Assembly: GCF_000015505.1 (NCBI RefSeq)
Contig: NC_008757.1
Coordinates: 186,001 to 250,000 of the forward strand
DNA: 64,000 nucleotides
Reading direction: 5' to 3'
Source of the DNA: Polaromonas naphthalenivorans CJ2
GTDB lineage: Bacteria > Pseudomonadota > Gammaproteobacteria > Burkholderiales > Burkholderiaceae_C
The notes under the pieces are model-generated. The model was not told the origin of the DNA. It saw nothing but the letters and a program-made list of their open reading frames with translations, and made no database searches. Made by a program: the position numbers and the translations under genes. Below, one piece after another: positions 1 through 64,000 of this stretch (positions are counted from its first letter, which is position 1; each line of letters starts with the position of its first letter).

Positions 1-45
1 GAGGCGGCGCTTGAGGTCGGTCAGAAGCTGGGGGGCGTTGATCAT
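1..45 (-). CDS. 5' end of a probable PglX-like methyltransferase (partial)
   Basis: Reading leftwards from an ATG at 45-43, the sequence gives MINAPQLLTDLKRRL and runs off the window edge. This opening resembles the N-terminus of BREX type 2 adenine methyltransferases (PglX), which begin with a short helix and then a coiled segment. The gene would lie 82 bases downstream of the ATPase gene on the same strand, so it fits a pglW-ATPase-pglX operon. With 15 residues the call is inference from context and resemblance; no catalytic motif is visible. No strong Shine-Dalgarno is seen. Confidence 0.45.
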   Translation of the reverse strand, partial: MINAPQLLTDLKRRL

Positions 46-75
46 TTTGCAGGGCTTCTTTGATTTTTACTATTG

Positions 76-122
76 TTTTAATAGCTGCTTGCGCACGTCT
101 GTCATGCGCAGGCGGCTATTTT
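76..122. repeat. Comamonadaceae-type intergenic repeat, copy 1
   Basis: The segment starts TTTTAATAGCTGCTTGCGCA and ends with a complementary GCGCAGGCGGCTATTTT, so it can fold into an imperfect hairpin. A second copy with the same opening is at 1431-1481. I recall similar AATAGCTGCTTGCGC repeats from many Comamonadaceae genomes, which is one reason for the taxonomic guess. It lies between the ATPase stop and the next gene start. Confidence 0.6.
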
Positions 123-127
123 GATGC

Positions 128-1297
128 TTAATTTTGGCCTGTAGCGCCGCCAGCGCCGGGCAGCAGGCCCTCCTGCGCCATCAGCTCCTGCAGGCTGGCT
201 TCTTCCAGCGCATAGACGCCGCGCGAGGCGCGCCAGACCAGGGCCTTTTCCTGCAGGGCGGCCAGGGCTTGCTGGACGTTGGGCACATCGGCCTTGACGG
301 TGCTGTGCGGCGCCAGGGTGTCGAGCAGCCGCTGGTAGGCCAGGATGGTTTCGGTCTCAAAGGGTGCGTACTGCGCGCCCTTGCTGGCCAGCACCCGCAG
401 CACCGCCGACTGCAAGGGCGTCAGGCTGTGGATGACGCGCAGCTGCTCGGCATAGCTGGCCTCGATCTGCTCTTGGACCGCCTGCGCAAAGCGGGCCGGC
501 ACGTCTTCGGGCTGCAGCTCAAAATCAAAACGCAGCGCGTCGGCGGCGGCTCCGAGCATTTCGGGGCGGAACGAAGCGCGCACAAACAGCGCATGCACCA
601 CCTCGACGCTCAGGGCGGCGGGCAGTCGGACCTGCTGGCAAAACCACGCGATGTAGTCTTTTCCGAGCGCCGGGAATTTCACCAGCGGAGCGCCGAAAAA
701 AGCCTGCTCCTTGCCGTTGCGCAGCATGGCCAGCTTGTCCTGGTTGGAGCCGGTGGCGACCACGCGCAGTCCGTGGTGGCGGCTGCTGTTGAGTTCGTCG
801 CGCGCCGCCTTCAGGGCAAACAGCGCGTCTGCGCCGCTTTCGGTGGTGATGGCGTGCTGGGCTTCGTCAATTACCAGCACGAGCGTCTGGCCGGTTTCAT
901 CGGACAGCGCGGCCAGCGCGCTGGACAGGGACACGCCGCTGGCCAGGCCGATGCGGTCGAGCGAAAACGACAGGCCGCCGACGCTGACCTTGTCCATGCC
1001 CGAGGCGCGCGCTAGGCGGGCCACCACGCCTTCGTGCTGCGCCAGCGCCGCGCGCACGGCAGCAATGATCACGGCGCCGGGGTCGGCCTTGCGGTTTTCC
1101 CACAAGTCGGCATACAGCACCAGCGCGCCCTGGGCTTCAAGCTGGGGGCGCAGGTCTTCGCGCAGGAAGGTGGATTTGCCGGTGCGCCGGGGCGCGGCCA
1201 GAAACAGCCCGGAGCTGGAAGCCGATCCGGGCGCGGTCTGCAAAATCTTGTCGGCCATGTCGGCGGCGAGCCGCTGGCGGTGGAAAAAGTTTTTCAT
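128..1297 (-). CDS. AAA/STAND-type ATP-binding protein of the BREX-like island
   Basis: A 389-residue P-loop ATPase. Walker A is APRRTGKST at residues 35-43 and the Walker B strand is LVLVIDEAQ near residue 140, typical of ORC/STAND-type NTPases; a winged-helix-like region probably occupies the last 120 residues. It follows the PglW-like gene on the same strand with a 190-base gap holding only a dispersed repeat, and precedes the partial PglX-like gene. BREX type 2 systems encode the ATP-binding protein BrxD, and this may be that protein or a substitute. BrxD usually sits further downstream in the operon, so the placement is atypical. The ATPase fold is solid; the BREX assignment is inferred from neighbours. 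Confidence 0.7.
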   Translation of the reverse strand: MKNFFHRQRLAADMADKILQTAPGSASSSGLFLAAPRRTGKSTFLREDLRPQLEAQGALVLYADLWENRKADPGAVIIAAVRAALAQHEGVVARLARASGMDKVSVGGLSFSLDRIGLASGVSLSSALAALSDETGQTLVLVIDEAQHAITTESGADALFALKAARDELNSSRHHGLRVVATGSNQDKLAMLRNGKEQAFFGAPLVKFPALGKDYIAWFCQQVRLPAALSVEVVHALFVRASFRPEMLGAAADALRFDFELQPEDVPARFAQAVQEQIEASYAEQLRVIHSLTPLQSAVLRVLASKGAQYAPFETETILAYQRLLDTLAPHSTVKADVPNVQQALAALQEKALVWRASRGVYALEEASLQELMAQEGLLPGAGGATGQN

Positions 1298-1430
1298 CGT
1301 GGAGCCGCGCGGAAGTTCGGTTTGCAGGCGGGAATACCTGCTTTATGCTGAATTATAGTTTTCTATAGACGTTTATAGAAAGGCTTGATGTATCCATCCT
1401 TGGTTTGATAAAAAAGCGTTATTGCTCTGT

Positions 1431-1481
1431 TTTTAATAGCTGCTTGCGCAAGCTGGACGTGCACAGCAGGCTGTTTTTTCT
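1431..1481. repeat. Comamonadaceae-type intergenic repeat, copy 2
   Basis: This copy begins TTTTTAATAGCTGCTTGCGC, matching copy 1 at 76-122, and closes with GCAGGCTGTTTTTTC. It fills the gap between the PglW-like gene and the ATPase gene. The two copies bracket the ATPase gene, so they could be recombination substrates or simply transcript-end structures. Confidence 0.6.
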
Positions 1482-1487
1482 GTAAAT

Positions 1488-4400
1488 TCAGGCTAGGGCC
1501 GATGCGCGGTGCTTGTTTTCAATCCAGGCGGGCGGCAGGGCAAAAGCCTGCGTGCTGTTGACCAGCGGCACGGGCACGCCATCAATGACGGGCAGGCCCT
1601 GCTTGTGCGAAGGCAGCAGCAGCCACACCGCCGGGGTGTGGCCGGGGCGGCCGGCGCTGGCTTCCATCTCGGTGACGAGTGCCATGAGGTCGTAGCGCGC
1701 CAGCAGGCCCACGTTGGTTAGCAGGGCAGGCGCCGGACTGTCGAGCAGCAGGGGTTTGAGGCTGGCCAGGGTGCGCTGCACCAGGCGCTGCAGGTTGGCC
1801 CAGTCGCGGCTGCCGGGCTCGGCGGTGTCGGCGCGCAGCACCATGGACCAGTCCACACGGGCACGGTCTGCTTCGGTGCGCAGGGCCTTGAGCAGCAGCG
1901 CGTCAAAGCTCATGCGTTGCAGTGCCGGTTGTGTTTGCGAGTCTGGCCCGAAGCGGCGCAGCAGTTCGGCTTCAGCATGGCGCGCCTGACGCGGTTCGAC
2001 CGTCAGCACCAAAAGGCCTCCGGACTTGAGGGCGCGCTGCAGCCGAATCTCGGCCGCCTGGGCGTCGGCCAGGGCTGCCTCGCTGGCTTCACCGGCTGGC
2101 GTTCCAGCTGCATGGGCGCCCGGAAAGGTCGATTGACGGGAAAACACGGTCGTCGTGCCCACCGTGGGGTGGTTGTTCAGCGCGGGGCACAGGTAGGCGC
2201 CTGCGCCATCGGCCGCAGCAGGGCTCCATTGCAGCGGGGCGCCGGCTTCTTCGAGCAAGCGGTCCAGCGCAGGCCGACCAGGGAGCAGGGTGGCTTCCGG
2301 GTAACGGCCGCGCACGCGGTCCTGCAGTTCGCGGATGCGCAATGTGGGCACACCCACAAGTGCGCCCAGGGACTGGCGCAGCGCCTGCAAGGCGGGCATG
2401 CCCCGGCGATAGATTTCCTGCCGGCTCGACAGGGCGGCGGTGCGCGAGGCCGATGTGGCCAGGCGAAGCAGCCGGGTGCCGGGCATGGGGGCTTCGCCGG
2501 CCTCTTGCGCCGGGCCGCTGCCCATGAGGACGCCCACCGGCTGGACGGCAACGAGCGCTTCGATCACGCGCGAAGGGGGCAGCAAGGGATCGACCAGCGC
2601 GCAGGTGTCGGCCACGCTGCCGAGCTGGCGGGCGTAATCGGCCCAGGCTGAACTGGTCGCGATCAGGGGCGAAGGCGGATGGTCATAGAGCTGAATGCGG
2701 GGGTTCTCCAGATGGGCTTCGGCCTCCAGGACGGCGCGCAGGACGGCGCTGGCGAGTTGCAGGCGCTGCGCATCCTCCTGCATGGCGCAGCCGCGCAGGG
2801 CGAGCAAGGCCAGGGCCGCTTCATGGGCGGTCATCACCTGGCCCTGGGTGAGCACCAGTTTGTCGAGCTGCAGGCGCACTTCGGTGAACGCCGGGTTTTT
2901 TAGCCATCGCTCGCGGGCCTTGACCAGGGTGGCGGTGAGCGTGCTGCGCTCCACGCCGGTGGCCTGGGCCGATTCGCCCAGGGTAGGCCATGCAGCCTGG
3001 CTGGATGCGCTTTCCGGCTGGGCCGCGTCGTCGAGGCCAAGGTCGAGCCCAAGGTAATGCGCCAGCGCTGCTTCTTCGGGACGGTCATCGCCGGCGGGCC
3101 TGCGGGGCATGAGCAGGGCGGCCAGTTCGTTGACGCTGACAGCGCCGTCATGGGTGCCATCGTCATCGGAATCGTGCAGTGTGGCGCGACCTTGCGCGAG
3201 GTCAGGCCGCAGGTGCGCCAGCTCTTTGGCCGTGAGCCTGATTTCCTTGCGAATCCTGTCGCCCACGCCCTTGAGGTAGCGAAAACGAATGCGATCGACG
3301 GCGAGCAGTTCGCGAGCGTTGTGGACACCCATGCGCTCCAGAACGTCCTGCGCCTCCAGCGTGTAGCCCAACTCGGCCATGGTGGTGGTGGACAAGGCCG
3401 TGAGCGCGATGGCCGAAAAACCTTCAGCCTGGGGTGGGTGTACGGTCTGCCGGGCGGCGAAGATGGCCCGCCAGGCGCGCAGCATGTCTTCGGCGTTATC
3501 AAAGCGCTCCTTGAAGTCCCGGCGCATGGCTTTGGAGAAAAACGCGGTGAAGCCTTCGCGCGTGACAGGGTCGAACACATCGCTGGCAACCGTAGCTTCC
3601 ACATCCAGCATGGCCGGGGAGGTCTGGCCATCGCCCCAGACAGGCAGCTTGCCAATGGCCATTTCGTACAAGGTAACGGCCAGCGCAAACCGCTCGGCAT
3701 ACAAATCCCAGCGTGGCGGCTTGCGCAGGCTCAGAAACGGGTCCAGGTAGGAATGGGTTCCGGCGGATATGTTCTCGGTCGGGGTGCGGCACAGCGAGAA
3801 ATCAAAGAGGACCAGTTGCAGCTTGCCGGAGCTGGTGGTGGCAATGCCGATGTTTTCAGGCTTGAGGTCGCGGTGGGCCACGCCGTGGTCTTCGAGGTGG
3901 TTGACGACCTCGATGAGTTCCTCGCCAAAGCGCTGGAGCAGGTCCAGCGACAGGCGGCCGTCTTCCTTGATCTTTTGCGCCAGCGTCTTGGGGCCGGCGC
4001 TGCGCATCAGCAAGGCGGTGCGGCCGGCAACCGACAGGGTGCGGCGGTACTCGACAATATTTTGGTGGTGCAGGCCGGCCAGTACATCGCCTTCGGCCAC
4101 CAGGCGATCGTTATGCGCCAGATCACACGCGACCTTGAGGATCAACTCTTCTGGCGAATCGTCTTCGCGCACCAGCAGCACATCGCTGGAGGAGCCACGC
4201 CCCATCCGCTTGACCACCGTGAAGCCGCCTTCGAGCCGGTCGCCGTGCCCGGCGATGCTGGGGTCGACGGTTGCTTCCGGGTCGGGCGCGGTGAGCTCGT
4301 CTTCCACTTTGACCAGGTCGTCCAGGAAACCCTGCACCACGTCGTAACGCGCCATCACGTCCGGGCAGGTGGCGTACTGAATCAACTCTTGCAGCCGCAT

Positions 4401-5771
4401 GCCGCAGCCGTCAGAGACATCGGACAGGCGCAGGCCCTGGCCCAGACGCAGCTTTTCTGCCAGTTCAAGGACCGACCCGGCCGGGGCCTGGCCGGAGAAC
4501 ACATGGTAGGCAATGGCGCCGAGCGAAAACACGTCCAGGCTGGGGCCATGGGTGGCATCGGCGCGCGTGGTTTCAGGCGCCAGGTACACCAGGCCGGGGT
4601 CTTCGACGTAGTCCTCCACATGGCGCGTGCCGGTGGTGCGGTGGACCGTGTCGGGATTGCCCGCCTCGCGCGAGGCGGTTTGCCAGTTCATCAGCCGGGG
4701 CGTCAGCGCGCCGCCGTCCGCCGTGTGAACCATGATGCTTTGCGGCCCCAGGGCGCGGTGGTACAGGCGCCTGGAGTGGGCAAATTTCAAGGTTTCGGCA
4801 ATGTCGCGCACCAATTGCAGGCGCTGGGTGACGGTGAGTTGCGTACCGCGATCGCGCAACAAGTGATCTAACCGCTGGGCCTTGGGGTCGTGGTCAAACA
4901 CCAGCGCCGGGCCCATTTCGGTCTCTTTGTAGTCGTTGACCTTCAGGATGTTGGGGTGGCTGATGCCTTCGAGCACTTCAAACTCACGCCTGGCCTGGCG
5001 AACCCGGGTGGCGCGCGCTTCGGGACTGGACGCATGGGCCACGGTGTAGATGCGAACCCGTCTCTGAATGCTCGCCATGCTCACGTGCTGGCTTTGCCAG
5101 TCCTGGAAGCCTTCGCCCTCGGCGATCAGTTTGATGAGTTGGTAGTCCCCGACCTGCCGGTGTTTGTTGGAGGGCCGGATGCCGGCTTCTGCCAGCCCGC
5201 GGGCGATGGCCCTGGCTTTCTGGCCATCGACAGCTTGAGCCGCGTTGCTGTGGATGCCGTTGACCAGGGCGTGAACGATGCCGTCGTCGGTGAGCGAGCC
5301 GGGCTGGCCGCGCTGAAAGGTGGCGGTTTTGGCGATGCCTTGCAGCTTGCTTTTAAGGCTGGTGGACGAGAGAAAGATCGCTGGCTGGATGAACGGCAGG
5401 CGGATCTTGGCCTTGACGATGGCCGCCTGGCGGCGCAGCAGGCTGGCCAGGCGTTTGGATTTGCGGTCCGCCAGCAGCAAAGGGTTGTCGTAGCTGTACT
5501 CCCGGCCATCGGTGTTCCAGGTCCAGGTGTGCGCGTCGCCATCGACCGTACCAGGCCGGCTTTTGATCTCGATCAGAAACAGCCCGGCGGGCGACAGCAC
5601 CAAGACATCGACCTCGTTGACTTTTCCTTGGTCATCGATGAATTCGAAATTCGTCCAGACACTCCAGGGCTCACGGTCGGGCAATTGGGCGCGCAGCCAT
5701 TCGAGCGCATCGCGCTCCCAGGGAAAGCTGGATTCGGCAATGACCTTCCAGCGGTTGGCGCTCATGCTCAT
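1488..5771 (-). CDS. pglW: PglW-like protein: NERD nuclease domain plus two kinase-like domains
   Basis: A 1427-residue multidomain protein. Residues 12-110 form a NERD domain with the PD-(D/E)xK-like core EVDVLV (53-58) and EIK (68-70). Two kinase-like domains follow. The first, about 210-480, has HRALGPQS where active kinases have HRDLKPEN, so it is probably a pseudokinase. The second, about 520-790, has a glycine-rich loop, an intact HRDLKPEN and a DFSLC in place of DFG. The C-terminal 600 residues contain helix-hairpin-helix-like and unknown segments. Length, domain order and N-terminus match the serine/threonine kinase PglW of BREX type 2 (Pgl) anti-phage systems. Its start overlaps the stop of the regulator gene by four bases (ATGA), which implies translational coupling. 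Base composition is clearly more GC-rich than the plasmid core. Confidence 0.85.
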   Translation of the reverse strand: MSMSANRWKVIAESSFPWERDALEWLRAQLPDREPWSVWTNFEFIDDQGKVNEVDVLVLSPAGLFLIEIKSRPGTVDGDAHTWTWNTDGREYSYDNPLLLADRKSKRLASLLRRQAAIVKAKIRLPFIQPAIFLSSTSLKSKLQGIAKTATFQRGQPGSLTDDGIVHALVNGIHSNAAQAVDGQKARAIARGLAEAGIRPSNKHRQVGDYQLIKLIAEGEGFQDWQSQHVSMASIQRRVRIYTVAHASSPEARATRVRQARREFEVLEGISHPNILKVNDYKETEMGPALVFDHDPKAQRLDHLLRDRGTQLTVTQRLQLVRDIAETLKFAHSRRLYHRALGPQSIMVHTADGGALTPRLMNWQTASREAGNPDTVHRTTGTRHVEDYVEDPGLVYLAPETTRADATHGPSLDVFSLGAIAYHVFSGQAPAGSVLELAEKLRLGQGLRLSDVSDGCGMRLQELIQYATCPDVMARYDVVQGFLDDLVKVEDELTAPDPEATVDPSIAGHGDRLEGGFTVVKRMGRGSSSDVLLVREDDSPEELILKVACDLAHNDRLVAEGDVLAGLHHQNIVEYRRTLSVAGRTALLMRSAGPKTLAQKIKEDGRLSLDLLQRFGEELIEVVNHLEDHGVAHRDLKPENIGIATTSSGKLQLVLFDFSLCRTPTENISAGTHSYLDPFLSLRKPPRWDLYAERFALAVTLYEMAIGKLPVWGDGQTSPAMLDVEATVASDVFDPVTREGFTAFFSKAMRRDFKERFDNAEDMLRAWRAIFAARQTVHPPQAEGFSAIALTALSTTTMAELGYTLEAQDVLERMGVHNARELLAVDRIRFRYLKGVGDRIRKEIRLTAKELAHLRPDLAQGRATLHDSDDDGTHDGAVSVNELAALLMPRRPAGDDRPEEAALAHYLGLDLGLDDAAQPESASSQAAWPTLGESAQATGVERSTLTATLVKARERWLKNPAFTEVRLQLDKLVLTQGQVMTAHEAALALLALRGCAMQEDAQRLQLASAVLRAVLEAEAHLENPRIQLYDHPPSPLIATSSAWADYARQLGSVADTCALVDPLLPPSRVIEALVAVQPVGVLMGSGPAQEAGEAPMPGTRLLRLATSASRTAALSSRQEIYRRGMPALQALRQSLGALVGVPTLRIRELQDRVRGRYPEATLLPGRPALDRLLEEAGAPLQWSPAAADGAGAYLCPALNNHPTVGTTTVFSRQSTFPGAHAAGTPAGEASEAALADAQAAEIRLQRALKSGGLLVLTVEPRQARHAEAELLRRFGPDSQTQPALQRMSFDALLLKALRTEADRARVDWSMVLRADTAEPGSRDWANLQRLVQRTLASLKPLLLDSPAPALLTNVGLLARYDLMALVTEMEASAGRPGHTPAVWLLLPSHKQGLPVIDGVPVPLVNSTQAFALPPAWIENKHRASALA

Positions 5772-5989
5772 GGAGAGACCTCGGGCTTGGGGGGAACGAT
5801 TTCAAACAACTCGCCCACTTGGCACTGGAAAAGCGTGCACAGGCTTTCGATGGCGGGTAAGTCAACTCGAGTCGCCGTTTCGTTGTAAAGCGCCGTGACC
5901 GTGCTGCGATTGAGGCCTGTTCGTTTCGCGACATCGGAGATGCGGAGTTTGTCGCGCCCCATGAAAAGGGACAGGTGGCAGCGGATCAT
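5768..5989 (-). CDS. XRE/Cro-type transcriptional regulator of the BREX-like operon
   Basis: A 73-residue helix-turn-helix protein beginning MIRCHLSLFMGRDKLRISD. The recognition segment is ISDVAKRTGLNRSTVTALYN, followed by a linker ending CQVGELFE, the usual layout of small Cro/C1-type regulators. I chose the ATG at 5989 because related proteins start at this MIRCHL; an in-frame ATG at 6028 would add 13 residues. It is the first gene of the minus-strand operon and overlaps the PglW-like start by four bases, so it is probably the autoregulator of the defence island. Confidence 0.8.
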   Translation of the reverse strand: MIRCHLSLFMGRDKLRISDVAKRTGLNRSTVTALYNETATRVDLPAIESLCTLFQCQVGELFEIVPPKPEVSP

Positions 5990-6156
5990 TTTCGTATTTT
6001 TATCGAAGGCTGATGCGCAGAATAACAAAAAACCAAGCTACGCGCAACTACGAGTATGATTTGTATCTAATTGTCTATTTGAAAGAAGCGAGTTGAACCA
6101 AGCGCCTGTTTTATTAAAAGACACTCGATTCACATCATGAAGGCATTGAAAAAAGT

Positions 6157-6414
6157 TTGCGAAGTTACAGGCTTAAAAGCCAAGGGTACGTGTACAGCCC
6201 GTACTTCGTTCGCAGGCACCAAGGGCAATTGCAGTTACCCGATTTTCAACGTTCATGGGTGTGGGACGAGGATCGCATCATTTCCTTGATAGCGTCGGTG
6301 TCGCGCGGTTTCCCGATCGGTGCACTGATGACTTTGAAAACCCAAACGGTTGGAACAAATAAATTTGCGCATCGGTTGGTTCAAGGGGCAAGTGATCGCG
6401 CTGTCGGTAACTGA
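6157..6414 (+). pseudogene. Truncated DUF262 (GmrSD/BrxU-like) gene
   Basis: The reading frame gives QLQLPDFQRSWVWDEDRI followed by a segment rich in FPIG and ALMTL, which is the conserved DUF262 (ParB/Srx-fold nuclease) N-terminus of GmrS-type modification-dependent restriction enzymes. The frame ends after about 85 codons whereas the family is usually 350-600 residues, and there is no good ATG: an ATG at 6137 lies in another frame, so the 5' end may be frameshifted as well. It diverges from the BREX-like operon. DUF262 proteins often accompany BREX systems. I infer a remnant left by deletion. Confidence 0.65.
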
Positions 6415-7001
6415 CCAGCCTGCGCTGCGTTTACCGTGAGTTTTGCTGCACCACCATAAGCGACCTAATTAGGTCGCATCATCCAACACCGGATGATGGG
6501 TGCCAGGTCAGTGCAATGGGCAAAGCTTGAATATTGCCCCAAAAAAAACATCATTCACACCTCCCAAAGCCAGCAATTTCAAGCAAAATCAAGGTGCTGT
6601 CTAGTACAGCATGAAAAAACAAGGTAGAGCTACTGCGTAGTTCACCTGAACTGAAAATTTGACTGTTGCTTGTTCGACGGCCATTGCATGAATGCAACCT
6701 GATCCGCGCTTTTGTGTGGAAAAGTCGCTTTTTTTGCACATCAAAATGTCTTCCCGGGCAAGCATCTGCTATGCAGAAGCCCATGCGTCAATGCCAATGC
6801 AAGCAATGACATGCATGAGTACGTCCCACGCAACCCGCCAATCTCAAGCCACGCTTGGATAGATTCGCCAGGTTCGCCAATCCAAAAAACTGAATTTGTA
6901 GTCATCCTGTCGGTCGTTTCCTGGAGACGTTTGCATTAATACCAGTGTGTTAATTCAGCCGTTTCGGTGGTGGGTTTTACAACTCTTTTTGAGGAAGAAT
7001 C
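6415..7001. other. Non-coding stretch after the DUF262 remnant
   Basis: No convincing gene is seen. The segment holds a CCTAATTAGG palindrome (6460-6477), a hairpin CATCATCC/GGATGATG just after it (about 6478-6499), and otherwise scrambled low-complexity-looking sequence. It is probably debris at the boundary between the defence island and the plasmid core. Confidence 0.5.
6460..6477. repeat. CCTAATTAGG-centred palindrome, copy 1 (diverged arms)
   Basis: Perfect 18-bp palindrome GCGACCTAATTAGGTCGC. The ten-base core matches the other six copies; the arms differ from the usual GGCGG/CCGCC but keep full self-complementarity (GCGA/TCGC). Confidence 0.75.
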
Positions 7002-7338
7002 ATGCCCAGAAAATTGAATTCAAGCCCTGTCGCACTTGTCGAACGGGCGGTACTGGCTGCAGTAGCTAACGCGCGAGACAAAGGTTGGCGACAGTCGCAA
7101 ATGGAAATGTTTGCCCAACGACTCGGTGACTACCGGATAGCGGGCTACGGGATTGACTTGGAGCGCGAATGCATTCGGATCGTGCGAACCCTGGGATGTC
7201 GCTACGCAAGAAAGCTTCTGAACTGGTTCAGAGCAGTCAAGGTGTTACCGGCGTTTCAGCCCGCTGCTATTAATTTTCCAATTGGTATTCCCAAAGCATC
7301 ACGTTTTGGCGAGATGAAGGTTCAAGTTGCTTCGCATG
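7002..7338 (+). pseudogene. 5' part of an unknown gene interrupted by the IS21 element
   Basis: Starts at ATG 7002 after a GAGGAA Shine-Dalgarno and reads MPRKLNSSPVALVERAVLAA..., a basic, helix-rich protein. The frame runs into the insertion sequence at codon 113. Removing the element and one copy of the CGCATG duplication rejoins it in frame with 10151-10221, giving an original protein of about 135 residues. The interruption removes the last 23 codons and replaces them with IS-derived sequence (the frame then stays open to 7505). I do not recognise the family. Confidence 0.65.
7333..7338. repeat. Left target-site duplication of the IS21 element (CGCATG)
   Basis: CGCATG immediately left of the terminal TG of the element is repeated exactly at 10145-10150. 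A six-base duplication is within the 4-8 base range normal for the IS21 family. Confidence 0.85.
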
Positions 7339-7642
7339 TGCGTATTTCAGCGATCGTGGACGCCTGTTTCAAACTGATCGTGGACGATGTTTCAGCGCCA
7401 TCGTGGACGCGCAGGGATGCGCGCAAGCGAGGAATTAATGTATCTCAAACATCGCAATGCCAGCGCGCCATGGGCAGGCGCGAAGCGATGGCTTTTGATT
7501 CCTGAAGTCTGCCTTCTGGTTTCCTGTGTCTGGAATTTCTAATTTCTTAGGCCCCTGCCAGGGCCGCCGGCAGGCCCCCCGGTTGTGCATGTACCCATGC
7601 ATTACCAAGTTGACGCCCGACGGTGTTGAGTGGGCAAGGCAA

Positions 7643-8374
7643 TCAATTTGTATTCGGATCTCGCAGCGTGGCGCCCTTGAGATCAATCCGGTGGCTGCTG
7701 TGCACGACACGATCGAGAATGGCATCGGCCAGCGTTGGATCGTCCAGATAGGTATGCCAGGCTTTTACCGGCAATTGACTGGTGATCAACGTCGAGCGCG
7801 TGCCCACCCGATCATCGAGCACCTCCAGCAAATCGTTTCTCTCGGGCGCGCCCATTGGAGAAATGGCAAAGTCATCAATCACCAGTAAATCAAGCTTGGC
7901 CAGTTGACTCATTCGCCGATTAAGGCTGCCATCACCATGGGCGACATGCAGTTCATCAAAGAGCCGCCCGGCGCGCACGTACAGCACCGAGAAGCCTAAG
8001 CGAGCGGCTTGATGCGCCAAGGCACACGCCAGCCAGGTCTTGCCACAACCGGTGGCACCGGTGATCAGCAGATTCTGCGCATTGCGAAGCCAATCACCCC
8101 CGGCCAAGGCAGTCACCAGGGCGCGATCAAGTGCGCGACTGGCGCGCCAATTGATATCTTCGACACAGGCTGAGCTCACTTTGAGTTTGGCGGCTTTAAG
8201 CAGACGCTCGACCCGGCGCTCATCGCGCCATGCCACCTCGCGCTGCACCAGCAGGGAGAATCTTTCATCAAAACCCAGGGCGCTGACCGCGATGCTGGTG
8301 GCTTGCTCTTCAATGGCGCGCACCATGCCATCCAGGCGCAGGCTGCGTAATTGGGTAAGGGTCTGTTCGTTCAT
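7643..8374 (-). CDS. istB: IS21-family ATP-binding protein IstB
   Basis: A 243-residue AAA+ ATPase that helps the IstA transposase form and target the transposition complex. Walker A is GATGCGKT at residues 106-113 and the Walker B region is LDLLVIDDF near residue 160. The ATG at 8374 was chosen because it opens with [14 protein letters not shown], the usual IstB N-terminus; upstream in-frame codons overlap istA and look non-coding. It lies 41 bases downstream of istA, and its length is normal. Confidence 0.93.
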
Positions 8375-8415
8375 GGTCTGTCCTGTCGTGTTTGGTTTGT
8401 TGGGTAGGCGTGTGT

Positions 8416-9954
8416 TCAGTGGAAATAATCTGCGCCACGGATGTTGTCGTGCGCCGGGAGCGCGCCCGGTGTCATGGTGGGCAGGTTTTGCTGACGATCC
8501 AAGCCTGTTTTGAGAATGGAGGCCACGCTGCGGTAGGTAAGGGAGCGAATGGCCAGTGCTCGGGTGCAGGCCGCCTCCAGCCTGGCCGGCGTGAATTCGC
8601 GTGCCAAGCGCTGCAAGCCCAAACAAGCCCGGTAGCCCTGTTCAGGATGGGCGCGGTGTTCAAGCTGCCAGGTCACCACCGCTGCGGTGCTCACGCCAAT
8701 GCGCAGGCCCCAGTCGATGAGCTTTTGCGGGGTCCACTCCAGATGCGCCCGGTGCGACGCAGGCATATGCTCAGGCGTGGTGGTGTGGGCACCGCGCTTG
8801 GGGCTGACAGCGTGGCAAGCCACGCGCTGGTTGGAGGAATAACATTCCAGCAAGGTGTCACTGGCGCGCAGTTCCACGGTGGTGCGCACCAGGGTGTGGG
8901 GCACGCTGTAGTAATGGCCGTCAAATTCCACGTGGTAGTCGACATTGACCTTGGCCGATTTCCAGCGGAATAACTCAAAGCGTTTGGCCGGCAGTGGACG
9001 CAGGGCTGGAGCATCAAGCTGCTCAAAGGCACTGCGCCTGTTGCCGGGCAGCTTTTTGAAGGCGCGCTGGTTCAAATCGTTCAGGAGCAGCGCAATGGCG
9101 TGGTTGAGCTCCATGAGACTGAAGAACTTGCGATTACGCAGGCGTGCCAGTATCCAGCGTTCAACGACCAGGACGGCGTTCTCGACTTTGGGCTTGTCTC
9201 TGGGGTGAGCCGGCCTTGCTGCCAGCAGGGCACAACCGTAGTGGGCGGCGAATTCTTCATACAGACGGTTGTTCTGCGGGTCGTAGCTGCACGGGTTTTT
9301 GATCAGGGAGCGGGTTTGGTCTGGCACGATCAGGCGTGGCACACCACCGAAATACTCCAATGCCAGCACCTGGGCGCCAATCCAGTCGGCTGTGGTCTGG
9401 CGCGCCGTGGCACAGGCGAAGGTGTAGTTGGAGGCGCCAAGGGTGGCCACAAATATCTGTGCCTTGGTGATTTCGCCGGTGCCGGCATCAATCAGCGGGA
9501 CGGTTTGACCGGCGTAGTCAACAAAGAGTTTCTCACCGGCAATATGGGTCTGGCGCATGGAGCGCTTCAGCCCCATGGCCCACTCCCGGTATTTGACGCA
9601 AAAGCTGGTGTACTTGAAGGCCAGGTCGTTGCCCTTGGCGTATTCCTCCCACAGCAGTTGCAGGGTGACACCGGCGCGTTTGAGCTCAGTGTGTATCTGG
9701 GCAAAGTCAGGCAGTGCTTGTTTGCTGTTGCGCGGTAACGCTGCCTTGTACAGCTTGGCCTCCAGCTCTTGGTCGCTCAAGGTTTGTGCAACGGACCAGT
9801 CAACACCGGCCACACGCGCCAGTGACATGTATTTGCCGACTACGCTTTTGGATATCTTGAGGTTACGGCCTACCTCGTTGTAGCTCAGGTTGGCCTGCAG
9901 GTGCAGGCGCAGGGATTCTCGGATTTGGCGCATGGTGATTCTGTTGGTTGGCAT
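8416..9954 (-). CDS. istA: IS21-family transposase IstA
   Basis: A 512-residue DDE transposase. An N-terminal helix-turn-helix region ([22 protein letters not shown], residues 24-45) precedes an integrase core with the acidic residues in [15 protein letters not shown] and [10 protein letters not shown], the expected D, D and E contexts. A C-terminal region of about 200 residues follows. Length and order with istB are standard for IS21. It has no frameshift or internal stop, so the element appears intact. Confidence 0.93.
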
Positions 9955-10144
9955 GGACTCTTTCGCGAAAAAGCGTCGAGCCTATGCCGGGTTTAAGAAA
10001 TCACTTGCCCGTATCCCCCCAAAATATCGTCCACGATCAGTTTGAAACAGCGTCCACGATCAATTTGAAATGCCGTCCACGATCACGCTGAAATCGCGTC
10101 CACGATCAGCCTGAAACACCGTCCACGATGGACTGAAATATGCA

Positions 10145-10150
10145 CGCATG
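10145..10150. repeat. Right target-site duplication of the IS21 element (CGCATG)
   Basis: CGCATG directly follows the right terminus CTGAAATATGCA and matches 7333-7338. Confidence 0.85.
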
Positions 10151-10221
10151 GAAGTGCAAGCCAATTCCAAAATCGGCCTGTATCACAATTTGCATTTGCA
10201 GCACAGCCTTTGACGATCTAG
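10151..10221 (+). pseudogene. 3' end of the gene interrupted by the IS21 element
   Basis: After precise excision of the element, base 7338 joins 10151 and the frame continues GSASQFQNRPVSQ... to a TAG at 10219-10221. Only the last 23 codons are here. The stop codon lies inside the TTTGACGATCTAGTCAATAT palindrome. Confidence 0.6.
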
Positions 10222-10228
10222 TCAATAT
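10209..10228. promoter_or_regulatory. Palindromic operator-like site TTGAC-N6-GTCAA, copy 1
   Basis: TTTGACGATCTAGTCAATAT; the same 20-mer with a compensatory change at the two arm-inner positions (C and G for G and A) recurs at 29840-29859. The TTGAC/GTCAA half-sites make it a candidate regulator-binding site. It lies upstream of a small open reading frame. Confidence 0.45.
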
Positions 10229-10247
10229 CACCACCAGGAGTGATGAA

Positions 10248-10508
10248 TTGACCTCATCTCAAGTGAGCTACACCCCCACACCAGACGGCCTATACGCTGA
10301 ATTGGATACAAAAACAGGCAGCATTCGAGCAACGATTCACCCCCTTCAACGGAATCATCGAATTTGTTTTGCAACCTGTAGAGGGCTTGCAGCCCACTTG
10401 CAGGGCAAGGTAATTGACCTGCCAGACCTTCAGGCGTGCCAGCAGGCAATCACTGCATGCGAAACAGAACTCAACCGAGGGCAGCTTGTCACCCAAAGTT
10501 ACTTCTGA
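10248..10508 (+). CDS. Small unknown protein (TTG start)
   Basis: An 86-residue frame starting at TTG 10248, seven bases after an AGGAG Shine-Dalgarno (10236-10240); no in-frame ATG is available because ATG 10244 meets TGA two codons later. It reads SSQVSYTPTPDGLYAELD near the start and contains DLPDLQACQQAITACE near the end. Amino-acid composition looks natural, but I recognise no family. It precedes a leader-type intergenic region and the DUF2591-like gene on the same strand. Confidence 0.35.
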   Translation: MTSSQVSYTPTPDGLYAELDTKTGSIRATIHPLQRNHRICFATCRGLAAHLQGKVIDLPDLQACQQAITACETELNRGQLVTQSYF

Positions 10509-10530
10509 AAAGCATTTGAAAAGCAGAAAA

Positions 10531-10634
10531 CTCACCCTTCAGGTGTGTTTTCTTGTGGCCTTGGCGCAAGGCCACAAGAAAGCAATCGCTGTGCTGTTTT
10601 TTAACATCCTCCAATGAGGAAAGAAAGCATCTGT
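10531..10634 (+). promoter_or_regulatory. Tandem-hairpin leader of the DUF2591-like gene
   Basis: Stem 1 is CACC/GGTG; its 3' flank GTTTTCTTG opens stem 2, TTTTCTTGTGGCCTT pairing with AAGGCCACAAGAAA. After a short spacer comes CTGTTTTTTAAC, stem 3 CCTC/GAGG, and the GAAAG Shine-Dalgarno ten bases before ATG 10635. Confidence 0.65.
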
Positions 10635-11126
10635 ATGCCAGCAACAAACAAAGCAATCGATATCCGAACTTGCGGAAAGTCAGACCATCAGGAAATCAAG
10701 GAAGCCCCCGACCAACTGAACCCCGGCCAAACTATTAAAGTCAAAACCAGTGAACTCATTGGTGCAGCCTTCAATTGGGCGGTAGCGAAGTGCGAAGGTT
10801 ATGAGGTGGAGCTGTCACCTGACTGGTATGCCCCAACTAACTGCGCAATCAAAGCCTCTTACGCTAACGGCATCTGCCTAAGGTGGGTGCATAGTGGCGA
10901 GTGGTCACCCGCCACCAACTGGAACCAAGGTGGGCCGATCATGGGGCGGGAAGGAATTACTACGCGCTGTATTGGTCGAAGTATTTTTGGCTTCTTGTGG
11001 GATGCAAGCACATACGGCAATGATGAAGAGATAGTGGGTTACACCCAGCTCACAGCCGGCATGCGGTGCTATGTCGCGTCCAAGCTTGGTGACGAAATTG
11101 CAATCCCCTACGAACTCATGCCGTAG
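10635..11126 (+). CDS. DUF2591-like phage/plasmid protein
   Basis: A 163-residue protein with IKVKTSELIGAAFNWAVAKC near residue 35, NWNQGGPIMGREGI in the middle and GMRCYVASKLGDEIAIPYEL at the end. These three blocks are the signature of DUF2591, a family of unknown function common in prophages and plasmids (KVKTSEL, QGGPI, MRCYVASKLGD). The ATG at 10635 sits correctly behind the leader's Shine-Dalgarno; an in-frame ATG at 10614 overlaps stem 3 and is unlikely. Function unknown. Confidence 0.75.
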   Translation: MPATNKAIDIRTCGKSDHQEIKEAPDQLNPGQTIKVKTSELIGAAFNWAVAKCEGYEVELSPDWYAPTNCAIKASYANGICLRWVHSGEWSPATNWNQGGPIMGREGITTRCIGRSIFGFLWDASTYGNDEEIVGYTQLTAGMRCYVASKLGDEIAIPYELMP

Positions 11127-11211
11127 ACGATAGATATGGAAAGACAGGTCACAACAATGTGAATGCGAAAAAAATCAAGCCGCATGAACATGGCATTTGA
11201 AAATCATTGCC

Positions 11212-11236
11212 AAAAATCCTGCATAGCAGGGTTTTT
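11212..11236 (+). terminator. Probable intrinsic terminator after the DUF2591-like gene
   Basis: AAAAATCCTGC-AT-GCAGGGTTTTT forms a six- to ten-pair stem followed by a T run, about 90 bases after the stop codon. Confidence 0.6.
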
Positions 11237-11334
11237 GTATGAATTGCTACTCTCTGGTGTTCATGTCAAATTGGAAAGCTGCATGCAAATCTATTTGTAG
11301 CAAGCAATCCGACAAATCACTACACGCAGTGTAA

Positions 11335-11438
11335 TCCCTTCACAAGAGGGCTTGCCGATATGCCCAATGGACATAACGGCAAGCCTTGAGCTTGATCCCT
11401 TTTTAACTACTCCATTTTGGAGAATGAAAGGGAAAGCA
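11335..11438 (+). promoter_or_regulatory. Tandem-hairpin leader, PRTRC-type stem 2 (copy A)
   Basis: Stem 1 CCCTT/AGAGGG; stem 2 GGCTTGCCG.../...CGGCAAGCC with inner TATG/CATA; spacer; CCTTTTTAAC; stem 3 CTCCA/TGGAG; GAAAGG. Stem 2 is almost the same as in the leaders at 12044 and 18407, with inner-pair covariation. Confidence 0.75.
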
Positions 11439-11918
11439 ATGCAAACCAATAACGTCTCTAAACCGTCGTGGAACATCACTAACGGCGCTATTGAGCCCAA
11501 CAGAACCCTCGCTGCACTTCTGGTGCAGCAGCGTTTTCTGAATGAAAATTTGCTTCCGGTCAAGACAGGTCTTGTCGGTGCAATCCTGGCACGCGAGTTT
11601 GTCTCTAATCCTGAACTTTCATTGTTCAAGGTTGAAATTTATCTGAAGTTCGGAACTACCTACAGGCTGACGGTAGAAAAATCCCTGAATCTGATGGGCC
11701 AGGAGGCTCCTTTTGATTTTCAATTGGAAATGACCGACGACGATGAGATCGAAGTTTTGTTCAAGGCATTCGAGAAAAATCACTTCGGAGTCGTGGAAAT
11801 CGAATGCAGGCGCGATGACATTGCGAGCTTGCTGGGTTCCGGCGAATGGATCAGCGGAAATGAAGCTTTCGAAAAGTTCTTTCCCGGCCTTGCAGGTGCA
11901 AGCGCACAACCACACTGA
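11439..11918 (+). CDS. Unknown protein, paralogue of the 18507-18968 product
   Basis: A 159-residue acidic protein beginning MQTNNVSKPSWNITNG. It aligns along its length with the protein at 18507-18968: shared KPSW, VGAILA-FV-NP, LF-AF, EI-C-R-DIA-LL and EAF-KFFP blocks. The two genes bracket the PRTRC cassette and share the same leader hairpin, which implies a duplication and common regulation. The start at 11439 follows GAAAGG; an upstream in-frame ATG at 11352 lies inside stem 2. No enzymatic motif is visible. An adaptor or regulator of the cassette is a guess. Confidence 0.7.
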   Translation: MQTNNVSKPSWNITNGAIEPNRTLAALLVQQRFLNENLLPVKTGLVGAILAREFVSNPELSLFKVEIYLKFGTTYRLTVEKSLNLMGQEAPFDFQLEMTDDDEIEVLFKAFEKNHFGVVEIECRRDDIASLLGSGEWISGNEAFEKFFPGLAGASAQPH

Positions 11919-12043
11919 ATGACCACGGCTTAACCGCCTGGGCATTCGGCAATGGCTGAAGCTGTCGAACCGCACAACTTAAAACTTGTGCGGGTTGTCA
12001 ATCAGAAATTTGGCTAGCTAAATAAATCACAGTATTAAAAAGC

Positions 12044-12154
12044 AACCCTCTCACGAGGGGGTTTGCCGTTATGCCTTCCGGACGTAACGGCAAGCCCATG
12101 CGCTTGCGCCTTTTTCAACCTTCCCTTACTTGGGAAATTTAAAAGGAGTTTCTT
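12044..12154 (+). promoter_or_regulatory. Tandem-hairpin leader of the PRTRC operon (copy B)
   Basis: Stem 1 CCCTC/GAGGG; stem 2 TTTGCCGTTA.../...TAACGGCAAG with inner G-C pairs; spacer GCGCTTGCGC; CTTTTTCAAC; stem 3 TTCCC/GGGAA; AAAAGGAG before ATG 12155. It is the 5' region of the whole PRTRC operon. Confidence 0.75.
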
Positions 12155-13906
12155 ATGGAAAAAGCTGAATCCGTGACTTCGGGCACGCCAGCAAGAATCG
12201 CGGTCAATTTGATTGATCGGGGAAACAATCCGCGTACTCGGTTCGATGAGACTGCAATGGATGAAATGGTCGCGTCTTTTCGTGCCCATGGCATCCTCCA
12301 GCCCATCCTTCTTCGCCCCAGTGGTGAAAGTCGCTTTCAGATCATTGCCGGTGAGCGTCGCTTTCGCGCGTTCACAACGGTCTACGGCATGGGCGTGGAC
12401 ATTTCCATTCCAGCATTGGTCGTGGAAATGGACGATGCACAGGCAGACATGAGTGCGTTGATTGAAAACGTCATTCGGGAAAAAATGACGCCGGTGGAAG
12501 AAGCCGAAGCGGCCGCACGCGTCCTGGGGTACTCACAGGGTGATCGGGACGAAGCAGCGCGCAAACTGGGCTGGGAACGCAAGTTTCTCGACCGGAGGAT
12601 TGCCCTGATGTATGCGATTGACGAAGTACGTCAGGCGCTGCAGGATGAAAAAATCCTTCTGGGGCATGCCGAACTGCTGGCAGGCCTGCGCAAGGAAACA
12701 CAAAAACAGGTGCTCACTGCCTTGCTTTCCTCGGCTGAAAAGCCAACGGTCGCGCAACTCAAGGATCGGCTGGAAAAGGCGGCGCTTTCGCTGGTAAAGG
12801 CAATTTTCGAGAAATCGCAATGCACCGACTGCCAGCACAACAGCGGAAATCAGCAAGCACTGTTTGCAGAGGCCATCAGCGACGGTAACTGTACGCACAA
12901 ACCATGTTTTGAACGCAAAACCGAACGCGAACTTGGAATTCGTGCCAGAGCGCTGGAGGCTGACTACCAGGTCGTTCGTATTGTTTATCCAGGTGACAAC
13001 TTCACGGTTGTTCAACTGGCTGCCGATGGCGTGCGGGGCGTTGGTCAAGAGCAAGCCGCGGCCTGCCGTAGCTGCAAAGACTACGGCGCCGTGGTGAGCG
13101 CTTTGCCTGACAAGCTCGGCGCATCCTTCAAGGGCATGTGCATGAACACGGTTTGCAACAACACAAAGGTTGCAGACCGGATCATGGGAGAGAAGGCGGC
13201 TGCGTCGGCCTTGGCTGACCAGACCATTGCCAAGGCCCAGGATGACACGAAAGCTAAGGCCAAAAGCCCAAGCCAAGCCGCAACCAGTGCCAGTGAGGTC
13301 AAGGCCGGGACATCCAAAGTTCAAACCGGTGCCGTCAAGGCGCCGGTGAGTTCGGAGCCCAGCAATGCACTCAAGGAATACCGAGAAAAGGTATGGCGTT
13401 CGGTGCTCAGTCGGGTAATTGCCCGGTTGGATCCTGAAACCAATCAGTGCGTCATGCTTGCCCTGGCAGCATTCAGTCCTCGCGTGATCGATTCAACTGC
13501 ATTGCTTGAGGCAATTACCAAATCGTCGATCCTGCTGCAAAACAATGCAACGGATATCGGCGTGGTACTCGACAGCGCCATGGCGCTGGACAACGATGCT
13601 CTGAAAAAGGCGCTCAGCCTGATTCCGGCAAGCATCTCCAAGGATCTGGAAATCCGCCAGGTTGTGAGCCTTCTCAAAGGGCTTGACGTGAAGCTCGAAG
13701 AGCACTGGAAAGTCAACGATGAAATGTTTGGCCTCCTGACCAAAAATGAGATTGACGCCACTTGCGGCGAAATCGGCATCAAGGCAGCTATCGGCACGGG
13801 TTATCCCAAGCTGATCGGCGGCAAAAAGGACGATCTGGTGAACGCCATTTTGACCATCACCGGCTTTGAATACAAAGGCCGTATCCCAAAACAAATGCGC
13901 TGGTAA
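12155..13906 (+). CDS. PRTRC system ParB-family protein
   Basis: A 583-residue ParB-like DNA-binding protein. The ParB/Srx N-terminal domain spans about 15-110 with the IAGERRFRA box at 65-73; a helix-turn-helix region follows (residues about 110-165). A cysteine-rich segment (about 221-330; CTDCQHN, CTHKPCF, CRSCKDYG, CMNTVCN) suggests zinc binding. After an alanine/lysine-rich linker comes a C-terminal domain of about 180 residues ending KGRIPKQMRW. This architecture defines the ParB of PRTRC (ParB-related, ThiF-related) cassettes. It leads the operon and has no adjacent ParA, so classical ParAB partitioning is not implied. Confidence 0.92.
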   Translation: MEKAESVTSGTPARIAVNLIDRGNNPRTRFDETAMDEMVASFRAHGILQPILLRPSGESRFQIIAGERRFRAFTTVYGMGVDISIPALVVEMDDAQADMSALIENVIREKMTPVEEAEAAARVLGYSQGDRDEAARKLGWERKFLDRRIALMYAIDEVRQALQDEKILLGHAELLAGLRKETQKQVLTALLSSAEKPTVAQLKDRLEKAALSLVKAIFEKSQCTDCQHNSGNQQALFAEAISDGNCTHKPCFERKTERELGIRARALEADYQVVRIVYPGDNFTVVQLAADGVRGVGQEQAAACRSCKDYGAVVSALPDKLGASFKGMCMNTVCNNTKVADRIMGEKAAASALADQTIAKAQDDTKAKAKSPSQAATSASEVKAGTSKVQTGAVKAPVSSEPSNALKEYREKVWRSVLSRVIARLDPETNQCVMLALAAFSPRVIDSTALLEAITKSSILLQNNATDIGVVLDSAMALDNDALKKALSLIPASISKDLEIRQVVSLLKGLDVKLEEHWKVNDEMFGLLTKNEIDATCGEIGIKAAIGTGYPKLIGGKKDDLVNAILTITGFEYKGRIPKQMRW

Positions 13907-14060
13907 CAGCAATTTTTTGACTCCCTGACGTGTCCGGTGCCCACAAGGCACTGGACGCGCTCATTCAATGCGCCGGTCCCCCGGTGCCCTGCAAATTCCC
14001 ATGTCTAGTGCCCAACAGCACCAGGCATGTTCTTTATTTTTCTTTTAAAGGAATACGAAA

Positions 14061-14546
14061 ATGTTTTTCAAAGCAATCGCGCCTACGTGCGCCAGAGGTA
14101 TCAGCTTCACCATCCTGGTTGAGGCTGCTGATGACGGAAAACTCGCGGTCAGCGTTACTCCCGTTTCGAAAACGGGCAAGAGTGGTTTTGGCCTCACGCC
14201 AAAGCAATTCGTCGCCACACCTGAGGAGTTCGACAACGAATTCAGCAGTGTGATGGCAAGCTTTGCTGGAATCCAGCAAACGCTGGCCCAACAACTCAAC
14301 GCCGCCGAACTGGTGGCCGAGGAAGTGGGCAAAGCGGCCGTTGCAGCAGCTGCGGAACAACCCAAAGCGACTTCGCCGGCATCCAAAAGCCTTTCGCGGC
14401 CAAAGAACAGCAATCAGGCTCCGGCCGGACTGCTCGACGAGGATGGTACTCATGATGAAGGTGAGGGCGAAGAAGAGCCAGGCACTACCGTGCCTGTTGC
14501 TGTGCCAGCGCCCGCTGTCACCAGCGGTTTTGATTTTGAAATGTAA
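14061..14546 (+). CDS. PRTRC system protein E
   Basis: A 161-residue protein beginning MFFKAIAPTCARGISFTI, with ISFTILVEAADDGKLAVSVTPVSK and FVATPEEFDNEF in its first half, as in PRTRC protein E. The second half is low-complexity alanine, lysine and glutamate-rich and ends GFDFEM. AAAGGA precedes the ATG. It lies 154 bases after the ParB stop; that gap contains G/C-rich inverted repeats (around 13932-13960), possibly a processing or attenuation structure. Biochemical role unknown. Confidence 0.85.
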   Translation: MFFKAIAPTCARGISFTILVEAADDGKLAVSVTPVSKTGKSGFGLTPKQFVATPEEFDNEFSSVMASFAGIQQTLAQQLNAAELVAEEVGKAAVAAAAEQPKATSPASKSLSRPKNSNQAPAGLLDEDGTHDEGEGEEEPGTTVPVAVPAPAVTSGFDFEM

Positions 14547-14559
14547 GGAGACGCACACC

Positions 14560-14769
14560 ATGGCACTCATTGCAAAGACTATCAGCCGCACCTTCAAGTT
14601 CAACGGCATGACTCTCGCCGACCCAAGCCCGGAAATGGATATGGAAACTGTGAAGCGTTTCTACGCCAATCAGTATCCGGAACTTCTCAATTCCGTGGTG
14701 GAAGGGCCGGTGACCAAAGGCACTGTCTCGACTTACACCTTTATCCGCGCTGTCGGTGCAAAGGGATAG
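14560..14769 (+). CDS. PRTRC system protein C, ubiquitin-like (Prok_Ub) protein
   Basis: A 69-residue protein beginning MALIAKTISRTFKFNGMTL, with the family block FYANQYPELLNSVVEGP, ending in FIRAVGAKG, so glycine is the last residue. PRTRC protein C corresponds, as I recall, to the prokaryotic ubiquitin-like beta-grasp family; a C-terminal glycine is what an E1/E2 system would need for conjugation. AAGGAG lies eight bases before the ATG. It sits 13 bases after protein E in the operon with E1-, E2- and JAMM-like genes. Confidence 0.85.
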   Translation: MALIAKTISRTFKFNGMTLADPSPEMDMETVKRFYANQYPELLNSVVEGPVTKGTVSTYTFIRAVGAKG

Positions 14770-14778
14770 GTTCCTGGC

Positions 14779-14976
14779 ATGGCCGTCTCGATGATCGAAG
14801 CGATCAAAAAAATGGCCCTTGGCTCCAGCGATGCTAAATCGCTGTTCCATGGGATGACTGAAACTGAAATCAAGGAGAACATCGCATGCTCGACCGTTAT
14901 GAACACGGTCGTGAATTCGAATGTGACCCGGAATCCGCTTCCCTTGTCACAACAAGCGTTCGGAATCTGGGGGTAG
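14779..14976 (+). CDS. Small unknown protein inside the PRTRC operon
   Basis: A 65-residue frame between protein C and protein F, starting MAVSMIEAIKKMALG and ending SNVTRNPLPLSQQAFGIWG. The composition and the NPLPL...AFGIWG tail look like a real conserved small protein rather than a shadow. If real, protein F should start at 15000 rather than at 14886, which removes a 91-base overlap. No domain is recognised; AAAGGGA lies 12 bases upstream. Confidence 0.5.
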   Translation: MAVSMIEAIKKMALGSSDAKSLFHGMTETEIKENIACSTVMNTVVNSNVTRNPLPLSQQAFGIWG

Positions 14977-14999
14977 TAGCACAGGGCAATCAGGGGGGA

Positions 15000-16046
15000 A
15001 TGTGGGTTTTACCCACTTTCTCTCCTGAAATACCTCTTGAAATCAGTCGGGCTGACGCTGAAGCGTCAAACCTGGCTGATTTCATACTGCTCGCACACAA
15101 AAAGGGAATTCGCATTCCCGACTCGATATACACGACCACAAGCGAACTCATGACCCAGCAATTTGCAAACTATGCAAGAAGCCAAGTCAAAAATGTGAGA
15201 GTTGAGCTACCCCTGGATGTGTCGATCGTGGCAATCGATAAAAAAATCGAATTTGCCGCGAATGCCACCGACAGATTTCAAGGTATCTATCAATTGAAGG
15301 ATTCTGTTGAGCGGCTCAATGCCGCTTCACCTGGCCTGGGTTGGTTTATTACCGACACGATTCGCAAGGGGCATGGCGTAGGACTGACAACTTACGATCC
15401 ATGCCGCATTGCCAATTGCGTGCAACTCATTTGGTTTGATTCAGAAACAGACCAAGAAGCAGCTGCTGAAGTGCTTGACATAGATGAAAAGAATGTCACT
15501 GAAGCGCATATAGAACAGGCACGCGATGAGCGGACTTTCATGCCTTCAGACTTTTTGGCTTCCGTCGGTGGACATAAACATCTGCTGTCCTGGAGCCAAA
15601 CGAAAAAAGAGAAAGCGGCATGCCGCTCAATGAGTGCTTCACGTGTACGTGCCTGTATTCACAAACTCAAACTTGTGGAGGCAGACCGTGCGTTGGTGAT
15701 GGCCGCTCTGGAGTTTCACGACTCTATCAAGGTGCGAAAAGCTAACGCTGCTATCGCTCCGAATGGCTGGTTTGAGCATGAGAATCTTCATGAATTCGAA
15801 TGTTTGGACGCGCTGGGTTCTCTGGCGTTCATCGTCTGGGACGATTCAGAATTTGCTCGTGAAGCGATCACTCATTATGAAGAATACGCGATGAACGGCG
15901 AGGGCAGTCATTCGCAACTAGTCGGTCTTTTCGTCGAACTAGATGAACCCGCAAGCTGGGGTCCATTTATCGATGCCTACAAGCTGTATATCAAACGATA
16001 TGCGGCATTTTCAAACTTCATAGGGGCTTTGCCCGAGGAAGAATAA
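15000..16046 (+). CDS. PRTRC system protein F
   Basis: Protein of 348 residues from ATG 15000 (MWVLPTFSPEIPLEISRAD), preceded closely by GGGGGG. The frame is open upstream to an ATG at 14886, which would add 38 residues (386 in all), but that extension overlaps the small gene before it, and PRTRC F proteins usually begin near the LP-x-F/I-P block. The body has the conserved ...DTIRKGHGVGLTTYDPCRIA and ...CRSMSASRVRACIHKLKLV segments seen in PRTRC F. The function is unknown. It ends two bases before protein B, so the two are translationally coupled. Confidence 0.8.
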   Translation: MWVLPTFSPEIPLEISRADAEASNLADFILLAHKKGIRIPDSIYTTTSELMTQQFANYARSQVKNVRVELPLDVSIVAIDKKIEFAANATDRFQGIYQLKDSVERLNAASPGLGWFITDTIRKGHGVGLTTYDPCRIANCVQLIWFDSETDQEAAAEVLDIDEKNVTEAHIEQARDERTFMPSDFLASVGGHKHLLSWSQTKKEKAACRSMSASRVRACIHKLKLVEADRALVMAALEFHDSIKVRKANAAIAPNGWFEHENLHEFECLDALGSLAFIVWDDSEFAREAITHYEEYAMNGEGSHSQLVGLFVELDEPASWGPFIDAYKLYIKRYAAFSNFIGALPEEE

Positions 16047-16048
16047 AT

Positions 16049-16846
16049 ATGTTGATGGTTCAAGCATCCGCGAACTCGACAACCATGGCCTTGCAAAAGG
16101 CCATTCTTGTTTATGGCGTGGCAAAAAGAAATCTGTACGATCCTGATCAGTCATTGGCCATAACCCATGCCACGATCAATGATGTCGAAATGAAGTCCGG
16201 TGCTCCCGTACTGAAGGCTGGACGTCTGATGACGCAGTCTGATCTGAATGAACTCGTTACAGGCTTATCGCAATCGCAGTCGCTTTCGGTTCCTTCGTGG
16301 ATCGATACCACGATGCTGGCACTGGGCGCGGGTCGCATGATCTGGTACACGCCGGCATGCCAGCGGGCCATGTTCTTCAAGACTTCTTCGTTTACGAAGG
16401 ATACTTTTGAAGCGCAAGGTCAGCTGCCAACGCCGGGGCTGGTCTGGCTGGTGATGCAGGGAGCCTTGTATGTTTACGCATACAAGGGCTCAGGCAGGCC
16501 TGACAAGGAAACCAAGCTGTATCAGGCTCCATTCTTCAACGTGTGGAGCCAAGGTAAGGTCTGTACCGGCAATGCTGCCATGCCCGTGGGGGATAACGCA
16601 GCGATCCCCCACATGTGGGTGGATGCCTTCTTCGGAAGCAATTTCACGCATCCGAACTTCAAGGAAAAGGACCGCCTTGTGAAAGGCGTGTGCCCCATCG
16701 ATTTCTGGAAAGCCATGACGGAAAAACCTCTCCCGGTATTTCCTGAAGGCCGCCTGGTGGATCTGCCCCTCACGGTGGCCGACCTGCTGGCGCCGGACTT
16801 GAACCAAAAGCTTGGGAACATCGACCGCGCCGCTGGAGAATTCTGA
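16049..16846 (+). CDS. PRTRC system protein B, E2-like
   Basis: A 265-residue protein. The central block LVWLVMQGALYVYAYKG, then RPDKETKLYQAPFFNVW and GKVCTGNAAMP with Cys172, matches the PRTRC B / prokaryotic E2 family D layout in which the cysteine is the predicted thioester site. The ATG overlaps the end of protein F by a two-base gap, and its stop overlaps the start of protein A (TGATG). In the operon it would take an activated protein C from the ThiF-like E1 and pass it to a target; this is inference from the family, with no target visible. Confidence 0.85.
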   Translation: MLMVQASANSTTMALQKAILVYGVAKRNLYDPDQSLAITHATINDVEMKSGAPVLKAGRLMTQSDLNELVTGLSQSQSLSVPSWIDTTMLALGAGRMIWYTPACQRAMFFKTSSFTKDTFEAQGQLPTPGLVWLVMQGALYVYAYKGSGRPDKETKLYQAPFFNVWSQGKVCTGNAAMPVGDNAAIPHMWVDAFFGSNFTHPNFKEKDRLVKGVCPIDFWKAMTEKPLPVFPEGRLVDLPLTVADLLAPDLNQKLGNIDRAAGEF

Positions 16847-17490
16847 TGAATCTCGATCAGATCACGATGGGGGTTTTTCCACTTCTGGCCGCTTCGCAAA
16901 CGGGTGTCCTTCAAGACCCCGAAAAGCACGGCGTTCGGTATGTGGCGGCAAGTGACGGTATGTGGCGTGCCATTGACACAGCGTGGCTTAAAGCGCTGAC
17001 GCCGGTGGCGCTTTCCTCCAAAAAGGCTGTGATTCCCTATGGGCGCTTGACGCAGTCTGTTGAGTTTCTCTGCAGCATGCCGCCGGCAAGCTTGTGGCGT
17101 GAATTTGCTGTACTGGCCAAGTCAACGCTTCCCAATGAGGTTGCAGCTGCCATGGTCTGGAATGCAGAGCAAGACACTTGGCGCCTCGCTGCCAGGCAAA
17201 GCATCGAGGCCAATCCAGGCTTTGTGCGTTACCGCGAAGTCGAGCTGCAAGAGGGCGAGCATTTTGTCGTGGACATTCACAGTCACGGCAACCACTCAGC
17301 CTTTTTTTCAGAGACGGACGACTGTGACGATTTTGGAAGTACCAAAGTCAGTGCGGTGCTTGGATGCGTGGGTCAGGGAGCAACGCAAGTTCGTATCCGA
17401 CTCATGCTGATTGATAAACACATCGACCTCAAACTCACTTGTTCCGGCGGGTGGGAAGTACAGGAAGAAAAACAGGAAATCATTCTATGA
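16846..17490 (+). CDS. PRTRC system protein A, JAMM metalloprotease-like
   Basis: A 214-residue protein. Its C-terminal half has VVDIHSHGNHSAFFSETDD, an exact HxH-x7-SxxD JAMM motif (His145, His147, Ser155, Asp158), preceded by the expected hydrophobic strand. JAMM/MPN+ proteins are zinc isopeptidases that process or remove ubiquitin-like proteins, so here it would mature or deconjugate protein C. Start and stop both overlap the neighbouring genes (TGATG and ATGA), so translation is tightly coupled to proteins B and ThiF. Confidence 0.88.
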   Translation: MNLDQITMGVFPLLAASQTGVLQDPEKHGVRYVAASDGMWRAIDTAWLKALTPVALSSKKAVIPYGRLTQSVEFLCSMPPASLWREFAVLAKSTLPNEVAAAMVWNAEQDTWRLAARQSIEANPGFVRYREVELQEGEHFVVDIHSHGNHSAFFSETDDCDDFGSTKVSAVLGCVGQGATQVRIRLMLIDKHIDLKLTCSGGWEVQEEKQEIIL

Positions 17491-18332
17491 AACATAAAGT
17501 TCATCCAGAGCTTATCCGGCGTGCGATTAACGTGGTCGTGATAGGCGCCGGTGGAACGGGCAGCCGCGTGATAGAAGGGCTGGCTTGTCTGCACCGCGCC
17601 ATCAAAGCCAAGGGTCACCCCTTTGGCCTGAAGGTGTCGGTCATCGATCCGGACACCGTCTCGGAGGCAAATGTCGGGCGTCAAGCTTTCTATCCCTGCG
17701 ATGTGGGGCATTCGAAGGCGCATACGCTGGTCAACCGGGTGAACATGGCATTGAACGGTGAAGCGGTATGGACCGCATACTGTGAGATGGTCACACTTCA
17801 AACAGATTTGTCCAGTGCCGATATTGTCATTGGCGCTGTAGACAACCGCAAGGCTCGTCTGGCGATCCTGAGGTCGCTTGAGAATGTCAGTTCGGGCAAC
17901 CGGTACTGGCTGGACCTGGGGAACCGGATATCGGATGGCCAGGTGATTTTGGGTGAGGTTACTTCGCGCAAGCGAAAAACTGACGACCCAGAGCGCCTGC
18001 CCCATGCCGGCGAACTGTATCCAGAGCTGATTGATCCGGCAATGGAGCCTAGCGATGATGTACCGTCATGCTCGCTGGCCGAAGCGCTGGAAAAGCAGGC
18101 TTTGTTCATCAATCCTGCGGTTTGCGTTCAAGCTATGAATTTACTGTGGCTCTTGCTGACCAAGGGTGAGCTTGAGATTCACGGTGCGTTCATCAACCTG
18201 GAGTTTGGAACCGTGTTACCGCTTCGAGTCGATCCCCAACAATGGGCGAGATTCGGTGTGGTACGTAACGGAAAAAGACAAAAGGTTGTTCGGCCTTCTG
18301 CGCAGAAAATAAAGGCGGCTGCTACTGCGTGA
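17487..18332 (+). CDS. PRTRC system ThiF-family (E1-like) protein
   Basis: A 281-residue Rossmann-fold adenylating enzyme. The nucleotide loop is VVVIGAGGTGSRVIEG (GAGGTGS at 20-26); the acidic/arginine block is VIDPDTVSEANVGRQ (53-66); the candidate catalytic cysteine is Cys195 in DVPSCSLAEA. This is the E1-like subunit that would activate the C-terminal glycine of protein C. I chose ATG 17487 because it overlaps the protein A stop by four bases (ATGA); the frame is open upstream for only 16 codons. It is the last gene of the PRTRC operon. Confidence 0.92.
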   Translation: MKHKVHPELIRRAINVVVIGAGGTGSRVIEGLACLHRAIKAKGHPFGLKVSVIDPDTVSEANVGRQAFYPCDVGHSKAHTLVNRVNMALNGEAVWTAYCEMVTLQTDLSSADIVIGAVDNRKARLAILRSLENVSSGNRYWLDLGNRISDGQVILGEVTSRKRKTDDPERLPHAGELYPELIDPAMEPSDDVPSCSLAEALEKQALFINPAVCVQAMNLLWLLLTKGELEIHGAFINLEFGTVLPLRVDPQQWARFGVVRNGKRQKVVRPSAQKIKAAATA

Positions 18333-18406
18333 GCAGTTTTGCACCGCTGTAGTTCTTTGCTCATAGTAAAAACGTGTGGAATCTTCTTCGGAGGAATTTC
18401 AGTGCA

Positions 18407-18506
18407 ATCCTTCTGAAAAGGAGGTTTGCCGTTAGGCCCCCTGGACCTAACGGCAAGCCGTGCAGCGATTTTTTTACACTCCATAATGGAGAGCGAAAGG
18501 AAATTC
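18407..18506 (+). promoter_or_regulatory. Tandem-hairpin leader, PRTRC-type stem 2 (copy C)
   Basis: Stem 1 TCCTT/AAGGA; stem 2 GGTTTGCCGTTAGG with CCTAACGGCAAGCC; ATTTTTTTAC; stem 3 CTCCA/TGGAG; GAAAGG. Compared with the copy at 12044, the pairs next to the stem-2 loop changed on both sides (ATG/CGT to AGG/CCT), which supports RNA pairing. Confidence 0.75.
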
Positions 18507-18968
18507 ATGTCATCAACTGAGCAAATTGAAAAACCATCTTGGGTGGTTGGTTCGAGCGGTAAATTCAAATCAAATGCCGCGCTTGAAAACGTTTTCGAGA
18601 ATGAAAAGTTAGTTCAACGTCAATTGGCCTTGGCAAACTTGTCTATGGTTGGGGCCATATTGGCTTATCAATTCGTCGCAAACCCAAAACTGCATGTCTT
18701 CAGGATCGAAGTCGAGAAAGTGGCCCGTTCCTTTTGTGAGGTTACGCTGGTTGAAGCATTCGACGCAAGTGGAAAGCCAGCCAGAGCCCCATCGATAGAA
18801 AAGTTAGAAAGCGATGAGGCTCTGAGTCTTTTCACAGCATTCAAAGTTAACGCCAATGGAGTTGCTGAAATTCAGTGTGGGCGTGAATCTATTGCAGACC
18901 TGCTCAAGATCGAGACTGCAGTCAATGGTGCAGAAGCATTTCACAAGTTCTTCCCCGACTACGCATAA
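18507..18968 (+). CDS. Unknown protein, paralogue of the 11439-11918 product
   Basis: A 153-residue protein beginning MSSTEQIEKPSWVVGSSGKF. Shared blocks with its paralogue include KPSW, VGAILAYQFVANPKL, a central VE-x-F-D region, LFTAFKVNANGVAEIQCGRESIADLL and EAFHKFFPDYA. It lies directly after the PRTRC operon while the paralogue lies directly before it, each behind the same leader type. The start at 18507 follows GAAAGG; upstream in-frame ATGs lie in the leader stems. No function is apparent. Confidence 0.7.
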   Translation: MSSTEQIEKPSWVVGSSGKFKSNAALENVFENEKLVQRQLALANLSMVGAILAYQFVANPKLHVFRIEVEKVARSFCEVTLVEAFDASGKPARAPSIEKLESDEALSLFTAFKVNANGVAEIQCGRESIADLLKIETAVNGAEAFHKFFPDYA

Positions 18969-19046
18969 TGCGTAATCGGGGAAGATATTGATGGAGCATC
19001 ACGTTCAAAACAAATTGAAATGCCGTTCCGTATTTTTTAAAATATC

Positions 19047-19069
19047 AGCCCTCTTGAGAGGGCTTTTTT
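19047..19069 (+). terminator. Intrinsic terminator after the second paralogue gene
   Basis: AGCCCTC-TTGA-GAGGGCT followed by TTTTT, about 80 bases after the stop at 18968. Confidence 0.75.
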
Positions 19070-19126
19070 GATGGTCCAGAGATGAATGATCGAAAAAGTC
19101 CTTTAAGACTTATTCTTTTTCCCCTT

Positions 19127-19300
19127 TCGGGGTGTTTGATGTTCAACCTTTCATGTACAGTGTTCAGGTTGAAGTTGGCTTTCCAATGTGGCTTGTAGTG
19201 AATATTGGAAAACTTTTTTAACCGCTTTTTATAAAGCATGATTTTTTAACCCCAGGGCGACAAACCCTGGGGTCTGTCGTTCCTTCTATGGAGAAACGAC
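19127..19300 (+). promoter_or_regulatory. Tandem-hairpin leader with extra stem
   Basis: Stem 1 CCCC/GGGG (19129-19140); stem 2 GGCTTTCCAAT/ATTGGAAA with a long loop; a first CTTTTTTAAC at about 19213; then ATTTTTTAAC followed by ACCCCAGGG/CCCTGGGGT and a final GTCGTT/AACGAC stem that encloses GGAGA just before ATG 19301, so the Shine-Dalgarno itself could be hidden. Confidence 0.55.
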
Positions 19301-19609
19301 ATGAATGCTCAAACTGATGCACGTCATAGCGCCACGGCAAAAAAAGGCGCTGATGGCACTTTTGATATGGCAATGAGCTATGGCTGGGCAAGCAGTGAAG
19401 CTGCCTGGGAGCCAATCGTCTCCCGCGCAAGTTGGAACGTTATGGATGCCCGTGCAGTTTTGCGAATGATCAGCTTAATGGAGGATGCCGGCATTGCCGA
19501 TCTTCCTCGGGCGGCGGGCCTCATGCGCAATGCTGCACGCATCGCGAACAGCACGCTGCGTGATGCAGCCTTCAGCGATCCCGTCCGGCCACAAATTAGT
19601 CGGCGGTAA
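19301..19609 (+). CDS. Small unknown protein
   Basis: A 102-residue frame beginning MNAQTDARHSATAKKGADGT and ending DPVRPQISRR. GGAGA precedes the ATG and a leader-type structure lies upstream, so expression is plausible. Its last 135 bases overlap the 3' end of a minus-strand frame (19475-19810). I recognise no family. The N-terminal half (AMSYGWASSEAAWEP) looks like a folded domain. Confidence 0.5.
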   Translation: MNAQTDARHSATAKKGADGTFDMAMSYGWASSEAAWEPIVSRASWNVMDARAVLRMISLMEDAGIADLPRAAGLMRNAARIANSTLRDAAFSDPVRPQISRR

Positions 19610-19810
19610 CTCGGAAATATAGGCGGAGAGAAAGGTTGCATAAAGCAGCCTTTCTCCCCCTTCTTCCTGGTGGGCTTGGATCACGCCTTCAAGCCAGGCT
19701 ACGAATTGATGCAGCTCGGCGGGCGCATCGGTATGCGGGGCACACAGCTCCATGAACGATTGCCGGTCCTCTTCGCAAGACCAGCGCACAAATCCGTCAA
19801 CGATTTCCAT
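19475..19810 (-). CDS. Small unknown protein, tail-to-tail overlap with the preceding gene
   Basis: A 111-residue minus-strand frame beginning MEIVDGFVRWSCEEDRQSF, with HQFVAWLEGVIQAHQEEGGERLL in the middle, natural-looking and acidic. AAAGGAATG lies upstream of the ATG. Its last 45 codons are antisense to the plus-strand gene at 19301; one of the two tails may be shorter in reality. No family recognised. Confidence 0.5.
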   Translation of the reverse strand: MEIVDGFVRWSCEEDRQSFMELCAPHTDAPAELHQFVAWLEGVIQAHQEEGGERLLYATFLSAYISELPPTNLWPDGIAEGCITQRAVRDACSIAHEARRPRKIGNAGILH

Positions 19811-20035
19811 TTTTTAACATTCCTTTGATTCAGTCGAGTCTACGACTCCTTTGGCGCCGGTCAACAGACCTGCAGCCGCGCTGAAATCCCTTCATTCATC
19901 CATCCACTACGTGCTCTTACTTCTGCAAACCACTGCAGTAGTAAGGCCGCTTGGTCGCGTCCTTTTTCCTTGTCTTTCCTCTTTTGAGGAAGTTTTAAAC
20001 CTGCTGCTAACGCAGCGATTTATCTGGGAATCAAC
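19811..20035 (+). promoter_or_regulatory. Leader-type region of the methyltransferase/helicase gene
   Basis: Contains a TTACTTCTGCA/TGCAGTAGTAA stem (about 19917-19943), a CTTTTTCC tract, and a small CCTC/GAGG stem followed by GAGGAAG. Unlike the other leaders, no ATG follows the GAGGAAG at normal spacing; the coding frame begins 45 bases further on at GTG 20036. Confidence 0.4.
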
Positions 20036-23000
20036 GTGAAAAAACCTAAAGTAATTTCCGTCAACCAAATGTCCTTATTTGGCGACGTTATTGAAATTGA
20101 GGAGCCGCCAGCGTCTGTAGCGGTCCTCAAACCGGTTGCAAAAGCCGTAGAAACGCTGACTAAGCGCCGGGAGATGTTTGTTCTGGAAAGCAAATACTTC
20201 GCTCAGCTGACCGGGCCTGCAGCCAAGGTGAAAGCCAACCTGGCAGCCGTCAAAATGGCCATGCAAGGTGGCAAAAAATCGCTTGAAGAAAAAGCGGTCA
20301 TCGTAGCCTACAGCGGCTGGGGTGGCATTTCTGCCATGTTTGCCGATAACGGCGATTTCGAGGCCCAGCGGCTTGAGTTTCTGGAAATGGTCGGTGAAAA
20401 ATCGTATGCACAGGCCCGCGACAGCGTGCTGACGGCTTACTACACCGAGCCAGAAGTAATCCAGGCCATGTGGGGACTTGTCCAAAAGATGGGTTTCAAG
20501 GGCGGAAAAGTCTTGGAGCCCTCGGCGGGAACAGGAAACTTCATTGGTGCCATGCCTGTTGCCCTGCGGGAAGCTTCGACCATCACCATGGTCGAGCCTG
20601 ACAGCGTTAGCGCAACGATCTGCAAGGCGCTCTATGCGGACTCTGATACGTTGGTTCACACCTGCGGAATGGAGATCGCACCGCTGCGCAGCGAAAGCTT
20701 TGATGTGGTCATCGGCAATGTGCCTTTTGGGAACTACCGGGTTCATGACTCGAAGTTTGATTGCATGAAGCTGGTAATCCACGACTACGCGATTGCAAAG
20801 TCACTGGACCTCGTGCGTGCCGGCGGCATTGTGGCCGTGATCACCTCAACGGGAACGATGGACAAGCCGAAAAGCAATTTTCGCGAGTACATCGCTGAAC
20901 GCGCTGATCTGGTGACCGCTATTCGTTTGCCATCGGGTGCATTCACGCGCCTGGGTGAGACGGATGTGGCGACTGACATTCTTGTGCTTCGTAAAAAACC
21001 AAAAGTTGCTGACTCTCATGTGGGTCACGACTTCAAGGTGGCTGAAGTGATCAAGTTGCACGAGTTCGGCAACATGAATGAGCGCAGTTATGACACGATC
21101 AATGCGTTCTATTCACAGAACCAGCGCCAGCTCCTCGGAATGCCCAAGGCCAGCACAAACCAGTTTGGTGCTTGCCTCAAGTTCGTGCCGGAGTTGGCCT
21201 GGGGTGAACAACTGAAAACCATGTGCAGCGATGCGACGTTGGACGGTTGGTACACGCACGAGGAACGCAAAGAAATTCGTGAGAATTTCGTGGCCGACAT
21301 GAGCGGCTTGAAAACCATGGTGGCCAGCGGCTTTTTCTTTGACGATCAGGGTCAGCTGTATTACATGACCAACCAAAACGCTGAAAGCCAGGCCCATTTG
21401 CCTGAGCCGAAGCGTCGGCGGATTGAAGGAATGACGCATATTCGAAATTGCGTCGTGGAACTGCTGGAGTTGGATTCGGTGGGTGCGAACAGCACCTATG
21501 AACGCGCCAAACTCAACCGCTTGTATGACGCATTCGTTGTGAAGTACGACTACCTGATGAAGCCGTATAACCGGCGCCTGTTCAGCCTGGACAGCCATGC
21601 GCCGCTTTTGTGGTCGCTTGAGCGCTACGATGACGAAAATGAAAAGGCCGTGAAAACGGATATTTTCAGCAAGTCAACCGTAAGCGCTGCGGTGCTGTCT
21701 GATACGGCTGAATCGCTGTCCGATGCGATTGCCCTGTCTTACAACCGCTTCGCGCGGCTGGACCTGGCATTCATGGCCAAGGCCTTGTCGCTCGGTGAGG
21801 ACGAGGTGGTGCAAAAGCTGCTTGACGCTAACCGGGTCTTTTTTGATCCAGAAAGCAGAGAGTATGTGGACTCCGAGGTCTATCTGAGCGGCAAGGTGCT
21901 CGAAAAGCTACTTGTCGCCCGTGCGGCTGCAGAAGGCGACGAACGTTACATGCTCAATGTTGCTGCCCTTGAAGCGGTGGTGCCGGCAACGGTGCCGCTG
22001 AGCAAGGTCAGCATCCAGTTGGGTGTGCCATGGATCGGGCAAGAGGATGTGCAGGCCTTTGTCGATGAAATCGTGACCCTGGATGCCGAAAAGGTCCAAG
22101 ACTACAACGACATTAAAGCTGTGACAGTTACGCAAGTGATTGGCATGGCAGTATGGTCGGTGACGATGGGGAATCGATTTCAAAAGGAAACCAGGTATAG
22201 CGGTGATTGGGGAACAGCGCATAGGCCATTTGATGACCTGCTGAGCGACTTGCTCAATCAGCGCAGCACCACGGTTTACATGGAAATTGAAGTCGAGCCG
22301 GGCAAGACAAAGCGCATCGTTAACAAGGACGAGACGCTGGCGGCACGCGACAAAGCCGAGAAGATCCAGGCAGCATTTACCTCATGGGTCTATGCAGACC
22401 CGGAGCGTGTCCAACGGCTGGAGTTCACCTACAACAGCAAATTCAACGGGACACTCAACCGTGAATTCGATGGCGCGCACTTGGTGGTGCCGGGGCTGAG
22501 TTCGGCTGTCAAGCTGCGCTCGGACCAACTGGACGGCATTTGGGCCGGTTTGATCGGCGGCAACAAGCTTTACGCTTATGCCGTGGGTGGCGGCAAGACG
22601 CTGATTACCATTTGCCTTGCGCAGATGATGAAGCGTCTGGGTTTTGCCAAGAAGCCGACCATCGTGGTGCCCAACCACATGCTTGAAGAGTTTGCGGGAC
22701 AGTATGCGAGGGCTTTCCCTCGTGCACGAATCCTGGCGGCCAGTAAAGAAGACCTGGAGGGCGACAAGCGCCGGGTACTGATGATGAGATTGGCAATGGA
22801 GGATTGGGATTGCATCATCATCACGCACGGTTCGTTCGGAAAAATTGCACTCTCTAAACAAGTTGTACAGGATTTCGCAGACGAGGCCGGTGAAAAAATC
22901 GATGCCATGATCTCAGGCTCGGATGATCGGAACGTGGTGCGCGAGGCCGTTCGGCAAAAGAAGACTGTCATTGCGAAAGTGATGGCGCTGGCTGAAAAGG

Positions 23001-24985
23001 GCAAGAAAGACGATGGGGTTTTGACTTTTGACCAACTGGGCATTGATCAGTTGCTGGTCGATGAAGCCGACCTTTTCAAGAATTTGTGGTTTCAAACAAA
23101 GAAAACACGGGTTCCCGGACTGAGCAGCGCTTGTAGTGGTCGCGCTTTGGATTTATTTCTGAAGTCGCGCATCATTTTCGAGCGCCGCAAGGACGGATTT
23201 GGTCTAGTTTTTGCCACAGCAACGCCGATCGCCAACACGATTGGCGAAATGTTCATCATGCAGACCTACTTGCAGCCTGACCGCCTCAAAGAGTTGGGAA
23301 TCGATGGGTTCGATGCATGGGCGGCTAACTTTGCCCGTGAAGTGACTTCCATCGAGGTGACGCCCGATGGAGGTGGCTACCGGATGCACACACGTTTTTC
23401 CCAATTCGTGAACGTGCCAGAGTTGATGCTGATTTTCAAAGAAGTCGCATTGATTCGAACCAAGGCTATGCTGGCGCTTCCAGAGCCAAAAGTCGCTGGT
23501 GGGCGTCATTGCATTGTTGCCGCGCGTGCATCTGAAGCTCAAAAGGCCTATGTGCAAAAACTCGTGGACAGGGCTGCGGCTATCCGTGAAGGAAAAGTCA
23601 AGCCGCATGAAGACAACATGCTGTGCGTGACAGGTGACGGCCGCAGGGCCGCCCTGGATATGCGCTGTGTGGATGGCTTGGAAATGGACCACGCAGGCAG
23701 TAAGTTGAATGCCTGTATTGAAAATGTCTATCGACATTGGGCTGAAGGCCGCGAGAAAAAGCTTACCCAGCTTGTATTTTGCGACTTGAGCACTCCGAAG
23801 GCACATGGCTTTTCGGTCTATACCGACATGCGTGAAAAGTTAGTTTTAATGGGCGTGCCGGTTGAAGAAATCGCGTTCGCTCAGGACTACAAGACGACAG
23901 CGCAAAAGGGTGAGCTTCACCGCAAGGTTCGCTCAGGCCGTATCCGTATCCTGCAGGGCTCTACAGAGCTGATGGGGTTCGGTACCAATGTGCAGGATCG
24001 ACTGGTGGCAGAGCACCATCTGGACGCGCCATGGCGTCCGCGTGACGTTGAGCAGCGGGACGGCCGCATCATCAGACAGGGCAACCTGAATGAAGAGGTG
24101 TTCATCTACCGCTACGTCACGGAATCGACGTTTGATGCCTACATGTGGCAAACGCTCGAACGCAAGGCCGGCTTCATCGCCCAAGTGATGGAGGGAAAAA
24201 CAGAAATGCGTAGTGTTGAAGATGTGACCAGCCAGGCGTTGAGCTTTGCTGAAGTCAAGGCAATTGCCTCGGGTAACCCCTTGGTGATCGAGAAGGCGGG
24301 TGTCGATGCGGAAGTGTCGAAAATCCTCTCACTCAAAGCTGCTTGGCGCTCGGACCGCGAAATCGTGCTCTCACGACTCGCGAACTGTGTGCAAAGCATC
24401 GACTACAGCAAAAAGCGGATTCAGGCGTTTGAAGGCGACCTTGGATCGATTGGGAACGCAAGCGAAGTTACGCTGGGTGGAATGGTGCATAGTGCGTCAG
24501 ATAAGACTGGGAAGTCTGTGATGGCGCACCTGGCATCGATAAAGGCTAGCGTAACGACCAAGGAGCATCAGTGGAGGTCGTTTGACGCCCTGCTGGCCGT
24601 TGGCAACATGAGCATCGGGTTGGAACTGCATGGAAAAATTGGCAGCGCAAGTTACAAGTTCTTTGCAAAGGGATCCTCTGGCGTGAGCTTTGAGTTCACG
24701 CTTCCCTACGGTGCGAAAGACATCGAAATCTTTTTGAGGTCTAAACACCTTGAAACGGATTTGATGGACAAGCTAAGTTGGTTCAGAACCCGGCTCATTG
24801 CGGACGAGGCTGAGTTGATCAACCTGAAACGTGGCGCTGAAAAACCATTCGAGTACGCTGAAAGGCTCGAAGCAGCGCTGAACAAGCAAGAAGAGATCGA
24901 CAAGTCGTTGGACCTGAGGGCTGACGATGTTTCGACGCTGTTCATGGAAGAAGAAAAGCAAGAAGAGGCCGAAATGGCTTCATAA
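20036..24985 (+). CDS. Giant DNA methyltransferase/SNF2-type helicase fusion (DarB-like)
   Basis: A 1649-residue protein. The N-terminal third is an N6-adenine methyltransferase-like domain: VLEPSAGTGNF (motif I, about 160) and VVIGNVPFG (motif IV variant, about 228). The C-terminal half is a superfamily 2 helicase: GGGKTLITICLAQMM (motif I, about 850), LLVDEADLFKNL (motif II, about 1005), FATATPIANT (motif III) and QRDGRIIRQG (motif VI, about 1343). Such fusions occur in phages and mobile elements; the best studied relative I know is the P1 antirestriction protein DarB. A role in protecting incoming DNA is inference. The start is GTG 20036 after GGGA; ATG 20069 is an alternative. It occurs as a single gene between leader-type regions. 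Confidence 0.85.
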   Translation: MKKPKVISVNQMSLFGDVIEIEEPPASVAVLKPVAKAVETLTKRREMFVLESKYFAQLTGPAAKVKANLAAVKMAMQGGKKSLEEKAVIVAYSGWGGISAMFADNGDFEAQRLEFLEMVGEKSYAQARDSVLTAYYTEPEVIQAMWGLVQKMGFKGGKVLEPSAGTGNFIGAMPVALREASTITMVEPDSVSATICKALYADSDTLVHTCGMEIAPLRSESFDVVIGNVPFGNYRVHDSKFDCMKLVIHDYAIAKSLDLVRAGGIVAVITSTGTMDKPKSNFREYIAERADLVTAIRLPSGAFTRLGETDVATDILVLRKKPKVADSHVGHDFKVAEVIKLHEFGNMNERSYDTINAFYSQNQRQLLGMPKASTNQFGACLKFVPELAWGEQLKTMCSDATLDGWYTHEERKEIRENFVADMSGLKTMVASGFFFDDQGQLYYMTNQNAESQAHLPEPKRRRIEGMTHIRNCVVELLELDSVGANSTYERAKLNRLYDAFVVKYDYLMKPYNRRLFSLDSHAPLLWSLERYDDENEKAVKTDIFSKSTVSAAVLSDTAESLSDAIALSYNRFARLDLAFMAKALSLGEDEVVQKLLDANRVFFDPESREYVDSEVYLSGKVLEKLLVARAAAEGDERYMLNVAALEAVVPATVPLSKVSIQLGVPWIGQEDVQAFVDEIVTLDAEKVQDYNDIKAVTVTQVIGMAVWSVTMGNRFQKETRYSGDWGTAHRPFDDLLSDLLNQRSTTVYMEIEVEPGKTKRIVNKDETLAARDKAEKIQAAFTSWVYADPERVQRLEFTYNSKFNGTLNREFDGAHLVVPGLSSAVKLRSDQLDGIWAGLIGGNKLYAYAVGGGKTLITICLAQMMKRLGFAKKPTIVVPNHMLEEFAGQYARAFPRARILAASKEDLEGDKRRVLMMRLAMEDWDCIIITHGSFGKIALSKQVVQDFADEAGEKIDAMISGSDDRNVVREAVRQKKTVIAKVMALAEKGKKDDGVLTFDQLGIDQLLVDEADLFKNLWFQTKKTRVPGLSSACSGRALDLFLKSRIIFERRKDGFGLVFATATPIANTIGEMFIMQTYLQPDRLKELGIDGFDAWAANFAREVTSIEVTPDGGGYRMHTRFSQFVNVPELMLIFKEVALIRTKAMLALPEPKVAGGRHCIVAARASEAQKAYVQKLVDRAAAIREGKVKPHEDNMLCVTGDGRRAALDMRCVDGLEMDHAGSKLNACIENVYRHWAEGREKKLTQLVFCDLSTPKAHGFSVYTDMREKLVLMGVPVEEIAFAQDYKTTAQKGELHRKVRSGRIRILQGSTELMGFGTNVQDRLVAEHHLDAPWRPRDVEQRDGRIIRQGNLNEEVFIYRYVTESTFDAYMWQTLERKAGFIAQVMEGKTEMRSVEDVTSQALSFAEVKAIASGNPLVIEKAGVDAEVSKILSLKAAWRSDREIVLSRLANCVQSIDYSKKRIQAFEGDLGSIGNASEVTLGGMVHSASDKTGKSVMAHLASIKASVTTKEHQWRSFDALLAVGNMSIGLELHGKIGSASYKFFAKGSSGVSFEFTLPYGAKDIEIFLRSKHLETDLMDKLSWFRTRLIADEAELINLKRGAEKPFEYAERLEAALNKQEEIDKSLDLRADDVSTLFMEEEKQEEAEMAS

Positions 24986-24998
24986 AGGCGAAAGCCCT

Positions 24999-25055
24999 AC
25001 AACACCCTCACAAGGGGTGTTGTAGTCGCTGCTCTGCAAGAGAGCAGCGACTACA
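24999..25055 (+). terminator. Two adjacent perfect stems after the methyltransferase/helicase gene
   Basis: CAACACCC/GGGTGTTG is immediately followed by GTAGTCGCTGCTCT/AGAGCAGCGACTAC (14 bp, five-base loop). It matches stems 1 and 2 of the recurrent leader, but no CTTTTTTAAC or GAAAGG follows, so it is a truncated copy or a tandem-stem transcript end. Confidence 0.5.
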
Positions 25056-25148
25056 GCATCCACTGATTCGAGAACTGGAGTGGAAAAGCGGTGAAATAAA
25101 CTCTTTATTCAGTTCGAATTTCGCTGTCACGACATTGATGATGGCGTC

Positions 25149-25691
25149 ATGCAAAGAAGAGCTTTCCTCCAAACCGTAGCTGCCGGCCTTGTTGCCCCAA
25201 TTCTGCAGCCGCATGTCATGGGTCAAACACAAGATTTCTGGTCAATGCCCCGAACGCTTCACCTGTACCGCCCCGCAACCAGGGAAACCGTCCATGCGAC
25301 TTATTTCGCCAATGGCGAGGTCATTCTTTGCGAGTATGAAAAACTGTGCATCCTTCTTCGAGACGTTCAGGCAGGGCAGGCGGTGCAGATGTCATTGGTG
25401 ACGCTTGACATACTGGCGGGCATCCAAGGCTGGCTTCGCGCCAACGGCATCAATTCACCACTGCACACAAACTCCGGTTACAGAAGCCCGCTCACAAATA
25501 ATCATACCGAAGGGGCTGCAAAGAACAGCCGGCACATGTACGGCATGGCTTGGGATGGCAGGGTGCCGCAGGTGTCCACCGAGTCACTGGCGCGTTTTGC
25601 CGTGTACCTCAAAGGCGGTGGCGTAGGGTTTTATCAAGAGAAGAATTTCCTGCACATCGACTCTGGCAGTTTGAGAACCTGGCGGGGCTAA
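25149..25691 (+). CDS. YcbK-like (DUF882/M15-type) peptidase with Tat signal
   Basis: A 180-residue exported protein. The N-terminus MQRRAFLQTVAAGLVAPIL has a twin-arginine motif and hydrophobic core. The catalytic layout is SRHMYGMAWDG (His129, Asp136) and LHIDSG (His169, Asp171), the H-x6-D...HxD zinc pattern of M15/DUF882 murein peptidases related to MepK/YcbK. GYRSPLTN before it is the conserved GYRS block. It could trim peptidoglycan for the conjugation apparatus; that is inference. The stop lies two bases before a CCTAATTAGG palindrome. Confidence 0.8.
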   Translation: MQRRAFLQTVAAGLVAPILQPHVMGQTQDFWSMPRTLHLYRPATRETVHATYFANGEVILCEYEKLCILLRDVQAGQAVQMSLVTLDILAGIQGWLRANGINSPLHTNSGYRSPLTNNHTEGAAKNSRHMYGMAWDGRVPQVSTESLARFAVYLKGGGVGFYQEKNFLHIDSGSLRTWRG

Positions 25692-25692
25692 C

Positions 25693-25714
25693 AGGCGGCC
25701 TAATTAGGCCGCCT
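25693..25714. repeat. CCTAATTAGG-centred palindrome, copy 2
   Basis: Perfect 22-bp palindrome with arms AGGCGG/CCGCCT, starting two bases after the peptidase stop codon; followed by A/T-rich sequence but no clean T run. Confidence 0.85.
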
Positions 25715-26023
25715 ATAAAAAAGACGCGAAATTTATTTTTTTTGTCGAGTTCCAAAAATGTCAATCAAAGTGGCATAGTAGCGACTGCATCCCAGATGCC
25801 GCTGCTTTTGCAGCATGAAACAAATTTCAGATATATTCTGAACGACTATAACTAGCGCGCATGCGCGAACGTCGATTCACCATCCTCTGGTGCATTCAAC
25901 GTGAATCAAAAAAAGCGCATTCGAGCGCCACGGGCAGAGCTTTTCTCATCAAGCCCTGCTACAAATCTGCGCTGCTTAGGCATTCGCGCACAGTTGTAGG
26001 AACCTCTCACACTTTTGATCCAG
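25715..26023. other. Non-coding stretch
   Basis: A/T-rich sequence with no convincing gene. A segment at 25870-25905 has GTCGATTCACC and GGTG/CACGTTGAATC-like complementary parts. Its right end runs into the leader of the 29-residue membrane peptide gene. Confidence 0.4.
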
Positions 26024-26109
26024 TTGTTTTTCCTGTTTTGTTTAACAGGAAAACCCATTGGTTTTGCCTTTCTTAACTCGCTAAGTTATTTAGCACGAAA
26101 GGTAGTGTC
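26024..26109 (+). promoter_or_regulatory. Tandem-hairpin leader of a 29-codon gene
   Basis: Stem 2 GTTTTTCCTGTT/AACAGGAAAAC (26026-26054); CTTTCTTAAC; stem 3 GCTAA/TTAGC (26080-26094 region); GAAAGG, ten bases before ATG 26110. Stem 1 is weak here. Confidence 0.6.
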
Positions 26110-26199
26110 ATGTTCACTCTCAACAAAGAAGGTGTAATTTGGTTTGCAATTAGCGTGACAAGCGTTGTTGCAACGCTAATTCAGCTCAACTTCGCGTAG
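26110..26199 (+). CDS. 29-residue predicted single-pass membrane peptide
   Basis: ATG 26110 to TAG 26199 encodes MFTLNKEGVIWFAISVTSVV plus nine more residues ending QLNFA. Most of it is one hydrophobic helix after a short charged start. It sits behind a full leader with a GAAAGG Shine-Dalgarno at good spacing, which is the main reason to believe it. The next frame starts at 26201, two bases on. Too short for family assignment. Confidence 0.5.
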   Translation: MFTLNKEGVIWFAISVTSVVATLIQLNFA

Positions 26200-26200
26200 T

Positions 26201-26485
26201 GTGATGCGCAGCGAAGAGCTGGTGGTAGGCGTCAGCCTGTCATTCAAAGAAATCCCAGACGATGAGAATCTTGTCTTTTGTTTTAACAGGCTTGAACTCG
26301 CGCAAATCATTGCATCTGTCGGGCTTCCTTTTATCGAGTGCTCCGGCGCTTTGGTCAAGGGTTTCGGCGGGTATCTCGAAACAATCTGGATTTGCCGGGA
26401 TCGGCGTGCTTTTGACCTGGACGCCACGTATGAATTGGTGAAGTACAAGGGGCAGTGCATTCATGCCAGTGAATTGAAATTCTAA
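26201..26485 (+). CDS. Small unknown protein
   Basis: A 94-residue frame from GTG 26201 (ATG 26204 is the next codon), MMRSEELVVGVSLSFKEIPD..., ending IHASELKF. It begins right after the stop of the 29-residue peptide, so the two are probably translated from one mRNA. Mixed acidic/hydrophobic composition with NRLELAQIIASVGLPF as a likely helix. No family recognised. Confidence 0.5.
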   Translation: MMRSEELVVGVSLSFKEIPDDENLVFCFNRLELAQIIASVGLPFIECSGALVKGFGGYLETIWICRDRRAFDLDATYELVKYKGQCIHASELKF

Positions 26486-26495
26486 AAAATTTGAA

Positions 26496-26578
26496 TTTTC
26501 CTTCGGGAGTTTTTTTTTGTTAAGTTTGAACAAAAAAAGCTTCTGGCTTATTTCTTTTAAACTACGTCGCTATGACGA
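26496..26578 (+). promoter_or_regulatory. Tandem-hairpin leader, stem-3 twin of the 42880 leader
   Basis: Small TCCTTCGGGA stem 1; stem 2 CTTTTTTTTGT/ACAAAAAAAGC; then CTTTTAAACTACG, stem 3 GTC/GAC and GAATGAAGGAA. The 27 bases ending in GAATGAAGGAA also occur, almost unchanged, at 42957-42983. Confidence 0.65.
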
Positions 26579-26791
26579 ATGAAGGAAGATTTAATTAACC
26601 CCATCTATGTTTTGCTCGGTGCGATCTTCATTGCATTACTGGCTATTGTGATTGGAGCTCTGTTGCAAAATGGCTATGAAAAGTACAAGACTTTGCGTCT
26701 TGCGAGCCGAAAGAGAAAGTCATATGAAATGGTCATACTCAAAAGTCTGTCACCTGTAGTTGACATTACCAATCAACTCTGGAAATTATGA
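26579..26791 (+). CDS. Small membrane protein
   Basis: A 70-residue frame beginning MKEDLINPIYVLLGAIFIAL, with one strongly hydrophobic helix (residues 8-30) and a basic tail (KTLRLASRKRKSYEM). The ATG overlaps the position of the leader's AAGGAA Shine-Dalgarno (its twin leader at 42880 places the start 14 bases later), so the true start could be a non-ATG codon just downstream. Function unknown. Confidence 0.45.
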   Translation: MKEDLINPIYVLLGAIFIALLAIVIGALLQNGYEKYKTLRLASRKRKSYEMVILKSLSPVVDITNQLWKL

Positions 26792-26821
26792 TTCGGTAAT
26801 TAAATACCATTAAAAAATGAA

Positions 26822-26923
26822 TGCTCCTTCTGGGGCTTTCTTTTGCCACCAAGTAAAAGAAAGCCCCATCAGGGCAACACCTTTTTTAACTCGGCCCAAG
26901 TTGGCTAAAGAAAGGTATTTTTT
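26822..26923 (+). promoter_or_regulatory. Tandem-hairpin leader of the DUF932 gene
   Basis: Stem 1 GCTCC/GGGGC; stem 2 GGGGCTTTCTTTT/AAAAGAAAGCCCC; CCTTTTTTAAC; stem 3 GCC/GGC with a CAAGTT loop; AAAGAAAGG eleven bases before ATG 26924. The best-preserved example of the whole architecture. Confidence 0.75.
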
Positions 26924-27877
26924 ATGGCTCACCAACTTTCGTTTACCGGTGGTTTGGCAGATATGGCTTACGCAGGACAGGTGCCTTGGCACGGCCTGGG
27001 TCAGAAAGTCGAAGCAGACGCATCCATTGAAGAGTGGATGGCACAAGCCAACATGGAATGGGAAATTAAGAATTCACCCGTCATGTACCAGAATGGAGAG
27101 ATGCACGAGGCTCCGGAATATCGGGTTCTCTACCGCAGCGATACCAATGCGCATTTGTCGGTGGTCTCCGACCGCTACAAGGTGGTGCAACCAAAGCAGA
27201 TGATGGAATTTTTCCGTTCCCTAGTGGATGCGGAAGGTTTTACCATTGAGACGCTGGGTTCGCTCAAAGGCGGTCGCCGCATCTGGGCATTGGCCAAGAC
27301 CAACATCGAGGACACGATTCGCGGTGGTGACCTTATCAAAGGCTACCTGCTGCTTATCACGTCGTGCGACGGAAGCTTGGCAACGACTGCCAAGTTCATC
27401 TCGACCAGGGTTGTTTGCTGGAATACGCAAGCTATTGCCCTTGGCGAAGCCGGCCAGGAAGTAAGGGTGCGTCACAACACCACCTTCGATGCCAACGCTG
27501 TCAAAGGCCAGATGGGGTTGATCGGCCGTGTCGCCTTTAACGGGTTCATTGACCGCATGCGCAATCTGGCATCGGTCAATCTCAGCACGCACGATGCGAA
27601 ATCAGCCTTGGGCTTGATTTTGCCGGCGCCAACAGGTGCAAAGGAACTTGAAGAGACGAAGGGCTTTCGCAAGATTCTGGACTTGTTCCAGGGTGGGGCG
27701 ATGGGCTCGAACCTGCCTGGGGTGGCCGGTACTGCCTGGGGATTTCTTAACGCAGTCACCGAGTACACCGACCACCACATCCGTGCACGCACGACGGAAA
27801 ACCGCCTCGACTCGGCCTGGTTCGGCGCCGGGGCGAATCTGAAAGCGACGGCAGAAGAAGTTCTTCTGACACTGTAA
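26924..27877 (+). CDS. DUF932 (phage/plasmid-like) protein
   Basis: A 317-residue protein with PWHGLGQKVEADASIEEWM near residue 27, VVSDRYKVVQPKQMMEFFRS around 78 and a C-terminal AVTEYTDHHIRARTTENRL, the conserved blocks of DUF932, a family frequent on plasmids and phages with unknown biochemical role. Length is typical. It has its own complete leader and is followed by a strong terminator. Confidence 0.85.
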   Translation: MAHQLSFTGGLADMAYAGQVPWHGLGQKVEADASIEEWMAQANMEWEIKNSPVMYQNGEMHEAPEYRVLYRSDTNAHLSVVSDRYKVVQPKQMMEFFRSLVDAEGFTIETLGSLKGGRRIWALAKTNIEDTIRGGDLIKGYLLLITSCDGSLATTAKFISTRVVCWNTQAIALGEAGQEVRVRHNTTFDANAVKGQMGLIGRVAFNGFIDRMRNLASVNLSTHDAKSALGLILPAPTGAKELEETKGFRKILDLFQGGAMGSNLPGVAGTAWGFLNAVTEYTDHHIRARTTENRLDSAWFGAGANLKATAEEVLLTL

Positions 27878-27936
27878 ATCCGGAACGCAATCCACCGGTT
27901 TTGTCGGGGGAAAGAAACCTTTTATCAACCACAAGA

Positions 27937-27968
27937 AGCCACATTCAATTTTGAGTGTGGCTTTTTTT
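27937..27968 (+). terminator. Intrinsic terminator after the DUF932 gene
   Basis: AGCCACATTCAA/TTGAGTGTGGCT (12-bp stem) followed by seven T residues, 20 bases before the sliding-clamp start; ATTAACTTCAGGAAA follows and provides the next ribosome binding site. Confidence 0.8.
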
Positions 27969-27988
27969 ATTAACTTCAGGAAAAAATA

Positions 27989-29089
27989 ATGAACATCAGT
28001 ACCACTATTGGCGCTCTCAAACATGCCCTCCAAAATGTTTTGAAAGCCATCCATACCAAGCAAATCACTGCTGAGTTTTGCAATGGCCAGCTCCATATTC
28101 ATGCTTGCGCAAATGGAGCACATGCAAAAGCACTCGTTCCATCAACAGGTACTCTGCCAAATTTGGTGTTTCAGCTGACTGCCAAGCTGGTGTTGAACAT
28201 CATCAACAATTGCGCGACTGAAACCAAATGCAGCATCAGCCAGGACAAGGAGGACTTGCGGCTTTCCTTCGGCGGCGCCCGCATCAAGTTGACACGCTAC
28301 ACAGAGAAGGAGGTGGATTTTTTCAAGTGGAATTCAAAAGATGAACACAATGAAGCGATTGGGCACTTCGAATCGCAAAATCTCCGCAAGGCGATCATGT
28401 CTGTGTCACGCTTTTACAGCGATGACGATCAGCGGTATCAACTACGTGGTGTGTACTTCCAAAGTATCCAGGGCCGACTGGTCCTCGCTGCCACGAACGG
28501 CACGCGCCTGGCAGAAAAAATAACCAACTTGGTGGTTCGTGATTTCAGGCCCATGATCATCGGCGGAGAGTACGTTGAAGCGTTGGTGAGCATCATCAAG
28601 AATGATGAAGAAGACGTCGAGATTTCGATTCGTGGTGGAAATGACGCAACTGCGGTTATTTTCTCTACGCGCAATTTCAGCATCAAATGCCCATTGATCG
28701 GTGGTGCCTATCCCTCGTACCGTTCCATCATTCCGGCTTCAGACCATCATGTTCAGGTTAACGCAGCAGCATTGATCGCTGCACTGGACAGAATGGAAGC
28801 GGTATCTGGAAATTTCGTACATCTCAATTTCTCAAATGAAATTGTGACTGTCGAGACTCCAGACAACGATAGCAGTGAGCAGATTCAAGCTGAGGGCGAT
28901 GACTTCACTCTCAGTCTGGCTATCCAGCCAAAGCTCTTGGCTATTTCACTTGCAGCCGTCACCACGGAAAAGGTTTTGATTGCTGTGTGTTTGGCCAATG
29001 GCAATACTTCTTTTTTGACTATCAAAAATACGGAGATACAAGATGGCTGGCTCGCGCTGGTCTCTCCTATCAAGAGGTCCAAAAATTGA
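27989..29089 (+). CDS. dnaN: DNA polymerase III beta sliding clamp homologue
   Basis: A 366-residue protein with the three-domain layout of DnaN. Recognisable blocks are NTIxG-like start (STTIGALKHALQNVLKAI), QYQLRGVYF-type strand (RYQLRGVYFQS, about 150), LAATNGTRLAEK (about 165), IGGAYPSYRSIIP (about 235) and a C-terminal hydrophobic strand. The usual terminal M-x-M-R-L ending is replaced by VSPIKRSKN. It diverges from chromosomal clamps, so it is probably a plasmid-specific clamp that recruits element-encoded replication or repair enzymes. AGGAAA precedes the ATG. Confidence 0.85.
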   Translation: MNISTTIGALKHALQNVLKAIHTKQITAEFCNGQLHIHACANGAHAKALVPSTGTLPNLVFQLTAKLVLNIINNCATETKCSISQDKEDLRLSFGGARIKLTRYTEKEVDFFKWNSKDEHNEAIGHFESQNLRKAIMSVSRFYSDDDQRYQLRGVYFQSIQGRLVLAATNGTRLAEKITNLVVRDFRPMIIGGEYVEALVSIIKNDEEDVEISIRGGNDATAVIFSTRNFSIKCPLIGGAYPSYRSIIPASDHHVQVNAAALIAALDRMEAVSGNFVHLNFSNEIVTVETPDNDSSEQIQAEGDDFTLSLAIQPKLLAISLAAVTTEKVLIAVCLANGNTSFLTIKNTEIQDGWLALVSPIKRSKN

Positions 29090-29109
29090 ATTAACCGGAA
29101 TCAATCGTC

Positions 29110-29204
29110 AAGGCCCCTCAAGGGGCTTTGCTATGCCATCCCAAGGCATAGCAAAGCCTGAAGTTTTTAAGCGCTGTGTATTCAGCAAAACTTCAAAGGG
29201 AAAT
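29110..29204 (+). promoter_or_regulatory. Tandem-hairpin leader
   Basis: Stem 1 GCCCCT/AGGGGC; stem 2 GGCTTTGCTATGCC/GGCATAGCAAAGCC (14 bp); GTTTTTAAGC replaces the usual tract; stem 3 GCTG/CAGC; AAAGGGA before ATG 29205. Confidence 0.7.
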
Positions 29205-29753
29205 ATGGCTTCCGACATTAAAAAATCTTCAGAATACTTTCTTCCATCAAACTTATATTTGGAGTGGCAAGGTTGCGAGCTTGAGGACTTTGTACCTGCA
29301 GCCCGGCAACGATTGGTAATGCAGGCGCATGAAGCTGCAGTAGTTGCAGGCCACTTTTACACTAACGACGTGAAAGGCTTTGCTGCCGATTTTCTCGCCG
29401 TCAGCCAAGACCTCAGACTTCTCAATAAACACAAGGTTCATGGGGGCGATGTGGGCTACGATATTTACTATGCAGGCAAGGCTGTCAATGCAGCAAAGCA
29501 CTGGAAAGCAATTTCGGAAGTAAACCAGGCACTCCAGCCTAAGGTCGGGATGCCATTGGGGACACTTCGCATCAGTTTCAAGCGAACGACAAACGGCGTG
29601 ATTACCAAAATCAACGGCCATGCGCTTGTCATCATTGGCAAGCGAGGACACGAGGTATGCACATTTGCCTGCGATGTGCTGCAGTTGCAAAACGCCTCTG
29701 TCAACGCATTTGACAAAGGTTGGCGCCAAAGCCCGTTGGTCAAAACCGCCTAG
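29205..29753 (+). CDS. Unknown protein
   Basis: A 182-residue protein beginning MASDIKKSSEYFLPSNLYLE. Central segments are FAADFLAVSQDLRLLNKHKV and GMPLGTLRISFKRTTNGVIT. The start at 29205 follows AAAGGGA; the open frame runs upstream through the leader and the 3' end of the clamp gene, which I take as chance. No family recognised; a terminator follows directly. Confidence 0.6.
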   Translation: MASDIKKSSEYFLPSNLYLEWQGCELEDFVPAARQRLVMQAHEAAVVAGHFYTNDVKGFAADFLAVSQDLRLLNKHKVHGGDVGYDIYYAGKAVNAAKHWKAISEVNQALQPKVGMPLGTLRISFKRTTNGVITKINGHALVIIGKRGHEVCTFACDVLQLQNASVNAFDKGWRQSPLVKTA

Positions 29754-29770
29754 CAGTTTGCGTGACTGAT

Positions 29771-29795
29771 AACCCCCTCGGGGGTTTATTTTTCA
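29771..29795 (+). terminator. Intrinsic terminator
   Basis: AACCCCCTCGGGGGTT followed by TATTTTT, about 15 bases after the stop at 29753. Confidence 0.8.
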
Positions 29796-29839
29796 AGCTT
29801 GCTTGAATCAAAACGCTGTTGTGTTGTCGCCGACCGAAA

Positions 29840-29859
29840 TTTGACCATCTGGTCAATAT
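29840..29859. promoter_or_regulatory. Palindromic operator-like site TTGAC-N6-GTCAA, copy 2
   Basis: TTTGACCATCTGGTCAATAT; same as 10209-10228 except two positions. It lies in the 273-base gap upstream of the 475-residue gene, a suitable place for an operator. Confidence 0.45.
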
Positions 29860-30026
29860 TCAATCGGCGCCAACACGCTGTTGTTCAGACGTTGTTTCCG
29901 CGTGCGGCAACAAGGTGTGAGCGTCGCTCATGTCACCTTCTATCGCTGCACCTGTAGCACGAAGGTCGCCGCCGATTTCCGGTGCGACAACCTTTTACGG
30001 AAAATTTCCGTAGTTGGAGTTTTGAC

Positions 30027-31454
30027 ATGCCAAGTATCATCAGTGACAAAGTAAAGGCCCGCAGCAACAGCAGCCGCAGTCTCCCGGTTTCCGGACACAT
30101 CCGTTCAGGAACCCAGGCACTTATCAAAAGTGCAGCAGAAGCCGTGGGCGCAAAAGAGCTTTACAAAAAGGCAGCTTCGGGTGCGATGTCATTCAAAGAC
30201 GCCGAAAAAGCGATTCTGGAGAAAAACCCAGCGTTGAGAAAAGCATTCACGCCGAAAAACACGCAGTATTTCAGCTTGTACGCGCATGAAACGGAAGGGG
30301 GACAAGCCTCGGTGGACAACATCATGCAGCGGTATTGCGAGGTGGTTGAAGGTGATCCTGTGCCTCGCCTGTACCAAATTCCAGTGGTGTTTCCTCCAAC
30401 GCCGGCTGGTGTGGAAGGTTTCTTCAAGTCGGAATACAGCATGGCTGTCGGGGCCATCAAGTACCGCAGTGAGTATGGCGATGACGGCATTCGGCGCTGC
30501 GTCTATCTCAAGCCGATAGACCTCAAGGAACAAGCCCAACGCAAGAAATTCCTGCGTCGGGAGCCCACAATCCGCAAGGACTGTGATCCAAGTTCCTGCG
30601 ATGAGTTCGGCTCAGGCGCCTGCAAGTTTCGGGGCCGCATTCACTTCTACATTCCTGGCGTGATCGGTTCAGGCACTTTTGTGTTTGAAACCGGTAGTGC
30701 CAATGCGTGTGAAGACATTTTTCTGCGGCTTGAAGACCTGCAGCGAAGCGTGCGTGGGGGGCTTCCAAGCTTTGATCCCAATGGAAATCCTGTGTTCTTT
30801 TTAACGAAGGAGCGCAAGAAAGTCTCCTATGTGGAAGCAGGGGTTGAAAAAAGCGGCATGCAATGGGTTCCAGTGCTCCAAACGACGCTGATCAAAAGCA
30901 GCATCTTGCTGCTTGAGGAAAAAGAGCGTTTACAGCTCGCGCCACCGGCAGCTGTTCCAAAGTCGCCTTCGGCGCCTGCGGGATGGCTGGGTGCTTCATT
31001 TGGGCAGTCTGTGCAAGAGGATGTTGTCGATGGCTCTGGCTCGGACGACAAACTGGCGCCAAAATCAAAAACCGATGCAGAAAAAGCACTTTGGGAATTG
31101 AATGCCCTTAATGAAGTACACAAATTGCCCATTGCTGAATACGGCGAAGCAAAGTATGGGGAAAATTGGCATTGCGGCGATGACGTCCTGGCGCTTCACA
31201 AAGATGTGACCGACATGATTCAATCATTCGGCGGAAACCTCGATGTGGTGCGTATATTTTTACCCCTGATGACATTGCTGCTGGCCAACATGATTCCTGT
31301 GAAGGAATTGGCTTTCCCATACTTCAAGATTTTCTTCGGTGAATTCAAGAAGCGTCATGTGCCGGAGGCAATGGCTCACATATCTGAATTGCTCAAAAGC
31401 GGCTCGGAGTTGGCAATTGCGCACATGAAGGCCAGGTTGCAAATAGCTGCCTGA
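30027..31454 (+). CDS. Large unknown protein with a Cys-rich zinc-type knuckle
   Basis: A 475-residue protein, MPSIISDKVKARSNSSRSL.... The recognisable block is RKDCDPSSCDEFGSGACKFRG followed by RIHFYIPGVIGSGTFVFET (about 190-230): three closely spaced cysteines before a GxIxFxIPG strand, which resembles phage recombination-directionality-factor-like proteins and proteins labelled hydrolase or metal-binding on related plasmids. That similarity is from memory and weak. The C-terminal 150 residues are different and helix-rich. The start follows GGAG at seven bases. Confidence 0.6.
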   Translation: MPSIISDKVKARSNSSRSLPVSGHIRSGTQALIKSAAEAVGAKELYKKAASGAMSFKDAEKAILEKNPALRKAFTPKNTQYFSLYAHETEGGQASVDNIMQRYCEVVEGDPVPRLYQIPVVFPPTPAGVEGFFKSEYSMAVGAIKYRSEYGDDGIRRCVYLKPIDLKEQAQRKKFLRREPTIRKDCDPSSCDEFGSGACKFRGRIHFYIPGVIGSGTFVFETGSANACEDIFLRLEDLQRSVRGGLPSFDPNGNPVFFLTKERKKVSYVEAGVEKSGMQWVPVLQTTLIKSSILLLEEKERLQLAPPAAVPKSPSAPAGWLGASFGQSVQEDVVDGSGSDDKLAPKSKTDAEKALWELNALNEVHKLPIAEYGEAKYGENWHCGDDVLALHKDVTDMIQSFGGNLDVVRIFLPLMTLLLANMIPVKELAFPYFKIFFGEFKKRHVPEAMAHISELLKSGSELAIAHMKARLQIAA

Positions 31455-31534
31455 CCTTATCAGTGGGCCTGTTCACAAGACAGGCTCACTGAGGTTCTAC
31501 AAAACTATGGATCAATGATCCAACTTCTAAAAAA

Positions 31535-31655
31535 AGCGCCCTGGGCGCTTTTTTTCTGCCCGCTCGAATGCTTTGCTGTGCCGCCAGGTAGATCTAAGCG
31601 CTCAGGTGCTTGAAGTTTTTTTAACACCCTGTATTGGGAAAGAAAGGTTCAAAAA
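31535..31655 (+). promoter_or_regulatory. Leader copy followed by a two-codon frame (orphan)
   Basis: A terminator stem AGCGCCC/GGGCGCT with T7; a stem around TTTGCTGTGC; GTTTTTTTAAC; stem 3 CCC/GGG; AAAGAAAGG; then ATG AAA TAA. The gene it once served is gone; the toxin-antitoxin pair with its own promoter follows. Confidence 0.6.
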
Positions 31656-31705
31656 ATGAAATAAATTTGCCCGTATTAGTGCATCCAGCCGAACGGGTGA
31701 AATTC

Positions 31706-31734
31706 TTGACTTCTATAGTAATTAATGCTACACT
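31706..31734 (+). promoter_or_regulatory. Sigma-70 promoter of the toxin-antitoxin operon
   Basis: -35 TTGACT (31706-31711), 17-base spacer, -10 TACACT (31729-31734). Direct repeats AATTAATGC at 31720-31728 and 31741-31749, exactly 21 bases apart, straddle the -10 box and are the likely antitoxin operator. Confidence 0.75.
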
Positions 31735-31745
31735 TTGGACAATTA

Positions 31746-32144
31746 ATGCATTCTAAGAAAGTATTTAAAACGAAGTCATTTGCCAGATGGGCTAGGAAGT
31801 TGATAAGTGATTCAGAACTTTGCGTTGCTGCTCTTGAAATTGAAAAGAATCTTTACGAAGCAGACTTGGGCGGTGGTGTTTGCAAGAAGCGCATCGCAGT
31901 TCCAGGGCATGGCAAAAGTGGTTCCACTCGTACACTTGTTGCCAAGCGTCATGAAAATGCAATATTTTTTATTGTTGGGAGGTCCAAAAGTGACCCTGGA
32001 GCTGATTTTTCACCTACGGAAGAAACTGTAGCTAAAGCATATGCGGGCCTGCTACAAAAAGCGAGCTTATCAAAATTGAATCAAATGAAGGTGAATGGAG
32101 CCTTAGTGGAGATATGCGATGACAAAGAAAACTGCAAGCGATAG
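31746..32144 (+). CDS. RelE/HigB-family toxin
   Basis: A 132-residue basic protein, MHSKKVFKTKSFARWARKLI.... The GGGVCKKRIAVPGHGKSGSTRTLVA block and the following AIFFIVGRSK strand match the RelE-like (PF06296-type) mRNA-interferase toxins encoded ahead of a XRE antitoxin. I chose ATG 31746, because an upstream ATG at 31725 overlaps the -10 box of the promoter; the mRNA would be nearly leaderless. Its 3' end overlaps the antitoxin gene by 26 bases. Confidence 0.85.
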   Translation: MHSKKVFKTKSFARWARKLISDSELCVAALEIEKNLYEADLGGGVCKKRIAVPGHGKSGSTRTLVAKRHENAIFFIVGRSKSDPGADFSPTEETVAKAYAGLLQKASLSKLNQMKVNGALVEICDDKENCKR

Positions 32145-32451
32145 TCGAGTTCTTCGAGAACTAATGGAATCAACCATCGAGTTAAGCGCGTATGGTCTTG
32201 TATCAAAAACGGATATGGCCCGAATGAAGGCGCTGTGCGAAGTGCCGCCTGAGTATCCACCGGAGCGCGTCGTGTCTATTCGAACTGAAATAGCAAAAAT
32301 GAGTCAAGCCGTTTTTGCCTCGTTACTCAATTTGAGTGTTTCTACAGTTCAAAAGTGGGAGTCTCCTGTGGCGAATCAGCGCCCAAGTGGAAGCTCTGCA
32401 AAATTACTTCATGTGCTAGAAAAGAAGGGAATCGAGGGACTACTCATTTAG
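32119..32451 (+). CDS. XRE-family antitoxin (HigA-like)
   Basis: A 110-residue protein with a C-terminal helix-turn-helix: ISRTEIAKMSQAVFASLLNLSVSTVQKWE-type segment (about 62-92), ending GIEGLLI. It overlaps the toxin gene and is placed second, the toxin-first order usual for HigBA-like pairs. It would neutralise the toxin and bind the AATTAATGC repeats in the promoter to autoregulate. Confidence 0.85.
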   Translation: MTKKTASDSRVLRELMESTIELSAYGLVSKTDMARMKALCEVPPEYPPERVVSIRTEIAKMSQAVFASLLNLSVSTVQKWESPVANQRPSGSSAKLLHVLEKKGIEGLLI

Positions 32452-32487
32452 TCGCTCTGTTGAAGTTAACTCTTTATTTCGGATTAA

Positions 32488-32631
32488 AAGCCTCACATCC
32501 TGCAGCGGGATGCGAGGCTTTTTTTGTGACCTTGATCGTTTTGCTGTGCTTCCAAGCAGACCAAAGCGCTCAATCTTGAATGGCTTGCCCTTTTTATCTA
32601 CCCCCGTTTAGGGAAAGAAAGGGAATTCGAA
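32488..32631 (+). promoter_or_regulatory. Leader copy homologous to the 31535 copy
   Basis: Terminator stem AGCCTC...GAGGCT with T7; stem around TTTTGCTGTGC and the shared AAAGCGCTCA; CCCTTTTTATC; stem 3 CCC/GGG; AAAGAAAGGG before ATG 32632. It aligns with 31535-31655 over most of its length, so the toxin-antitoxin operon is bracketed by direct leader copies. Confidence 0.65.
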
Positions 32632-33051
32632 ATGCTTGTTTTCAAACCAAATCAAGGGGCACCAACAGCAATGCCCATGAACGAAGCGGACCATGCCGCA
32701 CTTGAACTCGCTGCCCAACTACTAGGACAGCCGAGTGTCGCGTTTCATCATCCGCAGTCATTTTTCGATGCATTGGATGCAGAGCTGCTAAGGCAAAAGC
32801 GGCGCATCATGCGACTGCGAAATGATGCCAAAAAGGCCGCGACGCTAATAGAAAAACTCGATATATTGAAGCAAGTCTCGCCAGCAGAGAATGCGCTTCA
32901 TCGCATGCGGCTGTCAATTTTTGATGCGCAGGATGCAATTTGCGAGTGCCTTAAATCTGGCTCGAACGTTGCATTTGATTCTCATGCCGGCTTGTTTCCA
33001 AAAGTGGCTGCTCTTTTGAAAGCTACTTTTACCAACTCAAGTCAACAATAA
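32632..33051 (+). CDS. Unknown helical protein
   Basis: A 139-residue protein beginning MLVFKPNQGAPTAMPMNEAD. The middle (ELLRQKRRIMRLRNDAKKAA) is a basic amphipathic helix and the whole is predicted helical. AAAGAAAGGG lies at good spacing. No family recognised. Confidence 0.6.
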   Translation: MLVFKPNQGAPTAMPMNEADHAALELAAQLLGQPSVAFHHPQSFFDALDAELLRQKRRIMRLRNDAKKAATLIEKLDILKQVSPAENALHRMRLSIFDAQDAICECLKSGSNVAFDSHAGLFPKVAALLKATFTNSSQQ

Positions 33052-33109
33052 CAGTCATGGGCTGATTTGCTGCTTTTCAAATTTACATATTCAGGACAGA
33101 AAGAAAACG

Positions 33110-33250
33110 ATGTACGAATGGAATTTGATCACACTATGGGCCATCCGAAAAATTACGTGGAGAACTGTTGTGTTCGCTTTGCGATCACGGCCTCCTGCAG
33201 TGTGTGGCCGGGGGGGCTCTTACGTTGTTGATCCAGAACTTGACTATTGA
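33110..33250 (+). CDS. Possible 46-residue peptide
   Basis: ATG 33110 after GGACAGAAAGAAAAC opens 46 codons (MYEWNLITLWAIRKITWRTV...) to TGA at 33248-33250. The stop lies within the left arm of the inverted repeat at 33245, so the repeat may have truncated a longer gene. Tryptophan-rich and basic; weak evidence. Confidence 0.3.
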   Translation: MYEWNLITLWAIRKITWRTVVFALRSRPPAVCGRGGSYVVDPELDY

Positions 33251-33337
33251 TCCGGCCCTCGGAAGTTTGAACACTCTTGGCGCGTTGCCGGAGGAGGCCT
33301 GTTGTGACAATTTAAACTTCCAAGGGCCGGATCAATA
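33245..33337. repeat. MITE-like long inverted repeat flanked by TA
   Basis: Arms TTGATCCGGCCCT...GGAAGTTT (33247-33268) and its complement (33314-33335) pair over 22 bases with one mismatch; a 45-base loop separates them and a TA flanks each side. Size, long terminal repeats and TA flanks resemble a miniature element mobilised by an IS630/Tc1-type transposase. Confidence 0.5.
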
Positions 33338-33389
33338 AGTGCGCGACAAGCTCCGTCCTCCCAGGCGTGGCGGGGTCACTAGCGCCACT

Positions 33390-33485
33390 CAAACCCCTTT
33401 CGAGAGGTTTTCTGATGTGTCTCTATGGACGCATTAGAAAGCCTCTGGTTTGGCCCTTTTTTAACAACCTGTAATGGGTAATTAA
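33390..33485 (+). promoter_or_regulatory. Orphan tandem-hairpin leader
   Basis: Stem 1 AACCCCT.../GAGAGGTT; stem 2 GGTTTTCTGATG(T)GTC/GACGCATTAGAAAGCC; CCCTTTTTTAAC; stem 3 CC/GG with TGTAAT loop; then TTAAAAAAG instead of GAAAGG and no gene. A convergent terminator follows at once. Confidence 0.6.
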
Positions 33486-33524
33486 AAAAGCTGCCCCCAT
33501 TTCGAATGCGGGCAGCTTTCTAAA
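33485..33524 (-). terminator. Terminator of the minus-strand kinase cluster
   Basis: On the minus strand AAAGCTGCCCGC...GGGGGCAGCTTTTTT, 17 bases after the stop at 33542; a long stem with T6. Confidence 0.8.
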
Positions 33525-33541
33525 GCTTGCAAGCGTGAATT

Positions 33542-34165
33542 TTAGAAAGCCTGTGCAGCTTGCCCCGTCGGCAACTCTGGCCTGATTGCCGCAGTTTCCC
33601 GCACAATTTCGATGATGTCCTGAACTGTCGCGCAAAGCGCATCGATACCATTGGCGCCGTTATCAAGCTCAAGCAGCCGTAGGCTGTCGATGCGCTTGCG
33701 CACTGCGTCAATAACGGAGGGCAAGTCGCTATCGCGCATGCTGGTTAATCCCGGAGTCCACAGCCGTTTTGCCTCAGCCGCCCGGTGGTTTAACCGTGCT
33801 TCACGCACTTCCTCGGGGCAGTTGACATGAACCACCAACGAGTCTGGTGGCAGCATGGCAACATGCTCTGGCTTGGCCGGAAAACCGTCAATCACAACGG
33901 GAGTGATTTGGCGGTGCTTGCCGATCTCGAACAGTATTGCGTCTATCAGCCTCTGACTCATGAGTTCGCCAGTGCGATACATAGCCAATTCGACAAAAAG
34001 CCGCAATGACATGTTGTTCGGCCGTTTCCCGGCTCTTGCCAGTCTGCCAGCGTCACCCATGCTCAAGTGAGTCCAGCCGTGCTTGCGTCTCAAGTGGTGA
34101 CCCAGGGTGGATTTTCCGCTACCGTGCAGACCTGCCAGAAAAGTAACGGGATGCAGAATTAACAT
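33542..34165 (-). CDS. P-loop nucleotide-kinase-like ATPase
   Basis: A 207-residue protein. Walker A is LAGLHGSGKST near residues 10-20. VVIDGFPAKPEHVAML (about 92) corresponds to the DGFPR lid-region motif of adenylate kinases, with the Arg replaced by Ala. It ends with an alanine/glutamine-rich tail. Probably an adenylate-kinase-fold enzyme or a P-loop kinase acting on an unknown substrate. Last gene of a four-gene minus-strand cluster; only six bases separate it from the gene before. Confidence 0.75.
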   Translation of the reverse strand: MLILHPVTFLAGLHGSGKSTLGHHLRRKHGWTHLSMGDAGRLARAGKRPNNMSLRLFVELAMYRTGELMSQRLIDAILFEIGKHRQITPVVIDGFPAKPEHVAMLPPDSLVVHVNCPEEVREARLNHRAAEAKRLWTPGLTSMRDSDLPSVIDAVRKRIDSLRLLELDNGANGIDALCATVQDIIEIVRETAAIRPELPTGQAAQAF

Positions 34166-34171
34166 TGCAAG

Positions 34172-34465
34172 CTATGCGTGGTGAATGCTGAGATTAAAAA
34201 TGGAGTTTGAATTTCCGAAGCCGCCGCACTCCGTCACATGGGCCTGGGACTTGACGATTTGAAGTTCTTGTTGCGATTGTTTGATCTTGCGAATGAAACG
34301 CGCCAGGAACTCCTGATTTTCAGGATTGCTAATCGTTTCAAGGACTTCGACGCATTCTCTAAGGCAATCAACCGCATCGCCAAATTTCTCGTGCGCGAGC
34401 GTTTGGGAAAGTTTGTGCGGAAGGTTGCGGCTTTTGTTTTCTGAAGGGAAAGAAAGTAGTGTCAT
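34172..34465 (-). CDS. Small unknown protein
   Basis: A 97-residue protein beginning MTLLSFPSENKSRNLPHKLS, with the helix FLARFIRKIKQSQQELQIVK. AAAGGAG lies eight bases before the ATG, a strong ribosome binding site. No family recognised. Immediately upstream of the kinase-like gene. Confidence 0.65.
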   Translation of the reverse strand: MTLLSFPSENKSRNLPHKLSQTLAHEKFGDAVDCLRECVEVLETISNPENQEFLARFIRKIKQSQQELQIVKSQAHVTECGGFGNSNSIFNLSIHHA

Positions 34466-34522
34466 CGCGAGTGCTCCTTTAGATGAACATATGTGCTTGA
34501 TGCACGGGATTGGACAAGACCG

Positions 34523-34702
34523 TTATTTGGGTTTCGACAGTGAATGAACTCTATCTACATCATCGAAAAACTTGCTCTTTAACTGGGTAGGCTGGCTCTG
34601 GAATTCGATCCAACTCAAAAAAGCCAGACCAGCAAGCAAACAGACTTTGACTGTCTGCTTGACAAGAGTGGCTGTACGCTTCATGGATGGCGCTTGTGTC
34701 AT
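34523..34702 (-). CDS. Small single-pass membrane protein
   Basis: A 59-residue protein from ATG 34702 (MTQAPSMKRTATLVKQTVKV...), with hydrophobic VCLLAGLAFLSWI after a basic N-terminus. A TTG at 34711 could add three residues. It starts 18 bases after the stop of the larger membrane protein gene, so the two are co-translated. Function unknown. Confidence 0.5.
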   Translation of the reverse strand: MTQAPSMKRTATLVKQTVKVCLLAGLAFLSWIEFQSQPTQLKSKFFDDVDRVHSLSKPK

Positions 34703-34720
34703 TACTGCCAAGCTTGCGAA

Positions 34721-35350
34721 CTATTCAATTTGCTTTGTTGAGAATCTGTCTAGCGTGACCGTGTCGTCTTGGATATTTTTCATGGACACTTTTTTGTTCA
34801 CGCGCGCAACCAGATCGACGCTGATGGGCTCCTCGTCGGCGCCTTGATTCAATGCATCATTGATTGGGCCTTTCAAGGCCAAAGCATTCACATCTGCGTT
34901 TATTTCGGGACCGTACCCAAGCGGAAGCGGAGTCGGATAAGTCACCGATTCACGGGCAGCCATGGCCTGGCTCGAAGCGGGTTCTTGCGAGGCAACCGGA
35001 GCTAATGTTGCATTCGGTCGAGCTGACTGTAGCGATGGTTTTGTCGGTTCAAGAGCTTGTCCATCCAAGGCTGCTATCAGTGCAGGCCAGTGAATCTGGC
35101 TAGAACGAAACCCGACATACATGCTGCTCGCAACTACCGAGCAAAACATGAAAGCCCAAAATGTTTTTTGCACATACGTTGGCTTTTCAACATAAGCCAT
35201 AGGCCCATTAGGGGGTATGTCGTAGTCACGCCAAAACACGTCCTCGACGGTGCCTGCAGGCATCGAAGGCTTGATTTTTTTGAGTTTGACGACCCGTGCT
35301 CGACCTATGCCGAAACGGGGAAAAATAGGATTGATACGTTTTGCGGCCAC
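34721..35350 (-). CDS. Bitopic membrane protein, unknown
   Basis: A 209-residue protein starting at GTG 35350 (MAAKRINPIFPRFGIGRARV). A cytoplasmic basic region of 70 residues is followed by one membrane helix (FWAFMFCSVVASSMYVGF) and a proline/alanine/serine-rich periplasmic part. This shape resembles bitopic secretion or pilus-assembly proteins but I see no conserved motif. Internal ATG at 35263 is an alternative start. First gene of the minus-strand cluster. Confidence 0.55.
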   Translation of the reverse strand: MAAKRINPIFPRFGIGRARVVKLKKIKPSMPAGTVEDVFWRDYDIPPNGPMAYVEKPTYVQKTFWAFMFCSVVASSMYVGFRSSQIHWPALIAALDGQALEPTKPSLQSARPNATLAPVASQEPASSQAMAARESVTYPTPLPLGYGPEINADVNALALKGPINDALNQGADEEPISVDLVARVNKKVSMKNIQDDTVTLDRFSTKQIE

Positions 35351-35476
35351 TCACATATTGGGCGCTACTATTTTTTACATTTCTTTCTGAAAACTATCAA
35401 AAAAAGAGCGTAATTTCAAATTTATGGCTCTTTGCTAGCTTTTTTTTGGGGTTTTTTTTAGGTCGTCCCAGACTTG

Positions 35477-35500
35477 GAGGCGGCCTAATTAGGCCGCCTC
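35477..35500. repeat. CCTAATTAGG-centred palindrome, copy 3
   Basis: Perfect 24-bp palindrome, arms GAGGCGG/CCGCCTC. Unlike most copies it lies between two divergently transcribed genes, where a terminator is not expected. Confidence 0.85.
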
Positions 35501-35662
35501 GCCTGGTTTGCAGCTGCCTATATCCAAGTCTTAAGTTGTGGCGAGTTTCGAAAAAACTCTCTTGATTTCGAATGTAGGGACAAACAGCTATTTATTCGGC
35601 ATGAATTTGAGCCAGATAGTTTTCAAAATCAGAGCACCACAACTTAATGCGAAAGAATTTTT

Positions 35663-36580
35663 ATGAGTGAACTCAGTAACAGCCATGATCTGGGTACATC
35701 CAGCCCCAGTGGCGCACCGCTGACCGAAACCGAGGTGGCACTGCTTGAGATCGATGAAGCGGCGCGCATAGCCTTCAAAAGTGTGGAGGATGAACAAAAC
35801 GAGGCTTTGGGTGCGGCGCCGGCCCAGGCTGCACTTGCAGACAGTTATGTTGCACGCCCGCGCGTTGATTTTTCGACACTGACCGACGAACAGAAGAAAG
35901 ACCGGATCAAGGTTTTTACAAAGCGCGCTGCCTCTCAGCGTGATAGGGGCCGGGCTGAACTTGAGCGTGTCTATGCCGGCGCGATGTCGGTGAAGATGAA
36001 TGTGTCCTGGAACGATTTGACGGTGGCTTCGTCGTGCGAACGCTTTTTGGGTATGTGCGATCTATCCCCCTACACAATTGGCCGGCGTGGCCCGTCAGTT
36101 CTGGGCAGCAAGGCAACCACAACGGTTCTTGAACAATTTTCAGCCTTGGTCGAAAAGTATTACGAAGCGGGCATGCTTGCTAAACGCGGCGCCCAAGCTT
36201 TGTTCGATGCAGAACGCGACCATGTTTTTGGTGATGACGAATGGGTTACGCCGGAATACACCACAGCGGCGTTTGCGATGGTCATTCATGCCAAAAACCG
36301 CAGTACCGCACGCATTGTTGCCGGCATGGCGGCATGGGACGAGGCGATTCGCCTGGCCAGCGTCCTGGAATGGAATGGAAAAATCGAAACCTCGAAAATT
36401 TCAGACCTGCGCGAGCAGGAGCGAAAAGGGATGTACTCGATTTTTTCCTTTGCACGTCGCTCGCTGATTGGTCTCTACAAGGGCACGCTCAAGGTGGAAG
36501 CTACCAAGCCTGCGAAAGAGTTGGGTGCGCCAGCTGAAGCAGTACCGGCCGCTGCTGATACCGAACTGACGACTGCGTAA
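35663..36580 (+). CDS. Unknown protein
   Basis: A 305-residue acidic protein, MSELSNSHDLGTSSPSGAPL..., with natural composition throughout; recognisable segments are FSTLTDEQKKDRIKVFTKRA and NRSTARIVAGMAAWDEAIRL. Low-complexity Ala/Pro/Glu tail. No family recognised. It precedes the UvrD-like helicase gene by 94 bases and a terminator, so they are probably separate transcripts. Confidence 0.6.
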   Translation: MSELSNSHDLGTSSPSGAPLTETEVALLEIDEAARIAFKSVEDEQNEALGAAPAQAALADSYVARPRVDFSTLTDEQKKDRIKVFTKRAASQRDRGRAELERVYAGAMSVKMNVSWNDLTVASSCERFLGMCDLSPYTIGRRGPSVLGSKATTTVLEQFSALVEKYYEAGMLAKRGAQALFDAERDHVFGDDEWVTPEYTTAAFAMVIHAKNRSTARIVAGMAAWDEAIRLASVLEWNGKIETSKISDLREQERKGMYSIFSFARRSLIGLYKGTLKVEATKPAKELGAPAEAVPAAADTELTTA

Positions 36581-36607
36581 TCCTTTTTCGGATTGCGCTC
36601 AACGAAA

Positions 36608-36636
36608 AAGCGTAGCCCTCGGCTGCGCTTTTTTTA
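36608..36636 (+). terminator. Intrinsic terminator
   Basis: AAGCGTAGCC-CTC-GGCTGCGCTT then T7, 30 bases after the stop at 36580. Confidence 0.8.
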
Positions 36637-36674
36637 TTTCGATTTGGCTTTACAAGTAACTTTTAGGCGCATCC

Positions 36675-38534
36675 ATGCCCGACTATTTCAGCGATCTGAA
36701 TGAAGGTCAATTCCAGGCGGCAAGCTGCGAAACGCACTGCTTGACTATTGCAGCGCCTGGCTCTGGCAAGACCAAAATGCTGTCTGCAAAGGCGTCATAC
36801 CTCTTGTCACAAAACAAGACGGTTACGGCTGTCACCTTTACCCGCGATTCGGCCCTTGAGCTGCGTGACCGGATCGTCAAACAGGCCGGCATCGATGTGA
36901 TGTCGCGGTTGCTGGTGGGCACCTTTCACAGCATTGATCTGCTGATGGCCTTCCCCGGCAAGGCGAAATCGGCCATGGGTTCCAAAATACTCAGGCACTC
37001 CCGCTCGTCGCTGTCGCAAAGCTGGGTCATCGTCAAGGAAGGCAATCGGCGCAGTGCCGTGGCGCGTGCCTTTGACGCTGCCGCCGTGCCGGGGCTCGAA
37101 CTCGATGATGCCACCGCGCTGATTGAAGGCATCAAGTCGGGCCAGGTAGCGCCCAAGTGCTATGAAGAAGAGCTGCTGGTTAAAACGTACACCGATGTGC
37201 TTGAACGCCATGGCGTGATCGACTTCCAGGATATTTTGCTCAAGACCAATGAAGGGATCAAGGATGGAAGGATCTCGACGCTCAGGACGGACTACCTCCT
37301 GCTCGACGAGTACCAGGATACCGACTTGCCTCAGCTTACCTGGACCATGCACCATGCCAAAACCGGCTCCATCATCACCGCAGTAGGGGACGATGACCAA
37401 AGTATTTACGGTTTCCGAAGGGCGCTCGGATTCGGCGGCATGCTCAGCTTCGAGAATGATTTGCGCGCTACCCGTGTCGTCCTGGGGCTGAACTACCGTT
37501 CACACAGCGAAGTGCTGGAGCCGTCAGCCAAGCTGATTGCGGTCAACTTGAACCGCATGGACAAGGCTTTGGTGTCCAACAAGGGGCCGGGCGGCGCCAC
37601 GGCATGGGAGCGGTTTGCCTCGCGCAAGCTTGAGGCCATCGCGTGCGCCCAAACCATCAAAACGTCCCTTGAGGAAAAGCAAAGCGTCGGCGTGCTGGCA
37701 CGAACCAATAAACGCCTTGATGAGATCGAAACGCAATGCATCGCCTTGGAGATACCCTACAGCCGCTCAGCCGGTGGTTCAGTGCTGAAGACGCGGGAAA
37801 TGTCAGTGTTCATGTCCGCACTGAGCTGCATGACCCGAAGCAGTGCAAAGGACACCGATGAACTGCTGGCCTGGTGTGGTGTCGATGAACAAGATCTGAC
37901 AGCGCTCTACCAGACATTCGGTGATGGCTTGTTTGACGTGGCGCGAAAACGCACTGACATTGGCAAGGCTCCAATCAAGGACGCAACTAAACTCCTGGTC
38001 GCAAAACTTGCCAAGTCATTTTCTGACTGGAAAGCGTTCATCAGAACCGGTGGCTCGTCGATGGTGGTGGACGGCGTTGTGCAATTGCTCGGCAGCTATA
38101 CGGAAGACAAATATTCCAAAAAAATGCTTGAGATCGTTGCAGGCGTTCTTACCCCGCCGATCAATGAGAATGTTCCGCTGAACAAAGCCCAGGAACATTT
38201 TGAATGCAGATTGAACACCATTCGGGCTGCAATGGAGCGTCCAAAAACAAAAGAGGATGAGGCTGGCAAGCCAGTGGTCTTGATGACTGCGCACGGCTCA
38301 AAGGGGCTGGAGTTCGATATGGTGTGGATCGTCGGCGCAGAGGAGGACACCTTTCCTGACAAGGCCAGCTCTGTGCAAGAAGAGCGCAGGCTCTTTTATG
38401 TGGCCATGACACGCGCACGCAAGCATCTGTGGATTTCGGCCAGCGGCAAACTTGATGTGTCCCGGTTCGTCTTTGAATCGGGCGTGCCACGTGTGCCTGA
38501 CGGCACCTTCCAGACCTACGATGGGGACCACTAG
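36675..38534 (+). CDS. UvrD/Rep-family superfamily 1 helicase
   Basis: A 619-residue ATP-dependent 3'-5' DNA helicase. All SF1 motifs are visible: APGSGKTKM (I, 27-35), VTFTRDSALELR (Ia), LLLDEYQDTDLPQL (II), VGDDDQSIYGFRR (III), LNYRSHSEVL (IV), MTAHGSKGLEFDMVWI (V) and RRLFYVAMTRARKHLWI (VI). It is shorter than chromosomal UvrD (about 720). A likely role is replication or repair of the element. It ends 45 bases before a CCTAATTAGG palindrome shared with the convergent gene. Confidence 0.92.
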   Translation: MPDYFSDLNEGQFQAASCETHCLTIAAPGSGKTKMLSAKASYLLSQNKTVTAVTFTRDSALELRDRIVKQAGIDVMSRLLVGTFHSIDLLMAFPGKAKSAMGSKILRHSRSSLSQSWVIVKEGNRRSAVARAFDAAAVPGLELDDATALIEGIKSGQVAPKCYEEELLVKTYTDVLERHGVIDFQDILLKTNEGIKDGRISTLRTDYLLLDEYQDTDLPQLTWTMHHAKTGSIITAVGDDDQSIYGFRRALGFGGMLSFENDLRATRVVLGLNYRSHSEVLEPSAKLIAVNLNRMDKALVSNKGPGGATAWERFASRKLEAIACAQTIKTSLEEKQSVGVLARTNKRLDEIETQCIALEIPYSRSAGGSVLKTREMSVFMSALSCMTRSSAKDTDELLAWCGVDEQDLTALYQTFGDGLFDVARKRTDIGKAPIKDATKLLVAKLAKSFSDWKAFIRTGGSSMVVDGVVQLLGSYTEDKYSKKMLEIVAGVLTPPINENVPLNKAQEHFECRLNTIRAAMERPKTKEDEAGKPVVLMTAHGSKGLEFDMVWIVGAEEDTFPDKASSVQEERRLFYVAMTRARKHLWISASGKLDVSRFVFESGVPRVPDGTFQTYDGDH

Positions 38535-38578
38535 CAAGGCACGATCACAAGCGGGCGTTCTCCGCAAAAGCGTTTCAC

Positions 38579-38600
38579 TAGCGGCCTAATTAGGCCGCTA
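38579..38600. repeat. CCTAATTAGG-centred palindrome, copy 4
   Basis: Perfect 22-bp palindrome, arms TAGCGG/CCGCTA, between convergent genes. The TAA stop of the minus-strand gene (38592-38590) is part of it. Confidence 0.85.
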
Positions 38601-39219
38601 AATCTGGCAGGGATGGGGACAACATCAAGCTGCCTTCCTCAACCAGTTCGCGGGCATTTTGGGCTTTACCACGCATGGCCGTGTTTTTGAATCCGATATA
38701 GGCCTTTGTTACGGGATACAGGATGTGCTTGCGCTGCTTGCGATCAATGATACCCAGGCGTTCGGCAGTCAGAAGTCGAGCAACGCATGCATCCCAGGTT
38801 TTCATGGCACGCAGCCAAGAAGAGCTGTTCGCGCTGATGATCTTGACCTCGACCCGCAGCATGTTGAGCCATGACGTGTCCACGTCGCTGAACAGCCCCA
38901 TGCTGGCAACCTTGTAGAGTTCGTCAATCTGGTGATGCAGTTCAGCCAAATCTTCCTGAATCAAGACCCGGTAGTCTCGCTTGAGCCCAAAGACGTACAT
39001 CTTGGCAGATACGATGTTCCAATCCCGGCGAATTGTCCTGGAAACAGGATGCGTCAGGAAAAGCACTTCTTTTTTCACTACAGCCATGTTGCATGCAATT
39101 TCTTCGATTCTGTCGGCATTTTTCATGAACTCAAGCGGCCTCTCATCGCTGCTGAAGTAGCTTTGTTCGGATTTTACTTCAGTAGGTAGTCCTTGGGACG
39201 ATAGCAGGTATGAACTCAT
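38590..39219 (-). CDS. Unknown protein
   Basis: A 209-residue protein, MSSYLLSSQGLPTEVKSEQS..., mostly helical, with a coiled-coil-like EDLAELHHQIDELYKVASMG. It ends SLPDLAA, where the last three codons and stop lie in the CCTAATTAGG palindrome. No family recognised. Diverges from the ParB-like gene across a 1-kb non-coding region. Confidence 0.6.
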   Translation of the reverse strand: MSSYLLSSQGLPTEVKSEQSYFSSDERPLEFMKNADRIEEIACNMAVVKKEVLFLTHPVSRTIRRDWNIVSAKMYVFGLKRDYRVLIQEDLAELHHQIDELYKVASMGLFSDVDTSWLNMLRVEVKIISANSSSWLRAMKTWDACVARLLTAERLGIIDRKQRKHILYPVTKAYIGFKNTAMRGKAQNARELVEEGSLMLSPSLPDLAA

Positions 39220-40029
39220 GGCGTGAATTCTTCACTATGTTTGGGCCATATTCCTGGGAAAGCGTGCCAAAAAAGCTGGTTTTTTGCGCTATTCAAATGC
39301 CTTGGCTTCAGGCATAGTTGAGCAATCGTTTTTCTATGTTCTGACTTATTCAGAAAGAAAAAATGCAGCGATCACTCCCTGCCTTTACGAATGACTCCCG
39401 TATCGAAATACCTTTTAGGTATCTACTGAAGACTTGTCACTTCACGGGTGAGCCTGCCTGTTGTGCGCGTCATGCTCCTTCGCGCTACAGCAAATGGTTC
39501 CATAGGGACTGAGACGACTACTCCTGCTCGCAGGATGGCTTGTGCTGGTTCCATTTGGAATCATGGTAGTTTTACCCCCAACCACCCGCCCTGTGCAGGT
39601 GGAAGGATTCTGCGCAAGCGTTGCATGCCAAGCCAAACGGCTGTTATGCAACGCTTGGCTTGGCCTCCCGCCAAAAACCTACTTCTTAAAAAGTCGTGTG
39701 GCCGCCGAATGCCCAGAACACAAGCCGATGCGTGTCATTGCTCTGTGTTCTCGGTAGTGGTCTTGCACCCAATCAGCTTTGCTGCAGATACTGCCCCGGC
39801 AAGTTTCTTTGCGTCGAAAACTAAGTTTTGAAGAATGCCTGCTAGCTGGCTCCTTTTGAACCACGCGCTTTGACCTGTGCAGGGTTGTGGTGCCATGGGC
39901 GCTCACAAGGCTCAAAGCTTGTTTGTTTGGCTCCCTCCAAGCAATCGCAGAGTCAGCTGTCACGAACGCGCTGAAAAATTCGACTTCTTTTGAAAATTAA
40001 AAGGCGCCTGTTGAGGTACCGTGTATGCA
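39220..40029. other. Hairpin-rich non-coding region, possible structured RNA or origin
   Basis: No coding frame is convincing over 800 bases. Stems include GATACC-type (39406-39424), TCCTGC/GCAGGA (39521-39534), CAAGCGTTGCAT/ATGCAACGCTTG with an inner GCC/GGC (39615-39657) and AGAACACA/TGTGTTCT (39716-39751). Two diverged copies of a unit of about 150 bases can be seen (around 39540-39700 and 39840-39995), sharing GCTGG-TCC-TTTG, CCTGTGCAGG, GGCTTGG/TTTGGCTCCC and a CTTCTT stem. It could be a long structured RNA, a replication origin or a centromere. Confidence 0.4.
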
Positions 40030-40148
40030 CTAGTGGGTCAGTTGGCAACGGCATCGGCATTCTTGTCGCAACTATGGTCTCGGTCACAGGGGGAGTAGCA
40101 CTTACTTTCCGCAGGGAATGCTGGTTTGATTGCCAACTGACCCACTAG
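40030..40148. repeat. Second MITE-like long inverted repeat
   Basis: Perfect 19-bp arms CTAGTGGGTCAGTTGGCAA (40030-40048) and its complement (40130-40148), 81-base loop. A TA lies two bases in from each outer end, so the boundary could also be TA-flanked, as at 33245. Confidence 0.5.
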
Positions 40149-40194
40149 CGCGCCACTGAAGCCAGCACGGCGAAAATTCGGCACGGCAAGACAT

Positions 40195-40288
40195 GTTTTT
40201 TCCAATGAACGCAAACCGCTGTCATTGGAAAGCCCGTGGGCTTAACCCTTTTTTAACCTGGCGAAATTTAGCCAACGAAAGGACATTT
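40195..40288 (+). promoter_or_regulatory. Tandem-hairpin leader of the second ParB-like gene
   Basis: Stem 2 TTTTCCAATGA/TCATTGGAAA; spacer; CCCTTTTTTAAC; stem 3 TGGC/GCCA with an inner A-T run; GAAAGGA before ATG 40289. Stem 1 is poorly formed. Confidence 0.65.
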
Positions 40289-41317
40289 ATGAACGATCAA
40301 TCTGGAAATCTCTCTCTTCTCATTATTGATGACGATGCGAGAGAAGTGTTCGAGAAAAAGTCCAACTTTCAGTTGGATCTTCTCTCCGGCTCCGTTAAAA
40401 AAGCTATGAATGGCGCCAAGTCTTCGGACTTGTGGATGTGCCCGATTGATGACATTGTCATCATGGAGGGCTTCAATGTCCGCTCGGAAACGGCGCAGTA
40501 TAGGGAAAAGGTCGAGAAATTGGCCAATTCAATCATTGAAAATGGATTTTATAAATCCAAGCCGCTAGCGATATTCGTAGGCGTGGATGCCGAAGGCAAA
40601 AACGTCAATTACCTTTACGACGGTCACCGTCGATACGCGGCCGCCAAGCTTGCGATTTCCAGGAACTTCGAACTTCCGAACCTACCCTGCGTAACTTCGC
40701 CAGCCGGCACATCGCTGGAAGATCTAACCATTGCCATGGTTACGATGAACGATGGCGATCCAGTTGACCCGTTTGGAGTTGCCATAGTCTGCAACCGAAT
40801 GATAAAAGGTGGTACGCCGATTGAAGAAATCGCCAGGCGACTGATGCTTTCACCGACTTATGTGAAAGACCTGCTCACTATGATGGCTGCACCCCGGGCC
40901 CTTCGCAACCTGGTTAGTGAAGGGCACGTGTCCGCTACGCTGGCCATTTCCACCATCAAGAAGCACGGTACTTCGGCACCGGCGGTCTTGCAGGAGGGAG
41001 TTGAAAAAGCCAAAGCGCAGGGTAAAACCCGCGTGACCGGCAAGACGCTCGCTCCAGAAAAAGTCAAAACCATCAAGCCGGAAAAACGCGATCTGCTTCA
41101 GGTCGCAACCGACTGGCTAGCACGAAATGCGGACCTCGCAGACAAGGACAAGCGCGTTTTCGAACTCGCCGCCTTGCTGTGTGAAGTTAGCCCCAATGAA
41201 GTTGAAGGACGGTATGCGTTCAAGCTGAAAGACGGCGCGCAACCTGACGCTACAAACTCACCGGCAAAGTCTTCTGGTAAAGAACAACTGGCGCTCGCAC
41301 CGGAAATTCTCACTTGA
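40289..41317 (+). CDS. Second ParB-family protein
   Basis: A 342-residue protein from ATG 40289 (MNDQSGNLSLLIIDDDAREV...). The ParB nuclease-like domain (about 60-160) has YLYDGHRRYAAAK, and PIEEIARRLMLSPTYVKDLL (about 180) is the helix-turn-helix. It lacks the cysteine-rich domain of the PRTRC ParB. The frame is open 32 codons upstream, but these lie in the leader stems. It is followed by a leader and an SbcD-like gene. No ParA is encoded in the window. Confidence 0.82.
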   Translation: MNDQSGNLSLLIIDDDAREVFEKKSNFQLDLLSGSVKKAMNGAKSSDLWMCPIDDIVIMEGFNVRSETAQYREKVEKLANSIIENGFYKSKPLAIFVGVDAEGKNVNYLYDGHRRYAAAKLAISRNFELPNLPCVTSPAGTSLEDLTIAMVTMNDGDPVDPFGVAIVCNRMIKGGTPIEEIARRLMLSPTYVKDLLTMMAAPRALRNLVSEGHVSATLAISTIKKHGTSAPAVLQEGVEKAKAQGKTRVTGKTLAPEKVKTIKPEKRDLLQVATDWLARNADLADKDKRVFELAALLCEVSPNEVEGRYAFKLKDGAQPDATNSPAKSSGKEQLALAPEILT

Positions 41318-41341
41318 AAAGATCGAGTTCGACCGATTTTA

Positions 41342-41440
41342 CCCCCCCAATTCGGGGGCTTTTTATTGTGAAACCTGCGCAATAAAAAGCTTCTGAGCTT
41401 TCCTTTTTTTATCAATCCATCATGGAGAAAAAGGAAATTT
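41342..41440 (+). promoter_or_regulatory. Tandem-hairpin leader of the SbcD-like gene
   Basis: Stem 1 CCCCCC.../CGGGGG; the T run after it, GCTTTTTATTG, is the 5' arm of stem 2 and pairs with CAATAAAAAGC; CCTTTTTTTATC; stem 3 TCCA/TGGA; AAAAAGGA before ATG 41441. A textbook example of the stem-1 U-tract being captured by stem 2. Confidence 0.75.
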
Positions 41441-42844
41441 ATGACACAAGGAAAATACGCAGGGAACACCGTGCGGGTGGCTCAGATGACAGACTTGCAC
41501 TACTGTGCAACCAACCTTGAAGAATCGGATCGATGCTTCACTGCGGCGGTCACAGATGCGATCGAGAAACAAGTCGATTGCGCCCTGATTACCGGCGACA
41601 GCACCGATCATGCGATGGACGCCCACAGCCCGGCTTTCGTGGCGCTGGCCAAGCAAGTCCAACGGCTTGCCAACCATTGCCCGGTACTCATGCTGCAAGG
41701 CACCTTCAGCCATGAGCCAGTTGGGCTTCTCAAGGTACTTTCTATGGTCGGGGCAAAATTTCCGATCATGATTGCAGAGAAGATCAGCTCGTTCGGATTG
41801 ACCAAGTCGAAAGGGTTTGAACTGATCATCCCCAACAACGACTATCGCCTGGTATGCACGGCTATACCGACGCTCAACAAAGCCGATATTGCGGCCATGA
41901 CCGAGGACAGTGTGGGCGCTGCGGCAGAAGAAGCAGGGCGGATCATTTCGGACCTCCTGGCCAGCCTGGCGCCTATGAACAGGGCCCTGCGCCTACAGGG
42001 AATTGCGTCGATGGTGATCAGCCACGGCACGGTGATGAACTGCCTGACAGAGCACGGCGTGCCCATGGCGGGTTTTGACCACGAGTTCACGGCCGGCTCG
42101 CTATTTTCAGCGGGCGCGGACGCCGTAGCGCTGGGTCACATTCACAAGCATCAATCCTGGGAGAGTGATACGCAGGGATTTCGCCAGACCATTGCCTACG
42201 GGGGCTCAATCGGGAGATTTCACTACGGCGAAGAAGATGCGAAGGTTTGGCTGGAATGGCACATGACAAGCGGTCAGGCTTCGTTTGTGGCTTATGAAAC
42301 GCCGGCTCGTCGAACAATCGATATTTTCTTTGACGGCCCGCCGGACATGGAAAAAATCCGTGCAGCTGCTGCTCAATGCGAAGGCGCCTTTGTTCGCGTT
42401 CGCTATGAGGTGGACGCAGAGCACAAGCAAAGCGTTGACCGCAATGCCATCAAAGCCATCCTCGGGTCAGCCTTGCACATCCAAATTGAAGGGACAACGC
42501 TGGCTATCGAGCGGGTGCGGGCCAAAGGCATCAGTACAGAACCATCGCTGGTCGGGAAACTTGAAAAGTGGTGCGAGGCAACTGGTACCAAAGTCGGCAT
42601 CCTGCCAGAGATGCTGACCATGATTCAGAACCAGGACGCTCAAGCGCTGGTGGACAGTACGATGAAACGGATCATGCAGCAGGTGATGCCAGTGGCTGAA
42701 AAGCCCATTGAAACCGCTGCAGCTGAACCAGCCAAGCTTGCCACGGCGCCAGTTCCAATTCCAAAAGTTGATGTCAAAAAAGAAACGATGAGTCGCGGTT
42801 TCTTTGAAGATGACTTGGCGATTGAGGATCGCACGCTATTTTGA
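41441..42844 (+). CDS. SbcD-like metallophosphoesterase (DNA repair nuclease subunit)
   Basis: A 467-residue protein with a calcineurin-like phosphoesterase domain: QMTDLHY (metal site I), ITGDSTDHA (GDxxD), MLQGTFSHE in place of GNHD/E, MVISHGTVM and ALGHIHKHQ (GHxH). The C-terminal 200 residues have no clear motif. In SbcCD/Mre11-Rad50 complexes this subunit carries the nuclease site. Two genes downstream is an SbcC-like ATPase, so they probably form an element-encoded SbcCD-like complex. Confidence 0.85.
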   Translation: MTQGKYAGNTVRVAQMTDLHYCATNLEESDRCFTAAVTDAIEKQVDCALITGDSTDHAMDAHSPAFVALAKQVQRLANHCPVLMLQGTFSHEPVGLLKVLSMVGAKFPIMIAEKISSFGLTKSKGFELIIPNNDYRLVCTAIPTLNKADIAAMTEDSVGAAAEEAGRIISDLLASLAPMNRALRLQGIASMVISHGTVMNCLTEHGVPMAGFDHEFTAGSLFSAGADAVALGHIHKHQSWESDTQGFRQTIAYGGSIGRFHYGEEDAKVWLEWHMTSGQASFVAYETPARRTIDIFFDGPPDMEKIRAAAAQCEGAFVRVRYEVDAEHKQSVDRNAIKAILGSALHIQIEGTTLAIERVRAKGISTEPSLVGKLEKWCEATGTKVGILPEMLTMIQNQDAQALVDSTMKRIMQQVMPVAEKPIETAAAEPAKLATAPVPIPKVDVKKETMSRGFFEDDLAIEDRTLF

Positions 42845-42879
42845 TGCCGTAATCAGCCGGAAGGCTTCTTGCGCAAACC

Positions 42880-42994
42880 CCAAAACCCTTTGCTTCGCAG
42901 CAGGGGGTTTTTCTTTGTCTCGCAGGCAAAGAAAAGCCTCAAGTCCATTCCTTTTTAACTACGTCGCTATGACGAATGAAGGAAATCTTTGAAT
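42880..42994 (+). promoter_or_regulatory. Tandem-hairpin leader, stem-3 twin of the 26496 leader
   Basis: Stem 1 AACCC/GGGTT with a TTCG-like loop; stem 2 TTTTTCTTTG/CAAAGAAAAG; CCTTTTTAACTACG; stem 3 GTC/GAC; GAATGAAGGAA before ATG 42995. Confidence 0.7.
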
Positions 42995-43213
42995 ATGCCA
43001 CCCACTCAAAACGCAACAACACTCGGCCAATTTCTCTCGACCGACACCACTGCAGCGCTCGAAAAGCGTCGCAGCCGGTTGCAGCATTTGCTGCTCACCT
43101 CGGCAGCAACTTTCGAGGCGCGTGAACGCATCGAAAGCTATACGGTTCAAATCGATTTCGAACTCATGGAGCGGGTTGCAGTGCAGGAACCTGAAACAGG
43201 CCGATGGCATTGA
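42995..43213 (+). CDS. Small unknown protein
   Basis: A 72-residue frame from ATG 42995, MPPTQNATTLGQFLSTDTTA..., helical, ending PETGRWH, preceded by the leader's GAAGGAA. Its last 50 bases overlap the 3' end of the convergent gene at 43164-43517. No family recognised. Confidence 0.5.
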   Translation: MPPTQNATTLGQFLSTDTTAALEKRRSRLQHLLLTSAATFEARERIESYTVQIDFELMERVAVQEPETGRWH

Positions 43214-43517
43214 TGCGTTCGAGTTTGGTTAGCAGCACTTCGCATTCCTCGCTGTCCTCAAGGATCGCAAGGATGCTCCTGTTAACCAGGCTGTTGGCAT
43301 CTGGACGCGACTTTAAACGTTCAATGAACAGGGCGTTGAACGTCTCAAAATCAATGCGCTTGCCCAACAAGGCCAGCGCCTCTTTGAATTCATCTTCAGA
43401 AAAACTGCATGGGACAGACAGAAGCCTTTGAAAAAGCTTTTCTCTGTCCCCTGTGGACCTCGATGGGGCTGCCAGGTTCGCCGTATTATCAATCAGCAGT
43501 TTGATGTGTTGTGCCAT
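43164..43517 (-). CDS. Small unknown protein
   Basis: A 117-residue minus-strand frame, MAQHIKLLIDNTANLAAPSR..., with FKEALALLGKRIDFETFNAL as a natural-looking helical segment. It is the only minus-strand gene between the SbcD- and SbcC-like genes and could be a small accessory protein. No family recognised. Confidence 0.5.
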   Translation of the reverse strand: MAQHIKLLIDNTANLAAPSRSTGDREKLFQRLLSVPCSFSEDEFKEALALLGKRIDFETFNALFIERLKSRPDANSLVNRSILAILEDSEECEVLLTKLERINAIGLFQVPALQPAP

Positions 43518-43819
43518 AAAACCAGCTTATCACCGGCCTTTTGAAGTGCAACTATTCAAATTGAAACCGGTTGCGTTCACTGAGCCCACATTGAAGTGTG
43601 GAATTCAATACTTAACGTGTTCGCATTTACCATGTCATTGCTGGGCCTAAAGCCTCAAAATACAACCCTCTACACCTGTAGTACAAATTTCTCATCCACG
43701 CTGTGGACTGGTTGCACTGAAGTTGATCTTTCTGCGAAAAGACGAATGCCTGTTGAGGCATCCGCCTTCTCGTCGCGAGGAGCTTTCCGAATTTAATTCA
43801 TTAATTTGGAAGGAATTTT
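43518..43819. other. Intergenic region upstream of the SbcC-like gene
   Basis: A divergent promoter region. A hairpin GAATGCC/GGCATCC (about 43741-43763) flanked by TCGTC/GACGA parts resembles leader stems; GGAAGGAA gives the ribosome binding site of the SbcC-like gene. Nothing else is recognised. Confidence 0.4.
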
Positions 43820-46252
43820 ATGCAAGTCAATAAACTCATGCTTGAGCATTTCGAGGGAATCGAAAGAGGTCGCGGCAAGGATCGCATTGAGGTGGACTTC
43901 ACGAAAGTCAATCCCAATGCAAAACTGGTGGCGCTGTTCGGTCCCAACGGAAGCTGTAAAACTACTCTGATGGACAACATGCACCCCTACCGGGTCATGC
44001 CATCGAGAGCGACTTCACCAACCCCCACGGCGTTCAGCTACTACCTTCACGTCATACCAGGCAAAAATGCGCTGAAAGATATTTTCTGGTCCCACAAGGG
44101 CCGTGAATTTCGCAGCGTCATTCGAATTCGGACAACGGGAAAGACGAATAAGCAAGAGTGCTACCTGACCGAAAGGGTGGGTGAAGACTTCTTGCCCTAT
44201 GAGGACACCACCGGGCTGGTTAGTGATGGCAAAACCGATACCTATGACCGCGCAGTAGAAGCCATTCTCGGGAAACCGGAAGTGTTTTTTGCCACGCAGT
44301 TCAGTGCCCAGGGAAAAAAGCCGATCAGCACCATGACTGCTGGTGAAGTCAAAGCCCTCATGGCCGCGATGCTGATTATGGGCAGCTTCAAAACGCTTTC
44401 TGAAAAAGCCAATGAAGTGGTCAAGGGTCTGAAGCCGCACCTCAGCGCATTTCAGTCGCAATTGCTTCCTCTTGAGACGAAAATTCTCAAGGAACAGTCG
44501 CTGATTGAACTGCGCGGTAACCTGCAGCGCGAGATGCAAGTCAATGCTGAAAAAGTTTTGCGGCAAAAGTCGCTCATCAAGGAAGGCAGTGCAACGCTGT
44601 CGGCCTTGGAGCTCAAGCTGTCCCAGCAAGAAAGCGTGCTGGCCCAGCGGTCGTCGCTGCAAATGCAGCTCGGATCAGTCGTGTCTCAAAATGCGGCTGA
44701 ACTGGCTGCCTTCGAAGCGAAGCAGGTTGCCGAAAGAAAATCAGTGGAGGCGGCCGATCAAAATAGCCGCAATGCTGTACGGGTCGCGCAGTCTGCATAT
44801 GACGATGCTTCGCTTCGGGTCACCGAGACGATGGCAGTCATCGCTACCGAGAAAGAGATTGAGCAAGCGCGGGTTTTTCACCAAACCAACGTGCCGGTTC
44901 TTAACAGGCTTCGGGGCCAGCAGACTGATTTGTATGTGGACATCAACAAGTTCAATGAGCTCACCCAATTGGTAGCCAAAATGCGTGAAAGCTTTGCAGC
45001 TGACAGGCAAACGGGCATTGCCATGAGTGAGGCGGTTGAAACGGCCAGACAGATAGCGGCCTTGATCGGTGAGGTGCCATGTGCGGGTCACCGTTTTTCG
45101 GGTTCGTGCAAGCTTCTAGCCGAAGCGAACGGAGCTGCTGTTGGCTTGGCGGGCAGGCAAGCCAAGGTCGTCGAGTTGAGAACCCGCCTTCAGGGGGATC
45201 AGGTCAGGATCAAAAACAACAATGCAGAGCTGCAGCGCCTGATTCAGGTCAATGCTGAGAGGGAGGTACTGTTGGGCAAGATCGCAGCCCTTGAGCTTGC
45301 CTTGAGTAATGCAAAAGCCGTCCTGAAAGGGGCTCCTGCGCTTGAAAAAGCAAAGCAGCAACTCGATAGCTACCGGCAGTCTGCGTTACAAGCAAAGTCT
45401 GACCTTGCCAATGCAAAGACCATTCACACAGCAGCTCTGGGAGCGGTGAACAACATCCTGGCCAAGCAGCAAGGTGATAAGTCGATATTCATGTCTGTTC
45501 TCTACAAGGAAAAGGACAGGATTCAATCGGCCATCAGCGAGTTGCCGGTCCTCATCCAGGACTATGAAGTCAACGAGGCAAGGAAGGCTTGGCAATATGC
45601 CGAGCTGATGCTGGAGAACGAAGAGAAATTGCGCGACGGGCTGGTCAGTCGTTTCAATAATGTGGTTTTATCCATCAGTGATATAGCTGCTTCAAATGCA
45701 AAAATATCGCAAGTCACCTCTGTGTGCGATGCAATTTCCAATGAGATTTCTCAGTGGAGTTTGTTGTCGCGTGCGATGGGAAACGATGGGATTATTGCCA
45801 TGTCAATCGATGACGCGGGACCCGAGATCAGCGCTTTGTGCAATTCATTGCTCAAGGACTGCGCGGGCGGTCGATTCAATATCAGCTTGAGCACGCAGGC
45901 CGCTACGGCTGGCGGAACGCTGAAGGAAGCCTTTCTCATCAACGTCGAGGACGTGGTGCGCGGTGGCGAGCCGACAGAGCTGAACTTTATGTCCGGTGGC
46001 GAAAAAGTTTGGATCAACGAATGCCTTGTAAGAGCGATGGCGCTGTACATGTCGCAAACGACGGCATCAAGCTTCAAGACCCTCTTCAGCGATGAGGCGG
46101 ACGGTCCCCTGGACCCTGAGCGCAAACGGCAATACATGGCGATGAAACGCACTGTACTTGAACGTGGCGGTTATGACCGTGAATTCATCATTACCCAGAC
46201 ACCCGAGCTTTTGCTTATGTGTGACCAGGTGATCGATGTGACAAAACTTTAA
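43820..46252 (+). CDS. SbcC/Rad50-like ATPase
   Basis: An 810-residue SMC-family ATPase. Its P-loop reads LFGPNGSCKTT (41-49); Cys46 stands where nearly all P-loops have the glycine before the lysine. A long coiled coil spans about 190-640, with a central CAGHRFSGSC region (about 420) as a possible hook. The C-terminal half has LNFMSGGEKVWI (signature) and LFSDEADGPLDP (Walker B and D-loop). It is shorter than E. coli SbcC (1048). Probable partner of the SbcD-like protein in end processing of element DNA. Confidence 0.85.
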   Translation: MQVNKLMLEHFEGIERGRGKDRIEVDFTKVNPNAKLVALFGPNGSCKTTLMDNMHPYRVMPSRATSPTPTAFSYYLHVIPGKNALKDIFWSHKGREFRSVIRIRTTGKTNKQECYLTERVGEDFLPYEDTTGLVSDGKTDTYDRAVEAILGKPEVFFATQFSAQGKKPISTMTAGEVKALMAAMLIMGSFKTLSEKANEVVKGLKPHLSAFQSQLLPLETKILKEQSLIELRGNLQREMQVNAEKVLRQKSLIKEGSATLSALELKLSQQESVLAQRSSLQMQLGSVVSQNAAELAAFEAKQVAERKSVEAADQNSRNAVRVAQSAYDDASLRVTETMAVIATEKEIEQARVFHQTNVPVLNRLRGQQTDLYVDINKFNELTQLVAKMRESFAADRQTGIAMSEAVETARQIAALIGEVPCAGHRFSGSCKLLAEANGAAVGLAGRQAKVVELRTRLQGDQVRIKNNNAELQRLIQVNAEREVLLGKIAALELALSNAKAVLKGAPALEKAKQQLDSYRQSALQAKSDLANAKTIHTAALGAVNNILAKQQGDKSIFMSVLYKEKDRIQSAISELPVLIQDYEVNEARKAWQYAELMLENEEKLRDGLVSRFNNVVLSISDIAASNAKISQVTSVCDAISNEISQWSLLSRAMGNDGIIAMSIDDAGPEISALCNSLLKDCAGGRFNISLSTQAATAGGTLKEAFLINVEDVVRGGEPTELNFMSGGEKVWINECLVRAMALYMSQTTASSFKTLFSDEADGPLDPERKRQYMAMKRTVLERGGYDREFIITQTPELLLMCDQVIDVTKL

Positions 46253-46263
46253 GGAAATACGGA

Positions 46264-46374
46264 CAGGCTGTGAAGCCTTTCCACTGCCGTTCCGAGTGAC
46301 GGCAGTGGAAAGGGTGTACGCCCTTTGCCTTTTTTTTGGTTCAAACCAATTTTGAATGAAAGGCATAGGAAATT
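46264..46374 (+). promoter_or_regulatory. Tandem-hairpin leader
   Basis: Stem 1 AGGCT/AGCCT; stem 2 CCTTTCCACTGCCGT/ACGGCAGTGGAAAGG (15 bp); CTTTTTTTT; stem 3 TTCAAA/TTTGAA; GAAAGG 11 bases before ATG 46375. Confidence 0.7.
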
Positions 46375-46953
46375 ATGGAAACAGCAGCCGTACAGGTCAG
46401 TGATTTTTTTGCAGGGACTCTGGCGTATGTGCCAACCCACAAACAAAACGAATTAAAAAAATGCGCTCCATTTGGTATCGAGGAAGTCGAGCTAATGCTG
46501 CCGTCATTCCCGGAAGTGATGGTCGCTGATATGGAGCTTTGCTTTCAGCGCTATCGACGCGTGAAAGTAAATAAGGATGAAGTTGACGAAGACGGGGAAT
46601 TCATGGATAAGGCGAAATATTATGCCGAGAACGGGGAAATGCCTAAGTCGCAAAGAAAATCTGCGGCTAGCGCCAATCTATTTGGAGCTTCAAAAGGGAA
46701 AGCTACAGCACTCCAAAAGCAGTTTTATGAGTGCATTGCATGGCTTTTCGATATTTACGAATCCGAATGCAGGATTCCGTTTGAACAGGCTTGCCTGAAT
46801 CTCGCAATGGAGCCTGAACTAATCCGCAACACCGTATCAGCTGCATTCAGTGACGACATCCGTGAGTTCATCTTGATGTATTCCTACGCAAATCCAATGG
46901 ATGCAAAACGTGTGCAGCGATGCATGCGTGGTTACATCAACTTCTACAACTGA
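46375..46953 (+). CDS. Unknown protein
   Basis: A 192-residue protein, METAAVQVSDFFAGTLAYVP.... Segments such as FYECIAWLFDIYESECRIPFE and FILMYSYANPMDAKRVQRCM are helical and natural. No family recognised. It is followed by a small membrane-protein gene seven bases on, and together they may form an operon. Confidence 0.6.
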   Translation: METAAVQVSDFFAGTLAYVPTHKQNELKKCAPFGIEEVELMLPSFPEVMVADMELCFQRYRRVKVNKDEVDEDGEFMDKAKYYAENGEMPKSQRKSAASANLFGASKGKATALQKQFYECIAWLFDIYESECRIPFEQACLNLAMEPELIRNTVSAAFSDDIREFILMYSYANPMDAKRVQRCMRGYINFYN

Positions 46954-46959
46954 TGACTC

Positions 46960-47088
46960 ATGAAATCACCTGGTATTTTGGATAAGAAATTTACGATCAA
47001 CTGGGCAAAGCTTGGCTTGCTGTTGATATTTTTTCCGTTCTTTTTTGCAGGCTACATCCTGTATTTCATTTGGAAGCGAGTGAAATAA
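46960..47088 (+). CDS. 42-residue single-pass membrane protein
   Basis: ATG 46960 to TAA 47088: MKSPGILDKKFTINWAKLGL followed by a strongly hydrophobic segment (LLIFFPFFFAGYILYFIW) and a basic KRVK tail. The compact charge-hydrophobic-charge layout is typical of real small membrane proteins. It starts six bases after the preceding stop codon. Confidence 0.55.
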   Translation: MKSPGILDKKFTINWAKLGLLLIFFPFFFAGYILYFIWKRVK

Positions 47089-47102
47089 ATTTATATGAGG
47101 GC

Positions 47103-47189
47103 TTGCCCTCAAAAGAACTCATCCGAGTTTTTTTGAGGTGGTCATTCCATCTTCGATCCTATTTTCTTTAACTAAAGGATTCGAATTTC
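47103..47189 (+). promoter_or_regulatory. Tandem-hairpin leader (compact form)
   Basis: Stem 1 GAGGGC/GCCCTC; stem 2 CTCAAAAGAACTC/GAGTTTTTTTGAG; TTTTCTTTAAC; AAAGGATT before ATG 47190. Stem 3 is reduced or absent. Confidence 0.6.
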
Positions 47190-48113
47190 ATGTCATCACA
47201 ACCTAAACAACCAGCCATCGAGAAAATCTTCCAGATCATCGCTCAGATGACCGGATTCGTCATTGCCACCCTGGTGAACTTCGTCAAAACAGTTTTCAAG
47301 GAAATCGTTACATCAGAGGAAAAACTGATTGATGAAGCTGCCCTGAAGGCCAGCCCCATGCAAACTGCTCAGGCAGTGTCAGAGGGGGGGCATTCAAGCA
47401 CAGTTCCAGAAGCCATTGCAATCGAAGTTGCGGTATCCCACTTGCAAATGCACAGCGGTGTGATCAGAGACGCATCAACCAAGGTCATAAAGCTAAGTTT
47501 ATTTGCGGGCTCAAACCCTCGCATTGAACGCCTGCTGAGTGTGCCTTGCGAAAAGTTGCATTTTCAACGCATCAACTGGCGCTTTGATCGGATTCGGCTT
47601 TCTCATTTCACACCTGAGAAAGCAGCGAAAAGCGATTTGCCTTTCAACTACGAAGGTGCCAAGAAATATTCGCTTGCGGATTTCGATGCAAAAGCCCCAC
47701 ACGGTCACCTGTCCAAGCAAGTTCAAAATTTTGCTGAGATACCTTTCTTATCCAAGGGGGGGTCTCCTGAAAAAGTTAGTTCTCAAGAGGAACAGACGGA
47801 CAACTCAGTTACATCGCCAACAGGCTGTGTGACTGAAGCAGAAGGGACAGTTCTCAGTGCCAGCTCGGTGGTAGTTGCTCCTGAAGGAAAAGCGGAATAC
47901 AGGAGTTTTGCGGTCGTTTTATCTACCGCAACAGGTGATGTGACGTTTCAAGGTGTCGATCTGGAAGTGCAATTCAAAAAATATCACTATTCCATTGGCG
48001 ATCTGGTCAGTATCAAAAAATCTTCCTCGAAATTCGAGTTCACGAAACCCAACAAGAAAAGTGAAACAAGAACAAAAAACGTTTTCATCATTACTGTTCT
48101 TAAAAAAGCGTAG
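47190..48113 (+). CDS. Unknown protein
   Basis: A 307-residue protein. An N-terminal amphipathic stretch (FVIATLVNFVKTVF) is followed by a long acidic/polar region; the C-terminal 90 residues include DVTFQGVDLEVQFKKYHYSI, reminiscent of the GVDL-x-GD repeats in plasmid mobilisation and transfer proteins. That resemblance is weak. It directly precedes ssb. The leader gives its start. Confidence 0.6.
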   Translation: MSSQPKQPAIEKIFQIIAQMTGFVIATLVNFVKTVFKEIVTSEEKLIDEAALKASPMQTAQAVSEGGHSSTVPEAIAIEVAVSHLQMHSGVIRDASTKVIKLSLFAGSNPRIERLLSVPCEKLHFQRINWRFDRIRLSHFTPEKAAKSDLPFNYEGAKKYSLADFDAKAPHGHLSKQVQNFAEIPFLSKGGSPEKVSSQEEQTDNSVTSPTGCVTEAEGTVLSASSVVVAPEGKAEYRSFAVVLSTATGDVTFQGVDLEVQFKKYHYSIGDLVSIKKSSSKFEFTKPNKKSETRTKNVFIITVLKKA

Positions 48114-48179
48114 CCATAACTGCGCATTCAAACCATCCGGCTCTAGTAGCCGGTTTTTAATTCACTAGGAGAAAAAACA

Positions 48180-48824
48180 ATGGCATCAGTCAACAAAGTA
48201 ATCATCGTGGGTAATCTGGGCAAGAACCCTGAAATGCGGAGTTTCCCAAGTGGCGACCAAATCGCCACTGTCACTATTGCCACCACCGACAAATGGAAGG
48301 ACAAGCAGTCCGGCCAGATGAAGGAAGCCACCGAATGGCACCGTGTGGTATTCAACGGCCGTCTGGCAGAAGTTGTCGGCCAGTACCTGCGCAAGGGCTC
48401 GCAGGTCTATGTCGAAGGCAGCCTGCGCACCCGTAAATGGACCGACCAGAGCGGCGTTGAAAAATACACCACTGAAATCCGCGCCGACCAGATGCAAATG
48501 CTGGGAAGTCGCCAGGGTAATGACAACGCCGGCCATGGACAAGATGACGGTGGGGGATATGGTCAGGATGACGGTGGCGGGTATGGGCAGCATCATGGTG
48601 GAGGGTATGAAGAACCTCGCCAGGCTCGCGCACCAGCTCAACGCCCGGCATCAGCACCTGCACCGAGGCCACAAGCACCGGCGCCACGGCAATCAGCACC
48701 GGTACCGTCTCATGCTTCCAGCGGCTTTGACGATATGGATGACGATATTCCTTTTGTCTGTGGGTCCATGTTTTACGACATGACCACCAGCAAATCAAGA
48801 AAGATGGCCCGTTACGACTACTGA
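48180..48824 (+). CDS. ssb: Single-stranded DNA-binding protein with a C-terminal extension
   Basis: A 214-residue SSB. The OB fold (1-105) starts [20 protein letters not shown] and contains [21 protein letters not shown]; a Gly/Pro-rich linker with tandem DDGGGYGQ units follows. The usual acidic tip DDDIPF (187-192), which recruits partners through its free C-terminus in E. coli SSB, is not terminal here; another 22 residues ([16 protein letters not shown]...) follow. AGGAG precedes the ATG. Confidence 0.9.
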
Positions 48825-48897
48825 TCCGTAAGCGTCAAGTTCCAATCGCCTGCGATTGGCCTTGATGTGAACGCTGAAAAGAAACTGCTATGCAGTG

Positions 48898-49003
48898 CAA
48901 ACCTCTCGGGGTTTGCTTATCCGCTTCGTCGAGCGGATAAGCAAAAAACCGAGCAAGGCACGGGTGGTTTTCAAACAAACCCCTTTTTGGGAAAGGAAAC
49001 CAA
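48898..49003 (+). promoter_or_regulatory. Tandem-hairpin leader of the primase-like gene
   Basis: Stem 1 AAACC/GGTTT; stem 2 TTTGCTTATCCGCT/AGCGGATAAGCAAA (14 bp); CCCTTTTTGGGAAAGGAAA merges the tract, a small CCC/GGG stem and the ribosome binding site before ATG 49004. Confidence 0.65.
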
Positions 49004-50029
49004 ATGGCAAGATTAGACCTAAGCAAAGTAGATTGGTACGCAACGCTCCCTCGACTGGGGATCGATCCCAGCACCATTGAAAACCCGAGAAGGCTGGGTC
49101 CATGTCCGATAGAAAATGATGGGAGGACCCGTTTTCGTTTCGTCAACAAAGATGGTCGTGGCAACTGGTTTTGTAACTTCTGCGGAGCAGGCGATGCGGT
49201 CAAACTGGTGGCGCTCGTCAATTCGAAAACTGATGCCGAGGCAATTCTCATGATTCGCGATCTGGACAATGGGCCAGGCATCAAGGGACCGCCTCAACGG
49301 CTAAAACCCATCGTGGAACAGCCAAGGGACGTCACCTGGATACGAAAGCTGCTGCAACAGGTTTGGGATGAAACCAAGCCAATTCAGGGGTCGGCTGTCG
49401 CACTGTACATCGAGCGCCGTGTACCTGGTTTCGATCTGAACTGGCTTTCAAGTTCACTGGCTTACCATCCTGATCTGTACCACGTAGATGAGGTGACCAA
49501 GAAGAAGAATGTTTTTCCCGCGCTTGTCGGACGTGTGACAGGATTGGATGGAACGCCTGTCACGCTGCACAGAACGTATTTATCCAAGGATGGCTTTAAA
49601 GCAGCTGTCTCACCAGGGCAAGTCAAAAAGCAAATGACCGGTGTGGCAACGCTCAAGGGCGAATCCATACGGCTCAATGTGCCTCGCATAAAAACACGCG
49701 TTGCAATCGTGTGTGAAGGCATTGAAACTGGACTTGCGCTGGTGGCCGCCACTAAAAATCGCCATGCGGTTTTTTCCGCGCTCAATGCAGGCAACTTGGC
49801 CAAGTTCATGCTGTCCAGAGCTGAATTTGATTTGTGCATCATCTGCGCAGACAAAGATGTTATGAATATCAAGCACGGCTGGCGACCTGGTGAGCACTTC
49901 GCGGAGATTCTTAGCGAAAAACTCATAAGTGAAGGCTATGCTGTCAAGTTCCGGATTCCGCAAGTTGAGCAAACTGATTTTGCGGATTTATGGATGGATC
50001 GCTGCAAATGGCTCAAGCTTGTGGCTTGA
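49004..50029 (+). CDS. Toprim/zinc-finger primase-like protein
   Basis: A 341-residue protein. The N-terminal zinc region has LGPCPIENDGRTRFRF and WFCNFCGAGDAVKL, a primase CHC2/P4-alpha-type finger in which the second cysteine pair member is missing in the first half (CPIEN rather than CPxC). The C-terminal part is a Toprim domain: VAIVCEGIETGLAL (glutamate motif, about 238) and LCIICADKD (DxD-like, about 283). There is no fused helicase. It could prime element replication or transferred DNA. Own leader and downstream terminator. Confidence 0.82.
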   Translation: MARLDLSKVDWYATLPRLGIDPSTIENPRRLGPCPIENDGRTRFRFVNKDGRGNWFCNFCGAGDAVKLVALVNSKTDAEAILMIRDLDNGPGIKGPPQRLKPIVEQPRDVTWIRKLLQQVWDETKPIQGSAVALYIERRVPGFDLNWLSSSLAYHPDLYHVDEVTKKKNVFPALVGRVTGLDGTPVTLHRTYLSKDGFKAAVSPGQVKKQMTGVATLKGESIRLNVPRIKTRVAIVCEGIETGLALVAATKNRHAVFSALNAGNLAKFMLSRAEFDLCIICADKDVMNIKHGWRPGEHFAEILSEKLISEGYAVKFRIPQVEQTDFADLWMDRCKWLKLVA

Positions 50030-50041
50030 AAGGAAAAAAAT

Positions 50042-50078
50042 CAGCCCGGTGCCTCGTTAAGAGGGGCCGGGCTTTTTT
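50042..50078 (+). terminator. Intrinsic terminator after the primase-like gene
   Basis: AGCCCGG.GCCTC/GAGGGGCCGGGCT with T6, 13 bases after the stop at 50029. Confidence 0.8.
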
Positions 50079-50159
50079 ACGCCTGTACTTTTAAAACCTG
50101 GCGATGGATTTTAGGTGTTTTCTTCTAATCGATGACGTTTTTTAGGTGGCCATAAATTT

Positions 50160-50185
50160 ACAGGCGGCCTAATTAGGCCGCCTGT
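50160..50185. repeat. CCTAATTAGG-centred palindrome, copy 5
   Basis: 26-bp palindrome with arms ACAGGCGG/CCGCCTGT, the longest copy. It contains the TAA stop of the minus-strand gene 50173-50547. Confidence 0.85.
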
Positions 50186-50547
50186 GGAGATCTGTGATCA
50201 AAACAATGTGCCTTTGACTTTGAGCTTGTTTCGGTGAGAAAAACGGTTTGGCAGGTTTGACACTTTTTGGCTTCTACCTTGCCACCATGCTGGGCCATGG
50301 CCAATTCCCTGGCTTGCACCACACTGAACGCATTTTTGCCGAACAAGGATTGCTGTTGTCTAAAGCTGCTTTGCAGTGCAGTAGGAACGTCGCTGCGGTT
50401 GACTGCGTAGCTCATAAAAGCACAAAACAGTCCGGCTCGAATGTTTTTATCAGCATCGGTCAAGCACTCTTCGACGAAGGGCGTGAGGGTAGGTTGCTCA
50501 AAAACCTTGAGCGGATCAAGCTTCATCATTGCCTCAAGTTGTGGCAT
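50173..50547 (-). CDS. Small protein with a zinc-ribbon-like C-terminus
   Basis: A 124-residue protein, MPQLEAMMKLDPLKVFEQPT..., with a C-terminal KKCQTCQTVFLTETSS... and CFDHR, a Cys-x2-Cys...Cys-x2-His arrangement suggesting zinc. The last codons are in the palindrome (PQAA then stop). GGGAAC lies upstream. It lies downstream of the FlhC-like gene but is separated from it by a terminator. Confidence 0.6.
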   Translation of the reverse strand: MPQLEAMMKLDPLKVFEQPTLTPFVEECLTDADKNIRAGLFCAFMSYAVNRSDVPTALQSSFRQQQSLFGKNAFSVVQARELAMAQHGGKVEAKKCQTCQTVFLTETSSKSKAHCFDHRSPQAA

Positions 50548-50684
50548 ATTTTGTTCCCTGTTAGAACGATTTAATTTGCAACCGCAATTGCTGCTACAAA
50601 CTTTAATGTAGTTCCTTTGGCGCGGCTTGCGATTTATTTTGTCTTTTTAGGAAAGAATTCAGGGAGTTTTTTAGGCCTTAAAAC

Positions 50685-50710
50685 AAAAAAACCCGCCATG
50701 ACGGCGGTTA
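50685..50710 (-). terminator. Terminator of the FlhD/FlhC-like operon
   Basis: On the minus strand AACCGCC-GTCATG-GGCGGGTTTTTTTG, 22 bases after the FlhC-like stop at 50732. Confidence 0.75.
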
Positions 50711-50731
50711 AAAATCGGATAAATTGGGTGT

Positions 50732-51274
50732 TTAGAGGCACAAAGGGCACTTTGAACCACCTTCATCAAAACGGGCTAGATATTTCCCTAGGCACCCCTT
50801 GCAGCATTTGACAACCAGATGAGTGTGTCGGCTTTGAGGATTTTGCTCATTGTGATAGCCGGCGATCAGGTTGAAGGCTCGGGAGTAGGGGAGGGCGTAG
50901 TCACTTTCAATATTGCGAAAAGCCCCGTCAACATCTTGACCCTTCGGGCCTTTCCACTCACCTGCAGTGATGTTTGAAAAATGATAGTAAGTATGGGGAA
51001 GAGCAAGTTCCCGTGGCATCGCTGTCAATGCCTTTTGATACATCAAAATAAACAATGCCCCCTGAAAACGCCTGTCTGTCGTCTCAAGGTACCAGTCGTG
51101 GTTGCTCGGGAATTGACCACTTGGGGAAGAACGATTGTTTGTCTTTTTCCATATCGTTTCCCCTTCTCTCTTCGTCAATCCAAGCGCATGTACGATGATT
51201 GGATTTCGAGCGAGCATCCTGGCCATGTAAACAGCCCAGGGATAAACCGCCTCGCTTTTTTTTAGCCGACTCAT
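50732..51274 (-). CDS. FlhC-like transcriptional activator (SetC/AcaC-type)
   Basis: A 180-residue protein. The N-terminal half includes NPIIVHALGLTKREGETIWKK and NHDWYLETTDRRFQGALFI; the C-terminal KCCKGCLGKYLARFDEGG and KCPLC put cysteines at 157, 158, 161, 176 and 179, matching the zinc site of FlhC. The helices between resemble the FlhC fold. In SXT/R391 and IncC elements, FlhDC-like pairs (SetCD, AcaCD) activate all transfer genes, and this pair lies next to the transfer genes. Its start overlaps the FlhD-like stop by four bases. Confidence 0.72.
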   Translation of the reverse strand: MSRLKKSEAVYPWAVYMARMLARNPIIVHALGLTKREGETIWKKTNNRSSPSGQFPSNHDWYLETTDRRFQGALFILMYQKALTAMPRELALPHTYYHFSNITAGEWKGPKGQDVDGAFRNIESDYALPYSRAFNLIAGYHNEQNPQSRHTHLVVKCCKGCLGKYLARFDEGGSKCPLCL

Positions 51275-51645
51275 GTTTTTGAGCGGGGCTTGTATGGTTC
51301 AAGGGTAATGTGCTTGGACAGATTTCTCAGCATCTGAGCTGAACTAAATCCAGAGCTTGCCAAAAGCGTGACCTCTTCGACAGTATTGACTCTGAGAATC
51401 ACCAACGGCAAGCCCAGGCGGCATAGGTCCAGTAGATCCTCTTTTTCGGCTTTTTCATATGCATCGAGGACTTCATCGGTTGTCCCAAGGAGCATGGCAA
51501 TGAGTGGCTCTTGCTTGCGAAGTCTTAGAGCAACTTCTATCAACTCCATGACAACTTTGTTAACTTTATTGATCTGTGCATGAAACGCTGGCGATGTGAC
51601 GTGACTAGGAAGCAGTTCAGCGTCGTTTCCATGGTTATCTGGCAT
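51271..51645 (-). CDS. FlhD-like transcriptional activator (SetD/AcaD-type)
   Basis: A 124-residue helical protein. NKVVMELIEVALRLRKQEPL and the following LLGTTDEVLDAY... DLCRLGLPLVILRV correspond to the helical core of FlhD (LLQEIRELNLSYLLLAQ-type start, LLGI-x-EE and the C-terminal R-F/L strand). AAAGGAG is at the correct distance from the ATG. First gene of the operon with the FlhC-like partner; a complex of the two would be the DNA-binding activator. Confidence 0.7.
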   Translation of the reverse strand: MPDNHGNDAELLPSHVTSPAFHAQINKVNKVVMELIEVALRLRKQEPLIAMLLGTTDEVLDAYEKAEKEDLLDLCRLGLPLVILRVNTVEEVTLLASSGFSSAQMLRNLSKHITLEPYKPRSKT

Positions 51646-51677
51646 TTTCTCGGTGCTCCTTTTATAAATATTTTCTT

Positions 51678-52712
51678 TTACTCAACATCAAGGGCTACAG
51701 CTAGTGACCGCAGGTCGGCTGCAATGGCTTTGAACTGTTCTTTGATGGCGGGGGCGACCGAAGCCATTCGTTCCGCTAACGCTTTGGGGTATTTGGCGAG
51801 CATCATGGATACGTCTGCTTGTAGATCATCAAGCGCCACCTTGGATTGTTCTGTCAGCGAAAGGGTTCGCTGTAGTGATTGAAGCTTTTCGCCTTCTTGT
51901 TTTAGCCGCGACGAGATTCGTTCATTTTCATCCTTCAGCTCACTATTTTCCTTAGTCAGAGTTTCTTTCAGCTCAACTTCACTAGCGACGCCTTTGGGAA
52001 GTGCATATTTAATCGCCTCAACGGGCGTTTTCGCGTCAATTTGTGCTTGTTCTGCGATCCCTTTCCATCGCATGGCTTGCGTTTTACGCTCTTCCAGTCT
52101 TTCGCAAAGCTCGACATTGGTTTGCTCAACAGCGGAAAGTTTTTTCTCAGCTTCCAATCTGGCAATGGTTTCACTGCTTAACTCCGCCGCTATTCTGCGA
52201 ACATCTTCAGCAGTGATTTTGCCGGCAGGATCTGCTTGCAAAACCTCTTGAACGGCAATCAAAGTTTGCTCATTTCCACCGATCGCAAACAATGCTGCCC
52301 GAGACATCTGGTCGAAAAACTCGATGCCTTCTGGATATTGTTTTTCATGATTTACCAGGGCTGAACCAGTTCTAACAGCGGCTCGAATGTTTCCATCGCT
52401 CATGCGAAGACGGGCGAAATTACGAGCGCAAAAATCTTGCCAGCCATTACAGTTTGTACCTGTAGACGCGGCGATATAGGCCTCGTGGCAGTGATACATA
52501 GCCACACATAACAGTCGCGCACTGGTGCGAATGGCAAGCTCAAATTGATGGACCTGCAGGGCATGGTGAATTACGGAAGAGGCGCTTGCTTCATCGAAAT
52601 GATCACCCTCCAGCGAGATTGTCGGCGCGATTTGTCCTATGTACCCAACGGCGGGTGAATGTGAATTGATCAACTCTAGCGCTTGCATTGGGTTACTAAG
52701 TCCGTGGGTCAT
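51678..52712 (-). CDS. Coiled-coil regulator-like protein
   Basis: A 344-residue protein. The N-terminal 140 residues include a segment similar to DUF3102-type sequences (AMYHCHEAYIAASTGTNCNG, then WQDFCARNFARLRMSDGNIR). A long coiled coil spans about 175-310 (ETIARLEAEKKLSAVEQTNV, KENSELKDENERISSRLK). Proteins of this build (KfrA-like) often regulate plasmid maintenance. It lies just upstream of the FlhD-like gene and diverges from the TraI-like gene. Confidence 0.55.
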   Translation of the reverse strand: MTHGLSNPMQALELINSHSPAVGYIGQIAPTISLEGDHFDEASASSVIHHALQVHQFELAIRTSARLLCVAMYHCHEAYIAASTGTNCNGWQDFCARNFARLRMSDGNIRAAVRTGSALVNHEKQYPEGIEFFDQMSRAALFAIGGNEQTLIAVQEVLQADPAGKITAEDVRRIAAELSSETIARLEAEKKLSAVEQTNVELCERLEERKTQAMRWKGIAEQAQIDAKTPVEAIKYALPKGVASEVELKETLTKENSELKDENERISSRLKQEGEKLQSLQRTLSLTEQSKVALDDLQADVSMMLAKYPKALAERMASVAPAIKEQFKAIAADLRSLAVALDVE

Positions 52713-52887
52713 AGGGGTAAAGTTTTAACTGTCAAAATTAATTACTCAGGCTCTCACAACTATGAACCAGTCGTATTTCAAATACCGAACGAAAACACAA
52801 TCATTTCAACTGACTTTCGAGAGAAGCGGTAGTTTAAGGTTCCATAGACCGGATATAACGAATGTCAAAGATTACAGCTAGACTCCC

Positions 52888-54114
52888 ATGAAATTTTCTG
52901 CTAAACATCCAAAATACCTTTTTTCTGAGATGGGGCATGACTACTTTGCTCAATTGCTTACTGCCTGCGTCGGTGGCGAGCCAGCATTTCGTAGCCAGTA
53001 TTTGCCGGTTGCCGAGCGCCTGGCTTGCACCGTTCAAGATTTGCCTCTCGAAAACTCCAGCTTTGCCTATGCTGGTGGTGCGCTTCAATTCGGCCTGTTA
53101 GCCGGATTAACCGCTCTGCGGCTTTGCGATGGGGTGATATTTGAGCCGTCAGCATCTGCTCAAAAGCGCATGCTGGTGGAGCCTCAATACAGATACGCAG
53201 CCTGGTGTGCGACGTTGGCAGGAGTGCCGCTGATCGTTGATCACTATGCGTTGCTGACCGTCAATGACAAGCCGTGGAGTTTCGCTTTTAGCCCGTCTTC
53301 ACTCTGGGAAGCCTGTGGCACTACTGGTTCTTACGGTATTGAATGGAAGCCAGCGTCAAAAAATCCACCAACCCCATCGCTCGGATTGATATTGCTTTCG
53401 AGTTTTTTTTATGCCGGGCAATTCACTGATTTTGACTCCTCGGTCTTGGCAAGCATGTGCCAATCAGTCAATCCTGGACTTACTCAGTCATCAGGCGAAT
53501 CATCCTTGTCAAAATTGGTTCGTGTTGCACAAGAGAAAGTCAAGGCTACCGAAAAGCTTCGCATCAGCAGAGTATTTGTTCCTGGTGAGGCACAGGTCAA
53601 TACAGTGGCTTCTGTGATGCAGGCGCTTCAAACCGTACCCGCTTCAACCACGACAGAATCAGCGATTGTTAATACTCCTAAAGCAAAATCAATTTCATCA
53701 AATTGTGAAAATCAAAAAATATTACAAGTAGTAACATTAAATGTTGCTTCAGAGCAACGTACAAATCAAATAAACATAAATTCTTTGACTGATTCGAAGT
53801 TGAAACTGGAAAACGACCAAAAACTGGAGAACAAATCCGTGCCTGGCATACCTCCGAAAGTAACATTTTGGTTAAGAGCCTTGATTAGTGACGAAGCAAT
53901 GCGCCTGGCATTCAAGTTTTTGCCTGACCAGGAAATGGTTGACATTACCGGTGCTCAACTCAGGTTTGGAGTAGTGGCCAAGGAAATGTTTGAGCTGCTT
54001 CATTCTTCAGGCTTTGTGCATTCCAAAGTGGGAAATTTGACAGTAAGACTCAATAAAGAGTTAACCGCCGTGGTCCAAAACGAATTCAAAAACCTTGGAG
54101 TCACGCATGCGTAA
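52888..54114 (+). CDS. TraI_2/MobH-like protein with a degenerate HD site
   Basis: A 408-residue protein. The N-terminal half resembles the HD-like relaxase domain of MobH TraI proteins: VAERLACTVQDLPLENSSFA followed by GGALQFGLLAGLTALRL, where active enzymes have LPAS-x-HHH and GGLLxHTL. The three histidines are replaced by FAY, and the later LLHDxGK block by VPLIVDHYALL. A C-terminal winged-helix-like part (about 315-400) matches TraI_2_C in position. It overlaps traD by eight bases. A relaxase accessory rather than the active relaxase is my inference. Confidence 0.55.
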   Translation: MKFSAKHPKYLFSEMGHDYFAQLLTACVGGEPAFRSQYLPVAERLACTVQDLPLENSSFAYAGGALQFGLLAGLTALRLCDGVIFEPSASAQKRMLVEPQYRYAAWCATLAGVPLIVDHYALLTVNDKPWSFAFSPSSLWEACGTTGSYGIEWKPASKNPPTPSLGLILLSSFFYAGQFTDFDSSVLASMCQSVNPGLTQSSGESSLSKLVRVAQEKVKATEKLRISRVFVPGEAQVNTVASVMQALQTVPASTTTESAIVNTPKAKSISSNCENQKILQVVTLNVASEQRTNQININSLTDSKLKLENDQKLENKSVPGIPPKVTFWLRALISDEAMRLAFKFLPDQEMVDITGAQLRFGVVAKEMFELLHSSGFVHSKVGNLTVRLNKELTAVVQNEFKNLGVTHA

Positions 54115-56020
54115 ATACGAAGATATGTTTCGGCCAGCACATGAGGGTTATGCCGTTGCCGGTTGGGCAGCCGGTGCACTGCTGCTCGTTTTGTTCAGAC
54201 CACCATTTTGGTGGGCAGCGTTCCCAGTCATTCTTGTCATGCTGATGTTTCGAGGTGGCCAGCTCGAAACACTTTGGAAATTTCGCTTGTCGCTCGCTGT
54301 CATGCTAGCGCCTACCATTCCAATTCTCACGCTCCTGGCCAAGTCGCGCCAGATGCGAAAGCAAAAAAAGAGCTTGTATCTAGGGCGTGGTTTCCAGTGG
54401 GGTCAGCGCCATGCGGAGATTGCGCAGCAGGTGATGAATCGCAATATCACCGAAATACCTGACCTTCCTGATTTCCTGAAGAAACACATCGAGAAGATTC
54501 TCGAAACGCCACCCCATGATCGCACAGCGATTCAAAAAGCAGCCTCTGTCTTCGTCAACCGGTTGATGCCAAAGCACACAAAGGTCATGAATGAAGCCGC
54601 TCTTGGCCTGCCCTGGATTCACGGCATTGGCGCGGTGGAGGATGAAGACATTTCCCTTCCGCTCAGTGTACTGACCGGCCATACGTTGATTCTTGGCACG
54701 ACTCGCGCTGGCAAGACGCGACTGTTTGAATTGCTCACCACCCAAGTAATCGATATGGGATCGGCTTTGATTGTGATCGACCCGAAGAAAGACAGAGATT
54801 GGGTCAATCGCCTGCGCATGGAGTGCAAGCGCAAAGGGCGGAAGTTTCTCTATTTTGATGCCGCCAAGCCATCCGAATCTATCCGGATCAATCCACTGGC
54901 CAACTGGAACAACATCAGTGAGCCAGCTACCCGGATTGGGCAATTAGTGGATGCAGATGGGAGCTTTGCCGCCTTCGCCTGGAAAACGCTGGTCCGTGTG
55001 CAGCGCGGCCTGGTGGCCGCTGGCGAGAGGCCCAGCATCAAGAACACCAAGCATTACGTTCAAATGGGCGTCGATTCCCTGGCTGAACGTGTGCTAACGG
55101 TTCACTTCATGAAAAAGTATGGTCCTGAATGGGACAGGGACATCAAGAATTCCGGTGTTAAGGATGGTCCCGCAGGTCAAAAGGGGCCGCCTAGCCGGCT
55201 CGACTTGATGATTGCCAAGTTCATCAAGGACAACGAACCAGACGATGCAATCGCAGGATTGATTTCCATGATCACCCATTCCAAGGAACATTTCAGCAAA
55301 ATGATCCAGGTGCTTGAACCTATCCTGGAGATGCTCGGTTCTGACGAAATTGGTGACCTGCTTTCGCCTGATCCGACAAACCTGGAGGACAAGCGGCCGA
55401 TCTATGACATGCGCAAAGTCATCGACGAGAAAGCTGTTCTCTATGTGGGCCTTGACTCCCTGTCCAACAAAACCATCGCGCAAGCCATCGGTTCGATCTT
55501 ATTGGCCGACATTGCTTCGACGTTGGGCTCCATCTATAACTTTTCCTCCAACCCAGCCGACTGCTACTTGTTTGTTGATGAAACCGCTGAAGTTGCCAAT
55601 GACCAGCTGACCCAGATTCTGAACAAGGGGGGCGGGGCAGGGATGAAGGTGTTCCTGGCCATGCAGTCCATCGCTGACTTGAGCGTGTGTTTTCAGAGCA
55701 AGAAGGATAAGGCGGAGCAGATGCTTGGTAACTTGAACAATCTGATCTCCCTTCGCGTTCAATCGGTGGAAACGGCGCAGTATGTGTCGGACAAGTTTTC
55801 GGAGGTCGGCACCCGTGCCATGGACGTTGCTTTTTCCTCAGGCTCGGGTTCTTCTGAAGCGTTCACTGAGTTCCGCTCCAACGTTTCGCGCAGCCTTAAA
55901 ACCACCAACACTGCGCTTGTGTCCCCGGCGCTGCTGACAAAGCTTCCGCCGCTTCACTATTTCGCCTTCATTGCCGGGCGAAGCTATATCAAAGGGTGCT
56001 TGCCCTTCATTGGCGAATAG
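54107..56020 (+). CDS. traD: TraD-type conjugative coupling protein (SXT/TOL subfamily)
   Basis: A 637-residue VirD4-like ATPase that links relaxosome to the type IV secretion channel. Two N-terminal membrane segments (AGALLLVLF... and AAFPVILVMLM) are followed by Walker A GTTRAGKT at 197-204 and Walker B LFVDETAEVAND near 490. MRKYEDMFRPAHEGYA and RGFQWGQRHAEIAQQ are hallmarks of the SXT/R391-type coupling factor. I chose ATG 54107, overlapping the upstream stop and preceded by GGAG; a TTG at 54095 is in frame. An IscB element begins immediately after its stop. Confidence 0.92.
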   Translation: MRKYEDMFRPAHEGYAVAGWAAGALLLVLFRPPFWWAAFPVILVMLMFRGGQLETLWKFRLSLAVMLAPTIPILTLLAKSRQMRKQKKSLYLGRGFQWGQRHAEIAQQVMNRNITEIPDLPDFLKKHIEKILETPPHDRTAIQKAASVFVNRLMPKHTKVMNEAALGLPWIHGIGAVEDEDISLPLSVLTGHTLILGTTRAGKTRLFELLTTQVIDMGSALIVIDPKKDRDWVNRLRMECKRKGRKFLYFDAAKPSESIRINPLANWNNISEPATRIGQLVDADGSFAAFAWKTLVRVQRGLVAAGERPSIKNTKHYVQMGVDSLAERVLTVHFMKKYGPEWDRDIKNSGVKDGPAGQKGPPSRLDLMIAKFIKDNEPDDAIAGLISMITHSKEHFSKMIQVLEPILEMLGSDEIGDLLSPDPTNLEDKRPIYDMRKVIDEKAVLYVGLDSLSNKTIAQAIGSILLADIASTLGSIYNFSSNPADCYLFVDETAEVANDQLTQILNKGGGAGMKVFLAMQSIADLSVCFQSKKDKAEQMLGNLNNLISLRVQSVETAQYVSDKFSEVGTRAMDVAFSSGSGSSEAFTEFRSNVSRSLKTTNTALVSPALLTKLPPLHYFAFIAGRSYIKGCLPFIGE

Positions 56021-56021
56021 A

Positions 56022-56314
56022 CAAGTCAACCACCCCGGCCTAAAGGCCGGAGCTTGAAGTCGAAAGACAACGAGCCAGGTTGAAACAGGGAAAGCGGTAT
56101 CCAGTCCGCTACGTTAGTCACAGGTCGTTCAGACGCACCAGCGAATGCTTCCTCAGTTCGCTGCTCTGCAAGGCTTGGATCATGCAGACCAAAGGTAAAG
56201 GGTCGAAGGTTTTAGTCGCTGCTCGCAAGAGCAGGAGCCGGTTATTGACATTCCCGAGGGGAGATTTGCCGAAAGGCTTACGTCACAAGGCCCGTAAGGG
56301 CAGAAGGATTTGAA
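56022..56314 (+). ncRNA. Omega-RNA (HEARO) region of IscB element 1
   Basis: The 293 bases before iscB are structured and conserved with 59179-59523 (shared CAGGTC-TTCAGAC, GTGCTTCCTCAG-TCGCTGCTCTG-AAGG, GAGCCGGTT-TTGACA-TCCCGAGGGGA, CAAGGCCCGTAAGGGC). The first stem is GGCC/GGCC here and ACCC/GGGT in the other copy, a compensatory change. HEARO/omega RNAs lie directly upstream of iscB; the guide is expected to be the flanking sequence just 5' of the element, here the end of traD. Confidence 0.75.
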
Positions 56315-57703
56315 ATGGCAGTGTTTGTTTTAGACAGGAGCGCCAGGCCACTGATGCCGTGTACCGAGAAGCGGGCCAGATTGCTGCTGGAACGCGGGCG
56401 GGCGCGAGTACACAAGGTCATGCCGTTCACGATTCGTGTCGTTGACCTCGAAGCCGAAGATTGCGAGTTTCAGGCGCTGCGCGTCAAACTTGATCCGGGC
56501 AGTAAAACCACCGGCATTGCTTTGGTGCGGGAAACAGCAGAGAAGAACGGTGTGGCCGTCATCAACCTGTTTGAACTGATGCACCGTGGCAAACAGATCA
56601 GCGAAGCACTCACGGCACGGCGTGGGCATCGCAGAATGCGGCGCAGTCACTTGCGCTACCGTGCGCCCCGGTTCCTGAACCGGGGCAACAAAAAGTCAGG
56701 CTGGCTGGCACCAAGCCTGCAACACCGGGTTGATACGACGCTGGCATGGGTCAATCGTCTGGAGCGCCTCGCGCCGGTATCCGCCATCAGTACCGAACTG
56801 GTTCGCTTTGACATGCAGGCTTTGGAAAATCCTGATATTGAAGGTGCGCAGTACCAACAAGGAACGCTTGCGGGCTACGAGGTGCGTGAGTACCTGCTTG
56901 AGAAATGGGGCCGGACTTGCGCCTACTGTGGCGCCAGGAACGTGCCACTGCAAATTGAGCACATCCACCCCAAGTCGAAAAGTGGCTCAGACCGCATTGG
57001 CAACCTCACGCTGGCTTGCCAGTGTTGCAACCAGAAAAAAGCAGCGTTGCCCGTTGAGGTGTATCTAGCCAGGAAGCCAGAGCTGTTCAAACGTATTTTG
57101 GGGCAGGCCAAACGGCCCCTCAAGGATGCCGCAGCGGTGAATTCGACCCGTTGGGCCTTGGTAAATGCCCTCAAAACGACGGGTTTGGTGGTTGAAACCG
57201 CATCCGGCGGTAGAACAAAGTTCAATCGAATTCAGTTGGGAATCCCTAAAACCCATGCGCTCGATGCTGCCTGTGTCGGCTATGTGAACTCAATTACCGG
57301 CTGGCGCAAGCCGACCCTGTGCCTCAAGGCCATGGGGCGTGGAAGTTACCAGCGCACCCGGCTGGACAAATATGGCTGTGCGCGCGGTTATCTGACCCGT
57401 TCAAAAAGCATCCAAGGCTTTCAGACTGGCGACATGGTGAAAGCCGAAGTCACCCAAGGCAAGAAGACCGGTATCTACACCGGACGGGTTGCTGTCAGGG
57501 CATCGGGCAGCTTCAACATTCAAACCCGTCATGGTTTGGTCCAAGGTGTATCCCACCGCTATTGCACCGTAGTGCAGCGCGGCGATGGATACGGTTATTC
57601 ACTGGTGGCAAAAACGGACGCGACAGGTACGTCACCAAAGCAGGGGGATGCTTTGCATCCCGCGCTCTACCTCCCCGGCCTGAAGGCCGGGGTTTCACGC
57701 GCA
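56022..57703 (+). mobile_element. IscB element 1 (IS200/IS605-like, no TnpA)
   Basis: Left end AAGTCAACCACCCC plus a GGCC/GGCC stem; right end a GGATGC.TTTGCATCC stem, CCTCCCCGGCCT/AGGCCGGGG and terminal TTTCACGCGCA. The same ends occur in element 2 (59179-60956), which fixes the boundaries to within a few bases. It contains an omega-RNA region and iscB but no tnpA, so it would depend on a transposase in trans. The right end lies five bases before the ATG of the next gene. Confidence 0.75.
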
Positions 57704-57709
57704 AACTGA
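56315..57709 (+). CDS. iscB: IscB, RNA-guided HNH/RuvC nuclease (copy 1)
   Basis: A 464-residue protein. The PLMP domain has PLMP at 12-15 and MPFTI near 36; RuvC-I has KLDPGSKTTGIAL (Asp60); an arginine-rich bridge helix (HRRMRRSHLRYRAPRF) follows. RuvC-II is ISTELVRFDMQAL; the HNH domain runs CAYCGARNVPLQIEHI... GNLTLACQCCNQKK; RuvC-III is KTHALDAACVG. All catalytic residues expected of Cas9-ancestor IscB are in place. About 70% similar by eye to copy 2 but with a lower GC content, so they did not arise by one recent duplication. Start follows GAAGGATTTGAA. Confidence 0.93.
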   Translation: MAVFVLDRSARPLMPCTEKRARLLLERGRARVHKVMPFTIRVVDLEAEDCEFQALRVKLDPGSKTTGIALVRETAEKNGVAVINLFELMHRGKQISEALTARRGHRRMRRSHLRYRAPRFLNRGNKKSGWLAPSLQHRVDTTLAWVNRLERLAPVSAISTELVRFDMQALENPDIEGAQYQQGTLAGYEVREYLLEKWGRTCAYCGARNVPLQIEHIHPKSKSGSDRIGNLTLACQCCNQKKAALPVEVYLARKPELFKRILGQAKRPLKDAAAVNSTRWALVNALKTTGLVVETASGGRTKFNRIQLGIPKTHALDAACVGYVNSITGWRKPTLCLKAMGRGSYQRTRLDKYGCARGYLTRSKSIQGFQTGDMVKAEVTQGKKTGIYTGRVAVRASGSFNIQTRHGLVQGVSHRYCTVVQRGDGYGYSLVAKTDATGTSPKQGDALHPALYLPGLKAGVSRAN

Positions 57710-58344
57710 TGATCGAGATAAAAAATCAATTTGCAAACCACCTGATTTTCTGGTCGTTTGCGCTGCCGCTTGTTGGCGTCCTGGGCTTGCCTGCGTTGCT
57801 TCCTTCTGGGGACTTCGTGATTTCCGATGCAGAAGTAACTTTCTTCAAAAATGTTCTTGCCAAGGATACGGGCGCTATTACCGCATCGTGCGATGCCTTG
57901 TTCAACAGCCTTTTCGTCAAAACGCATATTGCGCCGGCCTTCAAAGAGTTTTTTGCTCCCGCATTGAGCGCTGGCGAGAATCCCCTGGGCTCGATGGCAA
58001 ACAAATTTTCAAGCGACTACAACAACGCGCTGTGGCTGATGGTTTACCGTGGCATCTGGCGGCTCACGGGCTTGTGGACCATCGTATTGTCAGTGCTAAT
58101 GTCTTTGGGAATCCCATTCCTGATCGATGGTCTGGCCGTTCGTGCGCGAAAGTCTTATAACTTTCAGTTCCACAACCCCGTGGTTTTTTGGACCGCTTCT
58201 CACTCGATGATTCTGGTGGTCGGCCTCGGCATTTTTCTGCCCTTCCTTCCCTATGCCCTGAATCCTGGGCTGCTGCTGGGTTTTTGTGTCATGTTTTGCG
58301 CTTCACTATGGATTACTGCGGCCAACTTCCAAACCGGCAATTAA
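57709..58344 (+). CDS. Membrane protein, DUF4400/TraJ-like ICE component
   Basis: A 211-residue protein from ATG 57709, MIEIKNQFANHLIFWSFALP.... Three to four hydrophobic segments: near residues 12-32, LTGLWTIVLSVLMSLGIPFLI, ILVVGLGIFLPFLPYAL and LGFCVMFCASLWITA. In SXT/R391-type elements the gene after traD encodes a DUF4400-type membrane protein of this size; the assignment is by position and topology. The frame is open upstream into iscB, but the codons before 57709 are element sequence. IscB element 1 has removed its natural 5' region and any coupling to traD. Confidence 0.6.
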   Translation: MIEIKNQFANHLIFWSFALPLVGVLGLPALLPSGDFVISDAEVTFFKNVLAKDTGAITASCDALFNSLFVKTHIAPAFKEFFAPALSAGENPLGSMANKFSSDYNNALWLMVYRGIWRLTGLWTIVLSVLMSLGIPFLIDGLAVRARKSYNFQFHNPVVFWTASHSMILVVGLGIFLPFLPYALNPGLLLGFCVMFCASLWITAANFQTGN

Positions 58345-58362
58345 AAGCTCGATGCTCGCAGG

Positions 58363-58391
58363 AGGCGGCCTAATTAGGCCGCCTTTTTTTT
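58363..58391 (+). terminator. CCTAATTAGG palindrome (copy 6) followed by a T run
   Basis: Perfect 22-bp palindrome AGGCGG/CCGCCT at 58363-58384 followed by eight T residues, 18 bases after the stop at 58344: a textbook rho-independent terminator. It shows that this repeat family can act as a terminator. Confidence 0.85.
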
Positions 58392-58509
58392 AACTATTTT
58401 GAATCATCGCTAAAGAAGTGCTTTTTTCGACTGAGGTTAAGCGAAATATTTCGGGAACATAGCGTCTGCATCCTGTCCCGTTCCTCAACTGTTTTTTAAA
58501 AGGTATTTC

Positions 58510-59103
58510 ATGAAAATTTCTCCTCGCGTTTCCCATGCTCGCCCTGCTCTGAAGCAACAAACTGGTTTCACCCTGGTCGAGTTGCTGGTGGTGGCAGCCA
58601 TTATTGCGATTTTGACCATCGCTGCACTTCCGCAAATTCAGGCCTATATCGTGAGCGGCAAAGTCGGGCCTGCGAACAACGAAATGCAGCGCGGCTTGAC
58701 GCGTATGAAAATCAACGCCGAAGGCAACGGCACGACCCCGTACAGCGGTGTCACCACCGCAGTGTTCGCAAACACCATGCGTGATGGTTCGGTCTTCACC
58801 GTGGCCGGTGTGGCTGGTGCTGCAACCATCAAGCATGGCCTCACAGCTTCGGGCGCTGGTGTTGTTGCTGTCGCACCCGCAAAGATCGTGGCTACTGGCG
58901 ATGCATTTTCCATCACGATGAATGGCGTGAACCGTGGCGCTTGCCCCGATATTGCCGCAACGATGCAAAAGTCTGCCGCCCAGATCGACATCAATGGCAC
59001 TACTGTCAAGCCTATCGGCGGCAAATTCGATGGCGCAGCGGCCACCAATGCCTGTATTGATACCAACACAGATACCAACGTGTTTGTTTTCACTGTTCAG
59101 TAA
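58510..59103 (+). CDS. Type IV pilin, PilS-like
   Basis: A 197-residue prepilin. A 17-residue basic leader ends with the type IV prepilin site QTG/FTLVELLVVAAIIAI, glutamate at +5 included, followed by the hydrophobic helix that packs the pilus core. The C-terminal domain with ACPDIAATMQKSAAQIDING and NACIDTN (two cysteines for a disulphide) fits type IVb PilS pilins used in liquid mating by plasmids and ICEs. AAAAGG precedes the ATG. Followed by a strong terminator. Confidence 0.85.
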   Translation: MKISPRVSHARPALKQQTGFTLVELLVVAAIIAILTIAALPQIQAYIVSGKVGPANNEMQRGLTRMKINAEGNGTTPYSGVTTAVFANTMRDGSVFTVAGVAGAATIKHGLTASGAGVVAVAPAKIVATGDAFSITMNGVNRGACPDIAATMQKSAAQIDINGTTVKPIGGKFDGAAATNACIDTNTDTNVFVFTVQ

Positions 59104-59121
59104 TCAGCTTTGCTTCGCATA

Positions 59122-59157
59122 GGGGAAATCGCTGATTGCAGCGATTTCCCCTTTTTT
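59122..59157 (+). terminator. Terminator after the pilin gene
   Basis: GGGGAAATCGCTG/CAGCGATTTCCCC with four-base loop and T6, 18 bases after the pilin stop. Confidence 0.9.
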
Positions 59158-59178
59158 GTTTCTACCTCACAAGGTGCA

Positions 59179-59523
59179 AAAGTCAATCACCCCACCCTGA
59201 AGGGTGGAGCTTGCGGAGAAATCCAAAAAGCTAGGTTGACCAGGGTAGTGGTAGCCAATCCACGGCGTTAATAACAGGTCCTTCAGACACACCAGTGAGT
59301 GCTTCCTCAGCTCGCTGCTCTGTAAGGTCTTGATCATGCTGGACAAGGGTAAAGGTCCGAAGGTCTTGATCGCGGCGCGCAAGCGCTGGAGCCGGTTGTT
59401 GACAGTCCCGAGGGGAGACCGTGCGTCAAACGCCCTTAAAAGCGTTTGACAAGCGGCGTTACAAGGCCCGTAAGGGCTCGCAGCCTGGAATTAGACAGGC
59501 ACCTTATTTCGAAAGAAGGCGAG
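59179..59523 (+). ncRNA. Omega-RNA (HEARO) region of IscB element 2
   Basis: 345 bases upstream of iscB copy 2, homologous to 56022-56314 with an insertion near 59430-59450 (GTCAAACGC/GCGTTTGAC stem) that extends one arm. Conserved loops and stems support a structured guide scaffold; the expected guide is the sequence just left of 59179, in the pilin-PilV spacer. Confidence 0.75.
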
Positions 59524-60882
59524 ATGGCGGTTTTTGTATTGGATCGGAGCGGGCAGCCGGTGATGCCCTGCAGCGAAAAGCGCGCCCGGCTGCTTCTGCA
59601 GAGCAAGCGCGCCAGGGTTCACCGGGTCATGCCGTTCACGATTCGACTGATCGACCGAAGCCAGGCCGACTGCCTGCTCCAGCCGCTTCGCCTCAAGCTC
59701 GATCCGGGCAGCCGGGCCACGGGCCTGGCACTGGTGCGGGATATTGAAACCATTGAGCCCGCCATGGGTGAGGTCACGCGCGGCGCGGCCGTGGTGAGCC
59801 TGCTTGAGCTGGAGCACCGCGGCAGGCAGATATCAGAAGCGCTCACTGCGCGTCGCCAGATGCGCCGCCGGCGCCGCAACCAGCTGCGCTACCGCGCCCC
59901 GCGTTTTTTGAACCGGGGCAACAAGCAAAAAGGTTGGCTCGCGCCTTCGTTGCAGCACCGGGTCGATACGACGGCGGCCTGGGTAGCACGCATCCAGCGC
60001 TGGGCACCGGTGACGGCGCTCAGCTCGGAACTGGTGCGCTTTGACATGCAGCAATTGCAAAACACCGAGATCGAAGGCGCCGAGTACAGCCAAGGCACGC
60101 TGGCGGGCTACGAAGTGCGCGAGTACCTGCTGGAGAAGTGGAAGCGCACCTGCGCCTACTGCGATGCGCAAAACACGCCGCTGCAGATCGAGCACATCGA
60201 GCCCCGGGCGCGGGGCGGCAGCCACCGGATCTCCAACCTATGCCTGGCCTGCCAGCCCTGCAACCAGAAAAAAGCCGCGCGCACGCTTCAAGATTTCCTC
60301 AAGAAAGACCCCAAGCGCCTGGCGCGCATCCTCGCGCAAGCCCAGCGGCCGCTGCGCGATGCCGCAGCGGTCAACGTCACGCGCTGGGCGCTGGCCAACG
60401 CACTGAAGACCACTGGCTTCCCGCTGGAGCTGGCCTCGGGTGGCCGGACCAAATTCAACCGATGCACGTTGGACGTGCCCAAGACGCACGCGCTGGATGC
60501 GGCCTGCGTGGGCCAGGTGGAGGCCATCACTGGCTGGCAGCAGCCTGCGTTCTACACCTTGACCATCAAGGCCATGGGCCGGGGCAGCTACCAGCGCACT
60601 CGGCTGGACGCCTACGGCTTTCCAAGAGGCTACCTGATGCGTGCCAAGTCGGTCCACGGTTTCCAGACCGGGGACCGGGTCAAGGCCGTCGTGCCCCAGG
60701 GCAAGAAGGTTGGCACGCATGTGGGGCGCGTGGCGATCCGCAAGACGGGCAGCTTCAACATCACCACGCCGGCTGGCGTGGTTCAGGGCATCAGTCACAA
60801 GCACTGCCGCATCGTTCAGCGGAACGACGGGTATGGCTATTTCTTCCACCGGGCCGATTTAACACAGGACGCGAACAGGTAA
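59524..60882 (+). CDS. iscB: IscB, RNA-guided HNH/RuvC nuclease (copy 2)
   Basis: A 452-residue protein, MAVFVLDRSGQPVMPCSEKR.... RuvC-I KLDPGSRATGLAL (Asp60), bridge helix QMRRRRRNQLRYRAPRF, RuvC-II LSSELVRFDMQQL, HNH CAYCDAQNTPLQIEHIEPRA... SNLCLACQPCNQKK and RuvC-III KTHALDAACVGQ are all intact. GC-rich and arginine-rich compared with copy 1, suggesting it came from a different donor genome. The frame is open upstream through the omega RNA; ATG 59524 follows AAGGCGAG. Ends 74 bases before the element's right terminus. Confidence 0.93.
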   Translation: MAVFVLDRSGQPVMPCSEKRARLLLQSKRARVHRVMPFTIRLIDRSQADCLLQPLRLKLDPGSRATGLALVRDIETIEPAMGEVTRGAAVVSLLELEHRGRQISEALTARRQMRRRRRNQLRYRAPRFLNRGNKQKGWLAPSLQHRVDTTAAWVARIQRWAPVTALSSELVRFDMQQLQNTEIEGAEYSQGTLAGYEVREYLLEKWKRTCAYCDAQNTPLQIEHIEPRARGGSHRISNLCLACQPCNQKKAARTLQDFLKKDPKRLARILAQAQRPLRDAAAVNVTRWALANALKTTGFPLELASGGRTKFNRCTLDVPKTHALDAACVGQVEAITGWQQPAFYTLTIKAMGRGSYQRTRLDAYGFPRGYLMRAKSVHGFQTGDRVKAVVPQGKKVGTHVGRVAIRKTGSFNITTPAGVVQGISHKHCRIVQRNDGYGYFFHRADLTQDANR

Positions 60883-60958
60883 CGGCCCAAAGCGTAACGG
60901 ATGCGTTGCATCCGGCGCTCTACCTCCCCGGGCTGAACCCCGGGGTTTCACGCGCATC

Positions 60959-62665
60959 ATGATGATAAAAAGTAAGCAGCGCGGTTTCACACTTGTCGAA
61001 CTACTAATTACCTCTGCTATTGCGACCATCATCGCCATCGCCTCCGCGCCTGCCCTAGTTGCCAAAATCGAGGATGCCGGCATGGAAGGTACTGGGGTTT
61101 ATATGGCGATGGTGAAAACCGGCTTGGAACGCTATAACCTCACGAACCACGACTCGCTTGTAGCCGGCACTGCCCAGGCAGTCGTGACTCCTGCTGTCGC
61201 TGATGCCTACGCGCCGACCATTGCAGAGCTGGTGCGCGACAAGTACATCACGGGCAACAGTTTGACCGCTATTACCCCGCAGCGACAGTCAATTCTCACA
61301 AGGATCACAACGCCAAACTGTCCGGGTGCTACATGCGCTGTTGTCGGCTTGGCCTACACCACGACTGCACTGGTTTATTCTGGCACTACAGATCCTCGCT
61401 TCGACCTGCTCGGAACCTACCTGGCTTCTCCAGGGGTCGCTGGCGGTGGTTTGATCACCAAGCCCGAGGGCGACGGCTCAATCCTTTCAGGCAACAGTGG
61501 CATGGTCTTTCCTAATCCAATGGGTGCAGTGCCAGGCGTGTTGGCCATTTACACCTATATTGACCAAAGCTTCTATGCCAACTTCGTTCGCATACAAGAT
61601 ACGCGCGATGCTGACTTGAGGGGCGGCTTGACTTTATCGGGCATGTCCAAGGACGGCGTCAACACGCTGCGGGTCAACGGGGATGCGATCACAACAGGAA
61701 ACTCAGCCATTAACGGAAGCCAAACAGTGGCTGGCCCGGCTACGTTTCTCAATGACGTTAGCGTCAAAGACCCAGGCGCAGGAACGGTGTGTGTGAAGTT
61801 TTATGTGGCCGGCCAGATTGACGTGAATTGCAATGGAGTTTTGAACGCCAAGGCTGGCACGTTCACGGGGCCGCTAGGTACTGTCAGAGTAGGTAACACA
61901 GGCAGCGCTTATACGATAGACAGTTCTGGAAAGGTAAGAGGGCAGAATGGTTTCTACACTGCGGTGAACAGCATGTTTGGCGATAACCCAAATGGCGTAA
62001 TGTTCGGCGGTACATTTTTCACGGTTACACAAGATGGTATTAACGCACTTTTATCCGTTCAAAGTGATGGTCAAGTACAGGCCCGAAAATCAGTTGCTAC
62101 GCAATTTATCGCACTCACCAGTGCTGTTACTTTAGGTCAAGCTTGCGGGACTCCCGCCACAATTTCAGTGCAGGGTCCTGCCACCATGCCGGGAAATACG
62201 GCGCTCGCATCGGACGGAAACGGTGGGGTTGCTACCTGCATAGGAGGTGTATGGACAGGGATTACCAAACTCGGCGCCTTCAACGCCGCATGTCCAACCG
62301 AAGGCGCCATGGCCGCTGACGCAGCTGGCATTGCTCTGATCTGTCAGGGCGGCCGGTACGCCAGTTTGGCCGACAGATTCGGCAGTCTTGTCTTTTCGGA
62401 ATCGACGGTGGTGAGCAATGTGGGCATCAATCCCCTTGCGACTGATCAGCCCGCATATCCTGCGGTCAGCAAGCCGCTTTGCGCTTCCACTTCCTCACCG
62501 CCCCGGGCCTACATCATCCCCAACAATGAGACACAGAGGCCACAAAAAGTAAATCGCTATCTGCAGGACAACGGATCGAGCTGGCTTGTCTACATGCTTG
62601 ACGGCAACCGCAATGTTGTCACCGATGCATCTGCTACTGTGCAGACCTATTGCGCCTACAACTAG
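60959..62665 (+). CDS. PilV-like minor type IV pilin/adhesin
   Basis: A 568-residue prepilin: MMIKSKQRG/FTLVELLITSAIATIIAI, with the type IV site near residue 9. After the helix comes a long beta-rich region (about 30-350) of the PilV kind and a C-terminal domain with cysteines (ACGTPATISVQG, ATCIGGVW, NAACPTEGAMA). PilV proteins tip the thin mating pilus and choose recipients; some have shufflon-variable ends, but no shufflon repeats or recombinase are seen here. Its Shine-Dalgarno was displaced by IscB element 2. Confidence 0.75.
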   Translation: MMIKSKQRGFTLVELLITSAIATIIAIASAPALVAKIEDAGMEGTGVYMAMVKTGLERYNLTNHDSLVAGTAQAVVTPAVADAYAPTIAELVRDKYITGNSLTAITPQRQSILTRITTPNCPGATCAVVGLAYTTTALVYSGTTDPRFDLLGTYLASPGVAGGGLITKPEGDGSILSGNSGMVFPNPMGAVPGVLAIYTYIDQSFYANFVRIQDTRDADLRGGLTLSGMSKDGVNTLRVNGDAITTGNSAINGSQTVAGPATFLNDVSVKDPGAGTVCVKFYVAGQIDVNCNGVLNAKAGTFTGPLGTVRVGNTGSAYTIDSSGKVRGQNGFYTAVNSMFGDNPNGVMFGGTFFTVTQDGINALLSVQSDGQVQARKSVATQFIALTSAVTLGQACGTPATISVQGPATMPGNTALASDGNGGVATCIGGVWTGITKLGAFNAACPTEGAMAADAAGIALICQGGRYASLADRFGSLVFSESTVVSNVGINPLATDQPAYPAVSKPLCASTSSPPRAYIIPNNETQRPQKVNRYLQDNGSSWLVYMLDGNRNVVTDASATVQTYCAYN

Positions 62666-62683
62666 GGCTTGCGCCAACACATC

Positions 62684-62707
62684 ATGGCGGCCTAATTAGG
62701 ACGCCAT
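62684..62707. repeat. CCTAATTAGG-centred palindrome, copy 7 (one mismatch)
   Basis: ATGGCGGCCTAATTAGGACGCCAT; 24 bp with a single G-A mismatch, 19 bases after the PilV-like stop. Confidence 0.8.
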
Positions 62708-62785
62708 TTATGTTTGAGAATGCCGCAAGTCCAGTGAAAATTCATTAGGAAGCAGGCAATCGATGAAGGATGAGCATCGTTGATG

Positions 62786-62813
62786 CAAAAAAAGACCCGC
62801 ACCAGGGCGGGTC
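62786..62813 (-). terminator. Terminator of the CAP-domain lipoprotein gene
   Basis: On the minus strand AAGACCCGCC-CTGG-GCGGGTCTTTTTTT; stem of eight or nine pairs plus T7, about 25 bases after the stop. Confidence 0.8.
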
Positions 62814-62836
62814 TTCAGTTTGAGGGGATTGGCTAT

Positions 62837-63895
62837 TCAGCCGCCAGTGCCTGTAGTGAAGATGAAGGTGCGGTTGAACGCGGCGCCATTGTTCGTTCCG
62901 TTGATCACGACTTGGTAGCGCGTGTTCGCGGCCATGGGCGCATCAGCCGTGATGAAGGCTTGATGGCCTGCAAAGTAGCTTTGGCCGTTCACCTTGTTGG
63001 GATCGCTATCGCTATTGAGGACTGGCCGCACGGTAACTGGCACGCCGGTGGCCAGGTTGGTGAGGCTCGCATTCGTGATGGTGAGCTTGTTGCCGTCCCG
63101 CACTGCGATGTAGACAGAACTTCCCAAAGGAAGTCGAGACAGATCACGCCCCGGCACAGGATTAGGTGTTTCGTCCGCCAACTGACGGTTGATGCCGGTC
63201 GAGCCTTCGCATGGATATGTGGCAACTGAACTACCGTCGATTAATTGCGGTTGGTCCACGTCTTTGTAGGCCAAGTTTGCTTGTAAGGTCACCTGTCGCA
63301 ATGCACTTCCAGCAATATCATCGGAACTTAAAACCGAAAATCCAACTTCTCTGAAGCCTGACATCAGCCCGGCTAAGTGATAAGGCGCATTAAGCAGCCT
63401 TACCATGCCAACCTTACCGAAACCAACTTTGTTGCCCGAATAGATCACGGATGTACTTTCATCGCCAACCGTCGATCCCTGTCCAACTGTATATCCAGCT
63501 TTTGCGAATCTTTCTTGTGGTGTTACACCAGTGAAACCAGGGGTGCCTGCAATCTGAAAGTGCCCAAAATATCCATTCAACACATTCCAGTTGGCATGGC
63601 CCTTTGCCGCAACATCGAGATTTGCATTTTGCGCAAGCAGGCCAAAACCGCATGCGTTGCGCTCTGCATTGAGCTTGTCGAAGGCTGCCGCTTCCTCGCT
63701 GCCGACTGCATAGGTTGAAGGGCTAACGGCCGTCACCAATGTTGAGGCGGTTGAAACCGGCGTCACTACCGGGGCAGGCTGAGCGCTCGGTGCGGACGCT
63801 GCAGTGGTTGCGCCTGAGCCTTCGCCGCCACCGCAAGCGGTAAGCGCCGACAGTGCCAACGCAAAACCGACCAAATTGAAATTTTTAGCTTTCAT
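62837..63895 (-). CDS. CAP-domain (SCP/PR1-like) lipoprotein
   Basis: A 352-residue protein from ATG 63895, preceded by GAAAGGAAA (an in-frame ATG at 63925 precedes it). Signal peptide MKAKNFNLVGFALALSALTAC with the lipobox LTA-C at residue 21. AFDKLNAERNACGFGLLAQN and LDVAAKGHANWNVLNGYFGH (about 80-115) are the CAP (cysteine-rich secretory, antigen 5, PR1) core; the later part has an Ig-like or beta-rich extension ending RTFIFTTGTGG. Surface or periplasmic location; a role in conjugation or adhesion is unproven. Confidence 0.8.
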   Translation of the reverse strand: MKAKNFNLVGFALALSALTACGGGEGSGATTAASAPSAQPAPVVTPVSTASTLVTAVSPSTYAVGSEEAAAFDKLNAERNACGFGLLAQNANLDVAAKGHANWNVLNGYFGHFQIAGTPGFTGVTPQERFAKAGYTVGQGSTVGDESTSVIYSGNKVGFGKVGMVRLLNAPYHLAGLMSGFREVGFSVLSSDDIAGSALRQVTLQANLAYKDVDQPQLIDGSSVATYPCEGSTGINRQLADETPNPVPGRDLSRLPLGSSVYIAVRDGNKLTITNASLTNLATGVPVTVRPVLNSDSDPNKVNGQSYFAGHQAFITADAPMAANTRYQVVINGTNNGAAFNRTFIFTTGTGG

Positions 63896-64000
63896 GGATT
63901 TTTTCCTTTCGATTATTGTTTCCATGCATTGAGAATACCAGTGCCATGCTTCAGCGCAAATTTGAAAAATCCAGAAAAAGACATAGCCAGGAAACTTTAG

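Follow-up and report, generated by a model that had tools for sequence, protein, structure and literature searches.

Hairpins that bury the Shine-Dalgarno (SD) sequence lie at several genes of phage T4, and amino-acid operon attenuators rely on exclusive pairings of successive segments, 1:2, 2:3 and 3:4. On the gonococcal genetic island, a T4SS mobile element, the 5' leaders of parA and traH hide the SD and the start codon in stem-loops (PMC8716806). The sections of that report on these two genes state that, once the parA stem-loop strands occluding the SD and AUG are deleted, expression is higher by more than 10-fold in E. coli and by about 400-fold in gonococcus, and that the traH 5' UTR takes two-stem and single-stem alternative forms, the alternative fold freeing the start site (PMC8716806). 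Hairpins also precede plasmid establishment genes as Frpo/ssi elements, several per plasmid, and the account of them in PMC11541004 describes leading-region genes that lie on one strand with Frpo promoters, the elements carrying -35 and -10 boxes. In tisB mRNA standby translation (PMC7708055), a sequestered ribosome site lies behind an upstream structure.

Here we analyze a family of leaders in a 64,000-nucleotide stretch (the window) of contig NC_008757.1 of Polaromonas naphthalenivorans CJ2. They resemble the gonococcal leaders in being 5' leaders of a T4SS mobile element with stem-loops predicted to hide the SD and start codon; compared by description, the relevant sections of the gonococcal report give two leaders and do not call them one family, whereas the plasmid leaders occur in many copies. 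As in T4, several genes on the same replicon have their SD buried in a hairpin, but the plasmid leaders follow one covarying consensus, possess a further module upstream and recur many times on a replicon. Among the matches listed in a literature search that lay mostly outside subscription papers, no description of the element was present, and the motif pair published for P. naphthalenivorans has a different sequence in the part of PMC5217627 that presents it.

Results

The leader recurs along one plasmid-like contig

A preliminary description of the window had proposed one leader architecture shared by about seventeen regions, for which eighteen coordinates were listed. We used 13 leaders of the window and 7 from a Polaromonas plasmid to build a covariance model (R1), which matched 16 of these 18 sites (E <= 8e-4) and recovered the leaders at 31535, 32488 and 48898 although these were external to the model. 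The site at 19127 gave weak matches and is doubtful, and 47103 dropped out, with no covariance-model match at E <= 1 (R1) or E <= 0.05 (a further search, R2). All window leaders lay on the same strand in the R1 search. The features are as follows (window coordinates).

10544..10630, plus strand: leader of a NinX-like gene, ATG 10635; hairpin 2 and SD hairpin, with stem 1 immediately 5' (R1 61.7 bits; fold; NinX Pfam)
11347..11433, plus strand: leader, ATG 11439, 159 aa protein without assigned function (R1 78.9 bits)
12058..12148, plus strand: leader of the PRTRC ParB gene, ATG 12155 (R1 63.5 bits; TIGR03734)
18421..18502, plus strand: leader, ATG 18507, 153 aa protein without assigned function (R1 60.8 bits)
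19175..19243, plus strand: leader-like stretch, doubtful, site 19127 (R1 21.3 bits, E 0.025; R2 23.8 bits, E 0.0018)
26024..26104, plus strand: leader of a short ORF, ATG 26110; stem 1 not clear (R1 54.0 bits)
26506..26588, plus strand: leader without a nearby downstream ORF of 45 codons (R1 62.6 bits)
26823..26836, plus strand: DUF932 leader, stem 1 (P1:P2), terminator-like (terminator scan)
26832..26867, plus strand: DUF932 leader, hairpin 2 (P2:P3); strand 26832-26836 common to stem 1 (folds, R1)
26863..26875, plus strand: DUF932 leader, P3:P4 stem; terminator-like on the minus strand (pairing analysis)
26879..26916, plus strand: DUF932 leader, SD hairpin, ATG 26924 (fold, R1)
26879-26887/26908-26916 and 26893-26896/26903-26906, plus strand: outer and inner stems of the DUF932 SD hairpin (fold, R1)
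29122..29201, plus strand: leader, ATG 29205 (R1 40.2 bits)
31567..31649, plus strand: leader, start codon then AAA TAA, looks decayed, site 31535 (R1 31.9 bits; sequence)
32535..32624, plus strand: leader, ATG 32632, site 32488 (R1 30.5 bits)
33404..33490, plus strand: leader, hairpins kept, SD and start codon lost, looks decayed, site 33390 (R1 76.1 bits; sequence)
40194..40284, plus strand: leader of a ParB-like gene, ATG 40289 (R1 57.0 bits)
41355..41438, plus strand: leader, ATG 41441, weak Mre11 match (R1 59.2 bits)
42904..42985, plus strand: leader, ATG 42995 (R1 75.5 bits)
46273..46365, plus strand: leader, ATG 46375 (R1 53.8 bits)
48908..49003, plus strand: leader of a toprim/primase-like gene, ATG 49004, site 48898 (R1 28.3 bits, R2 44.5 bits; Pfam)
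52888..56020, plus strand: context, TraI_2-type protein 52888-54114 and TraD-type coupling protein 54095-56020 (Pfam)

The model search was extended to all 9 contigs of the 5.37 Mb genome, with scores computed for 150 of the 1081 candidates from the first look. All 19 matches at E <= 0.1 among the candidates scored fell on the window's own contig, C1, which is plasmid-like and 353,291 bases long. Two of the 19 lie outside the window (C1:89568-90117), and one weak match is antisense. The pattern TTTTTTAAC-N4-25-GAAAGG has 3 matches in the window (shuffle mean 0.00).

The leader is a conserved structured RNA

The leader element is real, a conserved structured RNA. Compensatory change exceeded both shuffled and slid controls, upholding the covariation that had been reported. 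Paired cells made up 84.2% in the first model's 20 leaders, vs 66.0% with partners shuffled, and double-change cells numbered 79 vs 25.5; across 58 leaders they numbered 248 vs 70.9. Twenty leaders from three genomes that were in neither model, although picked by model score, gave 89 double-compensated cells (25.7 shuffled). With the partners slid by 1-3 columns, at most 54.4% of cells remained paired, vs 90.8% in register. Permutation within plasmids was performed on 75 leaders, namely the best 57 of the 112 rows of alignment A5 plus 18 of the 20 of A7 (alignments A4 and A7 had been adjusted to fit the structure, and their pair counts benefit from this), and none of 2000 permutations reached the observed score for P1:P2, P2:P3, P3:P4, P5:P6 or the inner stem, whereas the control pairings P1:P4, P2:P6 and P3:P5 were reached in 1023, 310 and 1502 of 2000. 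When 21 further matches were permuted as one set, the five co-adapted pairings gave 0, 0, 1, 0 and 0 of 2000, and the controls P3:P5 and P1:P4 gave 950 and 1881. These values dispose of a long cruciform via P1:P4, whose pairing is not co-adapted, and of a switch that frees the SD via P3:P5 or P2:P6, pairings no better than permuted.

The recurrent stems of the preliminary description stand, but its three-stem picture needs revision: stems 1 and 2 draw on a common strand and so compete, and a fourth segment, P4, exists. Its third stem contains, besides the covarying inner stem, an outer part built from the SD itself that had been missed. CTTTTTTAAC, taken there for a single-stranded box, cannot be one because its CCTTT part pairs with the AAAGG of GAAAGG; a YAAC then follows, in 50 of the 75 leaders against a mean of 9.7 after shuffling.

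Hairpin 2 shows a wobble bias towards the mRNA strand, with 65 such pairs vs 11 for the mirror image with the mismatch position excluded, 24 of the 65 being at one position also used by other pairings. In the SD hairpin the excess is small (outer stem 38 vs 25, inner 9 vs 6). The absence of a known RNA family was borne out, with no Rfam 15 match above the gathering score at the leaders. In the window there were only two HEARO matches, both away from leaders; 9900-50000 at E <= 10 gave eight matches, all far under their gathering scores, and five related loci gave zero. An operator of the AcaCD/FlhDC type was rejected: hairpin 2 spans 30-58 nt across leaders, whereas the few AcaCD sites compared (PMC4207636) carry a GCCC-GGGC-type palindrome with near-constant spacing. 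The same variable span argues against a dimer operator in general.

The upstream module forms mutually exclusive pairings

P1:P2, P2:P3 and P3:P4 are mutually exclusive, and each is co-adapted. We propose that this upstream part, module I, is bistable, forming either P1:P2 with P3:P4 or P2:P3; its predicted states differ by a median of 2.4 kcal/mol, and P1:P2 is stable in most of 62 leaders examined. A terminator followed by an independent hairpin was rejected as a complete explanation: one strand is common to both, and 42 of 75 leaders lack a good U-tract, with at least 5 T of 8 behind stem 1 in just 33. For the latter reason a plain terminator would also seem insufficient for module I.

The order of the pairings is that of a trp-type attenuator, in which P1:P2 would be the pause hairpin, P2:P3 the antiterminator and P3:P4 a terminator followed by the U-rich P5, and some P3:P4 stems do look terminator-like (31595, 46309, 40230). 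We nevertheless hold attenuation of this kind to be rather improbable, as most leaders seem to have no good 3:4 terminator: P3:P4 is short, weak and spaced from the U-run, which in many leaders is just CCUUUC. An SD hairpin follows, whose conservation attenuation leaves unexplained. Alternatively, module I might be an RNase III site for processing or retroregulation, of which lambda sib is an example, that separates neighbouring transcripts, the SD hairpin merely protecting the new 5' end. P2:P3, with about 13 model pairs, covers the stem 1 strand and the U-run and often has a mismatch at one constant position (not Watson-Crick in 26 of 78), but such a stem is short for that enzyme, and this reading seems unlikely to us.

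Forcing the state of module I left the predicted SD accessibility unaffected (median difference 0.0, Wilcoxon p 0.31; 64 leaders, secondary structure), giving no support for a direct switching of module II, the SD hairpin, by module I. Thus, at the level of secondary structure, these 64 leaders do not show the change in SD access through an upstream alternative fold that marks a riboswitch, and in this they depart from traH, where the fold change described frees the start site. A standby-site switch was likewise rejected: unlike in tisB, to which the sequestered site behind an upstream structure is otherwise similar, the long-hairpin state makes the spacer no more accessible, the change going the wrong way (median accessibility 0.37 vs 0.44). 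Module I probably acts on the transcript instead, ending or pausing read-through from the preceding gene or offering a processing site; it would thereby insulate each unit and permit separate control.

The last hairpin is predicted to sequester the SD

The last hairpin of each leader contains the SD, paired at a near-fixed distance from the start codon. In our model of module II, the SD occupies the 3' strand of this hairpin, which would consist of an outer stem CCUUU/AAAGG, a YAAC-type internal loop and the inner stem. The predicted probability that the SD is unpaired has a median of 0.205 in 64 leader genes vs 0.475 in 26 other genes (p 0.0012), the latter being hand-picked and some having doubtful starts. 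A whole Burkholderia contaminans plasmid, from which neither model had taken a leader, gave 14 matches (E <= 0.05), and every one of them ends 2-8 nt 5' of an annotated CDS start on the same strand. Among the regulatory, processing and translation-control roles suggested earlier, translation control has the strongest support, given that the SD sits inside the last hairpin. Module II would lower translation until something opens it, presumably a trans-acting factor or the activity of ribosomes.

In many leaders the SD is paired with CUUUUU or CCUUU, as would be expected of FourU-type RNA thermometers arranged in series and melting on warming. Between 25 C and 37 C, however, the predicted SD accessibility shifts only slightly (medians 0.18 and 0.205), the outer stems of B. 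contaminans are GC-richer, and module I is left without a role; we regard thermometers as highly improbable.

The leader probably belongs to large plasmids or integrated elements and is not PRTRC-specific

Related plasmids in other bacteria have the fold as well, and its carriers come from several genera. Six of nine carriers have 16-29 matches each, weak antisense ones counted. The preliminary description had suggested that the leader could be an element of PRTRC plasmids, but PRTRC_B was found in only 2 of 8 leader-bearing genomes or records tested, and as many as 29 matches, antisense ones counted, occur in carriers that lack it. In the PRTRC operon itself the leader stands at the first gene only, with no R2 match inside 12155-18329. 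Orthologues do not always retain the leader. The element would seem to be particular to a single family of large Burkholderiales plasmids or integrated elements. A phage element was rejected: there was no R2 match among the 80 viral loci kept from 581 with a DUF932 relative, none of three exact-pattern viral matches matched R2, a third pattern gave no match, and blastn of one leader against phage gave no match.

The window leaders, one-stranded, adjoin TraI/TraD-type genes in a block that includes SSB, ParB-like and methylase-helicase-like genes, and the block of carrier G385 adds RadC and a cytosine methylase. This setting recalls Frpo/ssi-type promoters, at which the entering single strand folds and host RNA polymerase starts transcription of early establishment genes. 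Whereas the Frpo elements described carry promoter boxes, no sigma-70 enrichment was found in or upstream of the leaders by letter-frequency scoring (mean z -0.30 in leaders, -0.11 upstream, -0.26 inside ORFs) or by a promoter scan of two window stretches. The wobble bias of hairpin 2 towards the mRNA strand and the association of the last hairpin with the SD and start codon also speak against such promoters, as does the layout elsewhere: leaders flank the TraD gene of the Polaromonas plasmid on both sides, and the B. contaminans plasmid has 12 matches on one strand and 2 on the other. We therefore consider single-stranded-DNA promoters quite improbable.

A plasmid-borne CsrA, cold-shock or ProQ protein was rejected as the partner of the leaders. 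In the four genomes searched, CsrA was absent and cold-shock domains were not on leader contigs; ProQ was not on the leader contigs of G000, G385 and G377, and the one gene on the 3.7 Mb leader contig of G379 lies about 1.75 Mb away.

Discussion

We consider it reasonably probable that the element is a cis-regulatory leader deployed across the replicon, which holds back translation by sequestering the SD and carries an upstream bistable module. The leaders are presumably present in the mRNA, where module II presumably represses translation, and they presumably answer to a common trigger. More tentatively, and with doubt on our side, one RNA architecture, copied or re-evolved many times within each element, might create a replicon-wide post-transcriptional regulon, in which a single event opens all SD hairpins and brings establishment, repair and anti-restriction genes into play together. 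Such a regulon could be triggered by an RNA-binding factor that the plasmid encodes, or by the state in which the plasmid finds itself once it has entered a new cell.

Accounts of gene control on plasmids usually proceed one promoter at a time, whereas these leaders would provide a common structured control of many transcription units. The leader model is a ready search tool for the plasmid family, and a simple reporter test is possible. If one trigger does serve all leaders, they would offer a compact way to hold a large plasmid silent and then wake it whole.

Architecture and reality of the leader

Reading and folding of the 18 intergenic places that the preliminary description had grouped as a three-stem leader upheld the repeated design, not the stem layout described. 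From 5' to 3', the leader runs from P1 through P5 to an inner hairpin, followed by P6 and then the start codon. P2 is shared by stem 1, where it pairs with P1, and a long hairpin (hairpin 2), in which it is the 5' arm opposite P3, and P3 can instead pair with P4; P2 and P3 have two partners each. The P5 'CTTTTTTAAC' box pairs with the P6 'GAAAGG' box (CCUUU with AAAGG), so that the 3' strand of the final hairpin contains the Shine-Dalgarno sequence (SD). What had been taken for stem 3 is just the inner portion of this SD hairpin. We refer to P1-P4 as module I and to the SD hairpin as module II. Double hairpins resembling module I, with no SD hairpin behind them, lie directly past a gene end at window 24999-25065 and at 16721-16766 of another locus (L037).

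A first covariance model (R1), to which the window contributed 13 leaders and the Polaromonas sp. P1-6 plasmid 7, matched 16 of the 18 places at E <= 8e-4, including 3 outside the model; place 47103 gave no covariance-model match and place 19127 was doubtful. In the whole genome (150 of 1081 first-look candidates scored), 19 matches at E <= 0.1 were obtained, all on the 353,291-base contig that holds the window; the other eight contigs had none. Size and gene content suggest that the window's contig is a plasmid. The first alignment contained 79 double-change cells versus 25.5 with partners shuffled, and 58 leaders gave 248 versus 70.9. These alignments were fitted to the structure, so more weight goes to leaders that lie outside the models. 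In 20 of these (12 from Hydrogenophaga aromaticivorans, 5 from Polynucleobacter, and 3 from Noviherbaspirillum malthae), 90.8% of the cells were paired versus 71.1%, with 89 double changes versus 25.7, the pairing not being a blind sample because the leaders were found by model score. The leaders form a real structured family.

With its mismatch position set aside, hairpin 2 contained 65 wobbles that only the mRNA strand allows (GU, UG) versus 11 mirror images (AC, CA); 24 of the 65 fall at one position, both bases of which also serve other pairings. At the mismatch position A.C occurred 14 times and G.U once, a direction opposite to the wobble excess elsewhere in this hairpin. The wobble argument for RNA rests on hairpin 2 because the excess is small in the outer SD stem (38 versus 25) and almost absent in the inner stem (9 versus 6). 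This mismatch recurs at stem position 9 of hairpin 2, with A.C in 14 of 78 leaders and C.A in one. Sigma-70 scores were at chance level within the leader itself as well as over the 75 bases upstream.

A bistable module and a hairpin over the SD

We permuted pairing partners within each plasmid in 75 leaders (the best 57 of 112 rows of one alignment and 18 of the 20 of another). P1:P2, P2:P3, and P3:P4 each beat all 2000 permutations; P1:P4, P2:P6, and P3:P5, also tried, were not better than permuted. The result was repeated with 21 further matches permuted as one set (10 from the Burkholderia contaminans plasmid and 11 from other parts of the Polaromonas plasmid, at least two of them weak and probably not leaders): the three pairings were reached in 0, 0, and 1 of 2000 permutations, and the controls in 1881 and 950. 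The computed energies of the two module I states differed by a median of 2.4 kcal/mol, with 37 of 75 leaders within 3 kcal/mol and the long hairpin favoured in 63. Module I is thus predicted to be bistable.

The outer SD stem covaries even in leaders with a shifted SD register (for example GCGTC/GACGC in locus L040 and CTCTCC/GGAGA-type stems on the B. contaminans plasmid). In 50 of 75 leaders P5 is followed by YAAC, versus a shuffled mean of 9.7. Predicted SD accessibility had a median of 0.205 in 64 leader genes versus 0.475 in 26 hand-picked other genes (p 0.0012). In the predicted folds module II buries the SD.

Placement before genes

The 391,552-base plasmid of B. contaminans LMG 23361, which is in no model and was annotated by others, was scanned over its full length and both strands with a later covariance model (R2). 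All 14 matches at E <= 0.05 end 2-8 nt upstream of a same-strand annotated CDS start; such places make up about 0.4% of strand positions (414 annotated features). Elsewhere, an ORF of at least 45 codons begins within 16 nt behind 64 of 75 leaders, with ATG in 60.

A leader stands just before DUF932 genes in the window, Polaromonas, Hydrogenophaga, Polynucleobacter, and two further leader-bearing genomes (G385 and G377), and the covariance-model search found none before the DUF932 genes of Noviherbaspirillum and B. contaminans. ParB-like genes carry it in the window, Polaromonas, and a third such genome (G379), and the primase-like genes of the window, Polaromonas, and G385 do likewise. Among DnaN-like genes, those of G385 and G377 have a leader and those of the window and Polaromonas lack it; an SbcC-like gene has it in G385 and lacks it in the window. 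Orthologues commonly, though not invariably, retain a leader whose sequence has diverged. NinX-like genes follow a leader at window 10635-11126 and at 1199-2197 of a B. contaminans plasmid stretch (L187). Window 11439-11918 and 18507-18968, each behind a leader, encode similar-sized proteins with no Pfam match, possibly paralogues as judged by eye.

Distribution

At E <= 0.001, R1 matched 4 of 399 sampled family genomes, and R2 matched 3 of 399 order genomes and 2 of 369 class genomes in partial sampling with stricter filters, the window's genome being counted each time. Of the 51 loci in named genomes that carry a DUF932 relative, 4 had a leader match (L049, which is G377, L050, L051, and L053); none of 80 viral loci had one by covariance-model search. 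At E <= 0.01, a search covering 11 whole genomes or records yielded 29 matches in G385, 26 on the Polaromonas plasmid, 25 in Polynucleobacter, 20 each in the window's genome and Hydrogenophaga, 16 in G377, 10 on the B. contaminans plasmid, 6 in Noviherbaspirillum, and 4 in G379. Some of these are weak antisense hits to module I, which is nearly palindromic. The records of Acidovorax carolinensis pACP3.1 and Aromatoleum EbN1 plasmid 1 gave no match. All window leaders lie on a single strand, and in most carriers the opposite-strand matches, among the matches listed, overlap a better main-strand match; the exceptions are B. contaminans (12 matches against 2 on the opposite strand) and Noviherbaspirillum (two contigs). 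The G379 leaders are on a 3.7 Mb contig, perhaps in an integrated element. The proposal of an element of PRTRC plasmids did not hold, PRTRC_B being present in 2 of 8 carriers tested.

Genomic setting and proposed action

The leader block of the window contains PRTRC, DUF932, DnaN-like, ParB-like, SSB, and primase-like genes, and that of G385 also RadC and a cytosine methylase; TraI_2 and TraD-type genes lie to its right, and on the Polaromonas plasmid leaders flank the TraD gene on both sides. Within the block, window 20036-24985 encodes a protein of 1649 residues whose Eco57I-methylase-like and helicase matches are weak and fall below Pfam cut-offs. It shows 48-49% identity to G385 and G377 proteins and may be an anti-restriction protein like DarB of phage P1. 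Window 33246-33336 and 40030-40148 are short stretches between inverted repeats of about 20 bases and look like small mobile insertions. The block and its setting resemble the leading region described in PMC11541004, but carriers deviate; the block may be a leading region. Other features are as follows.

Neighbouring features
Window 56025-56269: HEARO RNA match, just before an RRXRR and HNH protein
Window 59182-59424: HEARO RNA match
Window 50732-51274: relative of an FlhC/FlhDC-type regulator (47% identical protein)
Polaromonas plasmid (L003) 30375-30929: FlhC/FlhDC-type regulator, by annotation
B. contaminans plasmid (L193) 42877-43811: FlhC/FlhDC-type regulator, by annotation

The first HEARO match and the RRXRR/HNH protein are arranged in the manner of a guide RNA and its IscB protein. 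The G385 leader contig has a weak FlhC match. FlhDC-type pairs activate transfer genes of IncA/C plasmids, according to PMC4207636.

By this analysis the SD hairpin should repress translation, holding it down; the principle is supported by a measured case, a hairpin that occludes the SD on the gonococcal genetic island (PMC8716806). Module I probably acts on the transcript, where it would work as a bistable terminator-like or processing structure separating units. Direct coupling of the two modules was not supported: with either module I state forced, predicted SD accessibility was unchanged (median difference 0.0). With the long hairpin forced, the spacer was predicted to be slightly less accessible. 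Concerning trans factors, searches of four genomes found no CsrA and, on their leader contigs, no cold-shock domains, and ProQ was absent from the leader contigs of the window's genome, G385, and G377; in G379 a ProQ gene shares the 3.7 Mb contig with the leaders, about 1.75 Mb away.

As far as the Rfam and literature searches show, the leader family is undescribed. Its mode of action, hiding the SD, is of a known kind; its repetition across a replicon and its bistable upstream module are unusual.
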